A stretch of DNA of 64,000 nucleotides from Acidimicrobiales bacterium. Lineage in GTDB: Bacteria; Actinomycetota; Acidimicrobiia; Acidimicrobiales; Acidimicrobilacustridaceae. The stretch's first letter is position 1. Every line of letters begins with the position of its first letter. Shown here one piece after another: positions 1-64,000 of the stretch. The DNA is taken from the NCBI GenBank assembly GCA_025455885.1, contig JALOLR010000004.1, positions 124,001-188,000 of the forward strand, given 5' to 3'. A model generated the notes under the pieces. That model made no database searches. It saw nothing but the letters and a program-made list of their open reading frames with translations, and was not told the DNA's origin. A program made the translations under genes and the position numbers.

Positions 1-1112
1 GGCCGGTGCCCGGCACCGGTGGACGCCCGGCTCCGGGTGTTGCGGAGGCGCTGGCGGATGTAGGACCCGGCGAGGCGATAGGGCTCGTGGGCATCGAGCT
101 CGCCGAACGTCCGGTCGACGTCCGGCATCGCGTCGCGACCCCGCTCGATGAACGCCGCCAGCACGGGCGGCGTGCCCGTGATCCGGCTCGACACGCTGAG
201 GTCGTCCACCAGCCGGTCGATCACGTCGAGCTGCACCGCGGTCGCCTGCTCGACCTGCTGGGCGAGGAGGTCCAGGGTCACCTCGGGGGTGACGAACGGG
301 TTGCCGTCCCGGTCGCCGCCGACCCACGTGCCGAAGCGGAGGGGGGCCAACCGGTCGGGAAGTGCGAGGCCCTGCTCGTCGCTCAGGGCGGCCAGGTCGT
401 CGGCGAGCACCGGCAGCACGTCACGGGCCAGCGACGTGAGGAAGAACAGGTTGTTGGCCGCCTCGTCCCGGGGCGTGGGCTTGGTGTGGTGGAGCTCCTC
501 GGTCTGCCACAACAGATCGACCACCTCCGCCACCCGCCGGTCGAGGCGTCGGGCCTCGTACACGTCGAGGCGGGGATCCCCCCTCCGCTCCATGAGTTCG
601 GCCACCTGGTGGCGCTTGGCCAGCACCGACCGGCGCTTCGCCTCGGTGGGGTGCGCCGTGAACACCGGTCGCACCTCGAGCCGTGCCAGCAGCGCCTCCA
701 CCTCGCCGCGGGGGACGCCGTCGGAGAGGAGGTCGGCCACCGTGTGGCGCAGCGACCCCCGGTAGGTCCGGGCACGGGCAGCCAGCTCGTCGGCCCGGTG
801 GACCTGCTCGGCGATCGTCGAGAGGTGGAAGTCGGTGGTGAGGGCGCGGGCCAGGACGATGGCCGCATCGGAGTCCATCGAGGCGATGAGGGCGGCCAGC
901 TCGTCGCCGGCGTCGTCACCGCGGTCGGCAAGGTCGCGCACCGCCTCCACGAGGTCCACCACCGCCCGGCCCTCGTGGCGGACGATCGTCTCGGCCAGTG
1001 CATCGGCCAGGAACGAGACGTCGTCATCGAGGTCCGCGTGGTCTGCGGGGGAAGGCGACCGACCCGCCGCCTCGTCGCGCCGCATCCCTGGCGCGACGGG
1101 CGGGGCTTCCAT
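1..1112 (-). CDS. ppc: Phosphoenolpyruvate carboxylase, N-terminal part (cut by window edge)
   Basis: Carboxylates phosphoenolpyruvate to oxaloacetate, an anaplerotic cytosolic reaction. Only about 370 of the usual ~900 residues lie in the window; the gene continues past position 1. The frame is open to the edge. The catalytic-histidine motif VFTAHPTEAKRR is present with His at residue 154 (codon at 653-651), where the family has it (E. coli His138). The ATG at 1112 is chosen because a TAGCGT -10 box lies exactly six bases upstream, the spacing repeated at many genes here; an in-frame ATG at 1085 is the alternative. It diverges from the small HTH gene. A long antisense frame on the plus strand is a GC-rich shadow. 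Confidence 0.93.
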   Translation of the reverse strand, partial: MEAPPVAPGMRRDEAAGRSPSPADHADLDDDVSFLADALAETIVRHEGRAVVDLVEAVRDLADRGDDAGDELAALIASMDSDAAIVLARALTTDFHLSTIAEQVHRADELAARARTYRGSLRHTVADLLSDGVPRGEVEALLARLEVRPVFTAHPTEAKRRSVLAKRHQVAELMERRGDPRLDVYEARRLDRRVAEVVDLLWQTEELHHTKPTPRDEAANNLFFLTSLARDVLPVLADDLAALSDEQGLALPDRLAPLRFGTWVGGDRDGNPFVTPEVTLDLLAQQVEQATAVQLDVIDRLVDDLSVSSRITGTPPVLAAFIERGRDAMPDVDRTFGELDAHEPYRLAGSYIRQRLRNTRSRASTGAGHR

Positions 1113-1118
1113 GTCCGA

Positions 1119-1124
1119 ACGCTA
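1119..1124 (-). promoter_or_regulatory. -10 box of ppc, leaderless spacing
   Basis: TAGCGT read on the minus strand, followed by six bases and the ATG of ppc. With a start point about seven bases after the -10 box, the transcript would begin at the start codon. No convincing -35 box is visible. Confidence 0.6.
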
Positions 1125-1246
1125 CCGAGGCCCCCGACGTCGTGGCCCGCGGCGACGGCGGCGCCCATCGCTCCCGCAGGCCCGCGAGGTGTCCCGAGGA
1201 GGATCGGGAGGCACCGAAAGGCATCCAGGTGCGGACGTGCGGGACC

Positions 1247-1252
1247 TATGCT
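1247..1252 (+). promoter_or_regulatory. -10 box of the small HTH gene, leaderless spacing
   Basis: TATGCT, then six bases, then ATG at 1259. There is no Shine-Dalgarno sequence in the six bases, so translation is probably leaderless. Confidence 0.6.
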
Positions 1253-1258
1253 GTGCCG

Positions 1259-1483
1259 ATGGCGCTCCCCCCGGTCACCTGGATGTCGAGCGGCGAGGCC
1301 GCCGACTACCTCGGCATCACCACCAGAACGCTGTACAAGTTCATCGACGACGGCTCGTTGCCCGGCTATCGGTTCGGTCGGGTCATCCGCCTGAAAGCCG
1401 CCGAGGTCGAGGCCTTCGTCGAGTCGCGCCGCATCGAGCCCGGCACCCTCGAGCACCTCCACCCGGAGGTGGCCGAGCACTGA
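1259..1483 (+). CDS. Small helix-turn-helix DNA-binding protein, excisionase/MerR-like fold
   Basis: A 74-residue protein that is almost entirely one winged HTH domain. The pattern SSGEAADYLGITTRTLYKFI followed by a basic wing (YRFGRVIRLK) is that of the excisionase-type HTH family (HTH_17), in which the first helix pair contacts DNA and residues near RVIRLK form the wing. The start at 1259 follows a TATGCT box by six bases; longer upstream frames lack support. No integrase or phage gene is near, so it is more likely a chromosomal regulator than a recombination directionality factor. It diverges from ppc and converges on the gene at 1517-2071. Its last codons lie within a tandem repeat. Confidence 0.85.
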   Translation: MALPPVTWMSSGEAADYLGITTRTLYKFIDDGSLPGYRFGRVIRLKAAEVEAFVESRRIEPGTLEHLHPEVAEH

Positions 1484-1528
1484 GGTCGCCTAGGGCGAGG
1501 GGAGCACGGAGGTCGCCTAGGGCGAGGG
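1475..1528. repeat. 27-bp tandem duplication at convergent gene ends
   Basis: Positions 1475-1501 and 1502-1528 are the same 27-bp unit with a single difference (T1481 versus G1508). Copy one contains the TGA of the HTH gene and copy two the TAG of the convergent gene, so the duplication inserted new sequence between two stop codons. Confidence 0.9.
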
Positions 1529-2071
1529 CCGGGTGGTGACCTCGTCCGTCGCCCCCAGGTTCACGTAGGCGATGTCGGAGTTGTCGAGGCGCACGACGGC
1601 GACGCCGGCGGAGGCCGAGACCAGCGAACCCCCGAAGGTGGTGCTCCCCGAGGTGACGACCACCCAGTCGCCGGGTTGCGCGGCGGCGAGCACGAGTCGC
1701 TCGAAGCGGCTCGACGTCGACGGGTCGGCCTCCCCGGGGACCGGCGACGACGAGACCGTGCGCAGCGCGGAGATCGCCGCGAGGCGCACCGCCAGCCACT
1801 GGCGGGTCTCCAGGCGCAGCACCGCCGCATCGGGCCCCACCAGGCGCACCCATCCCCGGTGCTGCACCCCGGAGCGCATCATCAGCCCCACCGGCTCACC
1901 CCGGCCGGCGAGGTCCGTCAACACGCCCGGGAGCGTGGCCTCCTCGGCGGCTCGGGACCGCTGCTCGGCCACCTCCGCCCGGCTCCGGGCGGCGTCGTCC
2001 ACCCGGACCTCGGCCAGCCACCGGTCGAGGTTGGCGTCGTCGGGCGGAGCAACGTCGTCGGGGTCGGTCAT
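1517..2071 (-). CDS. Conserved actinobacterial hypothetical protein
   Basis: I do not recognise this 184-residue protein by name. Residues 1-55 are acidic, helical and probably flexible. The rest is beta-rich with two similar segments, one around GLMMRSGVQHRGWVRLVG and one around GDWVVVTSGSTTFGGSLVSA, each ending in a hydrophobic strand, which suggests a duplicated small-barrel (Sm- or SH3-like) unit. No signal peptide or membrane segment is seen. The ATG at 2071 is preceded by GGAGGA at suitable spacing. It diverges from phoH and may share its regulatory region. The fold assignment is inference. Confidence 0.75.
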   Translation of the reverse strand: MTDPDDVAPPDDANLDRWLAEVRVDDAARSRAEVAEQRSRAAEEATLPGVLTDLAGRGEPVGLMMRSGVQHRGWVRLVGPDAAVLRLETRQWLAVRLAAISALRTVSSSPVPGEADPSTSSRFERLVLAAAQPGDWVVVTSGSTTFGGSLVSASAGVAVVRLDNSDIAYVNLGATDEVTTRPSP

Positions 2072-2173
2072 CGGGTCCTCCGTGGATCGGCGCAGGCGTC
2101 ATCCTGGCACCGGCCGCCCATGGTGCGAACCGGCGCCCGAACCGGCGGCGGTCCGCCCTACGATGTGGAGGCG

Positions 2174-3154
<981 letters not shown>

Positions 3155-3207
3155 CCGACCGCCCCCCGAGTCGGCGGCGGCGCCGCCGCGGACCCGGAGG
3201 AGGAGAG

Positions 3208-3771
3208 GTGACGGTCTTCGTCGCCGACGAACAGGACGCCCACCCCGTCGACGCGGCGCGCTGGCAGCGCCTGGCCGCCCTCGTGCTCGACGACGAAGGC
3301 GTCGAGGGGGAGTGCGAGCTGTCGCTGCTGTTCGTCACCGGCGACACCATCGCCGAGCTCAACGACCGGTTCATGGGCCACGCCGGCCCCACCGACGTCC
3401 TGTCGTTCCCCATCGACGGTGAGGCCAACCCGCCCGGGCGCTGGCCCGACGGCGGCGGGTCGGGGCCCGATCGCCACGACGACGACCCCGACGCGGTGCC
3501 GCTCCTGCTCGGCGACGTCGTCATCTGCCCTGCCGTCGCGGCCGCCAACGCCCCCGCCCACGCCGGCAGCTACGACGACGAGCTGGCCCTCCTCGTCGTC
3601 CACGGGATCCTGCACCTGCTCGGCATGGACCACGCCGACGACGCCGAACGCGCCGTCATGCAGGACCGCGAGCGGCGGCTCCTCGCCGCCCACCACGGTC
3701 CCCTCGCCGCCGATCCCTGGGTGCGCACCGACGCCGGGGCGTCCGCCGGCGAGACCGGGGCGCGGGCGTGA
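3208..3771 (+). CDS. ybeY: Endoribonuclease YbeY
   Basis: Zinc-dependent single-strand endoribonuclease involved in 16S rRNA maturation and 70S quality control. The signature HGILHLLGMDH supplies the three metal-binding histidines. The GTG at 3208 sits just after a GGAGGAGGAGAG ribosome-binding stretch and gives the usual N-terminus (TVFVADEQ); an ATG at 3151 overlapping the phoH stop is possible but adds an Arg-rich tail not typical of the family. A loop of about 20 residues rich in Gly, Asp and Pro precedes the catalytic region and is an insertion relative to short homologues. Translationally coupled to the next gene by GTGA. Confidence 0.93.
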   Translation: MTVFVADEQDAHPVDAARWQRLAALVLDDEGVEGECELSLLFVTGDTIAELNDRFMGHAGPTDVLSFPIDGEANPPGRWPDGGGSGPDRHDDDPDAVPLLLGDVVICPAVAAANAPAHAGSYDDELALLVVHGILHLLGMDHADDAERAVMQDRERRLLAAHHGPLAADPWVRTDAGASAGETGARA

Positions 3772-5099
3772 CCACCACCGTGCTCGCCCTCACCACCTCC
3801 CAGGCGGTGATGATCACCGCCATCGTCGTGCTGTTGCTCGTCTCGGTGTTCCTCGCCCTCGCCGAGACGGCCCTCACCCGCATGACCCGGACCAAGGCGG
3901 TGGCGCTCCTCGAGGACGAGCGCCGCGGCGCCAAGCGGCTCCTGGAGCTCGTCGCCCACCCCGAGCGCTTCCTCAACGTGGTGCTGCTCGTCGTGCTCGT
4001 CGCCCAGCTCGTGCAGGCCACCCTCACCGGCATCGTCTCGGCCCAGCTCTTCGGGGCGTGGGGCGTGGCCGTGGCGACGTTCCTGAACGTGGTGGTCGTG
4101 TTCGTGCTGGCCGAGGCCGCCCCCAAGACCTGGGCCATCGAGCATCCCGAGCGGGCCGCCCTCATCGCCGCCCCGCCCGTCTCCGCCCTCGCCCGGTTCG
4201 GCCCCTTGCGCCTCCTGTCGCGCGGGCTCATCGGGCTCACCAACGTGATCCTCCCCGGCAAGGGCCTCAAGGAGGGCCCGTTCGTCTCGGAGGAGGAGCT
4301 GTTGGCGATGGTCGACGTCGCCGTCGAGGAGGAGGTGATCGAGCGCGAGGAGCGACAGCTCATCAGCCAGATCATCGAGTTCGGCGACACCATCGTCCGG
4401 GAGGTCATGGTGCCCCGGCCCGACATGGTCACCGTCGACACCGACTTCCGGGTGGCCGACGTGATGGAGGTCGTCCTGCTGAACGGCCGCAGCCGCATCC
4501 CCGTGCTCGGCGAGGGCATCGACGACGTCGTCGGCGTCGTCACCGCCAAGGACCTCATGCGTGCCGAGCGCGACGGCCGGGCCGACGAGCCGGTCCTCGC
4601 GTTCGTGCGGCCCGCCGAGTTCGTCCCCGAGACGAAGCGGGTCGCCGCGTTGCTCCCCGAGATGCAGGCCCGGACCTTCCACATGGCGATCGTGGTCGAC
4701 GAGTACGGCGGGACCGCCGGGCTCGTCACCATGGAGGACCTCATCGAGGAGCTCGTGGGGGAGATCGTCGACGAGACCGACCGCGAGGAGCCGATGGTCG
4801 AACCGCTCCCCGGGGGTGCGGTGCTGGTCCAGGCTCAGATGGGCATCGACGAGGTCAACGACCTGCTCGGCCTCGAGCTCCCCGAGGGCGACTGGGACAC
4901 GCTCGGCGGACTCGTGTTCCACCTCGCCGGCCACGTGCCCGCCGAGGGCGAGGTCGTGGAGGCCGACGGACGCCTCCTCCACGTCGAGCGGGTGAAGGGA
5001 CGTCGCATCGCCACGATCCGCGTCGACCCCGCCCCCGGGCACCGCCACACGGGCGAGCCCGGGGTCGACGATCCCGCCGGTCGCCGGACCTCGGCGTGA
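3768..5099 (+). CDS. CNNM/CBS-domain membrane protein of the CorC-HlyC type
   Basis: A 443-residue inner-membrane protein. Residues 1-190 form the DUF21/CNNM transmembrane domain with about four hydrophobic segments. Two CBS motifs follow (VMVPRPDMVTVD... and ...FVPETKRVAALLPEMQ), then the CorC_HlyC transporter-associated domain at the C-terminus (GAVLVQAQMGIDEVNDLLG). The family is implicated in magnesium or cobalt efflux or tolerance; older hemolysin names are historical. It starts with a GTG that overlaps the ybeY stop and ends with a GTGA overlap into era, so its expression is tied to ribosome-maturation genes, an arrangement common in bacteria. Confidence 0.93.
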   Translation: MTTTVLALTTSQAVMITAIVVLLLVSVFLALAETALTRMTRTKAVALLEDERRGAKRLLELVAHPERFLNVVLLVVLVAQLVQATLTGIVSAQLFGAWGVAVATFLNVVVVFVLAEAAPKTWAIEHPERAALIAAPPVSALARFGPLRLLSRGLIGLTNVILPGKGLKEGPFVSEEELLAMVDVAVEEEVIEREERQLISQIIEFGDTIVREVMVPRPDMVTVDTDFRVADVMEVVLLNGRSRIPVLGEGIDDVVGVVTAKDLMRAERDGRADEPVLAFVRPAEFVPETKRVAALLPEMQARTFHMAIVVDEYGGTAGLVTMEDLIEELVGEIVDETDREEPMVEPLPGGAVLVQAQMGIDEVNDLLGLELPEGDWDTLGGLVFHLAGHVPAEGEVVEADGRLLHVERVKGRRIATIRVDPAPGHRHTGEPGVDDPAGRRTSA

Positions 5100-5935
5100 A
5101 AAGCGGCTTCGCGACCTTCGTCGGGCGCCCCAACGTCGGCAAGTCCACGCTCCTGAACGCCGTCCTCGGCACGAAGGTGGCCATCACCTCCGACAAGCCC
5201 CAGACCACCCGGTCCCAGATCCGCGGGGTGCTCGAACGGCCCGGCGCCCAGGTGGTGTTCGTCGACACGCCCGGCATCCACAAGCCCCGCACGCTCCTCG
5301 GTGAGCGTCTCAACGCCACCGCCACGGAGGCCGCCGGCGGGGTCGACGTGGTGTGCCTCGTCGTCGACGCCACCGCCCCGATCGGCCCCGGTGATCGCTT
5401 CGTGGCGGGGCGGGTGCCGGCCGACGCCATCGTGGTCGTCAACAAGACCGATGTCGCCTCGGCCGACGAGGTGATGAGCCAGCTCGCTCGCGCCGCCGAG
5501 CAGCTCGACCGCTCCGCCTACTTCCCGGTCTCGGCGCTCACCGGCGCGGGCGTGCCCGCCCTCGTCGACGAGATCGTGGCCCGCCTCCCCGAAGGCCCCG
5601 AGTGGTACCCGCCCGGCACCGTGACCGACGTGCCCGAGGCGTTCCACGTGGCCGAGCTGGTCCGCGAGCAGCTGCTCGCCGTCACCCACGACGAGCTGCC
5701 CCACTCCATCGCCACCCGCGTGGTCGAGTGGGAGTGGCCGCGCATCCGGGTCGAGATCCTCGTCGAGCGCGACTCCCAGAAGGGCATCGTGATCGGCCGC
5801 AAGGGCGCCGTGCTCAAGCAGGTCGGCACCGCGGTCCGAGAGCAGCTCCAGCCCGGCGCCTACCTCGAGCTGTTCGTGAAGGTCGACAAGGACTGGCAGC
5901 GCCAGGCCCGCGCCCTCGACCGCCTGGGCTTCTGA
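5096..5935 (+). CDS. era: GTPase Era
   Basis: Essential GTPase that binds 16S rRNA during 30S assembly. All G motifs are visible: G1 GRPNVGKST, G3 DTPGIHKP, G4 NKTD and G5 SAL, followed by a C-terminal KH domain with GIVIGRKGAVLKQVG. At 279 residues it is slightly shorter than the usual ~300. The GTG start overlaps the stop of the CBS protein, so the long upstream frame open in the same register is not coding. It is the last gene of the phoH-ybeY-CBS-era operon and converges on the helicase gene, with only 25 bp between the stops. Confidence 0.96.
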   Translation: MKSGFATFVGRPNVGKSTLLNAVLGTKVAITSDKPQTTRSQIRGVLERPGAQVVFVDTPGIHKPRTLLGERLNATATEAAGGVDVVCLVVDATAPIGPGDRFVAGRVPADAIVVVNKTDVASADEVMSQLARAAEQLDRSAYFPVSALTGAGVPALVDEIVARLPEGPEWYPPGTVTDVPEAFHVAELVREQLLAVTHDELPHSIATRVVEWEWPRIRVEILVERDSQKGIVIGRKGAVLKQVGTAVREQLQPGAYLELFVKVDKDWQRQARALDRLGF

Positions 5936-5960
5936 TCGGCGACAGCGGCGCCTCCGCCGG

Positions 5961-7853
5961 TCAGGCCCGCATCTCCCGCAGGAACCTCTCGGCCTCGGCC
6001 CGGTCGCGGGTGCGGCGCATCGGTGGGAGGGCGTGCACGATGTCCCACCGGTAGGTGGCGTTGGTCGCGAGACGGGGATCGAAGACGGCGACGACCCCCC
6101 GGTCGGTGGCGGTGCGGATGAGGCGACCGGCGCCCTGGGCGAGCAGCGTGGCCGCCCTCGGCAGGTCGACGGTGCGGAAGGCCTCGGCGCGGGCCCGTTC
6201 CCGTCGGGCCTGCAGCAGCGGGTCGTCGGGCCGGGGGAACGGGAGGCGGTCGATGGTGACGAGGCTGAGCGTGGCGCCCGGTACGTCGACTCCCTGCCAG
6301 AACCCCATGGTGGCGAACAGGCAGCTCTCGGGATCGGCGGTGAAGCGGGCCACGAGGGCCGCCTTCGTGAGGTCGTCCTGGGCGAGGACGGGGACGTCGA
6401 GGCGAGGGCGGAGTGCCTCGAAGGCGCCGCGCAGCGCCCGGTGGCTGGTGAACAGCGCCATCGTGCGTCCTCCCGCCGCCTCGATGAGCGCGGCCAGCTC
6501 CTCGTGTACCGCCTCGTCGAACGCCGGTGACCGCGGGTCGGGCAGCGCGGCGGCGCAGTAGAGCAGCGCCTGGCGCGCGTAGTCGAACGGGCTGCCGACG
6601 TCGATGCTGGTGTAGCCGCCCGGTGGGAGCCCGAGGCGATCGGGCAGCGTGACGGGCAGCGTGGCGCTGGTGAGCACCGCGGTCGTGGTCGACCACGCCG
6701 TGGCCTGGAGCAGCTCGGACACGTCGACCGGCGCCACGCGCAGCACGGGGTTGTCCGGGGGTCCCTCCACCCACGCCACGTCGCCGGCGCGGACCTCGGC
6801 GACGGCGTCGAGGTCGTCGATCAGCGTCGTCGCCGCCTTCATCGCCCGCTGCTTGCGGGCGCCCACGTCCCCGGGCCCGTCGTCGGCCACCCCCCGCAGG
6901 GCGGCCATCACGACGTCGAGGCGGTTCCTGGCCAGGTCGCGCACCACCGCGGCGTCGCCGTCGAGGTGGTGGCGGAGTCGCCGGCCCACCTCGTCGGCGA
7001 GGGCGGCCTTCCAGCGGTCGCCGAGCTCCTCGATCGAGTCCACCATCTCCCGGTCGTCGATGATCGCTCCGACGGTGCGGGCGAAGGCGACGAACCTCCC
7101 CCCGGTCAGCTCGAGCCCGGAGGTGGCGGCCACCGTGTCCTCGAGCTGGTGGGCCTCGTCGACGACCACGACGTCGTGCTCGGGGAGCACCGCCCCTCCC
7201 GTCGCCAGGTGGAGCCCGTAGAGGTGGGTGTTGACCACCACCACGTCGGAGTCGGCCGCGGCCCGCCGCGCCCGTTCGGCGAAACAGGGGTCACCCTTGG
7301 GGCAGTTGGCGGCCCCGGGGCACTCCCGGGGGCCCACGCTCACCGCCGCCCACGCCCGAGGTGACGGCTCGCGCTCGAGCTCGGCCCGGTCGCCGGTCCC
7401 GGTGCGACCCGCCCACGCCACCAACGCCGCCACCTCCTCGCTGGGGGGACGAGGACCGACGTCGAGGGCCAGCTGCTCGCCCCCCTCAACCTCGTGGACC
7501 CGCTGGAGGCACACGTAGTTGGATCGACCTTTCACCACCGCCCAACTGACCGGCTCGTCGAGGTGCTCGGCGAGGAACGGCAGGTCCTTGTCGGCCAACT
7601 GGTCCTGCAGCGCCTTGGTGGCGGTGGTCACCACCACCCGCTGGCCGGCGAGGACGGCCGGGACCAGGTAGGCGAACGTCTTGCCGGTGCCCGTGCCCGC
7701 CTGGACGACGAGGTGCTCTCCTTCGGCGATGGCCCGGGCGACGGCCTCGGCCATTCGGACCTGGCCGGGTCGGGGTTCGCCCGCCGGGAGGGCGGCGGTG
7801 ATGGCGGCCAACGCGTCGCGGGTGTCGCCGGCGAGGCGGTCGGCGTCGGCCAT
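5961..7853 (-). CDS. dinG: DinG-family ATP-dependent DNA helicase
   Basis: A 630-residue XPD/DinG-type superfamily 2 helicase. Walker A is QAGTGTGKTFAYL near residue 55 and the DEAH box is VVVDEAHQLED. Four cysteines likely bind an Fe-S cluster: one in NYVCLQ and three in ECPGAANCPKGDPC. Motif VI-like QGAGRLIRTATDRG is near the C-terminus. The ATG at 7853 has a TACGCT box ten bases upstream, giving a leader of about three bases. No N-terminal exonuclease domain is present. It diverges from uppS over 71 bp. Orthologue choice between DinG and YoaA cannot be made from sequence alone. Confidence 0.93.
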   Translation of the reverse strand: MADADRLAGDTRDALAAITAALPAGEPRPGQVRMAEAVARAIAEGEHLVVQAGTGTGKTFAYLVPAVLAGQRVVVTTATKALQDQLADKDLPFLAEHLDEPVSWAVVKGRSNYVCLQRVHEVEGGEQLALDVGPRPPSEEVAALVAWAGRTGTGDRAELEREPSPRAWAAVSVGPRECPGAANCPKGDPCFAERARRAAADSDVVVVNTHLYGLHLATGGAVLPEHDVVVVDEAHQLEDTVAATSGLELTGGRFVAFARTVGAIIDDREMVDSIEELGDRWKAALADEVGRRLRHHLDGDAAVVRDLARNRLDVVMAALRGVADDGPGDVGARKQRAMKAATTLIDDLDAVAEVRAGDVAWVEGPPDNPVLRVAPVDVSELLQATAWSTTTAVLTSATLPVTLPDRLGLPPGGYTSIDVGSPFDYARQALLYCAAALPDPRSPAFDEAVHEELAALIEAAGGRTMALFTSHRALRGAFEALRPRLDVPVLAQDDLTKAALVARFTADPESCLFATMGFWQGVDVPGATLSLVTIDRLPFPRPDDPLLQARRERARAEAFRTVDLPRAATLLAQGAGRLIRTATDRGVVAVFDPRLATNATYRWDIVHALPPMRRTRDRAEAERFLREMRA

Positions 7854-7863
7854 GAGGCGATGG

Positions 7864-7869
7864 AGCGTA
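7864..7869 (-). promoter_or_regulatory. -10 box of the dinG-type gene
   Basis: TACGCT on the minus strand, ten bases before the ATG at 7853; a start point near 7856 would give an almost leaderless mRNA. Confidence 0.4.
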
Positions 7870-7912
7870 GTGCCGGCCGACCGCGGTGCCGGGGCTTCCG
7901 CGGGCCCGGCGG

Positions 7913-7918
7913 TAACGT
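7913..7918 (+). promoter_or_regulatory. -10 box of uppS, leaderless spacing
   Basis: TAACGT followed by exactly six bases and the GTG of uppS at 7925. It lies in the 71-bp divergent region shared with the helicase gene. Confidence 0.6.
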
Positions 7919-7924
7919 CGGCCC

Positions 7925-8644
7925 GTGACCGTTCCCGGCGTCGATCCCGACCGCGTCCCGGTGCACGTGGCCGCGGTGATGGACGGCAACGGCCGCTGGG
8001 CGCAGCGCCGCGGCCTGAAGCGCACCGACGGCCACGCGGCGGGGGAGGAGGCCCTCCTCGACGCCGTGGAGGGGGCGCTGGAGCTCGGTGTGGGGTGGCT
8101 CACCGTGTACGCCTTCTCGACGGAGAACTGGCGCCGGCCCCGCGACGAGGTGAGGTTCCTCATGAACTTCAACGAGTCCCTGCTGCTGCGCCGCCGCGAC
8201 GAGCTCCACGAGCGGGGCGTGCGCATCCGCTTCCTCGGTCGTCGTGACTGGCGGGTGCCGAAGCGGCTCCTGCGGCGCATGGACGAGTCGCTCGAGCTGA
8301 CGAAACGCAATCGCACGCTCACCCTCTCCATCGCCTTCAACTACGGCGGCCGCGCCGAGATCGTCGACGCGGTGCGGGCCCTGATCGACGAGGGGGTCCC
8401 GGCCGGCAAGGTCGACGAGCGGGCGATCGCCCGTCGGCTCTACGACCCCGAGATGCCCGAGCCCGATCTCGTCATCCGCACCTCCGGCGAGTACCGGCTC
8501 TCGAACTTCCTCCTCTGGGAGGCCGCCTACAGCGAGCTGGTCTTCACCGACGTGCTGTGGCCCGACTTCCGCCGCGAGCACCTCTTCGCCGCGGTGCGCG
8601 AGTTCCAGGCGCGCGATCGGCGCTTCGGCGGGCTCAACGAATGA
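7925..8644 (+). CDS. uppS: Isoprenyl (undecaprenyl/decaprenyl) diphosphate synthase
   Basis: cis-Prenyltransferase that extends a farnesyl-type primer with isopentenyl diphosphate to make the lipid carrier for cell-wall precursors. The family signature VAAVMDGNGRWAQRRG carries the catalytic Asp at residue 20. FSTENWRRP, the FNYGGRAEIVDA segment and the C-terminal DLVIRTSGEYRLSNFLLWE block are all intact. Length (239 residues) is normal. The GTG start is fixed by the leaderless -10 box. recO follows after a short tandem duplication, in the common actinobacterial uppS-recO pairing, though in reverse order to many genomes. Confidence 0.95.
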   Translation: MTVPGVDPDRVPVHVAAVMDGNGRWAQRRGLKRTDGHAAGEEALLDAVEGALELGVGWLTVYAFSTENWRRPRDEVRFLMNFNESLLLRRRDELHERGVRIRFLGRRDWRVPKRLLRRMDESLELTKRNRTLTLSIAFNYGGRAEIVDAVRALIDEGVPAGKVDERAIARRLYDPEMPEPDLVIRTSGEYRLSNFLLWEAAYSELVFTDVLWPDFRREHLFAAVREFQARDRRFGGLNE

Positions 8645-8668
8645 ACAAGGGCAACGAATGAGCAAGGG
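8635..8668. repeat. 17-bp tandem duplication at the uppS-recO junction
   Basis: CAACGAATGAACAAGGG at 8635-8651 is followed directly by CAACGAATGAGCAAGGG at 8652-8668, differing by one base. Each copy carries an ATGA, so a former four-base stop/start overlap between uppS and recO has been separated by 17 bp. Copy one encodes only a six-residue open frame. Confidence 0.9.
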
Positions 8669-9383
8669 CACGCTGCACCGCGACGAGGCCATCGTGTTGC
8701 GCACCTACAAGCTCGGTGAGGCCGACCGGATCGTCGTGCTGCTCACCCGGGGCCGGGGCAAGGTCCGGGCGGTCGCCAAGGGCGTGCGCAAGACCCGTTC
8801 GAAGTTCGGGGCCCGCCTCGAGCCCACCAGCCACGTGGCCGTGCAGCTCTACGAGGGCCGTGAGCTCGACATCGTCACCCAGGCCGACAGCCTCGACCAC
8901 TTCCGGGTGATCCGCGACGACCTCGAGCGCATCACCCGGGCGTCGGCGATGCTCGAGACGGCCGACCAGCTGGCCCAGGAGGGCGAAGTGAACCCCCGGC
9001 TGTTCCAGATGCTGCTCGGTGCGCTGCGCACCCTCGCCGGCTCGGACTCGGCGCTCGTCGTGCCGGCGTTCTTCTGGAAGGTGCTGGCCCTCGAGGGCTA
9101 CCGCCCCGAGGTCGAGGTCTGCGTGTCGTGCGGCGCCGAGGGTCCGCTGGTGGCCTTCGACCTCGACAGCGGGGGGACGCTGTGCCGGGCCTGTCGGCGC
9201 GGCGACGCCGTCTCGGCCGACGCGGTGACGCTGTTGCAGCAGATCCTCGGCGGCCGCCTCAACGAGGCGCTGGCCGGACCGGACTCCCCGGCCACGCACG
9301 AGGTCGACCACCTGGCGACCCGGGCGGTCGAGCACCACCTCGAACGGCGACTCCGCTCCGTCTCGGTGCTCGATCGGCACTGA
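8658..9383 (+). CDS. recO: DNA repair protein RecO
   Basis: Recombination mediator that loads RecA with RecR at SSB-coated single strands. The N-terminal OB fold is recognisable (HRDEAIVLRTYKLGEADRIV, then GKVRAVAKGVRKTRSKFG). A zinc-finger region follows with Cys pairs in VCVSCGAEG and TLCRACRRG. The length of 241 residues is usual. ATG 8658 is in the second copy of the junction duplication and has AAGGG-rich sequence upstream. Its only downstream neighbour is convergent, with a hairpin between. Confidence 0.93.
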   Translation: MSKGTLHRDEAIVLRTYKLGEADRIVVLLTRGRGKVRAVAKGVRKTRSKFGARLEPTSHVAVQLYEGRELDIVTQADSLDHFRVIRDDLERITRASAMLETADQLAQEGEVNPRLFQMLLGALRTLAGSDSALVVPAFFWKVLALEGYRPEVEVCVSCGAEGPLVAFDLDSGGTLCRACRRGDAVSADAVTLLQQILGGRLNEALAGPDSPATHEVDHLATRAVEHHLERRLRSVSVLDRH

Positions 9384-9434
9384 GCGACCGGAGGCGTCGA
9401 CCGGAACAGGCCGGCACCGAACATCCGGCACCCG

Positions 9435-9454
9435 CGGCCGGCTCCGACCGGCCG
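9435..9454. terminator. Hairpin between convergent recO and RDD genes
   Basis: CGGCCGG and CCGGCCG form a perfect 7-bp stem with a six-base loop, about 50 bp after recO and just before the opposing stop. There is no T-run, so it could act in either direction as a weak or factor-assisted terminator. Confidence 0.45.
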
Positions 9455-9461
9455 GCACGGG

Positions 9462-10040
9462 TCACTCGTCGATCGGCGACCAGGCGGTGGTGGTCTCGTC
9501 GAAGACCTCGCGCCGGCCCGTCGACGGGTCGGTGCGCACGTAGGCCTGACGCAGGTCGTCCCACGCGGGATCGGGCCCGGCGAGCAGCTCTCCGGCGGCA
9601 GCGCCGGCCAGCGGCCGCCGGCCCACCTGGTGGCGGTCGATCACCCAGGTGCCGGCCACCCGGTCGCCGACGCGGCGCTGGTCGGCGTTGGTGAAGACCA
9701 TGAAGAAGGCCACGAGGGGGACGCAGTAGGGGAACCCGTCGACGATCCAGAGCACCCAGCGGGTGGCGGCCTTGCCGGTCCCGCACGGCTGGCCGGTGGC
9801 GTCGACCACCCGCAGTCCCACGAGCGACTTGCCGGGCGACGCCCCGGTGCGGCCTTGCCACCAGACGAGCGCGCCGAGGGAGTAGAGGAGGGCGATGATC
9901 GACGGCAGGAAGTCGATCGCCCCGAACACCAGGGCGGCGACGACGGCGACGACGACGACGATGCCCGCGTCGATGATGCCGGCGCCGACACGGCGCCACA
10001 GCAGGTCGGGGTACTGGTTGCCGGGGACGGGCTCGATCAC
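9462..10040 (-). CDS. RDD-family membrane protein (first of three)
   Basis: A 192-residue membrane protein with the RDD pattern: LLWRRVGAGIIDAG at the start, two to three hydrophobic segments, then SPGKSLVGLRVVD and a final DRVAGTWVID. RDD proteins are poorly defined transport-related membrane proteins. The GTG at 10040 is chosen because GGAGGT lies six bases upstream; longer frames lack that. The C-terminal ~45 residues are hydrophilic and end in a YVRTDPSTGRREVFDETTTAW repeat-like tail resembling those of the next two genes. It lies 49 bp after the second RDD gene, in the same direction. Confidence 0.85.
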   Translation of the reverse strand: MIEPVPGNQYPDLLWRRVGAGIIDAGIVVVVAVVAALVFGAIDFLPSIIALLYSLGALVWWQGRTGASPGKSLVGLRVVDATGQPCGTGKAATRWVLWIVDGFPYCVPLVAFFMVFTNADQRRVGDRVAGTWVIDRHQVGRRPLAGAAAGELLAGPDPAWDDLRQAYVRTDPSTGRREVFDETTTAWSPIDE

Positions 10041-10089
10041 GTGGGGACCTCCGTCGCCCATGTTCGCAGGCGACGCCGGCCGGGGGCGG

Positions 10090-10866
10090 TCACAGCTCGC
10101 GCCACAGCCCGACGGCCGGGTCGTGCACCAGCCACCGCGACCGGTTCGGGTCCCAGAGGACCCAGGCACCGCGTGCGGCGTCCCACCGGGGTTGCGGCGG
10201 CGGGGCCTGTGGGTGGGGCTCCACGGCCGAGGGCGCAGCCACCCCGGCGGGCGGGACCGCGGCGGCCCCCACCGCGGCGGGCGAAGGGGTGACGACGATC
10301 GGTCGGCCCGTCGCGGCCCGGTCGACCACGAAGGTCTGCCCCACCATGTCGCCCACCCGACGGTGGCCGCGACTCGCCGACGAGGTGATCGGCCCGACGA
10401 GCGGGAGCCCGCAGCCGATCATGTCGACCGGGAGCAACAGGGTCCGCACCAGCGCTCGACCGATGCCCGGGCCCCCTCCGCGGGAGTCGACCACCCGGAT
10501 GCCGAAGGCGGCCTTGCCGGGCGTCGCCCCCGTCAGGCCCTGGGCCAGCACCGCGCACACGAGGACGTAGGCGAGGGGGACGAGGTACAGCACGACCTCG
10601 CCCGCCCCCTCGACCGAGTAGGTGCGGTCGTTCCACCCCAGGTCGATCGCCCCGCCCAGCTGCCCGGGAGCGAGCACACCGTCACGTCGGGTCAGCCCGC
10701 CGACGGCGAGGATCGCGACGGCGGTGAGCAGGGCCGTCAGCAGGCCGTCGAGCACGAAGGCCGCGTAGCGCCGACCGAGCACGTCGGTCGGGTCGGGCTC
10801 GTTCCCCGGCGCGATCGGTGAGAGCGGTGCGCCGGTCGTCGCGGCCCCCACGGGTGCCGCGGTCAC
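10090..10866 (-). CDS. RDD-family membrane protein (second of three)
   Basis: A 258-residue RDD protein. A Pro/Ala-rich N-terminus precedes DVLGRRYAAFVLDGLL, then hydrophobic segments, ATPGKAAFGIRVVDSRGG and RRVGDMVGQTFVVDR. A proline-rich linker leads to a C-terminal WDAARGAWVLWDPNRSRW module. The GTG at 10866 overlaps the stop of the upstream RDD gene by four bases (GTGA), so the two are translationally coupled. A much longer frame in the same register runs into the neighbouring gene and is not used. Confidence 0.85.
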   Translation of the reverse strand: MTAAPVGAATTGAPLSPIAPGNEPDPTDVLGRRYAAFVLDGLLTALLTAVAILAVGGLTRRDGVLAPGQLGGAIDLGWNDRTYSVEGAGEVVLYLVPLAYVLVCAVLAQGLTGATPGKAAFGIRVVDSRGGGPGIGRALVRTLLLPVDMIGCGLPLVGPITSSASRGHRRVGDMVGQTFVVDRAATGRPIVVTPSPAAVGAAAVPPAGVAAPSAVEPHPQAPPPQPRWDAARGAWVLWDPNRSRWLVHDPAVGLWREL

Positions 10867-11636
10867 GGTGTGGGCCCCCCGCCGACAGGTCGCCACCCGC
10901 CCATGACGGGATCGTATTCGGTCCACCGCTGCGCCCGCTGGTCGAACTGGAGCCACTGGCGTCGCTGCGGATCCCACGCCACGTAGGCCTGACGGCCGGC
11001 GTCCCACTGCGGGACCGGCGCGGTGGGCGGCGCGGTGGGCGGCGCAACCGGCGCGGCGGCGGAGGGGGCCGCGGTCGGGGGCGTCCACGGAGGCGTCCAC
11101 GGCCGCGCCGGCGGGGGCCCGTCGCCCGGGACCGGCGAACCGGCCCAGCGGGCGTCGACCACGAAGCTCGACGCCGCCATGTCGCCCACCCGTCGGTGCC
11201 CCGTGGTGGTGAACATCGTCGCCACCCCGACCGCCGGGACGCAGCAGGGCAGGTAGTCGACGATCCCCGCGGCACTGCGCAGCAGCGCTCTCGGGGCGCC
11301 GAGGGGCTGCCCGTCGGCGCCGACGGTCGCCAGGCCGAGCGCCATCGTCCCCAGCGTCCGTCCCGTCAGGCCGCGCTGGAGGACGAACACCCCGAGGTCG
11401 TAGGCGGCCACCGCCCCGTAGAAGAGCACCAGGCCCGCGCCGCGGAGCTCCTGCTCGACCACGACCGAGCCCGACCGGGCGTCGAACCCGAACGTGTCCT
11501 CCGAGAGCGCCACGAAGAGCACCAGCGCGATCACCGCGCCGATGCCCACGTCGACGGCGGCCGCGCCGACCCGGCGCCACGCCACGTCGGTGGGGTCCGC
11601 CGGGGCCCCCGGCGGGTAGGCGTCCATGGGCGACAT
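10863..11636 (-). CDS. RDD-family membrane protein (third of three, first transcribed)
   Basis: A 257-residue RDD protein with [20 protein letters not shown] at the N-terminus, [16 protein letters not shown] in the middle and [17 protein letters not shown] at the end of the membrane domain. A long Pro/Thr-rich linker connects to a C-terminal module with regularly spaced Trp and Tyr ([15 protein letters not shown]...W). Starts at 11636 and 11627 are both possible, neither with a strong ribosome site. It is the first gene of the three-gene RDD operon and diverges from glyS over 74 bp. Confidence 0.82.
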
Positions 11637-11696
11637 CCTGGCCGAGCGGCGGTCGTGGGCGCTGCGAACCCGTCGGGGGCGGCACGGGGCCACCAC

Positions 11697-11702
11697 TAGG
11701 CT
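11697..11702 (+). promoter_or_regulatory. -10 box of glyS
   Basis: TAGGCT, eight bases before the glyS ATG; the expected start point leaves a leader of one or two bases. No T-box or riboswitch-like sequence is present upstream. Confidence 0.5.
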
Positions 11703-11710
11703 CAGCCGCC

Positions 11711-13075
11711 ATGTCCGAACCCGACGAGAACGCCGCCGACGCCGCACCGACGCCGCTCGACGTGCCCAACGACCCGACGCTCATGGAGAAGATCGTCAAC
11801 CTCTCCAAGCGCCGCGGCTTCGTCTTCCCGTCGGCGGAGATCTACGGCGGCTTCCGCTCGACCTACGACTACGGCCCGATCGGCGTCCTGTTGCTGCGCA
11901 ACGTCAAGGACGCCTGGTGGCGGTCGATGGTGCAGCTGCGCGACGACGTCGTGGGCCTCGACGCGTCGATCCTCTCGCCACCGGCGGTCTGGGAGGCCTC
12001 CGGGCACCTGTCGAACTTCACCGACCCCCTCGTCGACTGCAAGGAGTGCCACGAACGCTTCCGCGAGGACCAGCTCGACGACCCGGACCGCTGCCCGAAC
12101 TGCGGCGCCGAGGGCAGCTTCACCGAGGCCCGGCAGTTCAACCTGATGTTCAAGACCCACGCCGGCCCGATCGAGTCCGAGGGGGCGGTGGCCTACCTGC
12201 GTCCCGAGACCGCCCAAGGGATGTTCATCAACTTCGCCAACGTCCTGCAGGCCAGCCGCAAGCGCCCGCCGTTCGGCATCGCCCAGATCGGCAAGTCGTT
12301 CCGCAACGAGATCACCCCCGGGAACTTCGTGTTCCGGACCCGGGAGTTCGAGCAGATGGAGCTCGAGTTCTTCGTCCCGCCCGACGAGGCCGACCGCTGG
12401 TACGAGTACTGGTGCGCCCAGCGCTACCAGTGGTACCTCGACCTCGGGATCCCGGCGGACAAGCTGCGGATGCGCCCCCACGACGCCGACGAGCTGAGCC
12501 ACTACTCCTCGGGCACGTCCGACGTCGAGTTCCTCTTCCCCTGGGGATGGGGGGAGCTCGAGGGCATCGCCAACCGGGGCGACTACGACCTCACCCAGCA
12601 CGCCGCCCACTCCGGCGACAAGCTCGACTTCTTCGACCAGGCGACGAACACCCGCTACACGCCCCACGTCATCGAGCCGGCCGCCGGTGCGACCCGCACC
12701 ATGATGGCCTTCCTCCTCTCGGCCTACGACGAGGAGGAGGTGCGCGGCGAGGTCCGCACCGTGCTGCGCCTCCATCCCCGGCTCGCCCCGTACAAGGTGG
12801 CGGTGCTGCCGCTGTCGAAGAAGGACACGCTCACGCCGGTCGCCCGCGAGGTGCTGGCGCTGCTCCAGCCGTCGTTCATGTGCGACTACGACGAGACCCA
12901 GGCCATCGGCCGCCGCTACCGCCGCCAGGACGAGCTGGGCACCCCCTACTGCGTCACCGTCGACTTCGAGAGCCTCGACGACCGGGCCGTGACCGTTCGC
13001 GAGCGCGACACGATGACCCAGGAGCGGGTGCCCATCGACGGTCTCGTCGCCCACCTCGCGCCGAAGCTGGTCTGA
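11711..13075 (+). CDS. glyS: Glycyl-tRNA synthetase (homodimeric class II type)
   Basis: Charges tRNA-Gly. The start ([20 protein letters not shown]) and [17 protein letters not shown] are the class II motif 1 region of the single-chain glycyl enzyme. A zinc-binding insert has Cys pairs in DCKECHE and RCPNCGAEG. Motif 2 lies around [30 protein letters not shown]. The C-terminal anticodon-binding domain contains [19 protein letters not shown]. Length (454 residues) is normal. It is monocistronic, with a hairpin right after its stop. Confidence 0.96.
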
Positions 13076-13076
13076 T

Positions 13077-13102
13077 CGACCGCGCCCTCCGCCCCGCGGT
13101 CG
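13077..13102 (+). terminator. Hairpin directly after glyS
   Basis: CGACCGCG at 13077-13084 pairs perfectly with CGCGGTCG at 13095-13102, an 8-bp GC-rich stem starting two bases after the glyS stop. No T-run follows. Confidence 0.55.
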
Positions 13103-13129
13103 GGCCAACCAGGTCGGGACCAACGGATC

Positions 13130-13157
13130 TGGACACCTCCGGGTCGATCGCTAGCGT
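13130..13157 (+). promoter_or_regulatory. Promoter of ppdK
   Basis: TGGACA at 13130-13135, a 16-bp spacer, and TAGCGT at 13152-13157. Unlike many genes here it leaves a leader of about 33 bases containing GGGAGG, so ppdK uses a normal ribosome-binding site. Confidence 0.55.
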
Positions 13158-13196
13158 TGCCGGCAGGGCGCCGACGCCCTCGGGAGGGACGTGGTC

Positions 13197-15848
13197 ATGA
13201 CCTGGGTCTACGGATTCGCACATCGGCACAGCCGGGCGCCGAGGGACCTCAAGGCGCTGCTCGGCGGCAAGGGCGCCAACCTCGCCGAGATGACCTCCGT
13301 GCTCGCATTGCCCGTGCCGCCCGGGTTCACGATCACCACCGACGCCTGTCGGGCCTACATGGCCACCGGGTGGCCGGGCGGACTCGACGCCGAGATCGAC
13401 GGCCACGTCGCCAGCCTCGAGCGCTTCATGGGCCGCCGCCTCGGCGATCCCGACGACCCGCTGTTGGTGAGCGTCCGCTCGGGAGCGGCCTTCTCCATGC
13501 CCGGGATGATGGACACCATCTTGAACCTGGGCCTCAACGACGAGTCGGTCAAGGGCCTGGCGGCGCGGACCGACGAGCGCTTCGCCCTCGACTCCTACCG
13601 CCGGCTGCTCGCCATGTACGGCCGGATCGTGCTCGACGTCCCCGGCGAGCACTTCGACGACCCGCTCGAGCAGGCCAAGGTCGACGCGGGGGTGCGCACG
13701 GACGCCGAGCTCACCGCCGAGGCGCTCGCCGAGCTCGTCGCCGGCTACCAGCGCGCCATCGTCGAGCACCACGGTGCCCCCTTCCCCCAGGACCCCCGTG
13801 AGCAGCTGCGCCAGGCCGTCGAGGCGGTGTTCCGGTCGTGGCAGTCACCCCGGGCCAAGGCCTACCGCCGCCGCGAGCACATCGCCGACGACCTCGGCAC
13901 GGCGGTGAACATCCAGTCGATGGTGTTCGGCAACCGCGACGACCAGTCGGGGACGGGGGTGGCGTTCACCCGCGATCCGTCGACCGGCGCGGCGGGCGCC
14001 TACGGCGACTTCCTGGTGAACGCCCAGGGCGAGGACGTCGTCGCCGGCATCCGGGCCACCCTGCCCCTCCAGGACATGGCCGAGATCTTCCCGGCCGCCC
14101 ACACCGAGCTGACCTTCATGCTCGAGCGTCTCGAGCGGCACTACCGCGACATGCTCGACTGCGAGTTCACCGTCGAGAGCGGCCGGCTCTGGATGCTCCA
14201 GACCCGGGTCGGCAAGCGCACCGGGGCGGCGGCGTTGCGCATCGCCGTGGCGCTCACCGAGGACCCCACCATCCACATCTCGCGGGCCGAGGCCGTGCAG
14301 CGGGTGCGGCCCGACCACCTCGACCAGGTGCTGCACCCCCAGCTCGGCGACGTGAAGGCCCCGCTCCTGGCCACCGGCCTGCCGGCGTCGCCCGGGGCGG
14401 CGGTCGGCCACGCCTACTTCGACGCCGACCGTGCCGAGGCGGCGGCCCGCGACGGCGAGCGGGTGGTGCTCGTGCGTCCGGAGACCTCCCCCGAGGACGT
14501 CCACGGGATCGCCGTCGCCCAGGGGGTCCTCACCTCCCGCGGTGGACTCGTCAGCCATGCGGCCGTCGTCGCCCGGGGCTGGGGCAAGCCGGCGGTGGTC
14601 GGGGCCGAGAGCCTCACCATCGGCCCCGACTCGTTGACGACCGCCGACGGCACGGTGGTCCGCGAGGGGGACTGGATCTCCCTCGACGGCGCCCGCGGCA
14701 CCGTCTTCGTCGGTGAGCTCGCCCTCAAGGAGGGCAACGTGCCGAGCGAGTTCGGCATCATCCTCGGGTGGGCCGACGAGATCCGCGCCGGGGTCCTCGG
14801 GGTGCGGGCCAACGCCGACACCGGACCCGACGCGGCCCGGGCCCGCGAGCTCGGCGCCGAGGGCATCGGGCTGTGCCGCACCGAGCACATGTTCCTCCAG
14901 GAGGACCGGCTCCCGGTCGTGCGGCGCATGATCCTCGCCGACGAGCCCGAGGAGGAGAAGGCCGCCCTCCTGGAGCTGCTCGCCGTGCAGCGCGCCGACT
15001 TCGAGGAGGTGCTCGAGGCGATGGACGGCCTGCCGGTCACCGTGCGCCTCCTCGACCCGCCGCTCCACGAGTTCCTCCCGTCGGTGGAGGAGCTGATCGT
15101 GCAGGACGCGCAGGGCAAGCTCCCCGCCGAGGGCAAGGCCCTGCTCGCCGCGGCGCGGCACTGGCAGGAGCAGAACCCCATGCTCGGCCTCCGCGGCGTC
15201 CGGCTCGGCATCGTGAAGGTCGGCCTCTACCGCATGCAGGTGCGGGCGCTCGTCGAGGCCGCCCTGCGGCGCCAGTCGCTCGGCGGGCGACCGGTGCTCG
15301 AGATCATGATCCCGCTGGTCATCAACATGGCCGAGCTCGACCTCACCCGCCGCTGGGTGGAGGAGGAGGTGGCCACCGTGCTGGCCGAGCACGACGCCCG
15401 CCTCGACGTGAGCGTCGGATCGATGATCGAGACGCCGCGGGCCGCCATCCGCGCCGCCGACATCGCCAAGGCCGCCGACTTCTTCTCCTTCGGTACCAAC
15501 GACCTCACGCAGATGACGCTCGGCTTCAGCCGCGACGACGTCGCCCCGATCCTCGAGAGCTACCTCGAGCAGGGCCTGCTGTCGGTCGACCCGTTCAAGT
15601 CGATCGACCAGCCGGGCGTCGGCGAGCTCGTCGCCATGGCCGTCGAGCGGGGTCGTTCGACGAAGCCCCACCTGAAGATGGGGGTGTGCGGCGAGCACGG
15701 CGGCGACCCCGAGTCCGTGGAGTTCTTCCACCGTCTCGGCATCGACTACGTGTCGTGCTCGCCGTTCCGCGTGCCCGTGGCCCGCCTGGCGGCGGCGCAC
15801 GCCGTGCTGTCGGCGTCGGCCGGCGTCGGCGACTTCGACGACCGCTGA
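13197..15848 (+). CDS. ppdK: Pyruvate, phosphate dikinase
   Basis: Interconverts pyruvate, ATP and phosphate with phosphoenolpyruvate, AMP and pyrophosphate. The 883-residue length is normal. The nucleotide-binding N-terminal domain shows LLGGKGANLAEM, SVRSGAAFSMPGMMDTILNL and GTGVAFTRDPSTG. The swivelling phosphohistidine lies in GGLVSHAAVVARGWGKP. The C-terminal PEP-binding barrel ends with MGVCGEHGGDPESVEFF. ATG 13197 has GGGAGG nine bases upstream; GTG 13191 is too close to it. With ppc in the same window, the cell has both routes around the PEP-pyruvate-oxaloacetate node, although they are not an operon. Confidence 0.96.
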   Translation: MTWVYGFAHRHSRAPRDLKALLGGKGANLAEMTSVLALPVPPGFTITTDACRAYMATGWPGGLDAEIDGHVASLERFMGRRLGDPDDPLLVSVRSGAAFSMPGMMDTILNLGLNDESVKGLAARTDERFALDSYRRLLAMYGRIVLDVPGEHFDDPLEQAKVDAGVRTDAELTAEALAELVAGYQRAIVEHHGAPFPQDPREQLRQAVEAVFRSWQSPRAKAYRRREHIADDLGTAVNIQSMVFGNRDDQSGTGVAFTRDPSTGAAGAYGDFLVNAQGEDVVAGIRATLPLQDMAEIFPAAHTELTFMLERLERHYRDMLDCEFTVESGRLWMLQTRVGKRTGAAALRIAVALTEDPTIHISRAEAVQRVRPDHLDQVLHPQLGDVKAPLLATGLPASPGAAVGHAYFDADRAEAAARDGERVVLVRPETSPEDVHGIAVAQGVLTSRGGLVSHAAVVARGWGKPAVVGAESLTIGPDSLTTADGTVVREGDWISLDGARGTVFVGELALKEGNVPSEFGIILGWADEIRAGVLGVRANADTGPDAARARELGAEGIGLCRTEHMFLQEDRLPVVRRMILADEPEEEKAALLELLAVQRADFEEVLEAMDGLPVTVRLLDPPLHEFLPSVEELIVQDAQGKLPAEGKALLAAARHWQEQNPMLGLRGVRLGIVKVGLYRMQVRALVEAALRRQSLGGRPVLEIMIPLVINMAELDLTRRWVEEEVATVLAEHDARLDVSVGSMIETPRAAIRAADIAKAADFFSFGTNDLTQMTLGFSRDDVAPILESYLEQGLLSVDPFKSIDQPGVGELVAMAVERGRSTKPHLKMGVCGEHGGDPESVEFFHRLGIDYVSCSPFRVPVARLAAAHAVLSASAGVGDFDDR

Positions 15849-15921
15849 GGCGTCCCGCGCGGGCACCGCGGCCGCCGAGGTGATGAGTCGAGCGGCCGGC
15901 CGGTTCGGTGAGGCGCGCTGC

Positions 15922-15927
15922 TACCGT
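15922..15927 (+). promoter_or_regulatory. Possible -10 box of the dnaG-rpoD operon
   Basis: TACCGT about 38 bases before the dnaG start, in the 116-bp gap after ppdK. A transcript from here would carry GGAGGG before the GTG. No clear -35 box. Confidence 0.4.
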
Positions 15928-15964
15928 CCGACCGGAGGCGGCGCACCCCGCCGCGGAGGGCACC

Positions 15965-17763
15965 GTGGGGATCGAGGACGACGACATCGCCAGCGTGCGG
16001 GCTGCCACCGACATCGTCGCGGTGATCAGCGAGCACGTCGCGTTGAAGCGGGTCGGTCGTCGGTGGCAGGGGCTGTGCCCGTTCCACAGCGAGAAGAGCG
16101 GGTCGTTCTCCGTGAACGCCGAGGACAAGCTCTACTACTGCTTCGGGTGCGGGGCGAAGGGCGACGTCATCACCTTCGTCCGCGAGATCGAGCACCTCGA
16201 CTTCGTGGCCGCCGTCGAGAAGCTGGCCGCCAAGTCCGGGGTGACGCTGCGCTACACCGACGAAGGGCAGAACGAGGGGCGCAAGCGGCGGGCGCGGCTG
16301 CTCGACGCCGTCGCCGAGGCGGTGGACTGGTACCACGATCGGCTGCTGTCGGCCCCCGACGCCGCCGCCGCCCGCGGGTACCTGCGATCGCGGGGGCTGA
16401 CCGGCGACGAGGTGCGGGCGTACAAGATCGGCTGGGCCCCGGAGGGCTGGGACGAGCTGGCCGTCGCGCTGCGCCTCCCCGCCGACGTGTTCGTCGACGC
16501 CGGACTCGGGTTCCTCAACAGCAGGGGCCGCCCGACCGACGCCTTCCGAGGCCGGATCCTGTTCCCGATCTTCGACGTGAGCGGTCACCCGGTCGGCTTC
16601 GGCGGGCGCATCATGCCCGGCGCCGAGGGCGCCAAGTACAAGAACTCGGTCGACAGCTCCATCTACGGCAAGTCGAAGCTGCTCTACGGGCTCAACTGGG
16701 CGAAGGCCGACATCGTGCGGGCCGACGAGGCGATCGTGTGCGAGGGGTACACCGACGTCATCGGGTTCGCGAAGGCCGGCGTCCCCCGGGCGGTGGCGAC
16801 CTGCGGCACCGCGCTCACCGAGGATCACTTCAAGCTCCTGCGCAGCTTCGCCCGTCGGGTGGTGCTGGCCTTCGACGCCGACGCCGCCGGACAGAACGCC
16901 GCTGCCCGCGTGTACGCGTGGGAGCGGGCCTACGACCTCGACGTGGCCGTGGCGGTCATGCCCGGGGGGGTCGACCCGGCCGACCTCGCCCTCACCGACC
17001 CGGCCGCGCTGGTGGCGTCGGTGGCCGACGCCCGGCCGTTCCTGAAGTTCCGACTCGACCGCGCTCTCGCCGCGGCGCGCTTCGAGACGCCCGAGCAGCG
17101 GGTCCGGGCGGCCGAGGGGGCCATGTCGGTCGTGTCCGAGCACCCGAGCGAGATGGTGCGCGACCAGTACCTCCTCGAGGTCGCCGCCCGGTGCCGCGTC
17201 GACCCCGGTCAGCTCCGAGGTCGCACTTTCCCGCCTCCGCCGGTCCCCGGGGCCGACCGGCGGGCCGCGGCGCCGCGGGGGAGCGCGGTCGCCGAGGACC
17301 GGCCCCGGCGACCCCCCCGACCGGTTCGCGACACCGCCGAGACCGAGGCGTTGCGGCTGTTGATCTCCCGCCGCGACGAGGTGGGGCCGCACCTCGACGA
17401 GGCCCTCTTCGGCGACCCGGTGGTGAGCGCCGCCTACCGGGCCGCGGTCCGCACCCCCGTGCTGGCCGAGGCGGTCGCCTCGCTCGACGACGACCCGGCC
17501 GCGTCCGAGCTCCTCCAACGCCTGGCCGTCGAGGAGACCGACGCCGACCTGGACGACGTGCTCACCCGCCTCGTCGACGAGGCGGCCGGGCGGGCCCTGG
17601 CCGCCCTGGAGGCCGAGGCCCGGGTGGCCGAGGACCCCCTCGCCGTAGCCGGTGACGTGGCATGGGTGAAGCTCCGGACGCTCGAGCTCCGTGACCCTTC
17701 GACCACGGAGGAGGCCCGGGGGCTGTTGGTAGGGTGGCTGACCGGGCGCTCGGAGGAGGAACG

Positions 17764-17767
<4 letters not shown>
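15965..17767 (+). CDS. dnaG: DNA primase
   Basis: Synthesises RNA primers for replication. The N-terminal zinc finger is intact (CPFH, then [11 protein letters not shown]). The TOPRIM domain has [15 protein letters not shown] with the catalytic Glu and [15 protein letters not shown] with the DxD metal site. The C-terminal DnaB-binding domain is less conserved. Length is 600 residues. The GTG at 15965 has GGAGGG at good spacing; the in-frame ATG at 15908 lies before the likely promoter. Its stop overlaps the rpoD start by four bases (ATGA), the classic dnaG-rpoD arrangement. Confidence 0.95.
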
Positions 17768-19113
<1,346 letters not shown>

Positions 19114-19141
19114 CCGGGTCCTGACCGGGCCGCCGAGCGGG

Positions 19142-19147
19142 TAGACA
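19142..19147 (+). promoter_or_regulatory. -10 box before the small hydrophobic-N-terminus gene
   Basis: TAGACA followed by six bases and ATG 19154, the same spacing as other leaderless starts in the window, with an imperfect final base. Confidence 0.4.
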
Positions 19148-19153
19148 CCACCC

Positions 19154-19492
19154 ATGCGATTCAAGACCGGATTCGTCGTCGGTGCGGCCGTGGGCTACTA
19201 CCTGGGGGCCAGGGCAGGGCGGGAGCGCTACCTCCAGATCGAGCGCACCCTCGACCGGGCCCGGGCCACGGCGGCCTACCAGCGCGCCGCCGGCCAGGTG
19301 GAGGCCCGCATCGGCGACGTGCGGGAGCGGGCCAAGGCGACGGTGTCGTCGGTCGCCGGCGACGCGGTCGACGCCGTGTTGGGCTCCGAACCTGAGGCCA
19401 CCTGGGAGCCGGGGCTCGAGTTCAACCCCGATTACCGGCCCACTCTCGAGGAGATGGAAGCCGACCTCGTGGGACGCGAGCCGGGCGCCTGA
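19154..19492 (+). CDS. Small YtxH-like hypothetical protein
   Basis: A 112-residue protein. Residues 1-20 (FKTGFVVGAAVGYYLGARAG) are a glycine-rich hydrophobic segment of the YtxH type that probably inserts in the membrane. A charged helical segment follows, with Arg/Glu spacing suggesting coiled coil, then an acidic tail. No enzymatic motif is seen. It follows rpoD by 40 bp and probably has its own leaderless promoter. Function unknown. Confidence 0.78.
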   Translation: MRFKTGFVVGAAVGYYLGARAGRERYLQIERTLDRARATAAYQRAAGQVEARIGDVRERAKATVSSVAGDAVDAVLGSEPEATWEPGLEFNPDYRPTLEEMEADLVGREPGA

Positions 19493-19506
19493 GTCGACCG
19501 GGAGGG

Positions 19507-19528
19507 GACCGGCGGGTCAGGGCCGGTC
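19507..19528 (+). terminator. Hairpin after the YtxH-like gene
   Basis: GACCGGC at 19507-19513 and GCCGGTC at 19522-19528 form a perfect 7-bp stem with an 8-base loop, 15 bp after the stop codon. Confidence 0.5.
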
Positions 19529-19606
19529 TCGAGGCCGGGTCTCGCCGGCTGCCCGCGATCTGATCCGTCGGCACCGCCAGCGACCGAGGGCGCTGTCGCA
19601 CCGTGT

Positions 19607-19619
19607 CACCAGACTGGTG
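19607..19619. promoter_or_regulatory. Palindrome over the start of the HTH gene
   Basis: CACCAGACTGGTG is a perfect 13-bp palindrome ending two bases before ATG 19622. It overlaps a CAGACT sequence placed six bases before the ATG, the usual -10 position here. An operator for the HTH protein itself is a reasonable guess. Confidence 0.4.
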
Positions 19620-19621
19620 CG

Positions 19622-20302
19622 ATGGGTTATCGAGGGAAGACGGTGGAGCGGGAGCGGGCGAGGGAGCTGCGCGCCGAGTCGTGGACCCTGGCCGAGATCG
19701 GCGCGGAGTTGGGGGTGGCGAAGTCCTCGGTCTCGGTGTGGGTTCGCGACGTCGACTTCACGCCTCGTCCCCGGAGCACGGCCCGCCGGCGCGGCCCCAA
19801 TGTGCTCCAGCGCCGCAAGGCCGCGGAGATCGAACAGCTCCGCGAGGAGGGCCGTCGTCGGATCGGCCTGCTCAGCGAGCGCGAGTTCCTGGTTGCAGGA
19901 GCGGCGCTGTACGCCGGGGAGGGCTCACGGCGCGACGGGATGGTGGCGTTCGTCAACAGCGATCCGCGCATGGTCCTCTTCTTCTGCCAGTGGCTGCGGC
20001 GGTTCTTCGAGATCGACGAGTACCGCCTCCGCGCCCGTCTCCATCTCCACGAGGATCTCGACCTCGTCGCGGCCACTCGGTTCTGGTCGGACCTGTTGGC
20101 AATCCCCGTGAGTGGGTTCGGGGGCTCCGTACCGGTCAATACCGGCCGGTCGCTTCCGGTCGGTCAAGCATCCGATGGGGTGTCTCACCGTCCGCTACAG
20201 CTGCAGTCGGACGCATCGGGCCGTGATGGGCCTCACCGCGGCGCTGCTAGATTCCTGCTGTCCTTCCGGGGTAGCTCAGCTGGCAGAGCGCCGCACTGTT
20301 AA
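19622..20302 (+). CDS. HTH protein of a tRNA-linked family, apparent frameshift near its end
   Basis: The frame encodes an N-terminal HTH (WTLAEIGAELGVAKSSVSVW, residues ~20-40) followed by LVAGAALYAGEGSRRDG, FVNSDPRMV and RLHLHEDLDL blocks, which I associate with an actinobacterial HTH family of unknown role. After FWSDLLAIPVSGF the protein loses sense. Removing one G from the five-G run at 20120-20124 shifts into a frame reading APYRSIPAGRFR, then VKHPMGCLTVRYSCSRTHRA and VMGLTAALL, which looks like the true C-terminus. That frame has no stop before the tRNA-Asn gene and runs through it to 20360. It may be a pseudogene, a sequencing error or a frameshift site. The literal frame ends inside tRNA-Asn. 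Confidence 0.65.
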   Translation: MGYRGKTVERERARELRAESWTLAEIGAELGVAKSSVSVWVRDVDFTPRPRSTARRRGPNVLQRRKAAEIEQLREEGRRRIGLLSEREFLVAGAALYAGEGSRRDGMVAFVNSDPRMVLFFCQWLRRFFEIDEYRLRARLHLHEDLDLVAATRFWSDLLAIPVSGFGGSVPVNTGRSLPVGQASDGVSHRPLQLQSDASGRDGPHRGAARFLLSFRGSSAGRAPHC

Positions 20303-20337
20303 TGCGATTGTCGTGGGTTCGAGCCCCACCCCCGGAG
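20265..20337 (+). tRNA. tRNA-Asn (anticodon GTT)
   Basis: A 73-base cloverleaf: acceptor TCCGGGG pairs with CCCCGGA, D arm GCTCAGCTGGCAGAGC, anticodon loop CTGTTAA, T loop TTCGAGC. The discriminator is G and CCA is not encoded. A TAGATT sequence at 20248-20253 could be its -10 box, inside the 3' part of the preceding HTH gene. Confidence 0.96.
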
Positions 20338-20343
20338 CCCCGC

Positions 20344-20371
20344 ACGCCCCGAGCCCCTGAGGCCGGGGCGT
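20344..20371 (+). terminator. Hairpin after tRNA-Asn
   Basis: ACGCCCCG at 20344-20351 pairs perfectly with CGGGGCGT at 20364-20371, an 8-bp stem seven bases after the tRNA. No T-run. Confidence 0.55.
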
Positions 20372-20504
20372 CGTCGCGTCCCGGGTCCGGGCGGTCCCTC
20401 CCGAGCGGCGAGGTGGGGTGGCGAGGTGGGGCGGAAGGGAAGTGGGGTCGGACACGAGGTGTTGGCCGTCCCCGATGCAGGGGCTCCGTAGTGTGGGGCG
20501 GCAC

Positions 20505-20580
20505 GGGGCGGTAGCTCAATGGTCAGAGCAGGCGACTCATAATCGCTCGGTCGTGGGTTCGATCCCCACCCGCCCCACCA
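20505..20580 (+). tRNA. tRNA-Met (anticodon CAT, elongator type)
   Basis: A 76-base tRNA with acceptor GGGGCGG/CCGCCCC, D arm GCTCAATGGTCAGAGC, anticodon loop CTCATAA and encoded CCA (20578-20580). The paired first acceptor base argues against initiator tRNA. A CAT anticodon could also be a lysidine-modified Ile tRNA, but the overall sequence fits elongator Met. A TAGTGT box at 20489-20494 is a candidate promoter. Confidence 0.92.
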
Positions 20581-20592
20581 TGCTGTTCGTCC

Positions 20593-20612
20593 CGACATCG
20601 GACGCGATGTCG
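20593..20612 (+). terminator. Hairpin after tRNA-Met
   Basis: CGACATCG, four-base loop, CGATGTCG: a perfect 8-bp stem 13 bases after the tRNA and before the end of the convergent protease gene. Confidence 0.5.
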
Positions 20613-20702
20613 ATCGGGCCTCGGCTCGTCCGCACTCACTCTCGCTGTGGGCCGATCGCCGGGGCGGGGGTGGGAGGAGGCGTGCCGTCGGGCGCTGACG
20701 TC

Positions 20703-22208
20703 TCAGCCCGTGAAGGCGGGGGTCGCCGGAACTGCGGCCGCAGGCGTCGTCGTCGGGGTCGTCGGTGTGGTCGGCACGGTGTTCCGGGCCACGGTGGCGA
20801 GCAGCTCGGCCACCACGTCGATGCGGAGCTCACCGAGCCCGCTCGCCAGGTCGTAGCCGATGGTGGCGTCGCAGCAGTCGACGGACTCGTAGATGCGGTT
20901 GTTGCCCTTCGTGATGTCGACGAACGCGGCGGCGTAGTCGGTCGGGTCGGCGGCGATGGCGTAGATCGCGTCGTTGAGCACCGTCGGCGGCGTCAGGCCC
21001 TCGGCCAGCAGACGGGAGCGGATCGACGCGAACGCGCCGGCGTAGAGCGGCGAGGCGAGGCTCGTGCCACCGTTGCCGAACCAGCAGTCGGCCGGGGTCT
21101 CGTTGACGCAGGAGCCGCTGGAGGCCAGGTTGAGGTAGCCCGGGTACCCCGCGAGGGCCGAGACGTCGGGGAGGCCCCGTGTCGGAAGGGTCGCCCCACC
21201 GGGCAGGTTGCCCTGAGAGGCGGGGGTCGGGAACGTCGAGAGACCCCCTCCACCAGAGGCGCAGTTCTCGCCTCCGCTGGTGGTGACATCGCCCGGGCTC
21301 TCGTTCCACACCGAACCCTCACCGAGGGGGTTCGCGTCCTCGATCTCCGTGCCGCCCACGGCGGTCGTCCATCGTGATGCTGCCGGGTACCGCATGTCCG
21401 GCCCCGCCAGCGCCGTGTCACAGACCGGGTGGTTGGAGCAGCCCGAGGGTCCTGCGTCCCCTGCGGCGTGGAAGAACCACGTCCCCGCCTCGGCGAGCGC
21501 CTGGAGGGCCGTCTCGGTGTCCTCGATCTCCGCGGTGGTCCACTGCGGCTGGCAGTCCCCGAAGCTGAGCGACACCACATCGGGCCGCCGGCCGCCGGTG
21601 TAGACCCCCGACCGAACACGGTCGAGGATGTCGGCGAGCACCTCCTGCTCGTTCTGGTCGCTCACCAGGACGTAGAGCTGATCGAGCCCGGGGGCGCCGG
21701 CGATCATGGCGTAGGCGTCGCCCTGCGCCTCACCGAAGCACCCCGGTTCGCCGGTTCCGCCGCAGGGCGAGGGCGGCAGTGGGACCGAGGCGCCGAGCAC
21801 GCCCGTCTGGGTGATCGGTGGACCGTCGACGCCGAGGCAGGCCTTCCACTGGTCCAGTGCCTCGATGTCCACGGACTGATCGAACTCGATGAGGACCGCC
21901 GTCTGGCCGCGACCGTCGTAGCCGGCGTCGAGCAGCGGTTGGATGCCGTAGCGCTCGCGCAGTGCCTGGGGGGTGAGGGAGTCGGCTACGAAGGACGGGG
22001 GTGGCGTCGTGCACTCGACGGCGGCGGGGGCCGCGGCGCCCGCACTGGGGGAGACCGGCGGTGCGATCACGGGGAGGGTCGCGGCGATCACGGCTGCGGC
22101 GAGGAGCACAGCCCATCGGCGCGTCCTGCGGCTGGCGATCCCTGACGGTTCGGCGCCGCCGCCCCGGTGCTGCCCTGCGTGAAGGCCCCGTTCCGAGCTG
22201 GACGACAT
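20703..22208 (-). CDS. Secreted sedolisin-type (S53) serine-carboxyl protease lacking a propeptide
   Basis: A 501-residue secreted protease. Residues 28-60 form a signal peptide (RRTRRWAVLLAAAVIAATL). The catalytic domain begins near residue 77 (SLTPQALRERYGI). The sedolisin triad is visible: Glu160 and Asp164 in GEAQGDAYAMIAGAPG, and Ser383 in GGTSLASPLYAG. The oxyanion Asp251 lies in AAGDAGPSG. Family members usually carry a ~180-residue activation propeptide before this point; here only a short tail exists. The C-terminus is a Thr/Pro/Ala-rich stalk ending FTG. ATG 22208 has a GGGGGA ribosome-site-like run upstream. A TACTGT box lies at 22250-22245. Confidence 0.88.
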   Translation of the reverse strand: MSSSSERGLHAGQHRGGGAEPSGIASRRTRRWAVLLAAAVIAATLPVIAPPVSPSAGAAAPAAVECTTPPPSFVADSLTPQALRERYGIQPLLDAGYDGRGQTAVLIEFDQSVDIEALDQWKACLGVDGPPITQTGVLGASVPLPPSPCGGTGEPGCFGEAQGDAYAMIAGAPGLDQLYVLVSDQNEQEVLADILDRVRSGVYTGGRRPDVVSLSFGDCQPQWTTAEIEDTETALQALAEAGTWFFHAAGDAGPSGCSNHPVCDTALAGPDMRYPAASRWTTAVGGTEIEDANPLGEGSVWNESPGDVTTSGGENCASGGGGLSTFPTPASQGNLPGGATLPTRGLPDVSALAGYPGYLNLASSGSCVNETPADCWFGNGGTSLASPLYAGAFASIRSRLLAEGLTPPTVLNDAIYAIAADPTDYAAAFVDITKGNNRIYESVDCCDATIGYDLASGLGELRIDVVAELLATVARNTVPTTPTTPTTTPAAAVPATPAFTG

Positions 22209-22419
22209 GCGTTTCCCCCTGGTGCCGAAAGCGAGCGGTCGCCGACAGTAACTCTCGTGGCGGGTGAACGTCGGCTGGCGCAGCCCGGCGAGGGCAGCCC
22301 GCCCGATGGTCCTTCCTGTGGCACTGGGGACCGACGCCCGCGCCATCGGCGCCCCCAATGGCGCTCGGTTCGTTCTTCGTCGCGCCAGCCTGTGCGCGGT
22401 GGTTGGTTCGTGGGATGAC

Positions 22420-23817
22420 TCAGCTCGTGTCCGGCGTGAACAGAGCGAGGGCGGGGTCGGGTGTGGATCGTCGGTGTGGCGGTTGGCCCGGGTCGGCCGG
22501 CGACCGACCGGCCCGGGCCCGTCGGCGCTCAGTGTCGGGGCGGCCGGCCGTCGGGGCGTCCGGGGGCCCGTCGGGGGGACGTCCGTTCCGGGGGTGGCTC
22601 TCGACGGCGCTGGCCCCGGTGGGGTGGGTGGCGAGGAGGGCGCCGTTGGGATCACCGGACAGCGCCCAACCGCCCTCGTGGACGAGGTGGTGGTGGTGCC
22701 AGCACAACATGGTGAGATTGCCCATGGTGGTGGGCGACGGCCAGTGGGCGATGTGGTGGGCGTGGAGGAACCGCGTGGCGGTGCAGTTCCCGAACCGGCA
22801 GCGTCCGTCGCGGTGCACGAGCGCGCGGCGTAGGCCGGGGCTCACGGTTCGGCTGGTGGTCCCCACGCCGACGGCGACGCCGGAGCGGTCCTGGACCACC
22901 ACTTCGATCCGGCTGTCGCACAGCAGCCGGCGGGCGGTCTCGGTGGCGAGGGGCTGGCCCGTCTCGAGTTCGGCGGTGGCACCGGGGTCGTCGTCGCAGA
23001 TGGCGGCGAGCTCGACGACGGCGACGACGGTGGCCCGGTCGGGATCGGCGTCGCCGGCGAGGGTGGCGCCGGCGAGGGCCATCAGCCCGTCGGCGCGCCG
23101 CTGATCGGGGGTCACGTTCGCATCGGTGTGGGGGGCACGTGGGGGCATGGCTCGTTCGATGGCGGTGAGGAGGCGGGCGCCTTCGTCGGTGGGGACCGAC
23201 CCCCGGAAGCGCATCTCCAGCCCGTCGATCCAGGTGTGGAAGTGCCGTGCCGCCTGCGCGGCACGGTGATCGGCGGCACCCGGGCGGCGCGTCTTGGCGG
23301 CGTGACGTGACAGCACCCCGACGGGGAGGTGGGGAGCTTGGGCGGCCCACCCGGTGTCGGTGCCGGCCACCCGAGCGAGCTCGGCGGCGGGGCGGGCCTG
23401 ATCGGCGGTCAACGACCCGCTCGCCGCGGCGTCGGCCAGCTTCGGGAGCTCCGCCAGGTCGCGACCCAGGCGCAGGCGGTCGTTCGCGGCCTTGCGACTG
23501 ATCCCGAGGTTGTTCGCCGACCAGTCGGCGGCGTCACGGGATCCGTCGACGGTGAACGCGCGCCGTTCGTCGATCACGCCGAGCACCCGGCGTTGCTGGT
23601 GCTCCAACGCCGAGATCCCCCGTTGGAGACCTTCCGCCTCCGCCCGTAGCCCGTCGCCGTCCAAGCGCTCCCACTCGAGATCATCGACCCCGAAATGGGC
23701 TCCCGCTGCGCCCAGCAGCGACTCGACCAGCGCCGCCGAACGAGCGGCGCCCGACGGCATCGACACGGCACCTGCGGACGGGCTGCTCGGCGTGGTGGTG
23801 GCTTCCCCGACGGCCAT
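22420..23817 (-). CDS. DUF222/HNH endonuclease-domain protein (13E12 family)
   Basis: A 465-residue protein of the actinobacterial DUF222-HNH family, often multicopy and sometimes called 13E12 repeat proteins. DUF222 spans roughly residues 30-300 (AADWSANNLGISRKAANDRL, then ADQARPAAELA). The C-terminal HNH nuclease motif is complete: CRFGNCTATRFLHAHHIAHW followed by NLTMLCWHHHHLVHEGGW. A Pro/Arg-rich low-complexity tail follows. The ATG at 23817 has GAGGAG eight bases upstream. It stands alone between the protease and the MFS carrier, transcribed in the same direction as both. Biological role is not established. Confidence 0.9.
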   Translation of the reverse strand: MAVGEATTTPSSPSAGAVSMPSGAARSAALVESLLGAAGAHFGVDDLEWERLDGDGLRAEAEGLQRGISALEHQQRRVLGVIDERRAFTVDGSRDAADWSANNLGISRKAANDRLRLGRDLAELPKLADAAASGSLTADQARPAAELARVAGTDTGWAAQAPHLPVGVLSRHAAKTRRPGAADHRAAQAARHFHTWIDGLEMRFRGSVPTDEGARLLTAIERAMPPRAPHTDANVTPDQRRADGLMALAGATLAGDADPDRATVVAVVELAAICDDDPGATAELETGQPLATETARRLLCDSRIEVVVQDRSGVAVGVGTTSRTVSPGLRRALVHRDGRCRFGNCTATRFLHAHHIAHWPSPTTMGNLTMLCWHHHHLVHEGGWALSGDPNGALLATHPTGASAVESHPRNGRPPDGPPDAPTAGRPDTERRRARAGRSPADPGQPPHRRSTPDPALALFTPDTS

Positions 23818-23897
23818 GGCCGTGCTCCTCGATCTCCGACGATCAACAGGCGGGCACCGGCAGTGGGCGGCGCCGAGAGGGGAAGTGATCGAACTCT

Positions 23898-23910
23898 AGT
23901 ACGTCGTACT
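23898..23910. promoter_or_regulatory. Palindromic operator within the DUF222/HNH promoter
   Basis: AGTACGTCGTACT is a perfect 13-bp palindrome. On the minus strand it overlaps a promoter with TTGCGA, a 17-bp spacer and TAGAGT, so a bound protein would block transcription of the HNH gene. The surrounding stretch is visibly lower in GC than the genes on either side. Confidence 0.5.
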
Positions 23911-24026
23911 GATGTTCGCAACCTCCTTCTCGGAGGGACGACTGGGGAGCTCGGGGGACCGCGGGTCGCGGGTCCGAGAGCACGGCACGGCGGTGGATCG
24001 GATCGTGGTGAACTTCGACCCGGCCT

Positions 24027-25439
24027 TCACCCCGCCCGGCTGAGCGCCGCGGTCGAGGCGCTCGAGCGCAGGGTGAGGGTCACGATCGCCGCCGCCAGCG
24101 AGCCGGCGGCCATGAGGCCCACCGTGGCCGACAGACCGATCCATCCCTGCAGGACCGGGAACAGCAGCGTCACCACCACCGCGCCCGCCTTGCCGGCCGC
24201 CGCGCCGAACCCGGCGCCCGTGGCGCGGATGCGCGTCGGGAAGACCACGGCCGGCATCAGGAACGTCGTCGAGTTCGGCCCCAGGTTCTGGAAGAAGTTC
24301 GAGATGGCGAAGCCCGCGAAGGCCAGCAGGAAGTAGTCGTCGGCCCCGCCCGGCAAGCCCGCAGCCAATGCGAGCATGCCGAGCCCGACGGTCATGGCGA
24401 GGAAGCCGGTGACCTGGAGCCGGATGAAGCCCACCCGGTTGATCAACACGAGCGCCCCGACGAACCCGGCCACGAGGAACAGGTCGGCGAACGCCGTCCC
24501 CCGCAGCGAGCTGATCTCGTGGCCGATGAACGAGTCGGTGTCGGTCACGATGATCGCCGCCAGGATCGTCGGCGTGAACACCCCGATGCCGTACACGACG
24601 ATGTCCATGAGGAACCAGGGGACGCTCGTCAGCGCGGTCCGGCGGCGGAACGTCTCGGTGAAGAGGGTGCGCCACCCGGCCGGCTCCCGCTCGGGTCGGG
24701 GGGCGGCGTCGGCGGCGTTGGCGACGCCGGCGGACGTGACGGTGCGACCGAGGAAGCGGGACACGACGCGCAGCGCCTCCGGGCGCGAGCCCTGGTCGAA
24801 CAGCCAACGAGGGCTCTCGGGGACACCGATCCGGGCCACGACGATCGCGCCGGCGAGCACCGCCCCGGCCCCGAAGATCCACCGCCAGGCCGACACCGAC
24901 TCGGTGGCGTTGACCACCACGAGTCCGAGGGCGACGCCGATCAGCGAGCCGACGGCCTGGAAGCTGATCACCCCGACGAGCATGCGGTTGCGGTGCCGCC
25001 TCGGGGCGATCTCGGCCGCGTAGCTGGAGCTGAGCGGGTAGTCCGCCCCGATGGCGACCCCGAGCAGGAACCGGAAGGCGATGAGGGACCAGGCGTCCCA
25101 GGCGAACGCCGACGCCAGGGCGAACACGACGAACATGATCAGGTCGACGGTGAACAGGAGTCGGCGGCCGAGCCGGTCCGAGAGCGGGCCCGCCACCAGC
25201 GCCCCCACCACCGAGCCGGCCACCGCAGCCGAGGCGATCAGTCCCTGTTGCAGGGTGGTGGTGTCGAGGTCCCTGGCGATCAGCGGGAGGCACACGCCGA
25301 CCACGAAGAAGTCGAAGCCGTCGAGCATCACGCCGAGAGCCGCCACCAGCCACACCCGGATGTGGAGCCGGGTCAGCGGCGCCTCGTCGAGCAGCTCGTC
25401 GACGGTCGCCACGCCGGGGAGTGTGGCCGGTGACGGCAT
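24027..25439 (-). CDS. MFS transporter, sugar/aromatic-acid porter type
   Basis: A 470-residue major facilitator protein with about 12 hydrophobic segments. The loop 2-3 motif is GPLSDRLGRRLL. The segment RFLLGVAIGADYPLSSSYAAE followed by RRHRNR, and PESPRWLFDQG in the central loop, are typical of the metabolite:proton and sugar porter groups. The substrate cannot be told from sequence. The ATG at 25439 has no clear ribosome-binding site. It diverges from the lipoprotein gene over 96 bp. The gene is not obviously linked to the catabolic island further right. Confidence 0.9.
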   Translation of the reverse strand: MPSPATLPGVATVDELLDEAPLTRLHIRVWLVAALGVMLDGFDFFVVGVCLPLIARDLDTTTLQQGLIASAAVAGSVVGALVAGPLSDRLGRRLLFTVDLIMFVVFALASAFAWDAWSLIAFRFLLGVAIGADYPLSSSYAAEIAPRRHRNRMLVGVISFQAVGSLIGVALGLVVVNATESVSAWRWIFGAGAVLAGAIVVARIGVPESPRWLFDQGSRPEALRVVSRFLGRTVTSAGVANAADAAPRPEREPAGWRTLFTETFRRRTALTSVPWFLMDIVVYGIGVFTPTILAAIIVTDTDSFIGHEISSLRGTAFADLFLVAGFVGALVLINRVGFIRLQVTGFLAMTVGLGMLALAAGLPGGADDYFLLAFAGFAISNFFQNLGPNSTTFLMPAVVFPTRIRATGAGFGAAAGKAGAVVVTLLFPVLQGWIGLSATVGLMAAGSLAAAIVTLTLRSSASTAALSRAG

Positions 25440-25500
25440 CGACAGGATCGGTGCTCGGTGACGAAGGGCTGAATCCTCGATGAACAGTTCCAGATCCCCC

Positions 25501-25529
25501 TTGACTCCGATAGCCGAGAAACGGATTTT
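25501..25529 (+). promoter_or_regulatory. Promoter of the 25.5-kb lipoprotein gene
   Basis: TTGACT, a 17-bp spacer, GATTTT, then six bases and ATG 25536. This has the best -35 box in the window and again places the start codon at the expected transcription start. Confidence 0.65.
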
Positions 25530-25535
25530 CCTCCC

Positions 25536-26195
25536 ATGCGGCGAACACTTCTCCCGACCCTCGTGGTACTCGTGATGCTGGCGTCCTGTGGCTCGGACTC
25601 CGGGACGGCCACCCCAACCCCCGGAGACACCACCCCGACCTCGCAGCCGCCCGGCTCGGCCTCACCGGAGTTCTGTGACGCGTACAACTCGTTCGCCCAG
25701 GCCCCGACCGGCCTCATCATCGCCAACGACGTCGGAGGGGTCATCGGATTCTTCCAGGATCGCGCCGGCGCGATGCTCGACGTCGCTCCTGACGAGGTCA
25801 CCGCAGCATTGGAGGAGATCATCGCCTACGACGCCACCGGCGTGACCGACCTCGCCGCCGCCGAATCGGCGTTGGAGCAGCCCCTCGAGGTGGTCCGGAC
25901 GTTCGGCACCACCAACTGCCCGCGGCAGCGCGTTGTCGAGCCGACCTTCACCTTCGACCGCGGCGAGGGCAGCGGGCAGAGCAGCGTCTTCTTCGTGACC
26001 GGGGAGTGCCCCGATGGGTCGTTCCCCTCCGATGTGAGCTGGACGAATCCGCTCGCCCGCTCCGAGACGACAGCGCTCGATCTCGGAGGGGGCTCCTACT
26101 CCCTGGCGATCCCGTTGCAGGACGGTGCTGATCCCAACTCTCCGGCCGTCCTGGCGGAGACCGGCATCCCCGACACTGTCTTCGGCACCTGCTGA
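25536..26195 (+). CDS. Secreted lipoprotein of unknown function
   Basis: A 219-residue lipoprotein. The signal peptide is MRRTLLPTLVVLVMLASCGS with the lipobox LASC, so Cys18 should be lipidated at the outer face of the membrane. A Thr/Pro/Ser-rich linker of about 30 residues follows, then a helical domain containing DAYNSFAQAPTGL and a second half with TFTFDRGEG and a probable disulphide pair. No enzymatic motif recognised. Monocistronic and convergent with the protease remnant. Confidence 0.82.
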   Translation: MRRTLLPTLVVLVMLASCGSDSGTATPTPGDTTPTSQPPGSASPEFCDAYNSFAQAPTGLIIANDVGGVIGFFQDRAGAMLDVAPDEVTAALEEIIAYDATGVTDLAAAESALEQPLEVVRTFGTTNCPRQRVVEPTFTFDRGEGSGQSSVFFVTGECPDGSFPSDVSWTNPLARSETTALDLGGGSYSLAIPLQDGADPNSPAVLAETGIPDTVFGTC

Positions 26196-26235
26196 CGGCG
26201 AACCCCGTCGGTCAGGACGGGCGCCCCGCGGCCGC

Positions 26236-26514
26236 TCAGCCGGTGAACCCGGGCGTCACGACGACCGCGGCGGCCGGAGGCGCCGTGGTCGGCGGCGCCA
26301 CCGGCACCGTGTTCCGCGCGGCGACGAGCAGGCCGGCCGTCACGTCGATGTGCACCTCCCCGAGCCCGCCGGCGGGGTGGTAGCCCTCGCCGGTGTCACA
26401 GCCGTCGACCGACTTGTAGATGCGGTTGTTCACCTCCGTGACGTCCACGAACGCAGTCGCGTCGCGGGCCGGGTCGGCGGCGACGGCGTAGAGGGCGTCG
26501 TTCGGCATGGTCAC
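26236..26514 (-). pseudogene. C-terminal remnant of a second sedolisin protease
   Basis: The 92-residue frame matches, block by block, the last ~92 residues of the full sedolisin at 20703-22208: NDALYAVAADP versus NDAIYAIAADP, NNRIYKSVD versus NNRIYESVD, GGLGEVHIDV versus SGLGELRIDV, ARNTVP in both, and the same FTG terminus after a Pro/Ala/Thr stalk. No signal peptide, Glu/Asp pair or catalytic Ser is present. Its GTG overlaps the acyltransferase stop (GTGA), so homology stops exactly at that gene. It is best read as debris of a duplicated protease cut by a rearrangement; expression as a small coupled protein is possible. Confidence 0.8.
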
Positions 26515-28643
26515 GACGACATGATCACCGCGCCCGGCTCGGTCGGCTCGTCGCGGGCGATGCTCTCGAGCAGCGGCCCGAGCCAGTCCCCGAGCGGTCG
26601 GCCGGACGTCCTCGTCCAGTGGATCCCGTCGGGTCGCTCGGTGAGGTCGAGCTCACCCTGAGGTCGTGCCGCCATGTGCCCGGCGAGGTCGACGACCCGT
26701 GAACGCGGGCGGGTGGCGGCCACCTCGACGAAGAGCTCGTTCAGGCGTGCCATGCGGGCGGGGTCGGACTCGGGGAACGGGCCCGGGAGCTGCTCGGTGA
26801 TGCCGCTGCGGATGGCCGGATGGGTGAGCAGGACCACGGTGGAGCCCTGGCCCTGGAGGACGTCGATGGCGTAGGTGATCTCCTGGCGCATGAACCGGTC
26901 GTAGACCGGGTCGCCGAGGGTCCGCCACTGGTCGTCGCCAGGGAGCTTGCGGTCGACGACGTCCCAGGTCCCGGCCATGAGCACCACGACGTGCGGTCGC
27001 TTCGCGGCGAGGTGCGCGGCCCAGGTGTCGCGCATCTGGTTGCAGCCCTCGGAGATCTCGGTCTCGCGCTCGACGAACCTCCACGAGCCCCCGCGACCGG
27101 TGCCGCAACCCAGCTCGGCGTTGTTCCAGACGAGGGTGTTGCCCGTGCTCTGCGACCAGCCCTGGATCCCCAGACCGAGCGAGGCCATGACCGAATCGCC
27201 GACGAGGAGCACCCGCAGCTTCTCGCCGGGGCGTTGTATCGGAGGGTCGGGCAACGGCGGTGCGGGGCTCGTCCCGTCGGGCAGGGGCGCGGGAGGTGTC
27301 GTGGCCGGCACGGTGGCGGGAACGGTGGGCGCACTCGCTTCGGCCGCGACGAACTCCGGGATCTCCGGCTGCTCCTCGGCGGCGAAGGAGATCCGGTCGT
27401 CCAACGGTGTCGGCGTCGCGACGCGGATGATCCCCAGCAGGACGAGGGCCACGGCGACGGGCGCCACGACGAACGGATGCCACCCCCGAACCAGGCGGCC
27501 CGCCCGGATGGGCTCCTCGATCAGGCGATAGGAGAGCACCGCAGCCCCGAGGGTCACGCCCATGCGCAGCCCGAACAGCGGCACCTCCGAGAGCCCCGTG
27601 CGGGCCGGGGTGAGCCACAAGAAGATGGGCCAGTGGTACAGGTAGGCCCCGTAGGAGATCCGACCCAGCCACCGCAGCCCGGTGGTGGAGAACATCCGCC
27701 GAAGTGGGCCGGCCTCCACCGCCGCCACGATGAGTAGCGTCGACAAGAGGGCGTAGCCGGCGAGGCCACCTCGATACAGCCAGGCGTCGGTCTGCGCGGC
27801 GGTGTGCCACAACCAGACGACAGCGATCGAGGCGATGGCCCCGGCAACGGTCACGGCGATCGTCGCCCGCCCGTGGTCGAGGGCGCGACGCGTGACGGGG
27901 AGGGCCACCACGATGGCCAGCAGCGCTCCGAGGAGGAGCTCCGCCGCCCGCGAGAAGGTGTTGTAGTAAGCGGCATCGATGCTGGACTCGGCCAAGGACG
28001 CGGTGAGGGCGACCGAGGCCACCGTGCCGATCGCGAGCAGGCCTGCGAGGAGCCGACGTGAGCCCTTGGCGAGGGCCAGGCATCCGGCCACCACCAGCGG
28101 GAACACGAGGTAGAACTGCTCCTCGATGGCCAGCGACCAGAAGTGCAGCACGGGCGACGGCGCCGCGAACAGCTCGGCGTACGACGCACCGTCGGCGATG
28201 AAGCGCCAGTTGGCCACGTAGAGGAGCGAGGCGATCATGTCGCCCCGGAGGTCCACCATCTGCGCGGGCGTGGCGACGGTGGCCGCGAACACCAGCACGC
28301 CCACGAGGCAGACGAGTGCCGCCGGCATGAGCCGACGGAAGCGACGTGCCCAGAAGCGCTTCAGCGCGACGGATCCGGTGCGGTGACGCTCGTGCAGCAG
28401 CAGCGTCGAGATCAGGAAGCCGGAGAGGGTGAAGAAGGTCGACACCCCGAGGAAGCCCCCGGAGGCCCACGAGAACCCACCGTGGAAGACCAGGACGGCC
28501 AGGACGGCGGCTCCACGCATCCCCTCGAGACCGGGCTGGAAGGCGAAGCCGCCGTGGGCTCCCGGTCCGGTCGGTGCGAGCGGGGGGCTCGAGCGCGGGG
28601 CCGACGACGCTGCACCGAGCTCGCTGAGGCTCGTGGTGGACAC
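26511..28643 (-). CDS. OafA/YrhL-type acyltransferase with C-terminal SGNH domain
   Basis: A 710-residue membrane O-acyltransferase that probably modifies a cell-surface glycan. The N-terminal acyltransferase-3 domain (residues ~50-410) has PGLEGMRGAAVLAVLVFHGG with the catalytic His, FFTLSGFLISTLLL, and FWSLAIEEQFYLVFP, with about ten membrane segments. After a Pro/Ala-rich linker an SGNH hydrolase-like domain follows: VLLVGDSVMASLG, an Asn/Gly block, and the terminal DGIHWTRTSGRPLG with Asp and His. The GTG at 28643 is placed by a TACTCT box six bases upstream. The stop overlaps the start of the protease remnant. Confidence 0.92.
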   Translation of the reverse strand: MSTTSLSELGAASSAPRSSPPLAPTGPGAHGGFAFQPGLEGMRGAAVLAVLVFHGGFSWASGGFLGVSTFFTLSGFLISTLLLHERHRTGSVALKRFWARRFRRLMPAALVCLVGVLVFAATVATPAQMVDLRGDMIASLLYVANWRFIADGASYAELFAAPSPVLHFWSLAIEEQFYLVFPLVVAGCLALAKGSRRLLAGLLAIGTVASVALTASLAESSIDAAYYNTFSRAAELLLGALLAIVVALPVTRRALDHGRATIAVTVAGAIASIAVVWLWHTAAQTDAWLYRGGLAGYALLSTLLIVAAVEAGPLRRMFSTTGLRWLGRISYGAYLYHWPIFLWLTPARTGLSEVPLFGLRMGVTLGAAVLSYRLIEEPIRAGRLVRGWHPFVVAPVAVALVLLGIIRVATPTPLDDRISFAAEEQPEIPEFVAAEASAPTVPATVPATTPPAPLPDGTSPAPPLPDPPIQRPGEKLRVLLVGDSVMASLGLGIQGWSQSTGNTLVWNNAELGCGTGRGGSWRFVERETEISEGCNQMRDTWAAHLAAKRPHVVVLMAGTWDVVDRKLPGDDQWRTLGDPVYDRFMRQEITYAIDVLQGQGSTVVLLTHPAIRSGITEQLPGPFPESDPARMARLNELFVEVAATRPRSRVVDLAGHMAARPQGELDLTERPDGIHWTRTSGRPLGDWLGPLLESIARDEPTEPGAVIMSS

Positions 28644-28649
28644 CGCAGG

Positions 28650-28655
28650 AGAGTA
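28650..28655 (-). promoter_or_regulatory. -10 box of the acyltransferase gene, leaderless spacing
   Basis: TACTCT on the minus strand, six bases, then GTG at 28643. This places the start 28 codons inside the longest frame, removing an Arg-rich extension. Confidence 0.55.
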
Positions 28656-28739
28656 CCGGCGCCTACGGCGAGGTACCGGCGCAGCCCCCGTCGGCCGGTG
28701 CTCCGCCGGGCCGGTCACGGCGGGCACCGGACCGGTAGC

Positions 28740-29237
28740 TCATGCCGCGCCGCGTCGGTGGACGACCGCGACCCAGGTCGGGGGGAGCGGTCCGGGGGCC
28801 AGCACGTCGCTGGCCCGCAGGAGGAAGGCCAGCACTTCGCGGGGCGCGGTGCCGTCCGGGAGCTCGAACACGAGGCCCCGCCGGGGGTGGTCGGCCAGGC
28901 GTCGCCACGAGGACGGGATCGTCAGCCCGGCGTCGACGAGCCGGTTGGCCGCGAAGCGCCCCGCGTCGTGCTGGATCCCGAGCGAGTCGGCCTCGTGACC
29001 GTGGCGGGTCGGCGGCCCGGGCACCCAGGTCGACACGGGCACGGTGATCCGCCGCGACGAGAGCCAGGCGAACATCCCCGACCGGCCCGGCGGCATCTCG
29101 GGGGCGTCGTCGGGATCGGTGCCCACCGCCTGGAGGTTCACCCACCCGCTGCGGTCACGGGCCAGGTCGTCCATCACCCCGAGCAGCTCGTCGGGCGCAC
29201 CCCGCTCGAAGCGCACCACTTGCGGCTCCGGGCTCAC
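28740..29237 (-). CDS. Conserved hypothetical protein
   Basis: An unrecognised 165-residue soluble protein. It opens with a short beta segment (PQVVRFERGAPDELLGVMDDLAR), contains RSGMFAWLSSRRITVPVSTW and a His-rich stretch near the middle (PTRHGHEADSLGIQHDAG), and ends WVAVVHRRGAA. No signal peptide or membrane segment. It lies 22 bp after the gene at 29260 in the same direction, so the two are probably one operon. The GTG start has GGAG nine bases upstream. Confidence 0.7.
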   Translation of the reverse strand: MSPEPQVVRFERGAPDELLGVMDDLARDRSGWVNLQAVGTDPDDAPEMPPGRSGMFAWLSSRRITVPVSTWVPGPPTRHGHEADSLGIQHDAGRFAANRLVDAGLTIPSSWRRLADHPRRGLVFELPDGTAPREVLAFLLRASDVLAPGPLPPTWVAVVHRRGAA

Positions 29238-29259
29238 GGCCGGTCGCTCCGGGGCGGGC

Positions 29260-29823
29260 TCACACCTCGCCGAGCCACGCCGGCGCCCGATCGAGCAGGT
29301 ACGAGCTCACGTCGTGGCAGCGATCGAGGGTGTCGCAGAGCTGCTCCTGGCCGAGGTAGATCCGATCGAGCCCGACCTCCAGCCGGGCCACGATCGTGAG
29401 GCTGCGCTCGGCGGCGTCGGTCACGCTGGCGAAGGAGTCGATGGCCGAGACCTCGAGGGGGAGGTCCGGCCCGCCGAGGCCGGCGAGCTCGGTGGCCAGG
29501 ACCAACAGATCGGGTCCGTTGGGCAGCGGCGGGAGGACCCAGGTGAACACGAGCGGGAAGCTGAACCCGGTGACGGGGTCCTCGGTCTCGGGGACCTCCA
29601 GCATCTGGTCCTCGAAGCTCAGCATCACCCGGGGGTCGACCTCGAGCGACAGGTGCAGGTCGAGCGGTCCGCCGCACGCCTCCTCGGGGTGCAGGTCGAC
29701 CTCCCACGCCTGGCGTAGCGAGTACGTCTCGACGAAGTGCCGCTCGTCGTGCACGTGGAACGCGTGGTCCACCGCGTGGTCCTTCAGGTCGGCGACGAAG
29801 CCGGGGACGTCGATGATGGCCAA
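29260..29823 (-). CDS. Conserved hypothetical protein
   Basis: An unrecognised 187-residue acidic protein. Features include DLKDHAVDHAFHVHDERHF (five His in about twenty residues) and long acidic beta-rich stretches; a Cys sits in the C-terminal LCDTLDRCHDVSS. No known enzymatic signature. The start is uncertain: TTG 29823 gives the hydrophobic strand AIIDVPGFVADL immediately and has AGGAG nine bases upstream, while GTG 29871 adds 16 Arg/Pro-rich residues. First gene of a two-gene operon, diverging from the phosphatase gene. Confidence 0.7.
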   Translation of the reverse strand: MAIIDVPGFVADLKDHAVDHAFHVHDERHFVETYSLRQAWEVDLHPEEACGGPLDLHLSLEVDPRVMLSFEDQMLEVPETEDPVTGFSFPLVFTWVLPPLPNGPDLLVLATELAGLGGPDLPLEVSAIDSFASVTDAAERSLTIVARLEVGLDRIYLGQEQLCDTLDRCHDVSSYLLDRAPAWLGEV

Positions 29824-29907
29824 GCGGGGGAGCTCCTGGGATGGACGGCGTCGTGGCTCGACGGCGAGCACACGACGTCAGCCTGCCACGACCCTCTGTC
29901 CGACGGC

Positions 29908-29913
29908 TACCGT
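29908..29913 (+). promoter_or_regulatory. -10 box of the inositol-phosphatase-like gene, leaderless spacing
   Basis: TACCGT, six bases, GTG 29920. It fixes the start of the downstream gene about 60 codons inside its longest frame. Confidence 0.6.
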
Positions 29914-29919
29914 CGGTCC

Positions 29920-30666
29920 GTGGACGACCAGTCGCTGCACGAGGTGCTCGACGAGGCGGCGACGGCCATCCGCGGCGTGCTGGGCGACCTCGACGACTGG
30001 GGCCCGGCCGGGACGCGCGCCGGGCAGTACCGGTCGGACCTCGCCGCCGACGCCGCAGCTCTCGAGGTGCTCGAGCGGGCCGGGCTCGGCGTGTTGTCCG
30101 AGGAGTCCGGTCGTCACCGTCCCGAGGCCCCGATCACCGTCGTCGTCGACCCGCTCGACGGCTCGACCAACGCCAGCCGCGGCATCCCCTGGTACGCCAC
30201 CAGCCTCTGCGCCGTCGACCGCGACGGGCCCCGTGCGGCGCTCGTCATGAACCTGGCGACCGGGGAGCGCTTCGACGCGTGCCGGGGGTCGGGGGCCACT
30301 CGCGACGGCGAGCCCATCGGTCCCAGCACCACGACCGACCTGCGTCGGTCGGTCGTGCTCCTGTCGGGCTTCCCGTCGCGCTGGCTCGGGTGGAACCAGT
30401 ACCGGGCCCTCGGCGCCTGTGCCCTCGACCTGTGCGCGGTGGCCAGCGGCGCCGTCGACGCCTACGTGGACTGCAGCGTGAACGCCCACGGGTCGTGGGA
30501 CTACCTCGGCGGGCTGCTGGTCTGCCGGGAGGCCGGTGCGGTCGTCGTCGACGGCGACGATCGCGACCTGGTGGCCCTCGACCACGACGCCCGCCGCACG
30601 CCCGTCGCCGCCGCCACCCCCGAACTGCTGGACGAGCTCCTCCACGCTCGCCGCTCGGCGGGCTGA
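29920..30666 (+). CDS. Inositol monophosphatase-family phosphatase
   Basis: A 248-residue Mg-dependent, Li-sensitive-type sugar or inositol phosphatase. Metal-site motifs are intact: SEESG (Glu), VVDPLDGSTNASRG, and the C-terminal GSWDYLGGLLVCREAGA with Asp. Substrates in the family include inositol phosphate, fructose bisphosphate and PAP, and this one is not assignable. The start is set by the leaderless box. It is followed after 5 bp by a Nudix gene and then a Cys-rich protein, probably one operon. Confidence 0.9.
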   Translation: MDDQSLHEVLDEAATAIRGVLGDLDDWGPAGTRAGQYRSDLAADAAALEVLERAGLGVLSEESGRHRPEAPITVVVDPLDGSTNASRGIPWYATSLCAVDRDGPRAALVMNLATGERFDACRGSGATRDGEPIGPSTTTDLRRSVVLLSGFPSRWLGWNQYRALGACALDLCAVASGAVDAYVDCSVNAHGSWDYLGGLLVCREAGAVVVDGDDRDLVALDHDARRTPVAAATPELLDELLHARRSAG

Positions 30667-30671
30667 GTCCG

Positions 30672-31220
30672 ATGCCGCCCGTCCCCGCACGTTCGTGGCG
30701 TCGCCGGGCGCTCGGGGCGTTCGCGCACCTCCCTCACGGTGTGCGCCAGTGGCTCGTCCGCCTCGTCGTCCCCTCCTACTCCGTGGGCGGGTTGTGCGTC
30801 GTCGAGCGCGCCGACGGTCGGGTCCTCCTCGTCCGCCACGCGTACCGGCCCCGCTGGGGGTTGCCGGGCGGTTTCCTGAAGCGCGGGGAACGGCCCGCCG
30901 ACGGCGCCCGTCGGGAGATCCTCGAAGAGGTCGGCCTCGAGGTCGACCTGGTCGGCGAGCCCAGCGTGGTGGTCGCCCCCCGTTGGCGTCGCGTCGACGT
31001 CGTGTTCCGGGCCCGGCCCACCGACGAGGGCCGGGCCGACGGGGTGCGAGCGGCGTCGTTCGAGATCCAGGAGGCCCGCTGGTTCGGCCGGGACGCCCTC
31101 CCCGAGCTCCAGGAGGAGGCCGCCGAGGCCATGATCGCCCTGGCCCGGGTGGCCGGCGACTCGTTGCGAGGTAGGCCCCGGCCCACCTTCGGCGGATCGC
31201 CCCACGAGGAGCGGGACTGA
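30672..31220 (+). CDS. Nudix hydrolase
   Basis: A 182-residue pyrophosphohydrolase. The Nudix box is complete (GGFLKRGERPADGARREI, then LEEVG), with the catalytic Glu pair in REILEEVG. A helical N-terminal ~40 residues (GAFAHLPHGVRQWLVRLVVP) precede the fold and may lie against the membrane. The substrate is unknown. ATG 30672 follows the previous stop by five bases. A frame in the same register extends far upstream through the phosphatase gene and is not coding. Confidence 0.9.
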   Translation: MPPVPARSWRRRALGAFAHLPHGVRQWLVRLVVPSYSVGGLCVVERADGRVLLVRHAYRPRWGLPGGFLKRGERPADGARREILEEVGLEVDLVGEPSVVVAPRWRRVDVVFRARPTDEGRADGVRAASFEIQEARWFGRDALPELQEEAAEAMIALARVAGDSLRGRPRPTFGGSPHEERD

Positions 31221-31221
31221 C

Positions 31222-31881
31222 GTGGACGACGGCTACGAGGTGATCGACGACGGCGTCACCCGCTGGCGCTTCGACCGGGCGTTCCTCACCTCCGACTGGA
31301 CCTGCATCTGGGGCCGGGGGTGCCTCGGCATCCTCGACGAGCCCGCCGAGCACCTCGGCCAGGGGTGCTGCTCGATCGGGGCGGAGCTCGGTGACGAGGA
31401 CGAGGCCCGACTCGTCAGCGCGATGGCGGCGATGGTCCCGTCGGAGCTGTTCCAGTTCCACGACGCGGCGCGCACCGGCGGCGTCTTCGCCGACGGGTCC
31501 CGCTCGGCCACCCGGGTCGTCGACGGGGCGTGCATCTTCCTCAACCGGCCGGGGTTCGAGGGCGGAGCCGGTTGTGCCCTGCACCTCGCGGCGCTCGCCG
31601 ACGGCGAATCGCCCGTCGACTGGAAGCCGTCGGTGTGCTGGCAGCTCCCGCTCCGCGTCGACTGGGAGCCGCTCGACGGAGGTCGCGAGCAGGCCACCGT
31701 CCGACGGTGGACCCGGGCCGACTGGGGTGACGACGGCGAGTCGATGGCGTGGGTCTGCACCGAGGGCACGCAGGCGTACCGCGGCGAGGAACCGGTGGTC
31801 GACTCGCTGGCCGAACCGTTGGCCGTGATCGCCGGCGACGAGGTCTACGTCGAACTGCGCGCCCGCCTGACGCCGCGCTGA
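31222..31881 (+). CDS. Cysteine-rich conserved protein
   Basis: A 219-residue protein with seven Cys in its first 140 residues: 28, 34, 49, 50, 104, 118 and 139, in contexts such as WTCIWGRGCLGIL, GQGCCSIGAEL, GACIFLNRPGF and GAGCALHLAAL. This resembles small metal-binding proteins of the DUF3109/YkgJ kind, so zinc or Fe-S binding is likely, but no specific function is recognised. The GTG start follows the Nudix stop by one base; GAGGAG lies ten bases upstream. It ends 30 bp before the convergent tRNA-Val. Confidence 0.78.
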   Translation: MDDGYEVIDDGVTRWRFDRAFLTSDWTCIWGRGCLGILDEPAEHLGQGCCSIGAELGDEDEARLVSAMAAMVPSELFQFHDAARTGGVFADGSRSATRVVDGACIFLNRPGFEGGAGCALHLAALADGESPVDWKPSVCWQLPLRVDWEPLDGGREQATVRRWTRADWGDDGESMAWVCTEGTQAYRGEEPVVDSLAEPLAVIAGDEVYVELRARLTPR

Positions 31882-31911
31882 GCCCCGCCGCGAGCGTCGG
31901 CGGGTCGGCGG

Positions 31912-31985
31912 TGGTCCGAGCCCGACTCGAACGGGCGACCTTTGCCTTGTAAGGGCACTGCTCTGACCAACTGAGCTACCGGACC
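31912..31985 (-). tRNA. tRNA-Val (anticodon TAC)
   Basis: A 74-base tRNA on the minus strand: acceptor GGTCCGG with TCGGACC, D arm GCTCAGTTGGTCAGAGC, anticodon loop CTTACAA, T loop TTCGAGT. The discriminator is A and CCA is not encoded. The top pair of the anticodon stem is a G-A mismatch, an oddity that does not affect the identity call. Confidence 0.93.
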
Positions 31986-32022
31986 GCGGTCGGCCAGTCT
32001 CGCACCTCGGCCGCGGATCCGG

Positions 32023-33045
32023 TCACGACGCCCGCCAGCACTGCAGCGGCGTGAGGTCCCGCGGCCCGGCGAAGGGCACCTCGACCTCCGCACCCCCGCG
32101 CCCCGCGGAGGTGTAGGCCGCCATGACCACGTCGAGCACCCCCCGGCCGAAGCGGGCGTCGCACCACGACGGCGAGCCCCCCGCCGCCCGCCCCAGTGCC
32201 CGGAGCTGGTCGACGTAGCCGAGCTGCTCGAGGCGGGGATCGGCTCCCGGTGTGGTCGGATCGAGCGTCACCGGCTCGCCGTCGCGCTCCAGCACCACGT
32301 CGGGCATCAGCTCGGCGCGCACGACGCCGGTGTCGCCGGCCGCCTGCAGGTCCCACTCGCTGGTGGGGTGGCGCCAGCTGCACTCCACGACCGCCACCAG
32401 CGACGACTCGAACCGGAGCCGGACCACGGCGTGCTCGTCGACCATCCGGTCGCCGCGTTCCAGCGTGGCGCTCACCGCCACCAGCGCGTCGTCGCCGGCG
32501 ACGAGCAGGGCGACGGCCAGCGGGTGGACCCCGAGGTCGAACAGCACGCCGCCGCCCCACGACGGGTCGAGGAACCCGCCCCACTCCGGTGCGGGCTGGA
32601 GGGCGCGCACACCGAGGTGGCGCAACGGCCCGAGCCCGCGGGCGAGGGCCGCGGCCCTCGCCACCACCGGTGAGAAGGCGAGGTTCTCGGCGTACACGAC
32701 GGCGCCCCCGGTGCGGTCGGCGGCCTCCACGATGGCGTCGGCGCCGGCCAGCGTCGTGGCCAGGGGCTTCTCGACCAGCACGGCCGCGCCGGCCTCGAGC
32801 GCACGCACGGTGTCGCCGGCGTGGCAGGCCGGGGGAGTGGCCACCACCACGGCGTCGGCACCGGCGGGGAGCTCGTCGTAGGTGACCGCCCGGCTGCGCA
32901 GCTGCCCCGCCCGTTCCGCGGCACGCGCCGCAGAGCGCGAGGCGACGGCCACCACCCGCACGGACGCCAGCGGCGCCGCCATCCCGTGGACGACGCTGAT
33001 CATCCCCGCGCCGCACAGCGCCAGGGACGGCCGATCGGCGCTCAC
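32023..33045 (-). CDS. Gfo/Idh/MocA-family NAD(P)-dependent oxidoreductase
   Basis: A 340-residue sugar or inositol dehydrogenase-type enzyme. The N-terminal Rossmann fold starts LALCGAGMISVVHGMAA (GxGxxxxxH), and VLVEKPLATTLAGAD carries the conserved EKP lysine. The C-terminal domain includes GGGVLFDLGVHPLAVALLVAGD, with the His of the family active site. The substrate is unknown. GTG 33045 is placed by a TAGGGT box seven bases upstream; the longer frame begins upstream of the opposing promoter. It diverges from the penicillin-binding protein gene over 58 bp and ends near tRNA-Val. Confidence 0.9.
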   Translation of the reverse strand: MSADRPSLALCGAGMISVVHGMAAPLASVRVVAVASRSAARAAERAGQLRSRAVTYDELPAGADAVVVATPPACHAGDTVRALEAGAAVLVEKPLATTLAGADAIVEAADRTGGAVVYAENLAFSPVVARAAALARGLGPLRHLGVRALQPAPEWGGFLDPSWGGGVLFDLGVHPLAVALLVAGDDALVAVSATLERGDRMVDEHAVVRLRFESSLVAVVECSWRHPTSEWDLQAAGDTGVVRAELMPDVVLERDGEPVTLDPTTPGADPRLEQLGYVDQLRALGRAAGGSPSWCDARFGRGVLDVVMAAYTSAGRGGAEVEVPFAGPRDLTPLQCWRAS

Positions 33046-33052
33046 GTCGGCC

Positions 33053-33058
33053 ACCCTA
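33053..33058 (-). promoter_or_regulatory. -10 box of the Gfo/Idh gene (divergent pair)
   Basis: TAGGGT on the minus strand, seven bases before GTG 33045. It lies 33 bp from the opposing -10 box, so the two polymerases compete for the same DNA. Confidence 0.55.
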
Positions 33059-33090
33059 CGCGCGACACCTGGACCGGGGGGTCTGCCCGG

Positions 33091-33096
33091 TAGCCT
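33091..33096 (+). promoter_or_regulatory. -10 box of the penicillin-binding protein gene (divergent pair)
   Basis: TAGCCT, seven bases before GTG 33104. A weak -35-like TGGACC lies at 33070-33075 with a 15-bp spacer. Confidence 0.55.
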
Positions 33097-33103
33097 CGGA
33101 GAG

Positions 33104-35302
33104 GTGCGAAAGGTCCTGATGTTCGTCGTCACGATCGTGGCGACCGGCGGCCTCCTGGCCGGAGCGGTGGTCCTGGCGGGCCCTCAGCTCGCGGCCATCG
33201 CCTCCGCCGGATCGGGTGACCCCCAGGAGCTCGACCTCGACGCCTTCGGCGACTACGCCGTCCGCTCCCAGGTGTTCGCCTCCGACGGCACCCTCCTCGC
33301 CACCCTCCACGGCGACGAGAACCGCGAGCCGATCGCCCTCGCCGACGTCCCCCAGCCCGTCGTGCAGTCCATCCTCGCGATCGAGGACGCCGAGTTCTAC
33401 CAGCACCGGGGCGTCAACGCCCGGGCCCTGGCCCGCGCCCTCGTCGAGAACGTCTCCGCCGGCGGTGTCGAGCAGGGCGGCTCGACCATCACCCAGCAGC
33501 TGGTCAAGAACGCCCTGTTGACCAACGAGCGGAGCCTCGAGCGCAAGACCCGCGAAGCCGTCCTCGCCCTGCGCCTCGAGCAGGAGATGACCAAGGACGA
33601 GATCCTCGAGACCTACCTCAACACCGTGTACTTCGGGTCCGGCGCCTACGGCGTCCAGGCCGCCGCCGAGACCTACTGGGGTCGCAACGTCCAGGAGCTC
33701 AGCTGGGCCGAAGGGGCGATGCTGGCCGCCCTCATCTCGAACCCGGTCGCCTACGACCCCACGCTGTACCCCGAGGAAGCCACCGCCCAGAGGGCCATCG
33801 CCGTCGACCGCCTCGTCTCGCTCGGCCTGTTGAGCCGGGACGACGCCGACTACATCTCCTACTTCCCGGTCCCCACCGCCCGGTGCGGGATCGAGACGCC
33901 CGACCGTCCGGAGTGGTGCGGCGAGGTGGCGCTCACCGCGTCCGACGGCTACTTCGTCGAGTACGTCAAGCTCCAACTGCTCGCCGACGAGCGCCTCGGT
34001 GCCACCTACGCCGAGCGCTACAAGGCGGTGTTCGGCGGTGGCCTCGCCATCCACACCACGCTCGACCCAGCGGCGCAGTTCGCCGCCGAGGTGGCCCACG
34101 CCGAGGAGACCCCCGCCAACGACGTCGGTGTGACCTCGGCGTTCGTGGCGGTCGACCAGTCCACCGGCGCGGTGCGGGCGCTGGTCGGCGGGGCCGACTT
34201 CGCCACCGACAAGTTCGACATCGCCACCACCGACCCCGGGCGTCAGACCGGGTCGACGTTCAAGACCTTCGTCCTCCTCGAGGCGCTGGAGCAGGGTGCC
34301 CTGCCGTTCGACACGGTGAGCGGCACCATCACCATGACCGACCCCGGCACGCTCCAGCCCTACACCGTCACCGGCGCGGGTGGCACGCTCCAGTCGGTCC
34401 TCTCTGCGTCCTCCAACGCCGCCTTCGTGCGGCTGAACCAGGTGGTCGGACCCGAACGGGTGGTGGCCCGGGCCCGCTCCATGGGTGTCGACCTGCCCGA
34501 CGGGTCGGAGAAGAAGCCCTCGCTGCCCCTCGGCGTCGCCGACACCACCCCCCTGGAGATGGCCACCGCATACGGGGCCATCCCCAACGGCGGCATCGAG
34601 AACCCCGCCTACTTCGTCGAGCGGGTCGAGAACCGCAACGGCGAGGTGCTCTTCTCGCACCGCCCCGAGGGGGTGCGGGTCATCAGCGAGCAGACCGCCT
34701 GCCTGGCCACCGACATCCTCGCCGGCAACGTGGAGGGCGGCACCGGCCGCAACGCCGCCCTGCCCGACCAGGTCTCGGGCGGGAAGACGGGCACCACCAC
34801 GGGCCCCACCGACGTCTGGTTCGTCGGGTTCACCCCCTACCTCACCACCGCCGTCTGGATGGGCAACCCGAAAGAGGGCGGCACCGTGCGCACCGACCCC
34901 TCCGGCCGCGTCATCGGTGGTGGCACCTCGCTCTCCCAGCTGCCCGGCCGCCAGGCCTGGGGCTCCACCTATCCGGCCGCCATCTGGCAGCGCTTCAACG
35001 AGCTGTACCACGAGGACCGTCCCTCACGGCCCTTCCCCGACTGTGCGCCCCCCACCCGCAGCGGCCGTCCCCTCTCGGGCGCCAACGACCCCTTCGGCAC
35101 GCTCAACGGGGGCTACGACCGCAGCGGTGTCGGCGTCATCAGCGGACCGATGAAGGGGAACACCGGACGGTCGAGCTCTTCGGGCACCCGGCCCACGTCG
35201 CCCACCACCACGGCGCCGTCCGCCGTCGACGGGGACGCCCCGGTTCCGGCGCCGGCCCCCGCGCCGGCCCCGGTGCCCGCGCCCGCACCGCCGCCCGGCT
35301 GA
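33104..35302 (+). CDS. Class A penicillin-binding protein (transglycosylase/transpeptidase)
   Basis: A 732-residue bifunctional cell-wall enzyme. A single N-terminal membrane anchor (VLMFVVTIVATGGLLAGAVV) precedes the GT51 transglycosylase, with catalytic Glu94 in AIEDAEFYQHRGVN and QGGSTITQQLVKNALL. The transpeptidase domain has Ser384 in GSTFKTF, an SSN motif, and Lys561 in GGKTGTT. The C-terminal ~60 residues are a Thr/Pro/Ala-rich exported tail without a PASTA domain. The start is set by the -10 box seven bases upstream; the longer frame overlaps the divergent gene. The next gene follows one base after the stop. Confidence 0.95.
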   Translation: MRKVLMFVVTIVATGGLLAGAVVLAGPQLAAIASAGSGDPQELDLDAFGDYAVRSQVFASDGTLLATLHGDENREPIALADVPQPVVQSILAIEDAEFYQHRGVNARALARALVENVSAGGVEQGGSTITQQLVKNALLTNERSLERKTREAVLALRLEQEMTKDEILETYLNTVYFGSGAYGVQAAAETYWGRNVQELSWAEGAMLAALISNPVAYDPTLYPEEATAQRAIAVDRLVSLGLLSRDDADYISYFPVPTARCGIETPDRPEWCGEVALTASDGYFVEYVKLQLLADERLGATYAERYKAVFGGGLAIHTTLDPAAQFAAEVAHAEETPANDVGVTSAFVAVDQSTGAVRALVGGADFATDKFDIATTDPGRQTGSTFKTFVLLEALEQGALPFDTVSGTITMTDPGTLQPYTVTGAGGTLQSVLSASSNAAFVRLNQVVGPERVVARARSMGVDLPDGSEKKPSLPLGVADTTPLEMATAYGAIPNGGIENPAYFVERVENRNGEVLFSHRPEGVRVISEQTACLATDILAGNVEGGTGRNAALPDQVSGGKTGTTTGPTDVWFVGFTPYLTTAVWMGNPKEGGTVRTDPSGRVIGGGTSLSQLPGRQAWGSTYPAAIWQRFNELYHEDRPSRPFPDCAPPTRSGRPLSGANDPFGTLNGGYDRSGVGVISGPMKGNTGRSSSSGTRPTSPTTTAPSAVDGDAPVPAPAPAPAPVPAPAPPPG

Positions 35303-35303
35303 G

Positions 35304-36035
35304 ATGAGCGATGCTGTCGCCATGACCGCCCTCGAGCGCCTGCTCGACCTGCAACGCCACGACACCGCCCTCGACCAGCTCCACCACCGCCACCGGACCC
35401 TCCCCGAACGGGCCCGTCGTGACGCGGCCGCCCGGTCCCGTGATGAACTGGCCACGACGACGGCGCCCGTCCGCGCCGAACGGGCCGAGCTGGGCAGCCG
35501 CCAGAGCCGTCTCGAGGACGAGATCGCCGGGCTCGGCGACAAGATCGCCCACGTCGACACCCAGCTCTACGGCGGCGCCATCACCTCACCGAAGGAGGCC
35601 CAGGCCCTCCAGGCCGATCTCGAGTCCCTCAACCGGCGCAGGACCCAGCTCGAGGACGAGGTGCTCGAGCTGATGGAGGAGGCCGAGCCGCTCGACGCCC
35701 GCCTCGCCGAGATCGATCGGGAGGACGCCGGGCTCGCCGCCGACCACGACGAGGCCGCCGCGGCGCTCGCCGACGCCGAACGCGAGCTCGAGGAGCGGAT
35801 CGCCGAGCTCGACGCCGAACGGGCGGCGCTCGTCGACGGGCTCGACCCGGCCCTCGTGGCCGCCTACGAGGGGCTCCGTCCGCAGCACGAAGGTGTCGCC
35901 ATTGCCCGCCTCCAGGGATCGACCTGCCAGGGCTGCCACCTCGGCCTGGCCGCGCTCGAGGTCGAGCGGCTTCGTCAGGAGCCGCCCGATGCCGTCGCGT
36001 TCTGCCCGGAGTGCGGCCGCATCCTCGTGCGATGA
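35304..36035 (+). CDS. Coiled-coil zinc-ribbon protein (CdsZ/CT398-like)
   Basis: A 243-residue protein. Residues ~10-190 form a long helical hairpin rich in Glu, Arg and Leu (LERLLDLQRHDTALDQLHH onward), with the conserved central block YGGAITSPKEAQALQADL. The C-terminal zinc ribbon has CQGCHLG and CPECGR. The family is widespread in actinobacteria and often sits near cell-wall genes; its role is unclear. ATG 35304 directly follows the penicillin-binding protein stop; ATG 35322 preceded by GATGCT and six bases is an alternative leaderless start. It overlaps the next gene by ATGA. Confidence 0.88.
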   Translation: MSDAVAMTALERLLDLQRHDTALDQLHHRHRTLPERARRDAAARSRDELATTTAPVRAERAELGSRQSRLEDEIAGLGDKIAHVDTQLYGGAITSPKEAQALQADLESLNRRRTQLEDEVLELMEEAEPLDARLAEIDREDAGLAADHDEAAAALADAERELEERIAELDAERAALVDGLDPALVAAYEGLRPQHEGVAIARLQGSTCQGCHLGLAALEVERLRQEPPDAVAFCPECGRILVR

Positions 36036-36529
36036 TCCTCTGGTTCGCCGGGGTCAGCTTCGTCTTCGTGTGGTGGGTGTTCCGCAGCCCCGCCCTCGAC
36101 TACCGGCTCGTGATGCTCGGCTCGGTCCTCCCGGTTGGCGAGGTGGTGCTCGGCGGACCACGGCTGCTGCACACCCTGTTGGCCCCGGTGGCCCTCCTCA
36201 CCCTCGTGATGCTCACCACCCAGAAGCGCCGCCTCGTGCGGCGCCGCTGGATCGGGTTGCCGATCGGCCTGCTCATGCACCTCGTCCTCGACGGGATCTG
36301 GGCGCGGGCCGAGGTGTTCTGGTGGCCGCTGTTCGGATGGTCGTTCGGCGACGGCGGGCTCCCGGAGCTCGGGCGGCCAGCGGGTGTGATCGTGATCCTC
36401 GAGCTGATCGGGCTGGCCTGCCTGGTGTGGGTGTGGCGCACGTTCGACCTCGCCGACCCCGAGGTGCGCCGACGCTTCCTGACCACCGGGCGCCTCGAAC
36501 GGGTCGTCGAACGACCGCCGACGTGTTGA
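36032..36529 (+). CDS. Small integral membrane protein, YbcI/DUF457-like
   Basis: A 165-residue protein with about four membrane segments. It has the features of metal-dependent-hydrolase-type membrane proteins of the DUF457/YbcI group: PRLLHTLLAPV and GLLMHLVLDGIWARAEVFWWPLFGW, where the paired His and Asp are conserved. Actual hydrolase activity is unproven for such proteins. The ATG overlaps the zinc-ribbon stop (ATGA), so translation is coupled. Confidence 0.78.
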   Translation: MILWFAGVSFVFVWWVFRSPALDYRLVMLGSVLPVGEVVLGGPRLLHTLLAPVALLTLVMLTTQKRRLVRRRWIGLPIGLLMHLVLDGIWARAEVFWWPLFGWSFGDGGLPELGRPAGVIVILELIGLACLVWVWRTFDLADPEVRRRFLTTGRLERVVERPPTC

Positions 36530-36539
36530 GGGGCGAGGC

Positions 36540-37127
36540 ATGCCGATGATCGTCGTGGTCCGGCACGGGCGCACCGACCACAACGCGACCGGGAAGCTGC
36601 TGGGCCGGATCGACGCCCCCCTCGACGAGACCGGGATCGGGCAGGCGCGCCTGCTCGCGGCCGCGGTCGGCCCGGTCGACCGGGTCATCTCGAGCCCGTT
36701 GCGGCGGACCCGTCAGACTGCCGAGGAATTCGGGCTGCCCGTCGAGGTCGACGAGGCGTGGATCGAGCTCGACTACGGCGAGCTCGACGGCCGTCCCCTC
36801 GCCGACGTACCGGCGGCCACCTGGGCGCAGTGGCGCGCCGACCCCGACTTCGCCCCGCCCGGCGGGGAGACGCTGCGCGCCCTGGGCGAGCGGGTGGGCG
36901 TCGCCCTCGACCGTCTGGCGGCCGAGGCCCGACCGGGTGACGGGACGACCGTGGTGGTCACCCACGTCTCGCCCATCAAGGCGGCCGTGGCCTGGGCCCT
37001 CGGCGCCGGTGACGAGACGTCCTGGCGGCTGTGGGTCGCCCCGGCGTCGATCAGTCGCATCCAGCTCACCGAGCGGGGCGGGGTGCTGCACACGTTCAAC
37101 GAGGTGGCCCACCTCGGGACCGGCTGA
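36540..37127 (+). CDS. Histidine phosphatase (phosphoglycerate mutase family)
   Basis: A 195-residue branch-1 histidine phosphatase. The phosphohistidine motif is VVVRHGRTDHN with Arg8 and His9; RVISSPLRRTRQTAE, the catalytic Glu in WIELDYGELDG, and VVTHVSPIKAA with the second His complete the active site. The family includes cobalamin-pathway and acid phosphatases, so substrate is open. It starts 10 bp after the membrane-protein gene with GAGG-rich sequence upstream and is the last gene of the cell-wall/zinc-ribbon run. Confidence 0.9.
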   Translation: MPMIVVVRHGRTDHNATGKLLGRIDAPLDETGIGQARLLAAAVGPVDRVISSPLRRTRQTAEEFGLPVEVDEAWIELDYGELDGRPLADVPAATWAQWRADPDFAPPGGETLRALGERVGVALDRLAAEARPGDGTTVVVTHVSPIKAAVAWALGAGDETSWRLWVAPASISRIQLTERGGVLHTFNEVAHLGTG

Positions 37128-37208
37128 GCGGTCGGTGACGCCCCGATCAGCGAGAATGGGACTCCGGGGCCGCAGTGGGGCAGGATGCCCCGGGAAGGGG
37201 GATCTCCG

Positions 37209-38432
37209 ATGACGACCGCCGAGAAGGACCCGATCGCCGATTGGGCCACCGACTTCGACCACACCCACGCCGACTACGCCGCCGCGGCACCCGAGATCTG
37301 GGACGAACTGCGCGAGCGGTGCCCGGTGGCGCACACCGAACGCTTCGGTGGGGCCTGGCTGCCCACCCGCCACGCCGACGTCGTGGCCATCGCCCACGAC
37401 ACCGAGCACTTCAGCTCGGAGGGGGTGATCGTGAGCCCGTTCAAGCCCGAGGGCATCGCCCCCCGCGGCTACGCCCCCCCGATCACCTCCGACCCCCCGT
37501 TCCACGCCGGCGCCCGGCGCCTCCTCCTCCCTGCGTTCGCCCCGAAGGTCATCGCCCGCTGGGAGGACGCCACCCGCGCCGCCTGCCGTGAGCTCCTCGA
37601 CGAGATGGACGCCCGCCCGGGCGACGTCGTCGACGCCGCCGTCGACTACGCGCAGCACATCCCCGTCCGGGTCATCGCCGAGATGCTGGGCGTCCCCCGT
37701 TCCGACGGCGACAAGTTCCGGGGCTTCATCCACCGGATCATGGAGACCCCGGGGGACGGTCTCGAGGGCCTCACCTACGAGGACACGCTCGACTACTACC
37801 TCCACCGGGTCGTCGACGACCATCGGGCGAACCCGCGAGACGACCTCGTCGGCTACCTGCTCGATGCCGAGATGGACGGCGAGCCCCTCACCGACGACCA
37901 CGTCACGGGAACCATCGCCCTCCTCCTGATCGCCGGCATCGACACCACCTGGTCGGCGATCGGGGCCAGCCTCTTCCACCTCGCCACGAACCCTGACGAC
38001 CGTCGGCGCCTGCTGGCCGAACCGGACCTCCTCCCGACAGCGGTCGAGGAGTTCCTCCGGTTCTACTCGCCGGTCACGATGGCTCGGATCGCGGCCACCG
38101 ACGTCGAGGTCGGCGGCGCCCACATCCCCGAACGTGACTGGGTGCTGCTGTCCTTCCCCTCGGCGAACCGCGATCCCGAGGCCTTCGAGGACGCCGACCG
38201 TTTCGTCATCGACCGGGAGCGCAACCGCCACGTGGCCTTCGGCGTCGGCATCCACCGCTGCGCCGGCTCCAACCTCGCCCGACTCGAGCTCACGGTGGCC
38301 CTCGAGGAGTGGTTGGCCCGCGTCCCGGACTTCGAGCTCGACGATCCCGACGAGGTCTCGTGGTCGACCGGGCAGGTGAGAGGGCCTCGCCGACTGCCGG
38401 TCAGGGTCGCCCCGACGACGGAGGCGGTGTGA
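37209..38432 (+). CDS. Cytochrome P450 (first of two)
   Basis: A 407-residue soluble bacterial P450 that hydroxylates an unknown substrate using electrons from a ferredoxin. The oxygen-binding I-helix motif is AGIDTTWS (residues ~242-249), ExxR is Glu281/Arg284, and the heme ligand is Cys351 in AFGVGIHRCAGSNLARLEL. ATG 37209 is the ninth codon of the longest frame and gives a normal N-terminus. The ferredoxin gene overlaps its stop by one base. It borders the catabolic island, but I find no copy of the island's inverted repeat in its 81-bp upstream gap. Confidence 0.95.
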   Translation: MTTAEKDPIADWATDFDHTHADYAAAAPEIWDELRERCPVAHTERFGGAWLPTRHADVVAIAHDTEHFSSEGVIVSPFKPEGIAPRGYAPPITSDPPFHAGARRLLLPAFAPKVIARWEDATRAACRELLDEMDARPGDVVDAAVDYAQHIPVRVIAEMLGVPRSDGDKFRGFIHRIMETPGDGLEGLTYEDTLDYYLHRVVDDHRANPRDDLVGYLLDAEMDGEPLTDDHVTGTIALLLIAGIDTTWSAIGASLFHLATNPDDRRRLLAEPDLLPTAVEEFLRFYSPVTMARIAATDVEVGGAHIPERDWVLLSFPSANRDPEAFEDADRFVIDRERNRHVAFGVGIHRCAGSNLARLELTVALEEWLARVPDFELDDPDEVSWSTGQVRGPRRLPVRVAPTTEAV

Positions 38433-38623
38433 TGCGGATCGTGTTCGACCGTGAGAAGTGCCAGGGGCACGGCCGGTGCTACGCACTCGCCCCGGACCTC
38501 TTCGACTCCGACGACGAGGGCTATGCGGTCGTCGTGCGGGCCGACGTCCCCGCCGAGCACGAGCGGGTCGCCCGGCTCGCCGCCGACAACTGCCCCGAGT
38601 ACGCCATCACGATCGAGGGCTGA
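38432..38623 (+). CDS. [3Fe-4S] ferredoxin partner of the P450
   Basis: A 63-residue ferredoxin. Cys10, Cys16 and Cys54 supply three ligands, and His13 occupies the place of the second Cys of a 4Fe motif (CQGHGRC), which is typical of P450-associated 3Fe-4S ferredoxins. It delivers electrons to the P450 encoded immediately upstream, whose TGA overlaps this ATG (TGATG). No reductase gene is nearby. Confidence 0.93.
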   Translation: MRIVFDREKCQGHGRCYALAPDLFDSDDEGYAVVVRADVPAEHERVARLAADNCPEYAITIEG

Positions 38624-38721
38624 GCGTCGGCCGGCCGGCGGGGGTCCCGCGCCGTGCTCTCCGCGCCGATCTCGGCGAGGGTGACACCGGCGGGGTGCTC
38701 GGGCGTGATGAGCTGACGCCC

Positions 38722-39198
38722 ATGACCTCCACCGCAACGCCCGTCGCACCCGACCGCACCCTCGCCCCCCGGGGACGCCGCAGGGGACGGGGACTGCTCG
38801 CCATGGCCGCCGTCGCCGCCGCGACGCTCCTGGCGGGATGCGGCGACACGGTGAGCAACGCCGTCGACGACGCCGTCAACCAGGTGGCCAGCGCCCCGGC
38901 CTGCGCGGCCATCGCCGCCGTCCAGGAGCAGCTCACCGGGCTGGAAGGGGCGCAGATCCCGCCCGACCAGCTCTCCCAGATCCAGACCGGGGCCAGTGTC
39001 GTGTCCACCGCCGTCGGCGCGCTCGGCGATCAGCTGCCCGCCGGGATCGGCGAGCAGCTCGACAGCGCCCAGCAGACCCTCGACACCGCGGTCGAGAACG
39101 CCGAGGGCACCGCCGAGGAGCGCCAGGCGGCGATCAGCGCGGCGGTCGCCGGGTACGCCGAGCAGCTCGACGGCGTGGCCGAGCAGCTGGGCTGCTGA
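38722..39198 (+). CDS. Lipoprotein with helical repeats, unknown function
   Basis: A 158-residue lipoprotein. A basic N-terminus (RGRRRGRGLL) leads into AMAAVAAATLLAGCG, with lipobox LAGC. The mature part is Ala/Gln/Glu-rich and helical with few aromatic residues, suggesting a small helical bundle; a Cys near the beginning (PACAAI) and the terminal Cys may form a disulphide. No ribosome site is obvious. It sits between the ferredoxin gene and the Rieske operon, with 98 bp upstream. Confidence 0.72.
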   Translation: MTSTATPVAPDRTLAPRGRRRGRGLLAMAAVAAATLLAGCGDTVSNAVDDAVNQVASAPACAAIAAVQEQLTGLEGAQIPPDQLSQIQTGASVVSTAVGALGDQLPAGIGEQLDSAQQTLDTAVENAEGTAEERQAAISAAVAGYAEQLDGVAEQLGC

Positions 39199-39281
39199 GC
39201 CCGGGGTCCGGTCGGGTTCGTCGACTACCGCCCCGGAGATCGAGGCCCGGCGGAGGCGGGACCCGCGCGCCGTCGCGTTGG

Positions 39282-39294
39282 TTTACGGTGTTCA
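39282..39294. promoter_or_regulatory. Inverted-repeat operator a, before the Rieske gene
   Basis: TTTAC-GGT-GTTCA, followed by C. The right half matches the island consensus TGAAC-N3-GTTCA perfectly and the left half at three of five positions. It contains a TACGGT -10 box (39284-39289), so occupancy would block transcription of the Rieske operon, whose start is 76 bp downstream. Confidence 0.55.
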
Positions 39295-39370
39295 CGACAT
39301 GGGGCCGCCCGAGGTGGTCGGCACCCTGGCGACACTCGGCGCCACCGGGCGCGAGGGGGCAAGGAGAGCC

Positions 39371-40585
39371 ATGGACACGACGCTCGAAGCGACGATCAGG
39401 GATCGGATCGAAGGGGAGAAGGTCAGGACGGCGCCGCCCCCCGACGCCATCGCGATCCCACCCATCCCGACCGGGCGCTACACCGACCCCGCGTTCCACG
39501 AGCTCGAGCGAGAGCGGGTCTTCGGGCGCAGCTGGCTCTTCGCCGGCCACGAGTCGGAATGGCCCGAGGCCGGTGCCTACCGGTTGACGACGCGGTCCGG
39601 GGCCCCGATCGTCGTGGTCCGTGGTGACGACGGGGTCCTCCGGGCCTTCTACAACTCCTGTCGCCACCGCGGCGCCCCGGTGACGCGCGACGAGTGCGGT
39701 ACGGCGCGGCGCTTGACCTGCCAGTACCACTCGTGGTCGTACGGCACCGACGGCACGCTGAAGGCCGTGCCCGACGCCCGGAGCTTCCCCGGGCTCGACA
39801 CCGCCTCGCTGGGGCTGGTGTCGGTGCGTTGCGAGACCTGGGACGGCTGGGTCTTCGTCAACGAGGACCTCGACGCCGTCGCGCTCCTCGAGTTCCTCGG
39901 CCCGATCGCCGACCAGATGTCCGAGATCGACGGCCGAGCCATGCGGGCCGTCGGCACCCAGCTGCACCACCTCGACTGCAACTGGAAGCTCATGGTCGAC
40001 GCCTTCCTCGAGGTGTACCACGTGCGGACCGTGCATCCCGACAACGCCGCGCTCCTCTACAACGACCAGTCGGTGACCGTCTCGATGCTGCCGAACGGCC
40101 ACAGCCGCCTGAACGTCGAGAAGCACGAGATGTTCCGCGACATGCCCATGGTGTCGGAGGAGCACGACAACCCTGCGGTCCCGCTGCTGTGGCGACAGAC
40201 CTCGACCTCGTTCGGGATCTTCCCGAACCTCGTGGTCCCGATGGACACGGGTGCGTTCACCTTCCTGTGCATGTGGCCGACCGGCGACACCACCACCGAG
40301 CTGGAGCTGCGGTGGTACGCACCGGCCTGGGCGGGTGACGACGTTCCCCAGGAGCACCTCGATCGCATGGAGCTCTTCGAGACGGTGATGGCCCAGGACA
40401 AGGCCAACATGGCGCCGATCCAGGCGTCGGTCTCCTCCCCGGGGGCCCGCCCCTTCCAGCTGGGCTGGCACGAGCGTTTGATCCACCACTTCGAACGGGC
40501 GGTCGACCTGGCCATCGGCCCTGACGACCTCCCGCCGGGCACCGCCGTCTCCGACGCCCTCGACGGGTTCGTGGAGCCACGGTGA
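39371..40585 (+). CDS. Rieske aromatic-ring-hydroxylating-type oxygenase, alpha subunit
   Basis: A 404-residue oxygenase. The Rieske [2Fe-2S] centre is complete: Cys97 and His99 in SCRHRGAP, Cys117 and His120 in TCQYHSWSYG. The mononuclear iron site lies in VDAFLEVYHVRTVHPDN with His217 and His222. Family members hydroxylate or demethylate aromatic, steroid or amine substrates; no beta-subunit gene follows, so it is of the homomeric type. ATG 39371 has AAGGAGAG upstream. The next gene starts inside its stop (GTGA). A match to the island operator precedes it. Confidence 0.93.
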   Translation: MDTTLEATIRDRIEGEKVRTAPPPDAIAIPPIPTGRYTDPAFHELERERVFGRSWLFAGHESEWPEAGAYRLTTRSGAPIVVVRGDDGVLRAFYNSCRHRGAPVTRDECGTARRLTCQYHSWSYGTDGTLKAVPDARSFPGLDTASLGLVSVRCETWDGWVFVNEDLDAVALLEFLGPIADQMSEIDGRAMRAVGTQLHHLDCNWKLMVDAFLEVYHVRTVHPDNAALLYNDQSVTVSMLPNGHSRLNVEKHEMFRDMPMVSEEHDNPAVPLLWRQTSTSFGIFPNLVVPMDTGAFTFLCMWPTGDTTTELELRWYAPAWAGDDVPQEHLDRMELFETVMAQDKANMAPIQASVSSPGARPFQLGWHERLIHHFERAVDLAIGPDDLPPGTAVSDALDGFVEPR

Positions 40586-41421
40586 GCGCCCGAGGGCGGG
40601 TGCGAGGACGGTCGGTCGCGGCGGGCGTCGCCGCGCTGGCCGTCCTGGTTGCGGGCTGCTCCAGCAGCGACGACGCCGGTTCGCCGGCCGCCGACCCCGC
40701 GACGACGGTCGCCTCAGCACTGCCCCCCGGGGCCGAGGACCTCGTGGGCCGCTACGCCCACTTCGACGCGGTCGCGTACCAGGACGACGCGATGAAGACG
40801 CTGATCATCAGCACCGGCTTCTCCGACCTGGAGCTGCGCGACGGCCAGCTGTGGAACCAGATGACCTTCTGCCATGCCGACACGGTCATGGACCAGGCCG
40901 TCGAGGTCTCGATCTCCGACGCGGCGACGGGGGCGATCAAGCCCATCGCCACACCGGTCGAGGTGACCGAGGTCGAGGGTCGGCTACGGGTCACGCGGCC
41001 GGCGACCCCGACGGCCATCGGCATCGTCCTCGCGGACCCGGCGGTCGAGGCGCTGCCGACCGACCCCGCCGATCCCCGCGTCATCGACGCCGACGGCGAC
41101 GGCAACCCCGGGGTGACGTCCTCGATCAAGGTGTCCGAGGACCTCCAGGGTGAGGTGTACCTCGCCCGTCGCGAGATCTTCGCCTACGACCTGATCCAGC
41201 AGAGCCCCGACCGGCTGGTCGGCTCCATCACCGACCGCTCCGAACAGCTGATCCTGGGGGCGAGCAACCCGCTCTTCCTGGCCAGCGCGCAGTGGGAGCA
41301 GATCGACGACCCGACGCGGAACCCGGTGATCTGGCAACGGGTCGACGCCGGCTGGGACTGCGCCCGCCTCGCCGCGGAGCGCCCCGGTCTCTTCCCGCCC
41401 AACCCGGTCATCGACTGGTGA
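40582..41421 (+). CDS. Lipoprotein translationally coupled to the Rieske oxygenase
   Basis: A 279-residue lipoprotein of unknown function. Its signal peptide (SVAAGVAALAVLVAGCSSS) has the lipobox VAGC. The mature part is beta-rich (MKTLIISTGFSDLELRDGQL, EVTEVEGRLRVTRPATPTA) with a DADGDGNPG loop that resembles a calcium-binding loop, and a Cys pair. The GTG overlaps the Rieske stop by four bases, so it is made together with that enzyme. A role in binding or presenting substrate outside the cell is only a guess. Confidence 0.82.
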   Translation: MSARGRVRGRSVAAGVAALAVLVAGCSSSDDAGSPAADPATTVASALPPGAEDLVGRYAHFDAVAYQDDAMKTLIISTGFSDLELRDGQLWNQMTFCHADTVMDQAVEVSISDAATGAIKPIATPVEVTEVEGRLRVTRPATPTAIGIVLADPAVEALPTDPADPRVIDADGDGNPGVTSSIKVSEDLQGEVYLARREIFAYDLIQQSPDRLVGSITDRSEQLILGASNPLFLASAQWEQIDDPTRNPVIWQRVDAGWDCARLAAERPGLFPPNPVIDW

Positions 41422-41439
41422 CCGGCGCCGCCGGCACCC

Positions 41440-43011
41440 TCAGATGGAACGGCCGCGGTCGGCCCACCACGGATCGCGGAGCTCGCGCTTGGTGAGCTTG
41501 CCGGCTGCGCTGCGGGGGAGCGCGACGTGGACCTCGAAGCTCCGCGGCACCTTGTAGCCCGCGAGGCGTGCTCGGCTGAACCCGGTGACCTCGTCGCGGA
41601 GCGTGTCGGACCACGCCTGCCCTGGACCCAGCGCGAGGGCGGCGTGCACCGACTCGCCCATCTCGTCGTCCGGGACGCCGAACACGGCGGCGTCGGCCAC
41701 CGCCGGGTGCTCGACGAGCACGCCCTCGATCTCGGCCGGATAGATGTTGACCCCGCCCGAGACGATCATGTCGATCTTGCGGTCGCTCAGGTAGAGGTAC
41801 CCCTCGTCGTCGAGGAACCCGATGTCGCCGAGGGTCCCCAGTCCACCGCTGCGGTGCGCCGCCGCCGTCTTCTCCGGCGCCTTGTGGTACTCGAACTCCG
41901 ATCCCATGAGGTTGCGGAACCAGATCTCGCCGGGCTCGTTCGGCCCGAGGGGTTCGCCGGACCCGTCGAGGATCAGGATCTCGATGATCTCGACCGGCCG
42001 GCCGACGCTGCCGGGGCGGGTGGCCCACTCCGAGGCGTCGATCATCGCCAGGAACCCGCCCTCGGTGCCGCCGTAGTACTCCGACACGATCGGGCCGACC
42101 CAGTCGATCATCCGCTGCTTGACCGACGGCGGGCAGGGGGCGGCGCCATGGACCACCCGCTGCAGCGACGATCCGTCGAAGGCCAGGCGGACCGGTTCGG
42201 GCAGGTCCAGCATGCGCATCATCTGGGTCGGCACGAGGTGAAGGTTGGTGATCCCGTGGCGGTCGATGAGCCCGAGGAGCTCCTCGGCGTCGAAGCGGTG
42301 CTGCAGAACGAGGGTCGCGCCGCAGCACAGCGAGGCGAGCCCGAAGACCCACTGCGCCGAGTGGTACAGCGGGCCGCAGACGCACATGACGTCGCGACCC
42401 CCGGGGGTGACGCCGATCAGCGGGGCCATCGAGTGGGCGATCAGCGTGAGCATCTCGGCGGGCCCGCCGATCGTGGAGAGGGTGGAGCGGACCCCCTTCG
42501 GCCGGCCGGTCGTGCCCGACGTGTAGAACATCGGCCCACCCCGCTGCGGATCCTCGATCTCGTCGCTGCGACTGGCGGCGAGCACGTCCTCGTAGGAGGC
42601 GAAGCCCTCCGGTGGTTCCGTGTCCCCCGTCAGCATCGTCGTCACCGGAGCCGGGGTGTCGGGGCCGGAGAGGGCCTCACCCACCACGTCCGCCCAACGG
42701 GGGTCCACCACGACGGCGCGGACCTCAGCGTCCGCCAGCACGTAGGCGACCTCGCGTACCACCCAGTGCCAGTTGACGGGGACCAGCAGCCAGCCGCCGT
42801 GGGCGCAGGCCAACGTGACCTCGATGAACTCGGCCTGGTTGCCGAGCATGGTCAGGACCGCGTCGCCCCGGACCAGACCACGGTCACGCAGGGCGTGGAC
42901 GAGTCGGGTGACCCGCTCGTCGAGCTCCGCCCAGGTGGTAGTGCCCCGGGCGTCGACGACCGCGGGTTCGTCGTGGCGCTCGGCCACGATCGGATTGAGG
43001 ATGGCGGTCAT
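41440..43011 (-). CDS. AMP-binding acyl-CoA synthetase/ligase
   Basis: A 523-residue adenylate-forming enzyme that activates a carboxylic acid, normally to its CoA thioester. Motifs: MFYTSGTTGRPKGVR (ATP loop), EYYGGTEGG, and DRKIDMIVSGGVNIYPAEIE with the hinge Asp; the catalytic C-terminal Lys is in SAAGKLTKREL. It resembles long-chain, steroid-type or aromatic acid ligases; chain length cannot be told. ATG 43011 lacks a ribosome-binding site but overlaps the TGA of a 32-codon leaderless frame. It converges on the lipoprotein gene and diverges from tetR across an operator. Confidence 0.92.
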   Translation of the reverse strand: MTAILNPIVAERHDEPAVVDARGTTTWAELDERVTRLVHALRDRGLVRGDAVLTMLGNQAEFIEVTLACAHGGWLLVPVNWHWVVREVAYVLADAEVRAVVVDPRWADVVGEALSGPDTPAPVTTMLTGDTEPPEGFASYEDVLAASRSDEIEDPQRGGPMFYTSGTTGRPKGVRSTLSTIGGPAEMLTLIAHSMAPLIGVTPGGRDVMCVCGPLYHSAQWVFGLASLCCGATLVLQHRFDAEELLGLIDRHGITNLHLVPTQMMRMLDLPEPVRLAFDGSSLQRVVHGAAPCPPSVKQRMIDWVGPIVSEYYGGTEGGFLAMIDASEWATRPGSVGRPVEIIEILILDGSGEPLGPNEPGEIWFRNLMGSEFEYHKAPEKTAAAHRSGGLGTLGDIGFLDDEGYLYLSDRKIDMIVSGGVNIYPAEIEGVLVEHPAVADAAVFGVPDDEMGESVHAALALGPGQAWSDTLRDEVTGFSRARLAGYKVPRSFEVHVALPRSAAGKLTKRELRDPWWADRGRSI

Positions 43012-43106
43012 CGTGCAGGACCCGTCGTGCGGGGGCCGTGCGGTCGCCGCCGCTGCCCGCGGTCCGCTCCCAGGGACGGCCGGACGCGGGGCGAGGCCGT
43101 GGTCAT
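43008..43106 (-). CDS. Leaderless 32-codon upstream frame coupled to the ligase
   Basis: A short basic frame beginning MTTASPRVRPSLG. Its ATG at 43106 is exactly six bases after a TACCGT -10 box, and its TGA overlaps the ligase ATG (ATGA). The ligase has no Shine-Dalgarno sequence, so ribosomes reading this frame would re-initiate on the ligase. Arg-rich composition in GC-rich DNA is common by chance, so the peptide may have no function beyond delivering ribosomes. Confidence 0.5.
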   Translation of the reverse strand: MTTASPRVRPSLGADRGQRRRPHGPRTTGPAR

Positions 43107-43112
43107 GGCGGA

Positions 43113-43118
43113 ACGGTA
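43113..43118 (-). promoter_or_regulatory. -10 box of the leader-frame/ligase transcript
   Basis: TACCGT on the minus strand, six bases before the 43106 ATG. At a 17-bp spacing the -35 position falls on 43136-43141, inside operator b. Confidence 0.6.
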
Positions 43119-43134
43119 GCAAGCCCCACGCCTC

Positions 43135-43151
43135 GGTGAACTCTGTTCACC
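43135..43151. promoter_or_regulatory. Inverted-repeat operator b, between ligase and tetR
   Basis: GGTGAACTCTGTTCACC is a perfect palindrome with 7-bp arms around a 3-base centre, the best copy of the island consensus. It covers the -35 position of the ligase promoter and lies 38 bp upstream of the tetR -10 box. A regulator site next to its own gene supports autoregulation. Confidence 0.75.
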
Positions 43152-43188
43152 CCGTGCCGCGCCGGCCGACCCCGAGCGACCCGACCGG

Positions 43189-43194
43189 TACAGT
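43189..43194 (+). promoter_or_regulatory. -10 box of tetR, leaderless spacing
   Basis: TACAGT, six bases, GTG 43201. Confidence 0.6.
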
Positions 43195-43200
43195 TCCGGC

Positions 43201-43797
43201 GTGACCGCACCCGTCGACCGACCACCGCTCCAGCGCGCCGCCATCATCGACGCCGCTCGGGACATGATCGTGACCGGCGGCCTCGAGGCGCTCTCCCTGC
43301 GGCGCCTGGCCCGTCAGCTCGGCGTGACCGCCCCTGCGCTCTACGGCTACGTGCGCTCCAAGCAGGACCTGCTGGGCGCCCTCGCCGAGATCGAGATCGA
43401 CCGGCTGGCGGCGCGCTTCGACGAGGTCGACGACCCCGATCCGATCGAACGCATCAGGGCCCACAGTCGGGCCTACGTCACCTACGCGCGGGACAACCCC
43501 GAGCTGTTCCGGGTGATGCTGTTGGCGCCGCCGGCGCTCCCCGCCTCGGGCCTCCCCGCCACGGCGGAGGCCCCGGCGACGACCATGGCGTTCGCCACCG
43601 CGACCGGTGCCATCGAGGACGCCATCGCCGCGGGCGCCATCGCCGCCGAGGACCCCCAGGTGGTGGCCCTCACGCTCTGGTGCGGCGCGCACGGGGTCGC
43701 CACCGTCCTGCAGCTCGGCCTGGCGCTGCCGCCGGAGGTCGAGGACGCCATGATCGACGAGGTCACCGACCGCCTGATCGCCGGCTATCGGGCCTGA
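43201..43797 (+). CDS. TetR-family transcriptional regulator with WHG-type C-terminal domain
   Basis: A 198-residue repressor-type protein. The N-terminal HTH spans ~10-55 (AAIIDAARDMIVTGGLEALS, then LARQLGVTAPALYGYVRSKQ). The ligand domain ends with LWCGAHGVATVLQLG, the Trp-His-Gly pattern of the TetR_C_33 (WHG) group. The GTG start is set by the TACAGT box. It stands beside the perfect operator copy and is the only regulator in the 37-59 kb island, so it is the leading candidate to bind the six inverted repeats. The ligand, probably a pathway intermediate or CoA ester, is unknown. Confidence 0.92.
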   Translation: MTAPVDRPPLQRAAIIDAARDMIVTGGLEALSLRRLARQLGVTAPALYGYVRSKQDLLGALAEIEIDRLAARFDEVDDPDPIERIRAHSRAYVTYARDNPELFRVMLLAPPALPASGLPATAEAPATTMAFATATGAIEDAIAAGAIAAEDPQVVALTLWCGAHGVATVLQLGLALPPEVEDAMIDEVTDRLIAGYRA

Positions 43798-43900
43798 GCG
43801 GGGGCGGGCCCGCGTCGCGCCGGAACCCGGGGGCGCGCCGCTCGGGCCCGGGGTGGGACCGTCGGGCCGAGGTGGTGGTGCGCCCCGGGTCCGACTGGGC

Positions 43901-43913
43901 TAAACAGTGTTCG
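43901..43913. promoter_or_regulatory. Inverted-repeat operator c, before the ABC importer
   Basis: TAAAC-AGT-GTTCG matches the consensus at eight of ten arm positions. It contains TAAACA (43901-43906), a plausible -10 box, and lies 72 bp before the substrate-binding protein start. Confidence 0.5.
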
Positions 43914-43985
43914 GCCGTCGTGGTCCGAGGCCTCCGGCCGGCGACCGAGCGGCGACACCATCCGCACGAGGGGGAGAGGCACACG

Positions 43986-45284
43986 ATGAGGCGCACCGCA
44001 CGGATCCGGACGTCCCTGGTCGCCGTCGCCGTGCTGCTCGTGGTCGCCGCAGGGTGCAGCGAGAGCGATCCCCAGGCCGCACCGACCGACACCGAGCCCG
44101 TCGCCTGCTCCAGCGACGCGCTCCTCGACTGCGCTCGCCGGTCCGTGCTCGCCCCCTACGTGCCCGGTGAGCCCACGAAGGCCACCGGCGAGCCGATCCG
44201 CCTCGGGATGATCAACCAGGAGAACACGCCGGCCGGTTCCTATCCCGAGCTGAGCCTCGCCGTGCAGGCGGGCATCGAGTTCATCAACGAGCAGATGGGC
44301 GGGGTCGACGGCCGGCCGCTCGTGCTCGACGTCTGCAACACGGAGTTCTCGGCCGAGGGGTCCACCTCGTGTGCCCAGACCTTCGTCGAGGAGGAGGTTC
44401 CTGCCGTGCTCGGCGGCATCGACGTGTTCGGCAACGGCATCGAGACGCTCGCCCAGAACGGCATCCCGTTCGTCGGGGGCATCCCCATCAGCGCCCAGTC
44501 CTTCACCTCCCCCAACTCGTTCCAGTGGAGCGGGGGGAGCCAGTCCGCAGGGGTCGCCTTCGGCTGGTACGCAGCCGAGGAGCTGGGTGCGAAGAAGGTG
44601 TCGATCGTCTACCAGGACTTCGGGTCCATCACCGACAGCGCCGAGGCGGCCCGAAAGGTCCTCGGCGACGCCGGGGCCGAGGTTCAGATGGTGCCGTACC
44701 CGGTCCTGGCCACCGACCTCAACCCCGCGCTCACCGCAGCCGCGTCGAGCTCGCCCGACGCGATGATCGTCTTCGCGGCCGACAGCGGGTGCAAGGCCGG
44801 GTTCGACGGTGTGGCCTCGCTGGGGATCACCGCCGCCACCTTCTACGTCGGGGCCTGCGCGGCGCCGGCGATCGTCGACCAGGTCAGCGTCGACAACACC
44901 GACGGCGTGTACTTCAACGTGGACGGCCCCCTGTCCGGCGACTCGGCGATGCCCGACGGCGAGCTCTACGAGGGCGTCGTCACCGCCTACGGCGACGGCC
45001 TCGATCCCGTCGGCGCCGGGACCGTGTCGTTCCGGTCGCTCATGAACCTCTACGCCATCCTGAGCCAGCTCGGGGGTGACATCACCCCCGGTGCCATCAC
45101 CGCCGCACTCCAGGCGACCGACGGCGCCCCGAACTTCGGCGGCCACCCCTACACCTGCGACGGTGAGCAGTTCGACGGCCTGCCGGCGCTCTGCTCCCCC
45201 CAGCAGATCCTCGCCCGGATGCAGGATCGGCAGCTGAGCCAGGTGACCGACTGGATCGACGTCGGTCGGATCTACCGCGGCTGA
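43986..45284 (+). CDS. Substrate-binding lipoprotein of a Liv-type ABC importer
   Basis: A 432-residue periplasmic-binding-type protein, class I (leucine-binding fold). The signal peptide ends in VLLVVAAGCSES with lipobox AAGC. The mature domain begins PIRLGMINQENTPAGSYPEL and contains GIEFINEQMGGVDGRPLVL, typical of the family. Members bind amino acids but also aromatic acids, amides and other small molecules. ATG 43986 has GGGGGAGAGG upstream. It is first in a four-gene importer operon preceded by operator c, so the bound ligand is probably the compound catabolised by the island. Confidence 0.92.
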   Translation: MRRTARIRTSLVAVAVLLVVAAGCSESDPQAAPTDTEPVACSSDALLDCARRSVLAPYVPGEPTKATGEPIRLGMINQENTPAGSYPELSLAVQAGIEFINEQMGGVDGRPLVLDVCNTEFSAEGSTSCAQTFVEEEVPAVLGGIDVFGNGIETLAQNGIPFVGGIPISAQSFTSPNSFQWSGGSQSAGVAFGWYAAEELGAKKVSIVYQDFGSITDSAEAARKVLGDAGAEVQMVPYPVLATDLNPALTAAASSSPDAMIVFAADSGCKAGFDGVASLGITAATFYVGACAAPAIVDQVSVDNTDGVYFNVDGPLSGDSAMPDGELYEGVVTAYGDGLDPVGAGTVSFRSLMNLYAILSQLGGDITPGAITAALQATDGAPNFGGHPYTCDGEQFDGLPALCSPQQILARMQDRQLSQVTDWIDVGRIYRG

Positions 45285-45310
45285 CCTCCCCAGAGCTCCG
45301 GAGCGTTCCC

Positions 45311-47341
45311 ATCAGCCAGTACCTCGGTTACCTGCTCGCCGGCCTCGGCGGAGGCGCGGTCATCTCCTCCCTGGCGCTCGGGCTGATCCTCACGCAGCGT
45401 TCGTCGGGGGTGGTCAACTTCGCCCACGCCGCCATGGGCATGTACGTCGCCTACGCCTACTTCGAGTTCCGCGAGACGGGTGACTGGGTCCTCCCGGTCC
45501 TCGGGCTGCCTGCACGCGTCCACCTGCTCACCCGGCCCACGCTGGTCACCGCTCTCGCCTTCGCGCTGGTCATCGGAACGGCCCTCGGGCTGGTGGTCTA
45601 CCTGCTCGTCTTCCGGCCGTTGCGTCGAGCGCCGGCGTTGGCCCGGGTCGTCGCCTCGCTGGGTCTGCTGCTCTACCTCCAGGAGATCGTGCGACTGCGG
45701 TTCCCGATCAGCGGTGCCTCGGTCGTCGTGCGTCGCCCCGTGCTGCCCGACGGGCCGGTCGAACTGCTCGGCGCCACCGTCACCGAGAACCGTCTGATCC
45801 TCGTCGCGTTGGTCGGCGCCGTCGCCGTGGCGTTGGCCGCGGTGTTCCGGTTCAGCCGTTTCGGGCTGGCCACGCGGGCCGCGGAGGGCAACGAGAAGGG
45901 AGCCCTCCTGCTCGGCATCGCGCCGGACCGGTTGGCGAGCATCAGCTGGGCACTGGCGTCGGTGCTCGCCGGCGCCGCCATCATCCTCATCGAACCCATC
46001 GCCGGCCTCAGCCCCACCACCTCGCTGCTCGTCATCCCGGCGCTGGCGGCGGCCCTGCTCGGCGGCCTGCACTCGTTCGGGATCGCCACCGCGGCGGGCC
46101 TGGCGATCGGCATGGCGCAGTCCCTGGTGTTGGGCTGGGCGGTGCGTCCGGACACCTCGATCATCCCCGACTGGCTCCCCACGACCGGCCTGCAGCAGAT
46201 CATCCCGGCGGCGGTGATCATCGGGGTGCTCGTCTGGCGAGGGGACGCGCTGCCGGATCGGGCCGCGGTCGCCGGCCGACGCCTGCCCCCCTCCCCGCAC
46301 CCTCGCCACATCGCGGTCTGGGCGGTCACGCTGGTCGGACTGGTCTCGGTCGCGCTCGTGACCCTCGGGGCCGGCTACCGCCAGGGCCTCATCGTTTCGA
46401 TGGTGTTCGCCCTGCTCGCCCTGTCCGTGGTGGTGCTGACCGGGTTCAGCGGGCAGATCTCCCTCGCCCAGCTCGCCTTCGCCGGCGTGGCCGGGTTCAC
46501 GTCGATCCGACTCACCGAGAACAGCGTCCCCTTCCCGGTCGCCCTGGTGGTGGCCGCGCTCCTGGCCACCGTCATCGGCGTCCTCGTGGGTTGGCCGGCG
46601 ACCAGGGTGCGGGGCATGAGCCTGGCCGTCGCCACCCTCGCGCTCGCGGTGGCCATCGAAGGTCTCGTGCTGGCCAGCCCCAACCTCTCCAACGGCCAGG
46701 CCGGTTCGTCGGCCCCCCGGCCCTACCTGTTCGGCATCGACGTGGGCGTCTCGGCCATCGGCGGCGACAACTTCCGTCCTGCCTTCGGTTTCGTCTGCCT
46801 CGGCGTGCTCACCCTGGCCGGCCTGGCGGTCGCCAACCTCCGCCGGAACCGCACCGGTCTGCGGTGGTTGGCGGTCCGGGCCAACGAGCGGGCTGCCGCC
46901 GCCGCCGGGATCGACGTCACGCGGGCGAAGCTGGGCGCCTTCGCCGTCTCGTCGTTCCTCGCCGGGCTCAGCGGTGTGCTCACCGCCTTCTCGGTGACCA
47001 CGCTGTCGCCGAGCTCGTTCGTGGTGATCGGCTCGCTGGTCGCGGTGGCGCTCACCTACCTGGCCGGCGTGTCGAGCGTGGGCGGAGCGCTGGTGGCCGG
47101 CCTCCTCGCCCAGGCCGGGGTGGTCGTGGTCGCCGTCGACGACATCTCCGGGTCCGAGGCCAACACCTATGTCTTCGCGATCAGCGGGCTGGCCCTGATC
47201 GCGGCGGCCATCTGGGCCCCGGCCGGGCTCACCGGGCTGGCGCGGGCGGGCCTCTCCCGGTCGACGCGGGCTGTGCCACCCGCGGCGGACCGGCCGGACC
47301 CGCAGGCCGAGGCGACCCAACCGGCGACGGTGGATCCATGA
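45311..47341 (+). CDS. Fused LivH-LivM permease of the ABC importer, non-canonical start
   Basis: Residues ~1-290 are a LivH-type permease (LILTQRSSGVVNFAHAAMG, then GLATRAAEGNEKGALLLGI) and ~330-650 a LivM-type permease (LTGFSGQISLAQLAFAGVAG and VRANERAAAAAGIDVTRAKLG), about 16-18 membrane segments in all. The family's first membrane helix (YLGYLLAGLGGGAVISSLAL) lies upstream of GTG 45410, the first ordinary start codon, so that start would delete it. The upstream frame has no ATG, GTG or TTG. An ATC at 45311, with GGAG seven bases before it, is my choice; CTG 45281 overlapping the previous stop is the alternative. Confidence 0.82.
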   Translation: MSQYLGYLLAGLGGGAVISSLALGLILTQRSSGVVNFAHAAMGMYVAYAYFEFRETGDWVLPVLGLPARVHLLTRPTLVTALAFALVIGTALGLVVYLLVFRPLRRAPALARVVASLGLLLYLQEIVRLRFPISGASVVVRRPVLPDGPVELLGATVTENRLILVALVGAVAVALAAVFRFSRFGLATRAAEGNEKGALLLGIAPDRLASISWALASVLAGAAIILIEPIAGLSPTTSLLVIPALAAALLGGLHSFGIATAAGLAIGMAQSLVLGWAVRPDTSIIPDWLPTTGLQQIIPAAVIIGVLVWRGDALPDRAAVAGRRLPPSPHPRHIAVWAVTLVGLVSVALVTLGAGYRQGLIVSMVFALLALSVVVLTGFSGQISLAQLAFAGVAGFTSIRLTENSVPFPVALVVAALLATVIGVLVGWPATRVRGMSLAVATLALAVAIEGLVLASPNLSNGQAGSSAPRPYLFGIDVGVSAIGGDNFRPAFGFVCLGVLTLAGLAVANLRRNRTGLRWLAVRANERAAAAAGIDVTRAKLGAFAVSSFLAGLSGVLTAFSVTTLSPSSFVVIGSLVAVALTYLAGVSSVGGALVAGLLAQAGVVVVAVDDISGSEANTYVFAISGLALIAAAIWAPAGLTGLARAGLSRSTRAVPPAADRPDPQAEATQPATVDP

Positions 47342-48099
47342 CGCTGCTCGACGTCGAGGGCCTCACCGTCAGGCACGGGGGGCTCGTCGCTCTCGCCGAT
47401 GTCGACCTCGCCCTCGACGAGGGGCAGGTCGTCGGCCTCATCGGACCGAACGGGGCCGGGAAGACCACCTTCATCGACGCGCTGACCGGCTTCACGTCGC
47501 CGTCGTGGGGGACGATCACCTTCGACGGCCGCGACATCACCCGGGCCTCCGCCCACGCCCGCTCCAAGGCGGGTCTGGTGCGGACCTTCCAGTCCCTCGA
47601 GCTGTTCGACGACCTCACCGTCCTGGACAACCTCCTGGTCGCCGCCCACACCCCGTCGCTCTGGGACACCCTGACCGACGCCCTGTGGCCCAAGGTGCAC
47701 GACAACCGGGAGACCCACATGGTCCTGGACCTCCTGGGTCTGGTGCCTCTCGCCGACCGCCTCCCGGTCGAGCTGTCCAACGGCCAGCGTCACATGGTCG
47801 CCCTGGGCCGCGCCCTCGTCGCCTCGCCCAAGCTCGTCCTGCTCGACGAGCCCGCTGCCGGGCTCGACCCCGCTGAGACCACCGAGCTCGCGGCGACCCT
47901 GCGCCGGCTCTCCGAGCTGGGCACCACCGTGTTGGTGGTGGACCACGACATGTCGCTCATCCTGAACGTGTGCGACGCCGTCCACGTCCTCGACTACGGC
48001 AAGGTGGTGGTCAGCGGTCCCCCCGCCGTGGTCCGCCGTGACCCCCGGGTCATCGCCGCCTACCTCGGCCGTCAGGCCGGCGACGGGGGGCCGGGGTGA
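47338..48099 (+). CDS. LivG-type ATP-binding protein of the importer
   Basis: A 253-residue ABC ATPase. Walker A is GLIGPNGAGKTT (Gly36-Thr44), the signature reads ELSNGQRHMVALGRAL (LSNGQ instead of LSGGQ), Walker B is LVLLDEPAAGLDP and the switch His is in VVDHDMSLI. The LivG-type insert FTSPSWGTITFDGRDIT is present. The ATG overlaps the permease stop by ATGA. Confidence 0.94.
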   Translation: MTLLDVEGLTVRHGGLVALADVDLALDEGQVVGLIGPNGAGKTTFIDALTGFTSPSWGTITFDGRDITRASAHARSKAGLVRTFQSLELFDDLTVLDNLLVAAHTPSLWDTLTDALWPKVHDNRETHMVLDLLGLVPLADRLPVELSNGQRHMVALGRALVASPKLVLLDEPAAGLDPAETTELAATLRRLSELGTTVLVVDHDMSLILNVCDAVHVLDYGKVVVSGPPAVVRRDPRVIAAYLGRQAGDGGPG

Positions 48100-48839
48100 G
48101 TGCCGAGGAGCTGCTCCGGTTGGACGCCGTGTCCGCCGGCTACGACGGTGTCGAGGTGGTGCACGGCGTCGACCTGGTCGTGCACGCCGGGGAGGTCGTC
48201 GCGTTGCTCGGCGCGAACGGGGCCGGGAAGACCACCACCCTGCTGACCATCTCGGGGCTCGTGCCACTCACGGGAGGCACGCTCACCGTGCTCGGGCGGT
48301 CCGGCGGTCCACGGCGGCGCACTCCCGTCGCCGAGGTCTGGCGCAGGGCGCGCACGGGCGTCGCCCACGTGCCCGAGGACCGGGGCCTGTTCTTCGACCT
48401 CACGGTCGCGGAGAACCTCCGCCTGGGCCGACCGGCACGGGGTGAGGGCGTGCCCCTCGACCAGATCCTCGGCTGGTTCCCGCAGCTGGAGGGGGTCATG
48501 GGCCGCAAGGCCGGGCTCCTGTCGGGCGGGGAGCAGCAGATGTTGGCGTTGGCCCGGGCCGTCCACCCGGCCCCCCGTCTGCTGTTGGTGGACGAGCTCA
48601 GCCTGGGGCTGGCCCCGATCATCGTGGAGCAGCTGCTCCCGGTGCTGCGGTCGATCGCGACGGACACCCGCACGGGGATCCTGGTCGTCGAACAGCACGT
48701 GCCGCTGGTGCTCGAGGTCGCCGACCGTGCCTCGCTGCTCAGCCAGGGCCGGGTGACCTTCGAGGGGACGGCCGGCGAGGTTCGGGCTCGGCCGGACCTG
48801 GTCGAGGCGGGCTACCTGGGCGATATCCACCCCGGCTGA
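48096..48839 (+). CDS. LivF-type ATP-binding protein of the importer
   Basis: A 247-residue ABC ATPase. Walker A ALLGANGAGKTTTL, signature LLSGGEQQMLALARAV, Walker B LLLVDELSLGLAP and the switch-region VVEQHVPLVLE (LivF-type, His present) are intact. The GTG overlaps the LivG stop (GTGA). It is the last gene of the importer operon; a hairpin follows before the convergent SDR gene. Confidence 0.94.
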   Translation: MSAEELLRLDAVSAGYDGVEVVHGVDLVVHAGEVVALLGANGAGKTTTLLTISGLVPLTGGTLTVLGRSGGPRRRTPVAEVWRRARTGVAHVPEDRGLFFDLTVAENLRLGRPARGEGVPLDQILGWFPQLEGVMGRKAGLLSGGEQQMLALARAVHPAPRLLLVDELSLGLAPIIVEQLLPVLRSIATDTRTGILVVEQHVPLVLEVADRASLLSQGRVTFEGTAGEVRARPDLVEAGYLGDIHPG

Positions 48840-48870
48840 CGCGACGGGGACCGCGGTCGTCGGAGGTGGC

Positions 48871-48886
48871 GGCGACGTCGGTCGCC
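48871..48886. terminator. Hairpin between the importer operon and the convergent SDR
   Basis: GGCGAC-GTCG-GTCGCC, a perfect 6-bp stem with a four-base loop, midway in the 60-bp gap between two convergent stops. Confidence 0.45.
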
Positions 48887-48899
48887 CTCGGGCCCGGGC

Positions 48900-49646
48900 T
48901 CAGAGCAGCCCCCGCGAGGCGCCGCCGTCCACCAGGAGGGAGGTGCCGGTGATGAAGCGTGCCTGCCGGCTGCAGAGGAAGGCCGCCGCGGCGCCGAAGT
49001 CGGCCGCGTCGCCGAGGAACCCGGCGGGGATCTCCGCCGCCAGGGCGTCGACCTGGTCCTGGTGCAGGCTGCGGAGTCGGTCGGTCAGGTGGCTGCCGGG
49101 CTGGATGGAGTTCACCGTCACGCCGTCGGAGGCCACCTCGGCGGCCAGGGTCTTGAGGAAGCCGGTGACGCCGGTGCGGGCGGTGACGGATGCCGCCAGG
49201 AAGGGGATGGGCTGGCGCACGCCGACGGACGTGATGGCGACGACGCGGCCCCAGCCCTGTTCCCGCATCCCCGGCACGGCACCGAGGCACATGGCGATGG
49301 TGGAGAGCAGGTTCAGCTCCAGTGCCGATCGGTACTCCTCCAGGGTGGTCGCGGTGGCGGACCCGCTCGGTGGGCCGCCCGCGTTGGCCACCAGGATGTC
49401 GATGCCCCCGAGTCGTGCCTCGGCCTCGGTGACGAAGGCGGCGGCGCCCTCGGCACTGGCCAGATCGGCCTCGATGGCCACGGTCTCGGCTCCCAGCTCC
49501 GACGCCGCCGCCGCCAGCCGGGCAGGGTCCCGGCCGCAGATCGCCACCCGTGCCCCTTCGTCGACGAGCGCCCTGGCGGTCGCGAGACCGAGCCCGGCGC
49601 TCGACGCCGACACCGCAGCCCGCCTGTTCCGGAGTCCGAGATCCAT
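48900..49646 (-). CDS. SDR-family protein lacking the YxxxK motif
   Basis: A 248-residue short-chain dehydrogenase/reductase fold. The cofactor loop reads SASSAGLGLATARAL and NAG is intact in LVANAGGPPSG. The catalytic Ser140 is present (VVAITSVG), but the expected Tyr-x-x-x-Lys is Ser153-V-T-A-Arg157, in the context IPFLAASVTARTGVTGF. Such divergent members are common in a subgroup often annotated as ketoacyl reductases, and their activity is uncertain. ATG 49646 lies six bases after TAGACC. It diverges from the first carotenoid oxygenase across operator d. Confidence 0.88.
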   Translation of the reverse strand: MDLGLRNRRAAVSASSAGLGLATARALVDEGARVAICGRDPARLAAAASELGAETVAIEADLASAEGAAAFVTEAEARLGGIDILVANAGGPPSGSATATTLEEYRSALELNLLSTIAMCLGAVPGMREQGWGRVVAITSVGVRQPIPFLAASVTARTGVTGFLKTLAAEVASDGVTVNSIQPGSHLTDRLRSLHQDQVDALAAEIPAGFLGDAADFGAAAAFLCSRQARFITGTSLLVDGGASRGLL

Positions 49647-49710
49647 GGGTGAGGTCTACCTCAGATCCCGGTGGACGCCGGGGTGGCGGAGGTTCTGGCA
49701 CGGAGGTCGC

Positions 49711-49726
49711 TGAACGCTGTTAACCT
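49711..49726. promoter_or_regulatory. Inverted-repeat operator d, between SDR and carotenoid oxygenase
   Basis: TGAAC-GCT-GTTAA matches the consensus at nine of ten arm positions. Its right arm overlaps TAACCT (49721-49726), a good -10 box for the oxygenase gene 52 bp downstream. The divergent SDR start is 64 bp away. Confidence 0.65.
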
Positions 49727-49777
49727 CCGCAGGAGGAGCGGGTCCGGTGTGACCCACCTCCATACAAGGAGTGCATC

Positions 49778-51208
49778 GTGGGCAACGCCGCCGGCTTCAT
49801 CGGACACGTCACCGATCCCGACCGACAACCCGACCTCGAGGGCAACATGTTCCCCGTCGACACCGAGGTCGACCTCACCGGCCTCGAGGTCACCGGTCGG
49901 CTCCCCGACGGCCTGCGGGGGTCGTTCGTCCGCAACGGGCCGAACCCGCTGTTCCCGCCGATCGGGCGGTACCACATGTTCGACGGCGACGGCATGCTGC
50001 ATGGTGTGCGGTTCGAGGACGGCGGCGTGTCCTACCGGAACCGCTGGGTCCGTTCGCGGGGGCTGCAGGCCGAGGTCGACCTGGGCCGTGCCGTCTACCC
50101 CGGGCTCGCCGACGTGATGAGCTTCCCCGACGAGTCGCTGGTGGGCGACGCCGGCCCGGTCAAGAACCCGGCCAACACCCACGTCATCCGTCACGCCGGC
50201 CACTACCTGGCCCTCTGGGAGGGGGGTCTGCCCACGGAGATCACGCTGGACCTCGAGACCGTCGGCGAGTACGACTTCGACGGCAGGCTCAGGGGCGCCA
50301 TGACGGCACACCCCCGCATCGACCCGCGCACCGGGGAGATGTTCTTCTTCGCCTACTCGGTGTTCGAGCCCGTGATCCGCTACTACGTGGTCGACGCCCG
50401 CGGCGCGCTCGTGCACCGCGCCAAGCTCGAGATCCCGTCACCGGTGATGATGCACGACTTCGTCATCACCGAGCAGCACGCGGTCTTCCTCGACTCACCC
50501 ATCGTCCTCGACGTCGACAAGCTCGACGAGGGCTCGATGGCGTCGTGGCGACCCGAGAACGGCACCCGCATCGGGGTGATGCCGCGCCTGGGCGCCGCCG
50601 ACGACGTGCGCTGGTTCGAGATCGATCCCGGGCACGTGCAGCACTTCTGGAACGGTTGGGCCGAGGGGGACCGGATCGAGTTCTCCGGCACCCGGTTCGA
50701 GCGCCCCGACTTCGGGCTCGACGTCTCCGGGGCGGGCGAGTCCCCGGACCGGAACGTCCCGCCCTACCCGGCCCGCTTCTGGGTCGACCTGGCCTCGGGC
50801 ACGGCCGGGTGGGAGCAGACCGACGATCTCGGCGGCGACTTCGCCCGTTTCAACGACGACCTGAACGGCGTGCGCTCCCGCTACCACTACATGTCCGCGG
50901 TGGTCGCCCCGGGCCGACGGCTCGGCGACTTCGACAGCATCGTGCGCTACGACGACGCGACCGGTGGCCGCCAGGTATGGACCGCCGGACCCACCGGTCA
51001 CGTGGGGGAGAGCGTCTTCGCCCCCGACCCCCGGGGCCGCGCCGAGGACGAGGGGTGGCTGATCAACGCCGTCCACGACTCGGCCACCGACCGCACCGAC
51101 GTCTGCGTGCTCGACGCCGCCGACGTGGCGGCCGGTCCCATCGCCCGGGTCCACCTGCCCCGGCGCATGCCGTTCGGCTTCCACGCCAACTGGTTCGCCG
51201 CCGACTGA
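49778..51208 (+). CDS. Carotenoid-cleavage-oxygenase-family enzyme (first of two)
   Basis: A 476-residue seven-bladed-propeller, non-heme-iron oxygenase of the RPE65/carotenoid/lignostilbene family. The four iron-binding histidines are visible: His178 in AMTAHPRID, His226 in MMHDFVIT, His289 in HVQHFWN and His469 in GFHANWF. The family signature GSFVRNGPNPLF and YHMFDGDGMLHGV is near the N-terminus. Such enzymes split carbon-carbon double bonds in carotenoids, apocarotenoids or stilbenes. The GTG at 49778 has AAGGAG six bases upstream. Operator d precedes it. No carotenoid biosynthesis genes are nearby, which fits a catabolic role. Confidence 0.94.
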   Translation: MGNAAGFIGHVTDPDRQPDLEGNMFPVDTEVDLTGLEVTGRLPDGLRGSFVRNGPNPLFPPIGRYHMFDGDGMLHGVRFEDGGVSYRNRWVRSRGLQAEVDLGRAVYPGLADVMSFPDESLVGDAGPVKNPANTHVIRHAGHYLALWEGGLPTEITLDLETVGEYDFDGRLRGAMTAHPRIDPRTGEMFFFAYSVFEPVIRYYVVDARGALVHRAKLEIPSPVMMHDFVITEQHAVFLDSPIVLDVDKLDEGSMASWRPENGTRIGVMPRLGAADDVRWFEIDPGHVQHFWNGWAEGDRIEFSGTRFERPDFGLDVSGAGESPDRNVPPYPARFWVDLASGTAGWEQTDDLGGDFARFNDDLNGVRSRYHYMSAVVAPGRRLGDFDSIVRYDDATGGRQVWTAGPTGHVGESVFAPDPRGRAEDEGWLINAVHDSATDRTDVCVLDAADVAAGPIARVHLPRRMPFGFHANWFAAD

Positions 51209-51269
51209 CCCGACGGACCCCTGTACCGACGACGTCGCGACCTCTGACGATGCCCGGGCGTCGGCGTCG

Positions 51270-52991
51270 TCAGAACAGGTCGTCGCACTCGCGAGCGACC
51301 TCGCGGATGGCGCCGTGCAGCTCCTCGGGGACGGCGGCCATCAGCTCGTCGGTGAGCTCGTCGGAGAACCGCAGGCGCTCGGCGTCGACCAGGTCGTCGT
51401 GGGCCGGCATCCAGGCGGAGTGCAACACCAACGGCACACACTCCCGGTTCGTCCCCGCCAGGACGGCGACAGGACCCCGACCGACGGCGGCGGCGTCGAA
51501 GAGCTCCACCCGGAAGCCCGAGTCGGACAGCACCGGCTGCACCACGTAGCCGTCGTGGCCGCCCGGGTCCCCGCCGGCGTAGGCACTGCGGGCGGCGTCC
51601 TTCCCGCAGTCGCGGGGGGCGAAGGTCGGCGACGTGATGTGGTCCCCGAGGTCGGGGTACTCCCACCTCGCCTTCAGGTCCATCGACCCCCGCTCGAACG
51701 TGGCGAGGGCGCCGGGGGTCTCGTGTCGGAGCTGGTCGAGGTCGATGCGTCCGGCGTAGAGCTCTGCCGCCCGCTGTGAGATGTTCCCCGGGCGACACCC
51801 CTGGTAGGTCACGTGATGGAGCGTCGGCCTGGTCATCCCCTCGACGGACCAGTCCATGGCCGAGAGCTGCAGGTTGAACGTCCAGTCGTCGCGGTAGACG
51901 CCGCGCTCGACGGCCGTGCCGGTCGTCGGGTCGAAGAGGACCTCGACGATGCTCTCGGGGGCCATCGCCATGTTGTAGAGGCCGACCGCGGCCGGGTCGA
52001 CGGGGTTGCCGTTCACGTCGAGGTCGCCGGGCTTCAGGTAGAGGGCGAGGTCCATGAGGTCCATGCCCTCCCAGACGACCGAGATGCCGTCGGTGTCCTC
52101 CCAGCGAGCGTAGAAGTGGCCGGTGGGCGGGGACATGGCGAGCGTGACGGGGGTGACGGGCGTGCCGCTCGGCAGGCCCTCGAGCTGATCCTTGCGGATC
52201 AGCCACACGGGCACCTCGTCGTCGATGGTCAGCTCCCGCTCGCCGCCGACCATCTCCGCCGGGTCGGGCTTGAAGTTGCCCGAGTCGGCCAGGATGATCC
52301 AGTCGCGGGTCTGGCTCACGGTGTGCGTGGAGCCGCCGAACACGATCCCGTCGAGGGGCCAGTAGCGCACCTGTGTGCCGTCGGCGCGGTCGTAGCGGAC
52401 GACCGCCGGGCGCATCCCGAACGTCGGCTCCATCACGAAGTCGAGCTTGACGCTCCAGAGGCAGTCACGGTCGGGATCGGCGACGGGGTGTGCCGAGGAG
52501 AGGAGGAACGGCAGGATCCCCGGCGTGTCGAGCGAGCTCCCGCCCCAGCTGTCACGGTGGCCGACCTCGGCCACGAACTCGAGCGTCCCCGGGTGCAGCT
52601 CGACGGGTCGCCCCGCGTCCCAGGTGGTGAAGAGGCGACCGCCCCAGGGGAGGGGCGCGGTGTTCGACGCGTTCGCGGCGCCGAGCACCGACTGGTAGCC
52701 CGTGCCGCTCGTGGCGAACTGTGCGGGAAGCCGGTCCCAGAGGCGCTTCCCGGGGGACTGGATGGACCTTGTCTGCCACGCGAAGCGCCCCGGCGCGGCG
52801 CCCCGGGTGCCGGGTTCGAGGGCGAGGCGGCAGATCGCTCCCCAGTCGAAGATCCCGTAGTCCATGTCGGTGCAGTGCTGCGGGCTCGAGAACACCATCT
52901 CCCCGCTGATGTCGTCGGGCCACACGCCGTCGACGACCTCGAGCTCGAAGTCGGCGTGGGGGGCGGTCGTGAGGCATCGGGGTGTCGGCAT
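51270..52991 (-). CDS. Carotenoid-cleavage-oxygenase-family protein (second, divergent)
   Basis: A 573-residue member of the same beta-propeller family, clearly diverged from the first copy. Candidate iron-ligand contexts are SAHPVADPDRD, GGSTHTVSQTRDWII, GHFYARWED and VLHSAWMPAHDD near the C-terminus. It is longer than typical members, mainly in loops between blades. ATG 52991 has AGGGAGAG upstream; the longer frame runs through the operator and into the next gene. It converges on the first oxygenase gene and has its own operator (e). Whether it is an active cleavage enzyme needs its histidines checked against a structure. Confidence 0.85.
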   Translation of the reverse strand: MPTPRCLTTAPHADFELEVVDGVWPDDISGEMVFSSPQHCTDMDYGIFDWGAICRLALEPGTRGAAPGRFAWQTRSIQSPGKRLWDRLPAQFATSGTGYQSVLGAANASNTAPLPWGGRLFTTWDAGRPVELHPGTLEFVAEVGHRDSWGGSSLDTPGILPFLLSSAHPVADPDRDCLWSVKLDFVMEPTFGMRPAVVRYDRADGTQVRYWPLDGIVFGGSTHTVSQTRDWIILADSGNFKPDPAEMVGGERELTIDDEVPVWLIRKDQLEGLPSGTPVTPVTLAMSPPTGHFYARWEDTDGISVVWEGMDLMDLALYLKPGDLDVNGNPVDPAAVGLYNMAMAPESIVEVLFDPTTGTAVERGVYRDDWTFNLQLSAMDWSVEGMTRPTLHHVTYQGCRPGNISQRAAELYAGRIDLDQLRHETPGALATFERGSMDLKARWEYPDLGDHITSPTFAPRDCGKDAARSAYAGGDPGGHDGYVVQPVLSDSGFRVELFDAAAVGRGPVAVLAGTNRECVPLVLHSAWMPAHDDLVDAERLRFSDELTDELMAAVPEELHGAIREVARECDDLF

Positions 52992-53055
52992 GGTTCTCTC
53001 CCTGGTCCCGGCGCCAGAGGGCGACGGATGCGGCGACGACCGCGGCGATGGCGGG

Positions 53056-53076
53056 TGAACGGTGTTCAGCAGGGTA
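53056..53076. promoter_or_regulatory. Inverted-repeat operator e with -10 box, before the second carotenoid oxygenase
   Basis: TGAAC-GGT-GTTCA (53056-53068) matches all ten arm positions. On the minus strand a TACCCT -10 box (53076-53071) lies just upstream, so the operator covers the expected transcription start of the oxygenase gene. Confidence 0.68.
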
Positions 53077-53121
53077 TCCGCGCAAGGGGCCGCTGTCAGG
53101 CCATCCGTCGCCGGCGCGTCC

Positions 53122-54117
53122 TCAACGCCGGTCGAGCCGCAGGAGCCGGCGGGCGTTGGCGTCCATCGTCGCCGCCAGGGCGGCGTCGCCCCACGACGGG
53201 TCGGACGACTGGTCCCATCCGGCGAGGTTGGTGCCGGCCACGAGCCGGTCGGGTCCGAAGGCGCCGAGGAGGGCGGCGAGCGCCCAGGGCCCGCCCACGT
53301 GGGCGTCCCACCAGATCCGGCCCAGTCGCTGCGCCACCGCGCCGGGCTCTCGGAGCGCGCCCCGGGCCCACGGGCGGGTGCGGGCGGCGTGGGCCATGCG
53401 CTCGGCCAGCCAGGAGGTCGCCCCGCCGCCGTGGCTGATGCAGACGTCGAGACCGGGGTGTCGGTCGAGGACCCCGCCGAGGACGAGCGCCGACACCGCG
53501 AGGGTCTCCTCGTAGAGGAAGCCCAGCCACAGGTCGCCGTCGAAGCGCTCCAGCCGCTCGTCCCGTCGAGGACGGTCGATGCCGTCGGGCGCCGGGTGGA
53601 AGAACACGGGGACATCGAGCCCGACACAGGTCGCCCAGATCTCGTCGAAGGCCGGATCGTCGAGTGGACGCCCGAGATCGGTTCCCAGGTACGGCGCCAC
53701 CAGCCCCAACTCGCCCACAGCACGCTCGAGCTCGGCCCGGGCTCGCGGGGGATCCTGCATCGGGAGCTGGGCGAAGCCCCGGATGCGCTCAGGGGCCCGG
53801 GCCACCAGCGCCGCGAGCTCGTCGTTGTGCCGTCGACAGAAGCGGTCGGCCCACTCGGCCTCGACGTGGGAGAAGTAGGTGAGCGGGTTCGGGGACAGCA
53901 CCTGAACGTCGATGTCGGCGGCGTCCATGGCCTCGAGCCGGCGGTCGAGGTCCATGAACGGGCTGCCGCGGTAGCGCACCCCGACGAGGGTGTAGCTGCC
54001 GACCCGGAAGCACGGAGGCCGGCCGGCGGTCTCGTCGCCGTCGTCCAGCTCGGGGCCCAGATCTCCCGCGGCGCCGAGCACGGAGTCGAGCACGACGTGG
54101 GCGTGCAGGTCGATCAT
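53122..54117 (-). CDS. ACMSD-type amidohydrolase (amidohydrolase_2)
   Basis: A 331-residue metal-dependent hydrolase or decarboxylase of the ACMSD/uracil-5-carboxylate decarboxylase group. The metal site is visible as MIDLHAHVV (His5, His7), VFFHPAPDG, CISHGGGA and the catalytic Asp region near AGTNLAGWDQ. Relatives act on aromatic or ring-cleavage acids such as gamma-resorcylate or aminocarboxymuconate. ATG 54117 begins directly at the metal motif, four bases after the P450 stop; the longer frame is upstream extension. Last gene of a five-gene operon running from 58311 to 53122. Confidence 0.9.
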   Translation of the reverse strand: MIDLHAHVVLDSVLGAAGDLGPELDDGDETAGRPPCFRVGSYTLVGVRYRGSPFMDLDRRLEAMDAADIDVQVLSPNPLTYFSHVEAEWADRFCRRHNDELAALVARAPERIRGFAQLPMQDPPRARAELERAVGELGLVAPYLGTDLGRPLDDPAFDEIWATCVGLDVPVFFHPAPDGIDRPRRDERLERFDGDLWLGFLYEETLAVSALVLGGVLDRHPGLDVCISHGGGATSWLAERMAHAARTRPWARGALREPGAVAQRLGRIWWDAHVGGPWALAALLGAFGPDRLVAGTNLAGWDQSSDPSWGDAALAATMDANARRLLRLDRR

Positions 54118-54121
54118 CGGC

Positions 54122-55327
54122 TCAGAACACCACCGGGTACCGACGCCAGTATCCCCGGGCCGACTCGGGGTCGAGTTCGGCCGGGGCATCGGGGTCGGGT
54201 CGCCCACCGGCGGCCAGTACGGCGCGGACGGCCACCGGGACCAGGCCGTAGAGGTGGTCCTCGCCGGGCGGAGCCCCCAGGGAATCGGTTCCGGCGGCGA
54301 GCTCCTGGCCGATGCAGGCGTGCATGCCGAGGCCGAAGCTGAGGCCCCAGGGCGCCACGCCGGCGGGGAGGCGACGGTGGGGGTCGAAGCGGTCGGCGTG
54401 CTCGCCGAACGCGTCGGGGTCCCGGTTGGCCGCCATGAGGTCGATGACGACCTTGTCGCCCGGGTTGACGACGGCGCCGCCCTTCAGCGAGACCTCCTCC
54501 AGCGCCCATCGCATGGCGACGGGGCTCGACGGCTGCAGCCTCACCGTCTCGTGGACGCAGCGCTGGAGGAAGTCCATGTCCTGCCGCGCCCGTTCGGCGT
54601 CGGCGGGCGAGGTCGTCGTCATCTCGAAGATGCTGTGGAGCGTCCGCACGAACGCCGTGGCCGACGTGTGGGCGCCGGCGAGCAGGTAGAAGCACGTCTC
54701 GCGCAGCACCACATCGTCGGCAAGATCGAGGTCCTCCCGGTTGCGCAGCAGGACGGTGAGCACGTCCCTGGGGAGGTCCTCCTCGTCGATCTGCCCCGCC
54801 GCCAGGCGGGCGAGCTCGGCGCGACGACGGGCGATCGACGGCTGCAGGAACTCGGCGTCGAACTCGCGCAGGGCTCGCTCCACCTCCTGTCGCTTCGCGT
54901 CCCGGTCCCCGGTGTGGTGAGCGAGGGTCGCGCCCTCGATGAACAGCATCATGTAGGAGTAGAGGCGGAACGTCTCGTCAGCGGTGCGGGCGGGTCGGTC
55001 GACCCCCGCGGTGGACGCGGCCAGGTTCATCATCATCTGATGGCTCAGGCTGACCAGCTCGGCCCGGCCTCCGGCCACGTGCGGAGCGAGCGTCTCCTCC
55101 ACGATCGGCGGGAAGAGTTCGCGCTCGTACCGGGCGTGGGTCTCGCGACGGAACAGCCGGTTCTCGAGGCGCCGCCGCGACCGGTGCTCGTCGCCGTGGA
55201 GGTTGACGAGCACGTCCGCCATGACGACCTCGCCGGCGTCGTAGAGCGCCTGTCGGAGCTGCTTCTGACGGAAGGCGTCGCGGGCCTCGTCGTAGGCGGT
55301 GATCGTCACCTCGTTCGATGCGGTCAT
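54122..55327 (-). CDS. Cytochrome P450 (second of two)
   Basis: A 401-residue P450. The I-helix motif is LAGAHTSATAF, ExxR is HETVRLQ, and the heme ligand is Cys338 in SFGLGMHACIGQELA. The N-terminal ~30 residues are short and the C-terminal ~60 residues after the heme site longer and more polar than usual. No ferredoxin follows, so it may use the one encoded at 38.4 kb. ATG 55327 overlaps the ThuA-like stop (ATGA) and has AGGAG eight bases upstream. Confidence 0.93.
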   Translation of the reverse strand: MTASNEVTITAYDEARDAFRQKQLRQALYDAGEVVMADVLVNLHGDEHRSRRRLENRLFRRETHARYERELFPPIVEETLAPHVAGGRAELVSLSHQMMMNLAASTAGVDRPARTADETFRLYSYMMLFIEGATLAHHTGDRDAKRQEVERALREFDAEFLQPSIARRRAELARLAAGQIDEEDLPRDVLTVLLRNREDLDLADDVVLRETCFYLLAGAHTSATAFVRTLHSIFEMTTTSPADAERARQDMDFLQRCVHETVRLQPSSPVAMRWALEEVSLKGGAVVNPGDKVVIDLMAANRDPDAFGEHADRFDPHRRLPAGVAPWGLSFGLGMHACIGQELAAGTDSLGAPPGEDHLYGLVPVAVRAVLAAGGRPDPDAPAELDPESARGYWRRYPVVF

Positions 55328-56097
55328 GGTCGTCGCTCCTGGGTTGGTCGCCACTCGCCCGGGTGGCCGGTCGTGCCGGGCCCGGACGCACCGGGACTCT
55401 TCCTGGCGGCCCAGACCGCGGCCCGGCGGAGGATCGAGCGGTGGCTCGGGTGCTCGACGGAGGCGGGCTCGTGCCCCAGGACGTCGGTGACCGTGCGCCC
55501 CTCGCCGAACTCACGGGCCCACAGGACGGGACGGGGTCGGCCCGCGGTCTCGCTCACCAGGAGGGGGACGAGCCCCGGATCCGAGTCGAGGCGCTCGTAG
55601 ACCTCGTCGAGGACGGAGAAGGGTTCGAGCCCCGCGGTGACGTCGTGCCCACGCCCGGCGTCGGTGACCGTGACCGTGACGTCGCCGACGGGTTCGTGCG
55701 ACGAGGTGGCCCAGTTCCAGGACGCCCCGCACAGCGAGTGCCACGTGGGCTCGGCGTCGAAGCAGATGACGGCGGCGTGGAGGGCGAGGAGGCCGCCGCC
55801 GCCCGCGACGAAGCGCCCGATGGTGGACGCGCCGGCGGGGGGGAGGGTGTAGGGCTCGGCGTCGCGGAGGTGGGCGTAGCGCTCGGCGGCCATGCCCCAG
55901 TGGAGCGCGTGGACGGTCAGCAGGTCGTAGGGGTCACCGCCGGCGCGCTCGGGGCCCGACAGCTCGCACAACATCTCGGTGGGGTCGGTCACGACCGTGG
56001 TCTCGATGCCCTCCTCGTGCAGGAGGGCGGTGACCGACCCGGCGAGAGCACCGAAGTCGTGACCGGGTCCACCCGAGAGGAGCAGGTTGCGGGTCAC
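55324..56097 (-). CDS. ThuA-like domain protein
   Basis: A 257-residue protein with a glutamine-amidotransferase-like (ThuA) fold. It starts NLLLSGGPGHDFGALAGSV and contains GRFVAGGGGLLALHAAVICF, where His and Cys sit near the position of the GATase nucleophile elbow, then WARELGEG-like WAREFGEGRTVTDVLGHE. ThuA proteins occur in sugar and other catabolic operons without proven activity. The GTG overlaps the upstream SDR stop (GTGA). Confidence 0.85.
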   Translation of the reverse strand: MTRNLLLSGGPGHDFGALAGSVTALLHEEGIETTVVTDPTEMLCELSGPERAGGDPYDLLTVHALHWGMAAERYAHLRDAEPYTLPPAGASTIGRFVAGGGGLLALHAAVICFDAEPTWHSLCGASWNWATSSHEPVGDVTVTVTDAGRGHDVTAGLEPFSVLDEVYERLDSDPGLVPLLVSETAGRPRPVLWAREFGEGRTVTDVLGHEPASVEHPSHRSILRRAAVWAARKSPGASGPGTTGHPGEWRPTQERRP

Positions 56098-56915
56098 GTC
56101 GGGGGCGCAGTCCGGTCGCCGAGGCGCGGCCCCACCGAGTCGACCGCCTCGGGGCGGGGAAGGGTGGCGATCACCGACCTGGTGACCCCGCCGTCGACCA
56201 GGATCTCGGTGCCGTTCACGTAGCCGGCGGCGGGGGAGAGCAGGAACAGCACGACGGCCGCCACGTCGTCACCGGTGCCGAGCCGGCCCGTCGGCACCCG
56301 TTCGGATCGGCGGCGGCGGATGTCGGGATCGGCGTAGATCGGCTCGGACATGCCGGTGTCGATCAGCCCCGGGGCGACGGCGTTGACCCGGATGCCCAAC
56401 GGCCCCCACTCCAGCGCCATCTGCCCGGTGAGCAGGGCGATCGCCGCCTTCGTGGCCCCGTAGGCGCCGGCGTTGGGGCCGGGGGCGACGCCGTTCATGG
56501 AGGTGACGGTGACGATCGCCCCCGGTCGGCCGGTGTCGATGATACGACGGGCCACGGCCCGCGCCGTCAGGAAGGTGCCGGACAGGTTGACGTCGACGAC
56601 GGCCCGGAAGTCGTCGGCGGAGTGGGTGAGCAGCGGTCCGAAGCGGACGACGCCCGCGTTGCACACCACGCCGTCGGGCGCCGGGCGGCCGGTCTCGTCG
56701 GCGAAGCGATCGAGGGCGGCGTCCAGGTCGGTCTCGATCGTCGTGTCGGCGACCAGCGCGACGGCGCGGTCGCCGAGCCCGTCCGCGGTTCGGGCCGCCG
56801 CGGCGCCATCACGGTCGAGCACCCCGACGGTCCATCCCGCCCGGACGGCGGCCCCGGCGATGGCGGCGCCGAGGCCGTGGCCGGCGCCGGTGACGACGAG
56901 GCTGGACGGGCTCAT
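56094..56915 (-). CDS. SDR-family oxidoreductase
   Basis: A 273-residue classical short-chain dehydrogenase. The cofactor loop is VTGAGHGLGAAIAG, NAG is in VVCNAGVV, and the catalytic set is Ser in VTVTSMNG with Tyr-x-x-x-Lys in GAYGATKAAI. The C-terminus NGTEILVDGG is typical; about 25 extra residues follow it. A preceding Asp in VGVLDRDG suggests NAD rather than NADP. Second gene of the five-gene operon, 64 bp after the amidohydrolase. Confidence 0.92.
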   Translation of the reverse strand: MSPSSLVVTGAGHGLGAAIAGAAVRAGWTVGVLDRDGAAAARTADGLGDRAVALVADTTIETDLDAALDRFADETGRPAPDGVVCNAGVVRFGPLLTHSADDFRAVVDVNLSGTFLTARAVARRIIDTGRPGAIVTVTSMNGVAPGPNAGAYGATKAAIALLTGQMALEWGPLGIRVNAVAPGLIDTGMSEPIYADPDIRRRRSERVPTGRLGTGDDVAAVVLFLLSPAAGYVNGTEILVDGGVTRSVIATLPRPEAVDSVGPRLGDRTAPPT

Positions 56916-56979
56916 CGGCCGGGGCCGTCGTCAGAGCCGGCCAGAGCTCCGTGGTCACGCCCCGGGTCCGCCTCCGTCG

Positions 56980-58311
56980 TCACGGGTTCACCATCTCCCA
57001 GGTGAGGGGCTGCGCGGCCCACACCCCGACCTTCTCGCCGGGGAGCTGGTCGCGCTCGGGCCACGGGCGAGCGAGGTCCACCGCTCGGCCACGGGAGAAG
57101 ACGTGCCGGATTCGGCGGCGGTCGCCGAGGACACCGATGTCGGTGGAGGGATTCCCGTCGACCACGAGGACGTCGGCCTTGGCATCGGCGGCGATCACCC
57201 CGATGGAGCCGATCGGGAGGCGCAGGGCGATGGCGCCGTTGCGGGTGGCGCAGGAGATGGCCTGGAGGGGGTCGAGGCCCATGGCCTCGACCAGGATCTC
57301 CATCTCGCGGGCATGCCAGTGCCCGTAGGGGGTGAGGGCGAATCCGCTCTCCGACCCGCACAGGATGGGCACGCCGGCGTCGTGGGCCGTTCGCAACATG
57401 CCTGCGGTCGCGTCGATCTCGCCGCGGAACAGGTCGACCTGGGCCGTCGCCGCACCCACCTTGTCGCCGTGGTCGGCGAGGTTGGCGAGGAACGTGAACG
57501 TGGGGGCCACCGCCGCACCGCTCTCGACGATCGCCGCCACGGCCGCGTCGTCGAGATGGGACGCGTGGAGGATGAGGTCGACGCCGGCCTCGGCGGCGAG
57601 TCGCGTCGAGTCCGCGTTGCGGCAGTGGGCGATGGTGGGGGTGTCGAGCGCATGGGCGGTGTCGGTGACCGCCTTGAGCTCGTCGAGCGACCACACCGTG
57701 ATCTCGCCCCGGGTGTTGGGCAGCGAGCCGGTGACGTGGATCTTGATCCAGTCGGCGCCGTGCTTGACCTGCTGGCGGGTGGTGCGGACCATCTCCGCCC
57801 GGTCGGTCATCACGTGGGCGTAGCCGACCCGCCCGGAATCCGGGATGAGGCGCCCGGCGGTGCCGCCGGCCGCGGTGAGCAGGGCGTTGAGTCCGGAGGC
57901 CATGCGTGGGCCCTCGACCAGGCCGGCCTCGATGCCGTCGCGCAGGGCCGGTCCGAGGTCGTGGATGCAGTCGGCGTCGAGGAATCCGGTGACCCCGGCC
58001 CGGAGGAGCTTGGGCACGTTGAACGCCGCCACGAGCATCGCCGTCGACTGGGGGCGGTGGAAGAAGAGCTCGTCGTTGTTCGCCGGTTCGCCGAAGGTGA
58101 TGTGGCAGTGGGCGTCGATCAGCCCGGGCATCACCGTGCAGCCGGCGACGTCGATCCTGCGGACCTCGGGCTCGGCCCGTGTCGCCGCGTCGTCGCCGAC
58201 GGCGACGATCCGGTCGACCTCGATCAGCACGTCGGTGCCCGTCCGGGGCGCCGCTCCCGTGCCGTCGATCACGGCCCCCCCGACGAGGAGGACCTGTGTG
58301 CCTGCGCTCAT
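56980..58311 (-). CDS. Amidohydrolase, imidazolonepropionase-like
   Basis: A 443-residue amidohydrolase_1 member. The metal-binding HxH is in PGLIDAHCHITFG, a Lys in ADWIKIHVTGS is where relatives carry a carboxylated lysine or second-shell residue, and further His lie in PTIAHCRN and LILHASHLDD. Relatives cleave cyclic amides, prolidase-type bonds or lactone-like rings. ATG 58311 has GGGAGG seven bases upstream. It is the first gene of the operon and its promoter overlaps operator f. The longer frame crosses that operator and is not used. Confidence 0.9.
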   Translation of the reverse strand: MSAGTQVLLVGGAVIDGTGAAPRTGTDVLIEVDRIVAVGDDAATRAEPEVRRIDVAGCTVMPGLIDAHCHITFGEPANNDELFFHRPQSTAMLVAAFNVPKLLRAGVTGFLDADCIHDLGPALRDGIEAGLVEGPRMASGLNALLTAAGGTAGRLIPDSGRVGYAHVMTDRAEMVRTTRQQVKHGADWIKIHVTGSLPNTRGEITVWSLDELKAVTDTAHALDTPTIAHCRNADSTRLAAEAGVDLILHASHLDDAAVAAIVESGAAVAPTFTFLANLADHGDKVGAATAQVDLFRGEIDATAGMLRTAHDAGVPILCGSESGFALTPYGHWHAREMEILVEAMGLDPLQAISCATRNGAIALRLPIGSIGVIAADAKADVLVVDGNPSTDIGVLGDRRRIRHVFSRGRAVDLARPWPERDQLPGEKVGVWAAQPLTWEMVNP

Positions 58312-58381
58312 GGCCATGCCTCCCTCGTCACGAACTTCCGGCGTCCGGCGCTCCGAGGCTCCGGGCGCCGGGGGCACCTTC

Positions 58382-58400
58382 GGGTGAACAACGTTAACCC
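58382..58400. promoter_or_regulatory. Inverted-repeat operator f, divergent between amidohydrolase operon and SDR
   Basis: GGGTGAACAACGTTAACCC: near-perfect palindrome, arms GGGT(G/T)AAC, consensus TGAAC-N3-GTTAA. On the minus strand it contains TAACGT (58396-58391), a -10 box for the five-gene operon. The divergent SDR starts 114 bp away on the plus strand. Confidence 0.7.
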
Positions 58401-58513
58401 ACGCGGTCGCGACCCGGGAGGGCCCGCCGTCGCTCCGGGTGCCCGGCGCCGGTGGCCGGTGGGCCACCATGGTGCCGACCGCGACGGGAGCGGGCAGGAA
58501 ACGGAGCGAGGAC

Positions 58514-59266
58514 ATGCAGCGATTCGAGGACAAGGTCGTCCTGGTCACCGGAGCGGCGTCGGGCATCGGCCGCGCCACCGTCGAGCGCCTCGCCGCCGAA
58601 GGAGCGACCCTGGCCTGTGTCGACGTCCAGGCCGAGGCCGTGCAGGAGGTGGCGTCGGCGGCGCGCGCCGCGGGGGCGTCGGCGCGGTCGTGGGTCTGTG
58701 ACATCAGCGACGAGGCCGCCGTGGTGGCCACGGTGGCCGACGTCGTCGACGAGCTCGGGCGGCTCGATTCGCTGTGCAACGTGGCGGGGATCCTGCGCAC
58801 CGCCACCCACAGCCACGAGGTCAGCCTGGCCCAGTGGGACCAGCTCCTCGCCGTCAACCTCACCGGCACCTTCCTCGTCACCCGGGAGTGCCTGCCCCAC
58901 CTCCTCGCCACCGGCGGCAACATCGTGATGACGGCCTCCACGTCGAGCCTCGCCGGCCACCCGTGGATGCTGGCCTACGCGGCCAGCAAGGGAGGCGTGC
59001 TGGCCATGACCTACACCCTCGCCGTCGAGTACGGGAAGCGGGGCCTGCGGGTCAACGCCGTCGCCCCCGGCGGCGTGGAGACCCCGATCAGGGAGATCGA
59101 CTTCCCGTCCGAGGGACTCGACTTCGACCTCTTCGCCCGCATCTCGCCGCTCGACCAGGTGCGCGGGCCGGAGACGGTGGCCAGCGCCATCGCCTTCCTG
59201 GCCTCCGACGACGCCGCCCACGTCAACGGTGAGTGCTTGAGGGTCGACGGCGCCACGTTGGCCTGA
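58514..59266 (+). CDS. SDR-family oxidoreductase
   Basis: A 250-residue classical SDR. VTGAASGIGRATVE binds the cofactor, NVAGIL replaces the usual NNAG, and the catalytic Ser (VMTASTSSLAG) and Tyr-x-x-x-Lys (LAYAASKGGV) are intact. CVDVQ at the end of the second strand suggests NAD(H). ATG 58514 has GGAGCGAGGA upstream. It faces away from the amidohydrolase operon across operator f, so the two are probably induced together. Confidence 0.92.
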   Translation: MQRFEDKVVLVTGAASGIGRATVERLAAEGATLACVDVQAEAVQEVASAARAAGASARSWVCDISDEAAVVATVADVVDELGRLDSLCNVAGILRTATHSHEVSLAQWDQLLAVNLTGTFLVTRECLPHLLATGGNIVMTASTSSLAGHPWMLAYAASKGGVLAMTYTLAVEYGKRGLRVNAVAPGGVETPIREIDFPSEGLDFDLFARISPLDQVRGPETVASAIAFLASDDAAHVNGECLRVDGATLA

Positions 59267-59292
59267 CCGGCGTCGTCGGCTCCCTCGCCGCG

Positions 59293-59298
59293 TACGCT
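59293..59298 (+). promoter_or_regulatory. -10 box of the lipase-like gene, leaderless spacing
   Basis: TACGCT, six bases, ATG 59305. This separates the gene from the SDR transcript upstream, 38 bp away. Confidence 0.6.
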
Positions 59299-59304
59299 CC
59301 GGCG

Positions 59305-60048
59305 ATGGCACGCGTGATCCTGGTCCACGGGGCCTTCAACGAGCTGTGGGGACCCCACGAGCTGAAGTCGCGCTGGCTCCCTGCGCTGCAGGACGGGCTG
59401 TGGCACCACGGCGTGACGATCGGGGCCGACGACGTCGGCGTCTGCTTCTACGGGGACCTCTTCCGACTCGACCTCTCGAGCCTCGAGGCCGACCAGTGGG
59501 AACGGTCGCGGGCCGGTGCGGTCGAGATGCTCGACGCGATCGGCGGGGAGAAGGCGCTCGGGTTCCTCAGCCAGGCGGCCGGCAAGGCCGCCTACGACCG
59601 CACCGTGGACATGATCGCGATCATGAGCGGTGACGACACGATCCGCGCGCAGGTGCGCCGACGCTTCCTCGACGCCCTCGACGACGACACCCGACTGGTG
59701 ATCGCCCACTCGCTCGGCACGGTCATCACCCACCAGGCCCTCGCCGCGAACCCGCAGATCGAGATCGACACGCTCATCACCCTCGGATCGCCCCTCGGTT
59801 CGTCGATGGTCTTCTCGAGGCTGGAGCCGGAGGGGAGCGACGGGTTCGGCCCCTGGCCCGGATCCACCACCAACTGGGTGAACATCGCGGCGCGGGGCGA
59901 TCAGGCTGCGGTGCCCGACCTCGCCGACAAGTTCGGCCCCCGGGTCACCGACCACCTCATCGACAACGGGCATCGGGCCCATGACCCCGAGCCCTACCTC
60001 AACAACGCCGTCACGGGGGCTGCAGTGGCCCGGGCGCTGGGGCTCTGA
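59305..60048 (+). CDS. Alpha/beta-hydrolase, lipase/esterase-like
   Basis: A 247-residue hydrolase. RVILVHGAFNELWG holds the oxyanion HG motif and LVIAHSLGTVITHQ the nucleophile elbow (A-H-S-L-G), with the final catalytic His probably in DHLIDNGHRAHDPEPYL. No signal peptide. The substrate is unknown. It has its own leaderless promoter and no copy of the island operator, so it is placed just outside the regulon. Confidence 0.87.
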   Translation: MARVILVHGAFNELWGPHELKSRWLPALQDGLWHHGVTIGADDVGVCFYGDLFRLDLSSLEADQWERSRAGAVEMLDAIGGEKALGFLSQAAGKAAYDRTVDMIAIMSGDDTIRAQVRRRFLDALDDDTRLVIAHSLGTVITHQALAANPQIEIDTLITLGSPLGSSMVFSRLEPEGSDGFGPWPGSTTNWVNIAARGDQAAVPDLADKFGPRVTDHLIDNGHRAHDPEPYLNNAVTGAAVARALGL

Positions 60049-60251
60049 CGCCGGTCCGGACCGGGCGGTTCAGATCAGCGGTTCGTGGCTTCGGGCTGTG
60101 AGGGACGAAGGTCCAGGTCGAATCTCGACGCCGAGCACTCGGGATCCAGTGGGGGCGCGGGCCTGCCCTCAGTCACCAGGTGACGATCGACCCTTATCCG
60201 GCTGTCAAGGATGGTGGGATGGTGTCGGTGGACGCCCGAGGAGGTGTCGCC

Positions 60252-60908
60252 GTGGCCCATCCCGAATCCGACTACTCGTCGTTGCCGCCACCGCCGAGCG
60301 ACCGCCATTCCGTGGTGATCATGCCGCCGTCGAGCGAGCCGCAGCCCAGGGGGCTCTCACCATGGGTCATCGGGTTCGGGGTCTTCGTGATGGTCGTCGG
60401 TCTGGTCCTCTACGGATGGATCGGGCCGTCCTACCTGATCCCGATCGGACGGCGAAGTGATGATGCCTTCCGCCCGTTCAGCGACCGGAACGAGAGCGCC
60501 ATCGCACTGACGTTGGTGGTGTTGCCACTGGTGGTGGCGCTGTCGGCCGCCATCTACTCCAACGTGCACAACCGACGATCCCGCAGCACCGCCACGGTCC
60601 TGCTGGTGCTCTCGGGCGTCGCTCTGCTCGGCGGTGCTCTCCTGTTGGCATCGGCTCCCTCGGCACCGTCTCGACGGACCTGCGACAGGTGCACCACCGT
60701 CGAATGTCGGGGGGAGAGCCTCGTCAACGGGTCAGGCCCCGATTGGCGTCCCGTGCCGTGTCCCGACGCCTACGTCGAGGGTGCTCGCATCGAGGTCGCC
60801 GCGGTTGGGCTCGGCCTGATGGCGGCGGGAGCTGCCTCCGGGCTGACGGGCCGGAGGTTGCTCCGCCGTCCGGAACCCGCCGTCAGCCAAGACCACCAGG
60901 ACGAGTGA
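60252..60908 (+). CDS. Membrane protein of unknown function
   Basis: A 218-residue protein with a Pro/Ser-rich cytoplasmic N-terminus (~45 residues) and about four membrane segments (WVIGFGVFVMVVGLVLYGW, TLVVLPLVVALSAAIYS, VLLVLSGVALLGGALLLA, and a C-terminal one). Between segments three and four lies an extracytoplasmic loop with four Cys, three in TCDRCTTVEC and one in VPCPDAY, which could form two disulphides. The GTG at 60252 is preceded by AGGAGGT six bases upstream, the strongest ribosome-binding site in the window. The 203-bp upstream gap has lower GC patches; no other gene seen there. Confidence 0.8.
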   Translation: MAHPESDYSSLPPPPSDRHSVVIMPPSSEPQPRGLSPWVIGFGVFVMVVGLVLYGWIGPSYLIPIGRRSDDAFRPFSDRNESAIALTLVVLPLVVALSAAIYSNVHNRRSRSTATVLLVLSGVALLGGALLLASAPSAPSRRTCDRCTTVECRGESLVNGSGPDWRPVPCPDAYVEGARIEVAAVGLGLMAAGAASGLTGRRLLRRPEPAVSQDHQDE

Positions 60909-60945
60909 GTGGGGTGGCCCGGCGCACCGTGACCGACGTAGGTGT

Positions 60946-61331
<386 letters not shown>

Positions 61332-61361
61332 GAGTGCCAGTGTGCCACCTCGGTCACCAGG

Positions 61362-62162
61362 TCAGGTGATGAGCGCCTTTTCCGGGACGGACGCACCGGT
61401 GCGGAAGAACGCGCCGGGGACGGGCACGGTGCCGAGCACGCCTCGCAGGACCGCCATGTGCCGTGCCTCGACCCCGCCGATCGACATGGCGGCCTGGCGC
61501 AGCGCCGGCACCGTGAGCGCGGGCGTGTTCTTGACGTAGGTCGAGGCGGCGATGTTCTCGACCGCCAGGGCCAGGGCGACGACCGACATCTCGTCGCTCA
61601 GCTCGTCGAGCGCCGGAGTGACGGTCTCGGTCAGGAGATACTGGTTGGGTTCGGTGACCTCGGGCTCCCCGAGATCGACCAGCGCCGATCCGATGGCCTC
61701 GCCGTGCTCGACGTGCTGGCTCTGGAAGAGCTCGGCGGTCTCGATGATGGCGGCGGTCTCGAGCAGCCCGGAGTCGAGGGCGGCCTGGTAGACGTCGACG
61801 GCGAGCAGCTCGAGGGACTGGGCGGTCGACAACACGACGACGTCGCCGGCCGGCGAACCAGGGGCGGTGGTGGTGGAGGAGTCGGGTGCCGCCGGGATCG
61901 AGCCGGTGATGGCGACCTGTTCGTCGCTGCCACCCCCGCATGCCACCAGCAGCCCCCCCGCGGCGACGACGGCACCACCGGTGAGGAAGGTGCGACGCGT
62001 CGGGAGGCCGAGGAGGCGGTCCCGCTCGTCGGCGGGCGTGCCGGAGGCGGGGTCGAACGCACGGCGCACGGCCCGGCGCCAGGTCGGCAGCGCGGCCTGC
62101 TGCTCGCGATCGGCGGCTCGCAGCTGGCGGCGGATCTCGTCGTTGGGGAGGTCGATGGTCAT
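61362..62162 (-). CDS. Exported ferritin-like domain protein (second of pair)
   Basis: A 266-residue protein. A ~55-residue cytoplasmic N-terminus precedes a twin-arginine-type signal (RRTFLTGGAVVAAGGLL) ending in a possible lipobox VACG. A Thr/Pro linker leads to a ferritin-like four-helix domain with LELLAVDVYQAAL, FQSQHVEHGEAIG and GGVEARHMAVLRG, whose Glu and His positions could bind a di-metal site. Function is unknown. ATG 62162 has GAGAGGAACC upstream and it follows the paralogue at 62188 by 25 bp, forming an operon. Confidence 0.88.
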   Translation of the reverse strand: MTIDLPNDEIRRQLRAADREQQAALPTWRRAVRRAFDPASGTPADERDRLLGLPTRRTFLTGGAVVAAGGLLVACGGGSDEQVAITGSIPAAPDSSTTTAPGSPAGDVVVLSTAQSLELLAVDVYQAALDSGLLETAAIIETAELFQSQHVEHGEAIGSALVDLGEPEVTEPNQYLLTETVTPALDELSDEMSVVALALAVENIAASTYVKNTPALTVPALRQAAMSIGGVEARHMAVLRGVLGTVPVPGAFFRTGASVPEKALIT

Positions 62163-62187
62163 CTGGTTCCTCTCGGGTCCGCCGTCG

Positions 62188-62922
62188 TCAGCCGACGGGG
62201 AACTGCGCCGGGTCGAACGCGGCCTGCTCGGTGCCGAACGCGGGCATCCAGTCGGCCTGGGGCAGGTCGGCGAGCTGACCGAGCACGACGGCATGCTGGG
62301 ACTCGATGGGCAGGATGGTGGCGGCCGGGCCGGCGACGACCCAGTCGAGCACGCCCAGGGCCCGCAGGTAGGTGGCCGCAGCCCCCTCCTCGACCCCGTA
62401 CAGGACCGTCAGGACCTGGTTCTGGTCGGTCGCCGCGTTGAGCTGGGGCACGACCGCGTCCACCACCGCCTGGTTGGGGGTGAAGCGCTGCAGGTCCTCG
62501 GGGATGAGCCCCCGCAGCGCCTCGGCGTGCTCGGCGTGGTGGCGGCCGAACATCCGGGCCGTCTCGGCGGCGGTGGTGTCGAGGCGGGCGTCGTCGACGG
62601 CGACCTGGTAGGCGGCGGCGGCGGCGAGCTCGAGGCTCTCGGCGAAGAGCACGAGGTCGAGGTCGGCGGGGGCCAGCTCGGGGGCCGAGCCGCCGTCGGC
62701 CTGGGCGGCGACGCCCTGGGCGAGGGCGACCCCGCTGACCGTCACGGCGCCGAAGGCCATCGCGCCGAGCCCGAGGTTGCGGACGAACCGGCGCCGGGAG
62801 TCCACCAGGCCCGGGTCGCGGTCGTCGAGGTGCAGCGCGGCCAGGTCGTCCTGGATGGTGCGCATCCCCTCGCGGTGCTGCTCGTCAACCTCGTCCACCA
62901 GGCGGCGGATCCTCATCGACAT
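62188..62922 (-). CDS. Exported ferritin-like domain protein (first of pair)
   Basis: A 244-residue paralogue of the downstream gene. The Tat signal is RRRFVRNLGLGAMAFGAVTV, without lipobox, so the protein may be released or anchored by its signal. The ferritin-like helices include FAESLELAAAAAYQVAV, MFGRHHAEHAEALRG and LPIESQHAVVLGQL with the same Glu/His pattern. ATG 62922 follows GAGGACGCACC. A TACGGT box at 63066-63061 is a possible promoter about 140 bp upstream. Such tandem Tat-ferritin pairs occur in other actinobacteria; their role is not established. Confidence 0.88.
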   Translation of the reverse strand: MSMRIRRLVDEVDEQHREGMRTIQDDLAALHLDDRDPGLVDSRRRFVRNLGLGAMAFGAVTVSGVALAQGVAAQADGGSAPELAPADLDLVLFAESLELAAAAAYQVAVDDARLDTTAAETARMFGRHHAEHAEALRGLIPEDLQRFTPNQAVVDAVVPQLNAATDQNQVLTVLYGVEEGAAATYLRALGVLDWVVAGPAATILPIESQHAVVLGQLADLPQADWMPAFGTEQAAFDPAQFPVG

Positions 62923-63124
62923 GGTGCGTCCTCTTCGGTGCGGGTGGATCTGGTGGTGGTGCGGGTCGGGCCCGGGCACCGGGCGCTCACCTGCGCCCCC
63001 CACCTTTGTCGACGGCGGGGGCGCCGATCACATCGGGTCGGCGCGGGCTCGGTCCGGTGGACCGTATCCGATGTCGCGATCGCCCCCGTGACCGGCGTCG
63101 CCGCGGTCCCCTTCCGGCGGTGGC

Positions 63125-64000
63125 TCAGAAATCGAGGCCCGACAGCTCGGGGAACCACTCGGCGGCCCGCTCGACGGCACGCTGCCAGCGTTCCCGGTCG
63201 AGGGGGCGCACCGGGTCGACGACGATCCTGGGGGTCCACGTCGCGGCGACGTCGTCCCACCCTCCCCACGTGCCGAGCTCGAGTCCGGCCAGGAAGGCGG
63301 CGCCGAGCGTCGTCGCCTCGGTCACCGGGGAGACCTCGACGGAGCGTCCGGTGGCGTCGGCCAACGCCTGGACGAAGGTGGGGTTGTCGCTCATGCCCCC
63401 GTCGATGCGCAACGACGCGACCTGGCGCCCGACGTCGGTCTCTGCCGCCGCGAGGAGGTCGGCCCCCCGGTGGGCGACCCCTTCGAGGACGGCGCGGACC
63501 ACGTGGCCGCGCCCGCTGCCCCGCGTCAGGCCGAGCAGCGTGCCCCGGGCGCCGTAGTCCCATCGTGGGGTGCCCAGGCCGAGCAGGGCGGGGACGTAGA
63601 CGACACCTTCGGTGTCCGGGCACGTGGCGGCGACGTCGTGCGACTGGGCGACCGTCTCGAGCAGACCCATGTCGTCGCGCAGCCACTCCACGTTGGTGCC
63701 GGCGGAGAGCATGATCGCCTCCAGGCCCCAGGTGGTGTCCCGGCCCCTGCGCCACGTGACGATCGGGAAGGTGCCCCCCTCGGAGCGGGCCGCAGCCACG
63801 GGACGGTCCGGGCCCGTCACCATGTCGAGCATCCCGCCGGTGCCGAAGGTGATCTTCGCGGGGCCCGGGTGCACGCATCCCTGGCCGACGAGCGATGCCT
63901 GTTGGTCCCCGGCCAGGCCGCAGATCGGCGGCGCGCCCGGGAGGGCGGTCGCCTCGCCGCATCGACCCGACGAGTCGACGAGCTCGGGCAGGCATGCCTC
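63125..64000 (-). CDS. glpK: Glycerol-kinase-like FGGY carbohydrate kinase, C-terminal part (cut by window edge)
   Basis: The last 291 residues of an FGGY-family kinase; the N-terminal ~200 lie past position 64000. GLAGDQQASLVGQGCVHPGP, then AKITFGTGGMLDM, align with the glycerol kinase ATP-domain block, and IDGGMSDNPTFVQALADATG and EATTLGAAFLAGLELG are the family's C-terminal signatures. Relative to typical GlpK the second block is diverged (GTGGMLDMVTG rather than GTGCFLLMNTG), so the substrate could be another polyol or sugar. The frame is open to the edge. Confidence 0.88.
   Translation of the reverse strand, partial: EACLPELVDSSGRCGEATALPGAPPICGLAGDQQASLVGQGCVHPGPAKITFGTGGMLDMVTGPDRPVAAARSEGGTFPIVTWRRGRDTTWGLEAIMLSAGTNVEWLRDDMGLLETVAQSHDVAATCPDTEGVVYVPALLGLGTPRWDYGARGTLLGLTRGSGRGHVVRAVLEGVAHRGADLLAAAETDVGRQVASLRIDGGMSDNPTFVQALADATGRSVEVSPVTEATTLGAAFLAGLELGTWGGWDDVAATWTPRIVVDPVRPLDRERWQRAVERAAEWFPELSGLDF

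Follow-up and report, generated by a model that had tools for sequence, protein, structure and literature searches.

The island described here lies in a stretch of 64,000 nucleotides of Acidimicrobiales DNA, which is referred to as the window. It begins with two genes on the plus strand, a Rieske oxygenase alpha subunit (39371..40585; Pfam Ring_hydroxyl_A and Rieske), among whose PDB matches the carnitine monooxygenase ones span most of the protein, and a conserved lipoprotein (40582..41421), recognised by eye and matching no Pfam family. The model of the lipoprotein is a predicted beta-barrel (pLDDT 71.0), for which no Foldseek match was obtained at E <= 0.001; its best VIA-align matches (Z 9-10) are de novo designed and outer-membrane barrels and are uninformative on function. 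An AMP-binding acyl-CoA ligase (41440..43122, minus strand; Pfam and NCBIfam), with a likely start at about 43011, is followed on the plus strand by a TetR-family regulator (43201..43797; Pfam TetR_N and TetR_C_33), the proposed repressor, and by the genes of a Liv-type ABC transporter: a substrate-binding protein (43986..45284; Pfam Peripla_BP_6), a LivH-LivM fusion permease (45410..47341; two BPD_transp_2 stretches in Pfam, with the true start somewhere upstream of 45410), a LivG-type ATPase (47338..48099; Pfam) and a LivF-type ATPase (48096..48839; Pfam).

The second half of the island contains two proteins of the carotenoid oxygenase family, whose members split double bonds, namely CCO1 (49778..51208, plus strand) and the divergent CCO2 (51270..52991, minus strand), both of which score above the Pfam RPE65 cut-off of 27 bits, with 429.2 and 62.8 bits, respectively. 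CCO1 is transcribed divergently from the short-chain dehydrogenase SDR_d (48900..49646, minus strand), which was assigned by inspection of its translation and has orthologues of 77-81% in the related loci L046-L048. Five further genes are located on the minus strand, namely the amidohydrolase AH2 (53122..54207; Amidohydro_2, ACMSD/decarboxylase-like), a cytochrome P450 (54122..55354; Pfam), a ThuA-like protein (55324..56097; family match), the short-chain dehydrogenase SDR2 (56094..56915; family match) and the amidohydrolase AH1 (56980..58317; Amidohydro_1, prolidase/ochratoxinase-like). The short-chain dehydrogenase SDR3 (58514..59266, plus strand) was given a start picked by eye, an ATG inside the open reading frame 58439-59266. 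A search for additional recurrent neighbour genes in 30 loci yielded mainly apparent shadow reading frames.

Inspection of the sequence confirmed six inverted repeats at 39282, 43137, 43901, 49711, 53056 and 58385, all of them intergenic, as an earlier sequence-only reading had reported. Site a (39282..39294, TTTACGGTGTTCA, 21.2 bits) is centred 83 bp upstream of the Rieske gene start, site b (43137..43149, TGAACTCTGTTCA, 24.7 bits) lies in the gap between the ligase and tetR with its centre 58 bp upstream of tetR, and site c (43901..43913, TAAACAGTGTTCG, 21.2 bits) precedes the importer operon. Site d (49711..49723, TGAACGCTGTTAA, 23.2 bits) is found between SDR_d and CCO1, site e (53056..53068, TGAACGGTGTTCA, 25.9 bits) upstream of CCO2, and site f (58385..58397, TGAACAACGTTAA, 25.6 bits) between AH1 and SDR3. 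With the gene starts chosen in the present analysis, the site centres are 58-83 bp from the nearest start codon of a module gene. The form TGAAC-N3-GTTCA/GTTAA, which had been ascribed to all six, holds for b, d, e and f, while a and c keep 8 of the 10 fixed bases and are weaker than claimed; b forms a perfect palindrome of 7+3+7 bp. The consensus of the operator, derived from 46 sites, is GGTnAACACTGTTCACC. The same reading had also placed the sites over -10 and -35 boxes, which was left unsupported: a sigma-70-type scan of 39100-58700 returned 0 promoters as opposed to 0.3 expected, a result that is uninformative because the GC content of the window is 72.5%.

With both strands counted, the pattern TGAACNNNGTTMA matches 6 times, at four places of the window, compared with 0.02 expected from dinucleotide shuffles. 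A 19-bp matrix built from the six sites scores 21.2-25.9 bits at the sites themselves and at most 12.3 bits elsewhere in the window. As this gap in score arises partly by construction, the weight rests on the tests in relatives described below. In the organism's own genome (3.29 Mb), GGTNAACNNNGTTNACC was found at 8 places with at most one mismatch, and four of these are sites b, d, e and f. A further site, AGTTTAACAGTGTTCAACT (19.2 bits), is located just upstream of the start of a TetR_C_33 paralogue of the island regulator at G000:C8 (33% identity, tblastn match). A covariance-model scan, in which 150 of 614 candidates were scored, recovered 4 of the 6 sites and missed a, c and the C8 site, so that it does not prove the absence of sites elsewhere. 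Large numbers of sites of the same quality within coding regions, which had been named as an observation that would speak against a regulon, were seen neither in the matrix scan of the window nor in the genome-wide scans, which were non-exhaustive.

In related genomes, the sites recur at the same promoters. Counterparts of site a occupy the same place upstream of the Rieske gene in L046 and L047, those of site c are found at the equivalent position in three loci (L046, L047, L048), site d is kept in these same three loci, and L066, L067 and L068 carry a site upstream of AH1, as site f does here. When the matrix built from the window alone was applied to 26 other loci (the named loci with further module genes; 425,506 bp), it detected 58 sites scoring 15 bits or more, 53 of them in front of a module gene, 1 inside a gene and 4 elsewhere, whereas 60 column-permuted palindromic matrices gave 2.3 sites on average and never more than 12. 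At the CCO2 promoter, for which the taxonomic orders were checked, a site of at least 13 bits is present in 31 of 45 evaluable MAG loci and in 0 of 34 loci from Streptosporangiales (control windows, 44/4394 and 4/4247). The 14 MAG loci without such a site include 7 of the 19 with an Acidimicrobiia taxon in the title, and the short contig L064 encodes relatives of CCO2, CCO1 and TetR (45-52%) and has no site of at least 15 bits. The gene order varies among the loci and the sites stay at promoters; conservation upstream of orthologues, which the sequence-only reading had proposed as a check, was found at orthologous as well as rearranged promoters. It could be argued that the six sites are merely chance palindromes, since short palindromes do occur and the looser pattern TGAACNNNGTTCA matches 541 places genome-wide at up to two mismatches (180 for the reversed pattern). 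However, their retention at orthologous promoters and the far lower counts of the permuted matrices lead us to reject a chance origin, the probability of which we regard as negligible.

The regulator encoded at 43201-43797 comprises a DNA-binding domain (PF00440, 5.7e-12) and a TetR C-terminal domain (PF13305, 2e-12), and in the alignment of its orthologues the helix-turn-helix region ranks with the best conserved segments. An orthologue (E <= 1e-30) was detected in 17 of 61 genomes. In a scan that scored 128 candidates per genome, matches to the site model were present in 13 of these 17 genomes as opposed to 8 of the 44 without an orthologue (Fisher p 3.7e-5), and in 7 of 11 versus 8 of 44 after removal of the six genomes known to have supplied training sites (p 0.0055); these p-values are optimistic, as related MAGs are not independent samples. 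Outside the training set, 13 of 19 places fetched from the relatives' genomes precede a gene for CCO1, CCO2, the ligase or the importer, namely 12 of the 14 places whose genomes have the TetR and 1 of the 5 whose genomes lack it. This count leaves out three places with model matches in G027, G024 and G034, and the model sites without a module gene are those in the six fetched loci L167, L177, L181, L182, L183 and L184. Since 8 of the 44 genomes lacking the regulator have a model match and 4 of the 17 possessing it have none, similar palindromes probably serve other regulators too.

An operator at the regulator's own promoter is common, although not universal, in local repressor regulons of the TetR family. 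Autoregulation through site b, as suggested by its position beside tetR, is not observed in the six nearest TetR loci, where a counterpart is absent (best 3.9 bits), whereas in some other lineages tetR does have a site of its own. Of 15 named loci, 7 carry one in the 200 bp before tetR and 8 have none. Because the start of the paralogue on C8 is preceded by a similar site, the binder could be shared, and a different regulator such as this one might bind the six sites, either by itself or jointly with the TetR of the island, in keeping with the model matches in genomes devoid of an island TetR orthologue. We consider this quite improbable, because the sites track the island TetR from genome to genome even when the training genomes are removed, tetR itself is situated among the targets and has its own site in nearly half of the named loci, and only a single fetched site in the orthologue-less genomes precedes a module gene. 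The idea of one coordinated regulon around the regulator at 43201 is strongly supported by site conservation, by the co-occurrence of regulator and sites and by sites that precede the same gene families elsewhere in the genomes of relatives.

We therefore regard it as very likely, on the basis of comparative sequence analysis, that the six repeats are operators of the local TetR (43201-43797), which would repress the uptake and oxidative breakdown of an alkene, and about 17 neighbouring genes are probably joined by them into one switchable pathway. A TetR dimer would bind the 17-19-bp palindrome near the promoters and repress, rather than activate, these genes, and may let go once the pathway substrate or an acyl-CoA intermediate binds to it. 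The Liv-type ABC transporter would then import the substrate and the acyl-CoA ligase would provide for CoA activation, with oxidative and hydrolytic breakdown presumably carried out by the two carotenoid-oxygenase-family enzymes, the Rieske oxygenase, the P450, the two amidohydrolases and the three short-chain dehydrogenases.

The nature of the substrate was approached through the two carotenoid oxygenases. In CCO2, the residues H168, H223, H292 and H524, present in 33 of 33 alignment rows, are the putative iron-binding histidines, as judged by eye against the family motifs. A phmmer search of the PDB gave no match for CCO2 at E 0.01, and its model is of low confidence (pLDDT 55.0); all 50 VIA-align matches listed are structures of the carotenoid oxygenase family. 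The best NCBIfam match of CCO1 is the 8'-apo-carotenoid 13,14-cleaving model with 292.4 bits, which is below the cut-off of 675 bits. CCO1 also matches the lignostilbene dioxygenase model (278.5 bits, below the cut-off of 800) and the corresponding structures, and Rieske, short-chain dehydrogenase and amidohydrolase partners would suit the breakdown of aromatics, as expected if the island were a pathway for lignin dimers (lignostilbenes) of the sphingomonad type. Against this, CCO1 is closer by score to plant CCD1 (267 bits) than to the bacterial lignostilbene dioxygenases in the PDB (about 194-202 bits), and no ring-cleavage dioxygenase was detected among the window proteins scanned for Pfam. 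In addition, Lys135 of PbLSD contacts the stilbene hydroxyl according to docking described in PMC6097328, and the equivalent position is Trp in CCO1; all 19 orthologues with at least 40% identity have Trp, Met or Leu there. The missing lysine weakens the case for lignostilbene cleavage by CCO1, and a lignostilbene pathway is in our view unlikely.

The two enzymes might instead act in the retinal or carotenoid metabolism of the cell itself, making the regulon anabolic, since the genome has a phytoene synthase family match and a rhodopsin, and its only two RPE65-family matches are both in the island. However, the genome has a separate match to the family of Blh-type beta-carotene dioxygenases, which weakens retinal supply as a role of CCO1 and CCO2, and the importer, CoA ligase, Rieske oxygenase and amidohydrolases of the regulon do not fit such a function, which leaves it very improbable. 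Because CCO1 is devoid of the lysine that holds the phenolic hydroxyl in lignostilbene dioxygenases, our leading guess, put forward tentatively, is an alkene without a phenolic group, perhaps an isoprenoid of the apocarotenoid type. With a confidence somewhat short of even, Acidimicrobiia may possess a hitherto undescribed catabolic pathway that imports an apocarotenoid or similar polyene from the environment (e.g. algal or plant pigment debris) through a Liv-type transporter dedicated to it and cleaves it by means of at least two carotenoid-oxygenase paralogues and a Rieske oxygenase, all under the control of one TetR and one operator.

A search of the literature, including the combination of Acidimicrobi and carotenoid oxygenase, found no description of this regulon in the papers covered, and the sequence-only reading had not recognised it as a described system either; it is a new regulon of an already known kind, the local TetR regulon. 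A single operator motif ties together a recurrent and apparently unstudied set of genes in Acidimicrobiia and other actinobacterial MAGs, turning scattered genes annotated as "carotenoid oxygenase family protein" into a single testable pathway. The motif offers a means of finding pathway genes in related genomes, and the TetR regulator could act as a sensor of the pathway substrate.

Among known systems, the lignostilbene dioxygenase pathways of sphingomonads, for which PMC12997858 names lsdA-lsdH, also employ enzymes of the carotenoid oxygenase family in oxidative catabolism. They differ from the island in that CCO1 lacks the phenol-binding lysine, CCO2 is divergent, and the island includes an ABC importer and a TetR regulon. 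The bacterial and plant apocarotenoid cleavers ACO, CCD1 and Mtb CCO resemble CCO1, which has Trp-Glu where Trp149-Glu150 of ACO would be expected; the residue names are taken from titles on ACO mutants, and the equivalence is presumed. Unlike these enzymes, CCO1 falls below the cut-off of the 8'-apo-carotenoid model and its setting is catabolic. A close parallel in regulatory layout is provided by the cholesterol regulons of the actinobacterial TetR repressors KstR and KstR2, in which, as proposed here, one TetR and a short inverted-repeat operator control uptake, CoA ligation and oxygenation genes that are spread over several transcription units. AAC/GTT half-sites are common to the KstR operator and that of the island. 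Membership of the KstR family was rejected on the score of the island TetR against the KstR NCBIfam model (27.6 bits, cut-off 280), and, unlike the KstR system, the island has an operator with a 3-bp spacer between its half-sites and genes that centre on carotenoid oxygenases instead of sterol enzymes.

The six inverted-repeat sites proposed by the sequence-only reading were all found in the window, which is G000:C4:124001-188000 and has a GC content of 72.5%, at positions 39282, 43137, 43901, 49711, 53056 and 58385 (sites a to f), and all are intergenic. The form TGAAC-N3-GTTCA/GTTAA applies to four of them, whereas site a (TTTACGGTGTTCA) and site c (TAAACAGTGTTCG) each retain eight of the ten fixed bases. 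On a 19-bp matrix built from the six, the sites score 21.2-25.9 bits as opposed to at most 12.3 bits at any other place in the 64 kb. Site a lies upstream of the Rieske gene, site b between the divergent ligase gene and tetR (43201-43797), site c upstream of the importer, site d between the divergent genes SDR_d and CCO1, site e upstream of CCO2, and site f between the divergent genes AH1 and SDR3. The proposed overlap of the sites with -10 and -35 boxes obtained no support.

The island contains, according to Pfam, a Rieske oxygenase, an AMP-binding ligase, TetR, a substrate-binding protein (SBP), a fused Liv permease and two ATPases, followed by RPE65/CCO1, RPE65/CCO2, Amidohydro_2, P450, ThuA, SDR, Amidohydro_1 and SDR. 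The short-chain dehydrogenase SDR_d was recognised by eye from its translation, and the lipoprotein matched no family in the Pfam search. The expected N-terminus of the Liv permease fusion (45285-45410) has no clear ATG/GTG/TTG start, and the likely start codon position, 45311, reads ATC. A Ferritin_2-like protein with a TAT signal is encoded near the island (61362-62294).

A search with TetR covered 61 genomes including the own genome (3.29 Mb in 33 contigs) and gave matches at E ≤1e-10 in 42 of them and, by our own count, at E ≤1e-30 in 17. The gene order of the window recurs in L046-L048 (TetR 78-80% identical), where, within the limits of each stretch, sites precede the Rieske gene, the importer, CCO1/SDR_d and CCO2. 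L049-L052 (49-55%) have a rearranged gene order, yet sites of at least 15 bits stand before CCO2, CCO1 or the Rieske gene. No module cluster was seen in L053-L060 (39-49%), where L057 has one 16.9-bit site, distant from module genes (island genes and their relatives), and the others have no site of at least 15 bits. Two sites, scoring 16.8 and 15.1 bits, occur in L061, the former between an SBP gene and a CCO1 relative. Contrary to the pattern, the 3.7-kb locus L064, with CCO2, CCO1 and TetR relatives at 45-52%, has no site of at least 15 bits.

The CCO2 alignment was also searched against genome contigs, and the best 80 of 105 loci were kept, five of which belong to the TetR-based set as well (L066, L067, L075, L076, L100); L066 and L067 come from G021 and G022, genomes of the same family as our own. 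These 80 comprise 34 named strains from eight Streptosporangiales genera and 46 MAGs, titled as Acidimicrobiia taxa (19), only as actinobacterium (24) or otherwise (3). Among the MAG loci, 45 could be evaluated (L096, lacking its upstream stretch, was left out), and in 31 of them the window-only matrix finds a site of at least 13 bits within 150 bp upstream of CCO2; the 19 Acidimicrobiia-titled loci contribute 12 of the 31. None of the 34 Streptosporangiales loci has such a site. Control windows of the two groups reached this score in 44/4394 and 4/4247 cases, respectively. The 34 Streptosporangiales loci contain no TetR relative of at least 37% identity.

Two or more further module genes at ≥40% identity are present in 26 loci, in which 58 sites of at least 15 bits were counted, compared with a mean of 2.3 and a maximum of 12 from 60 permuted palindromic matrices. 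Of these sites, 53 lie upstream of a module gene, no more than 142 bp from the closest estimated start, one lies within a gene and four elsewhere. The remaining 54 loci (1.02 Mb) contain 11 such sites, some at MAG CCO2 promoters. In three relatives, P450/ThuA and AH2 are separated by one more AMP-binding ligase relative, which has no counterpart at this place in the window: L066:7338-8402 (the one checked with Pfam), L067:6978-8450 and L077:6784-8310. The three MAGs with other labels, Akkermansiaceae (L084), Deltaproteobacteria (L089) and Bifidobacterium breve (L102), have CCO2 genes of actinobacterial type, and the operator accompanies two of these; transfer seems less likely here than wrong labelling or binning of the contigs.

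A sequence-only model from 46 sites, run on the 61 genomes, gave matches in 21: 13 of 17 with a TetR orthologue versus 8 of 44 without (Fisher p 3.7e-5, kinship ignored). Six of the 13 are known donors of training sites (the own genome, G003, G005, G006, G021 and G022; G003 judged by an accession prefix shared with L071). Without them the proportions are 7/11 versus 8/44 (p 0.0055, kinship ignored), with one of the seven, G059, sharing sequence with training locus L069. Beyond the loci already examined, the matches fall in 23 contig places (own count), of which 20 were inspected and 19 remained, since L172 is a training locus. In 13 of the 19, the site is followed by a gene for CCO1, CCO2, a ligase or an importer, some of these being distant paralogues (30-36%) or as far as 279 bp away; by genome, this applies to 12 of 14 places where TetR is present versus 1 of 5 where it is absent. 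The sequence TGATGAACRGTGTTCACCA is common to L182:3690 and L183:155 (G016 and G018, relatives without a TetR match at E 1e-10) and adjoins an alpha/beta hydrolase gene in L182; a similar operator with a different regulator is likely in these genomes.

Autoregulation of tetR seems to occur in some loci and not in others, because site b has no counterpart in the six nearest TetR loci and a site of at least 15 bits within 200 bp upstream of tetR occurs in 7 of 15 named loci, among which L102-L104 look like near copies and the L141 site overlaps the estimated start. In the own genome, AGTTTAACAGTGTTCAACT lies just 5' of the start codon of a TetR_C_33 paralogue (G000:C8:188200; L062:2698-2716) that is 33% identical to the island TetR, and cross-talk or a shared ancestral operator is possible. 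Two TGAAC-N3-GTTCA palindromes, TGAACGTGGTTCA and TGAACATGGTTCA, stand 18 bp apart at G000:C5:48132-48162 (L065) with low island-matrix scores and are perhaps the sites of another regulator.

CCO1 (49778..51208, +) has its best PDB matches among plant CCD1 variants (267 bits), ahead of PbLSD and NOV1 (about 201-202 bits). Lys135 of PbLSD contacts the resveratrol hydroxyl according to the docking described in PMC6097328. At this position CCO1 has Trp, and each of the 19 orthologues compared carries Trp, Met or Leu. CCO2 (51270..52991, -) gave no phmmer match in the PDB at E 0.01; its four histidines are kept in 33 of 33 alignment rows, and its predicted model, of low confidence, matches carotenoid oxygenases. 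The two are the only RPE65-family matches in the own genome, which has family matches to a microbial rhodopsin (G000:C18:1730-2404), a Blh-type dioxygenase (G000:C8:167559-168338) and a phytoene synthase (G000:C2:178351-179115) on three other contigs. From these comparisons and matches, we therefore favour a pathway that would take up and break down a non-phenolic alkene, possibly an apocarotenoid.

The operator and its target set are conserved and the sites are associated with TetR, which supports the main proposal of the sequence-only reading, one coordinated regulon round TetR. TetR would bind the operators as a dimer and repress the target genes, and the pathway substrate or an acyl-CoA product may act as inducer. 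The system is a new regulon of familiar type, with an unusual gene content of which the open-access papers searched gave no prior account.
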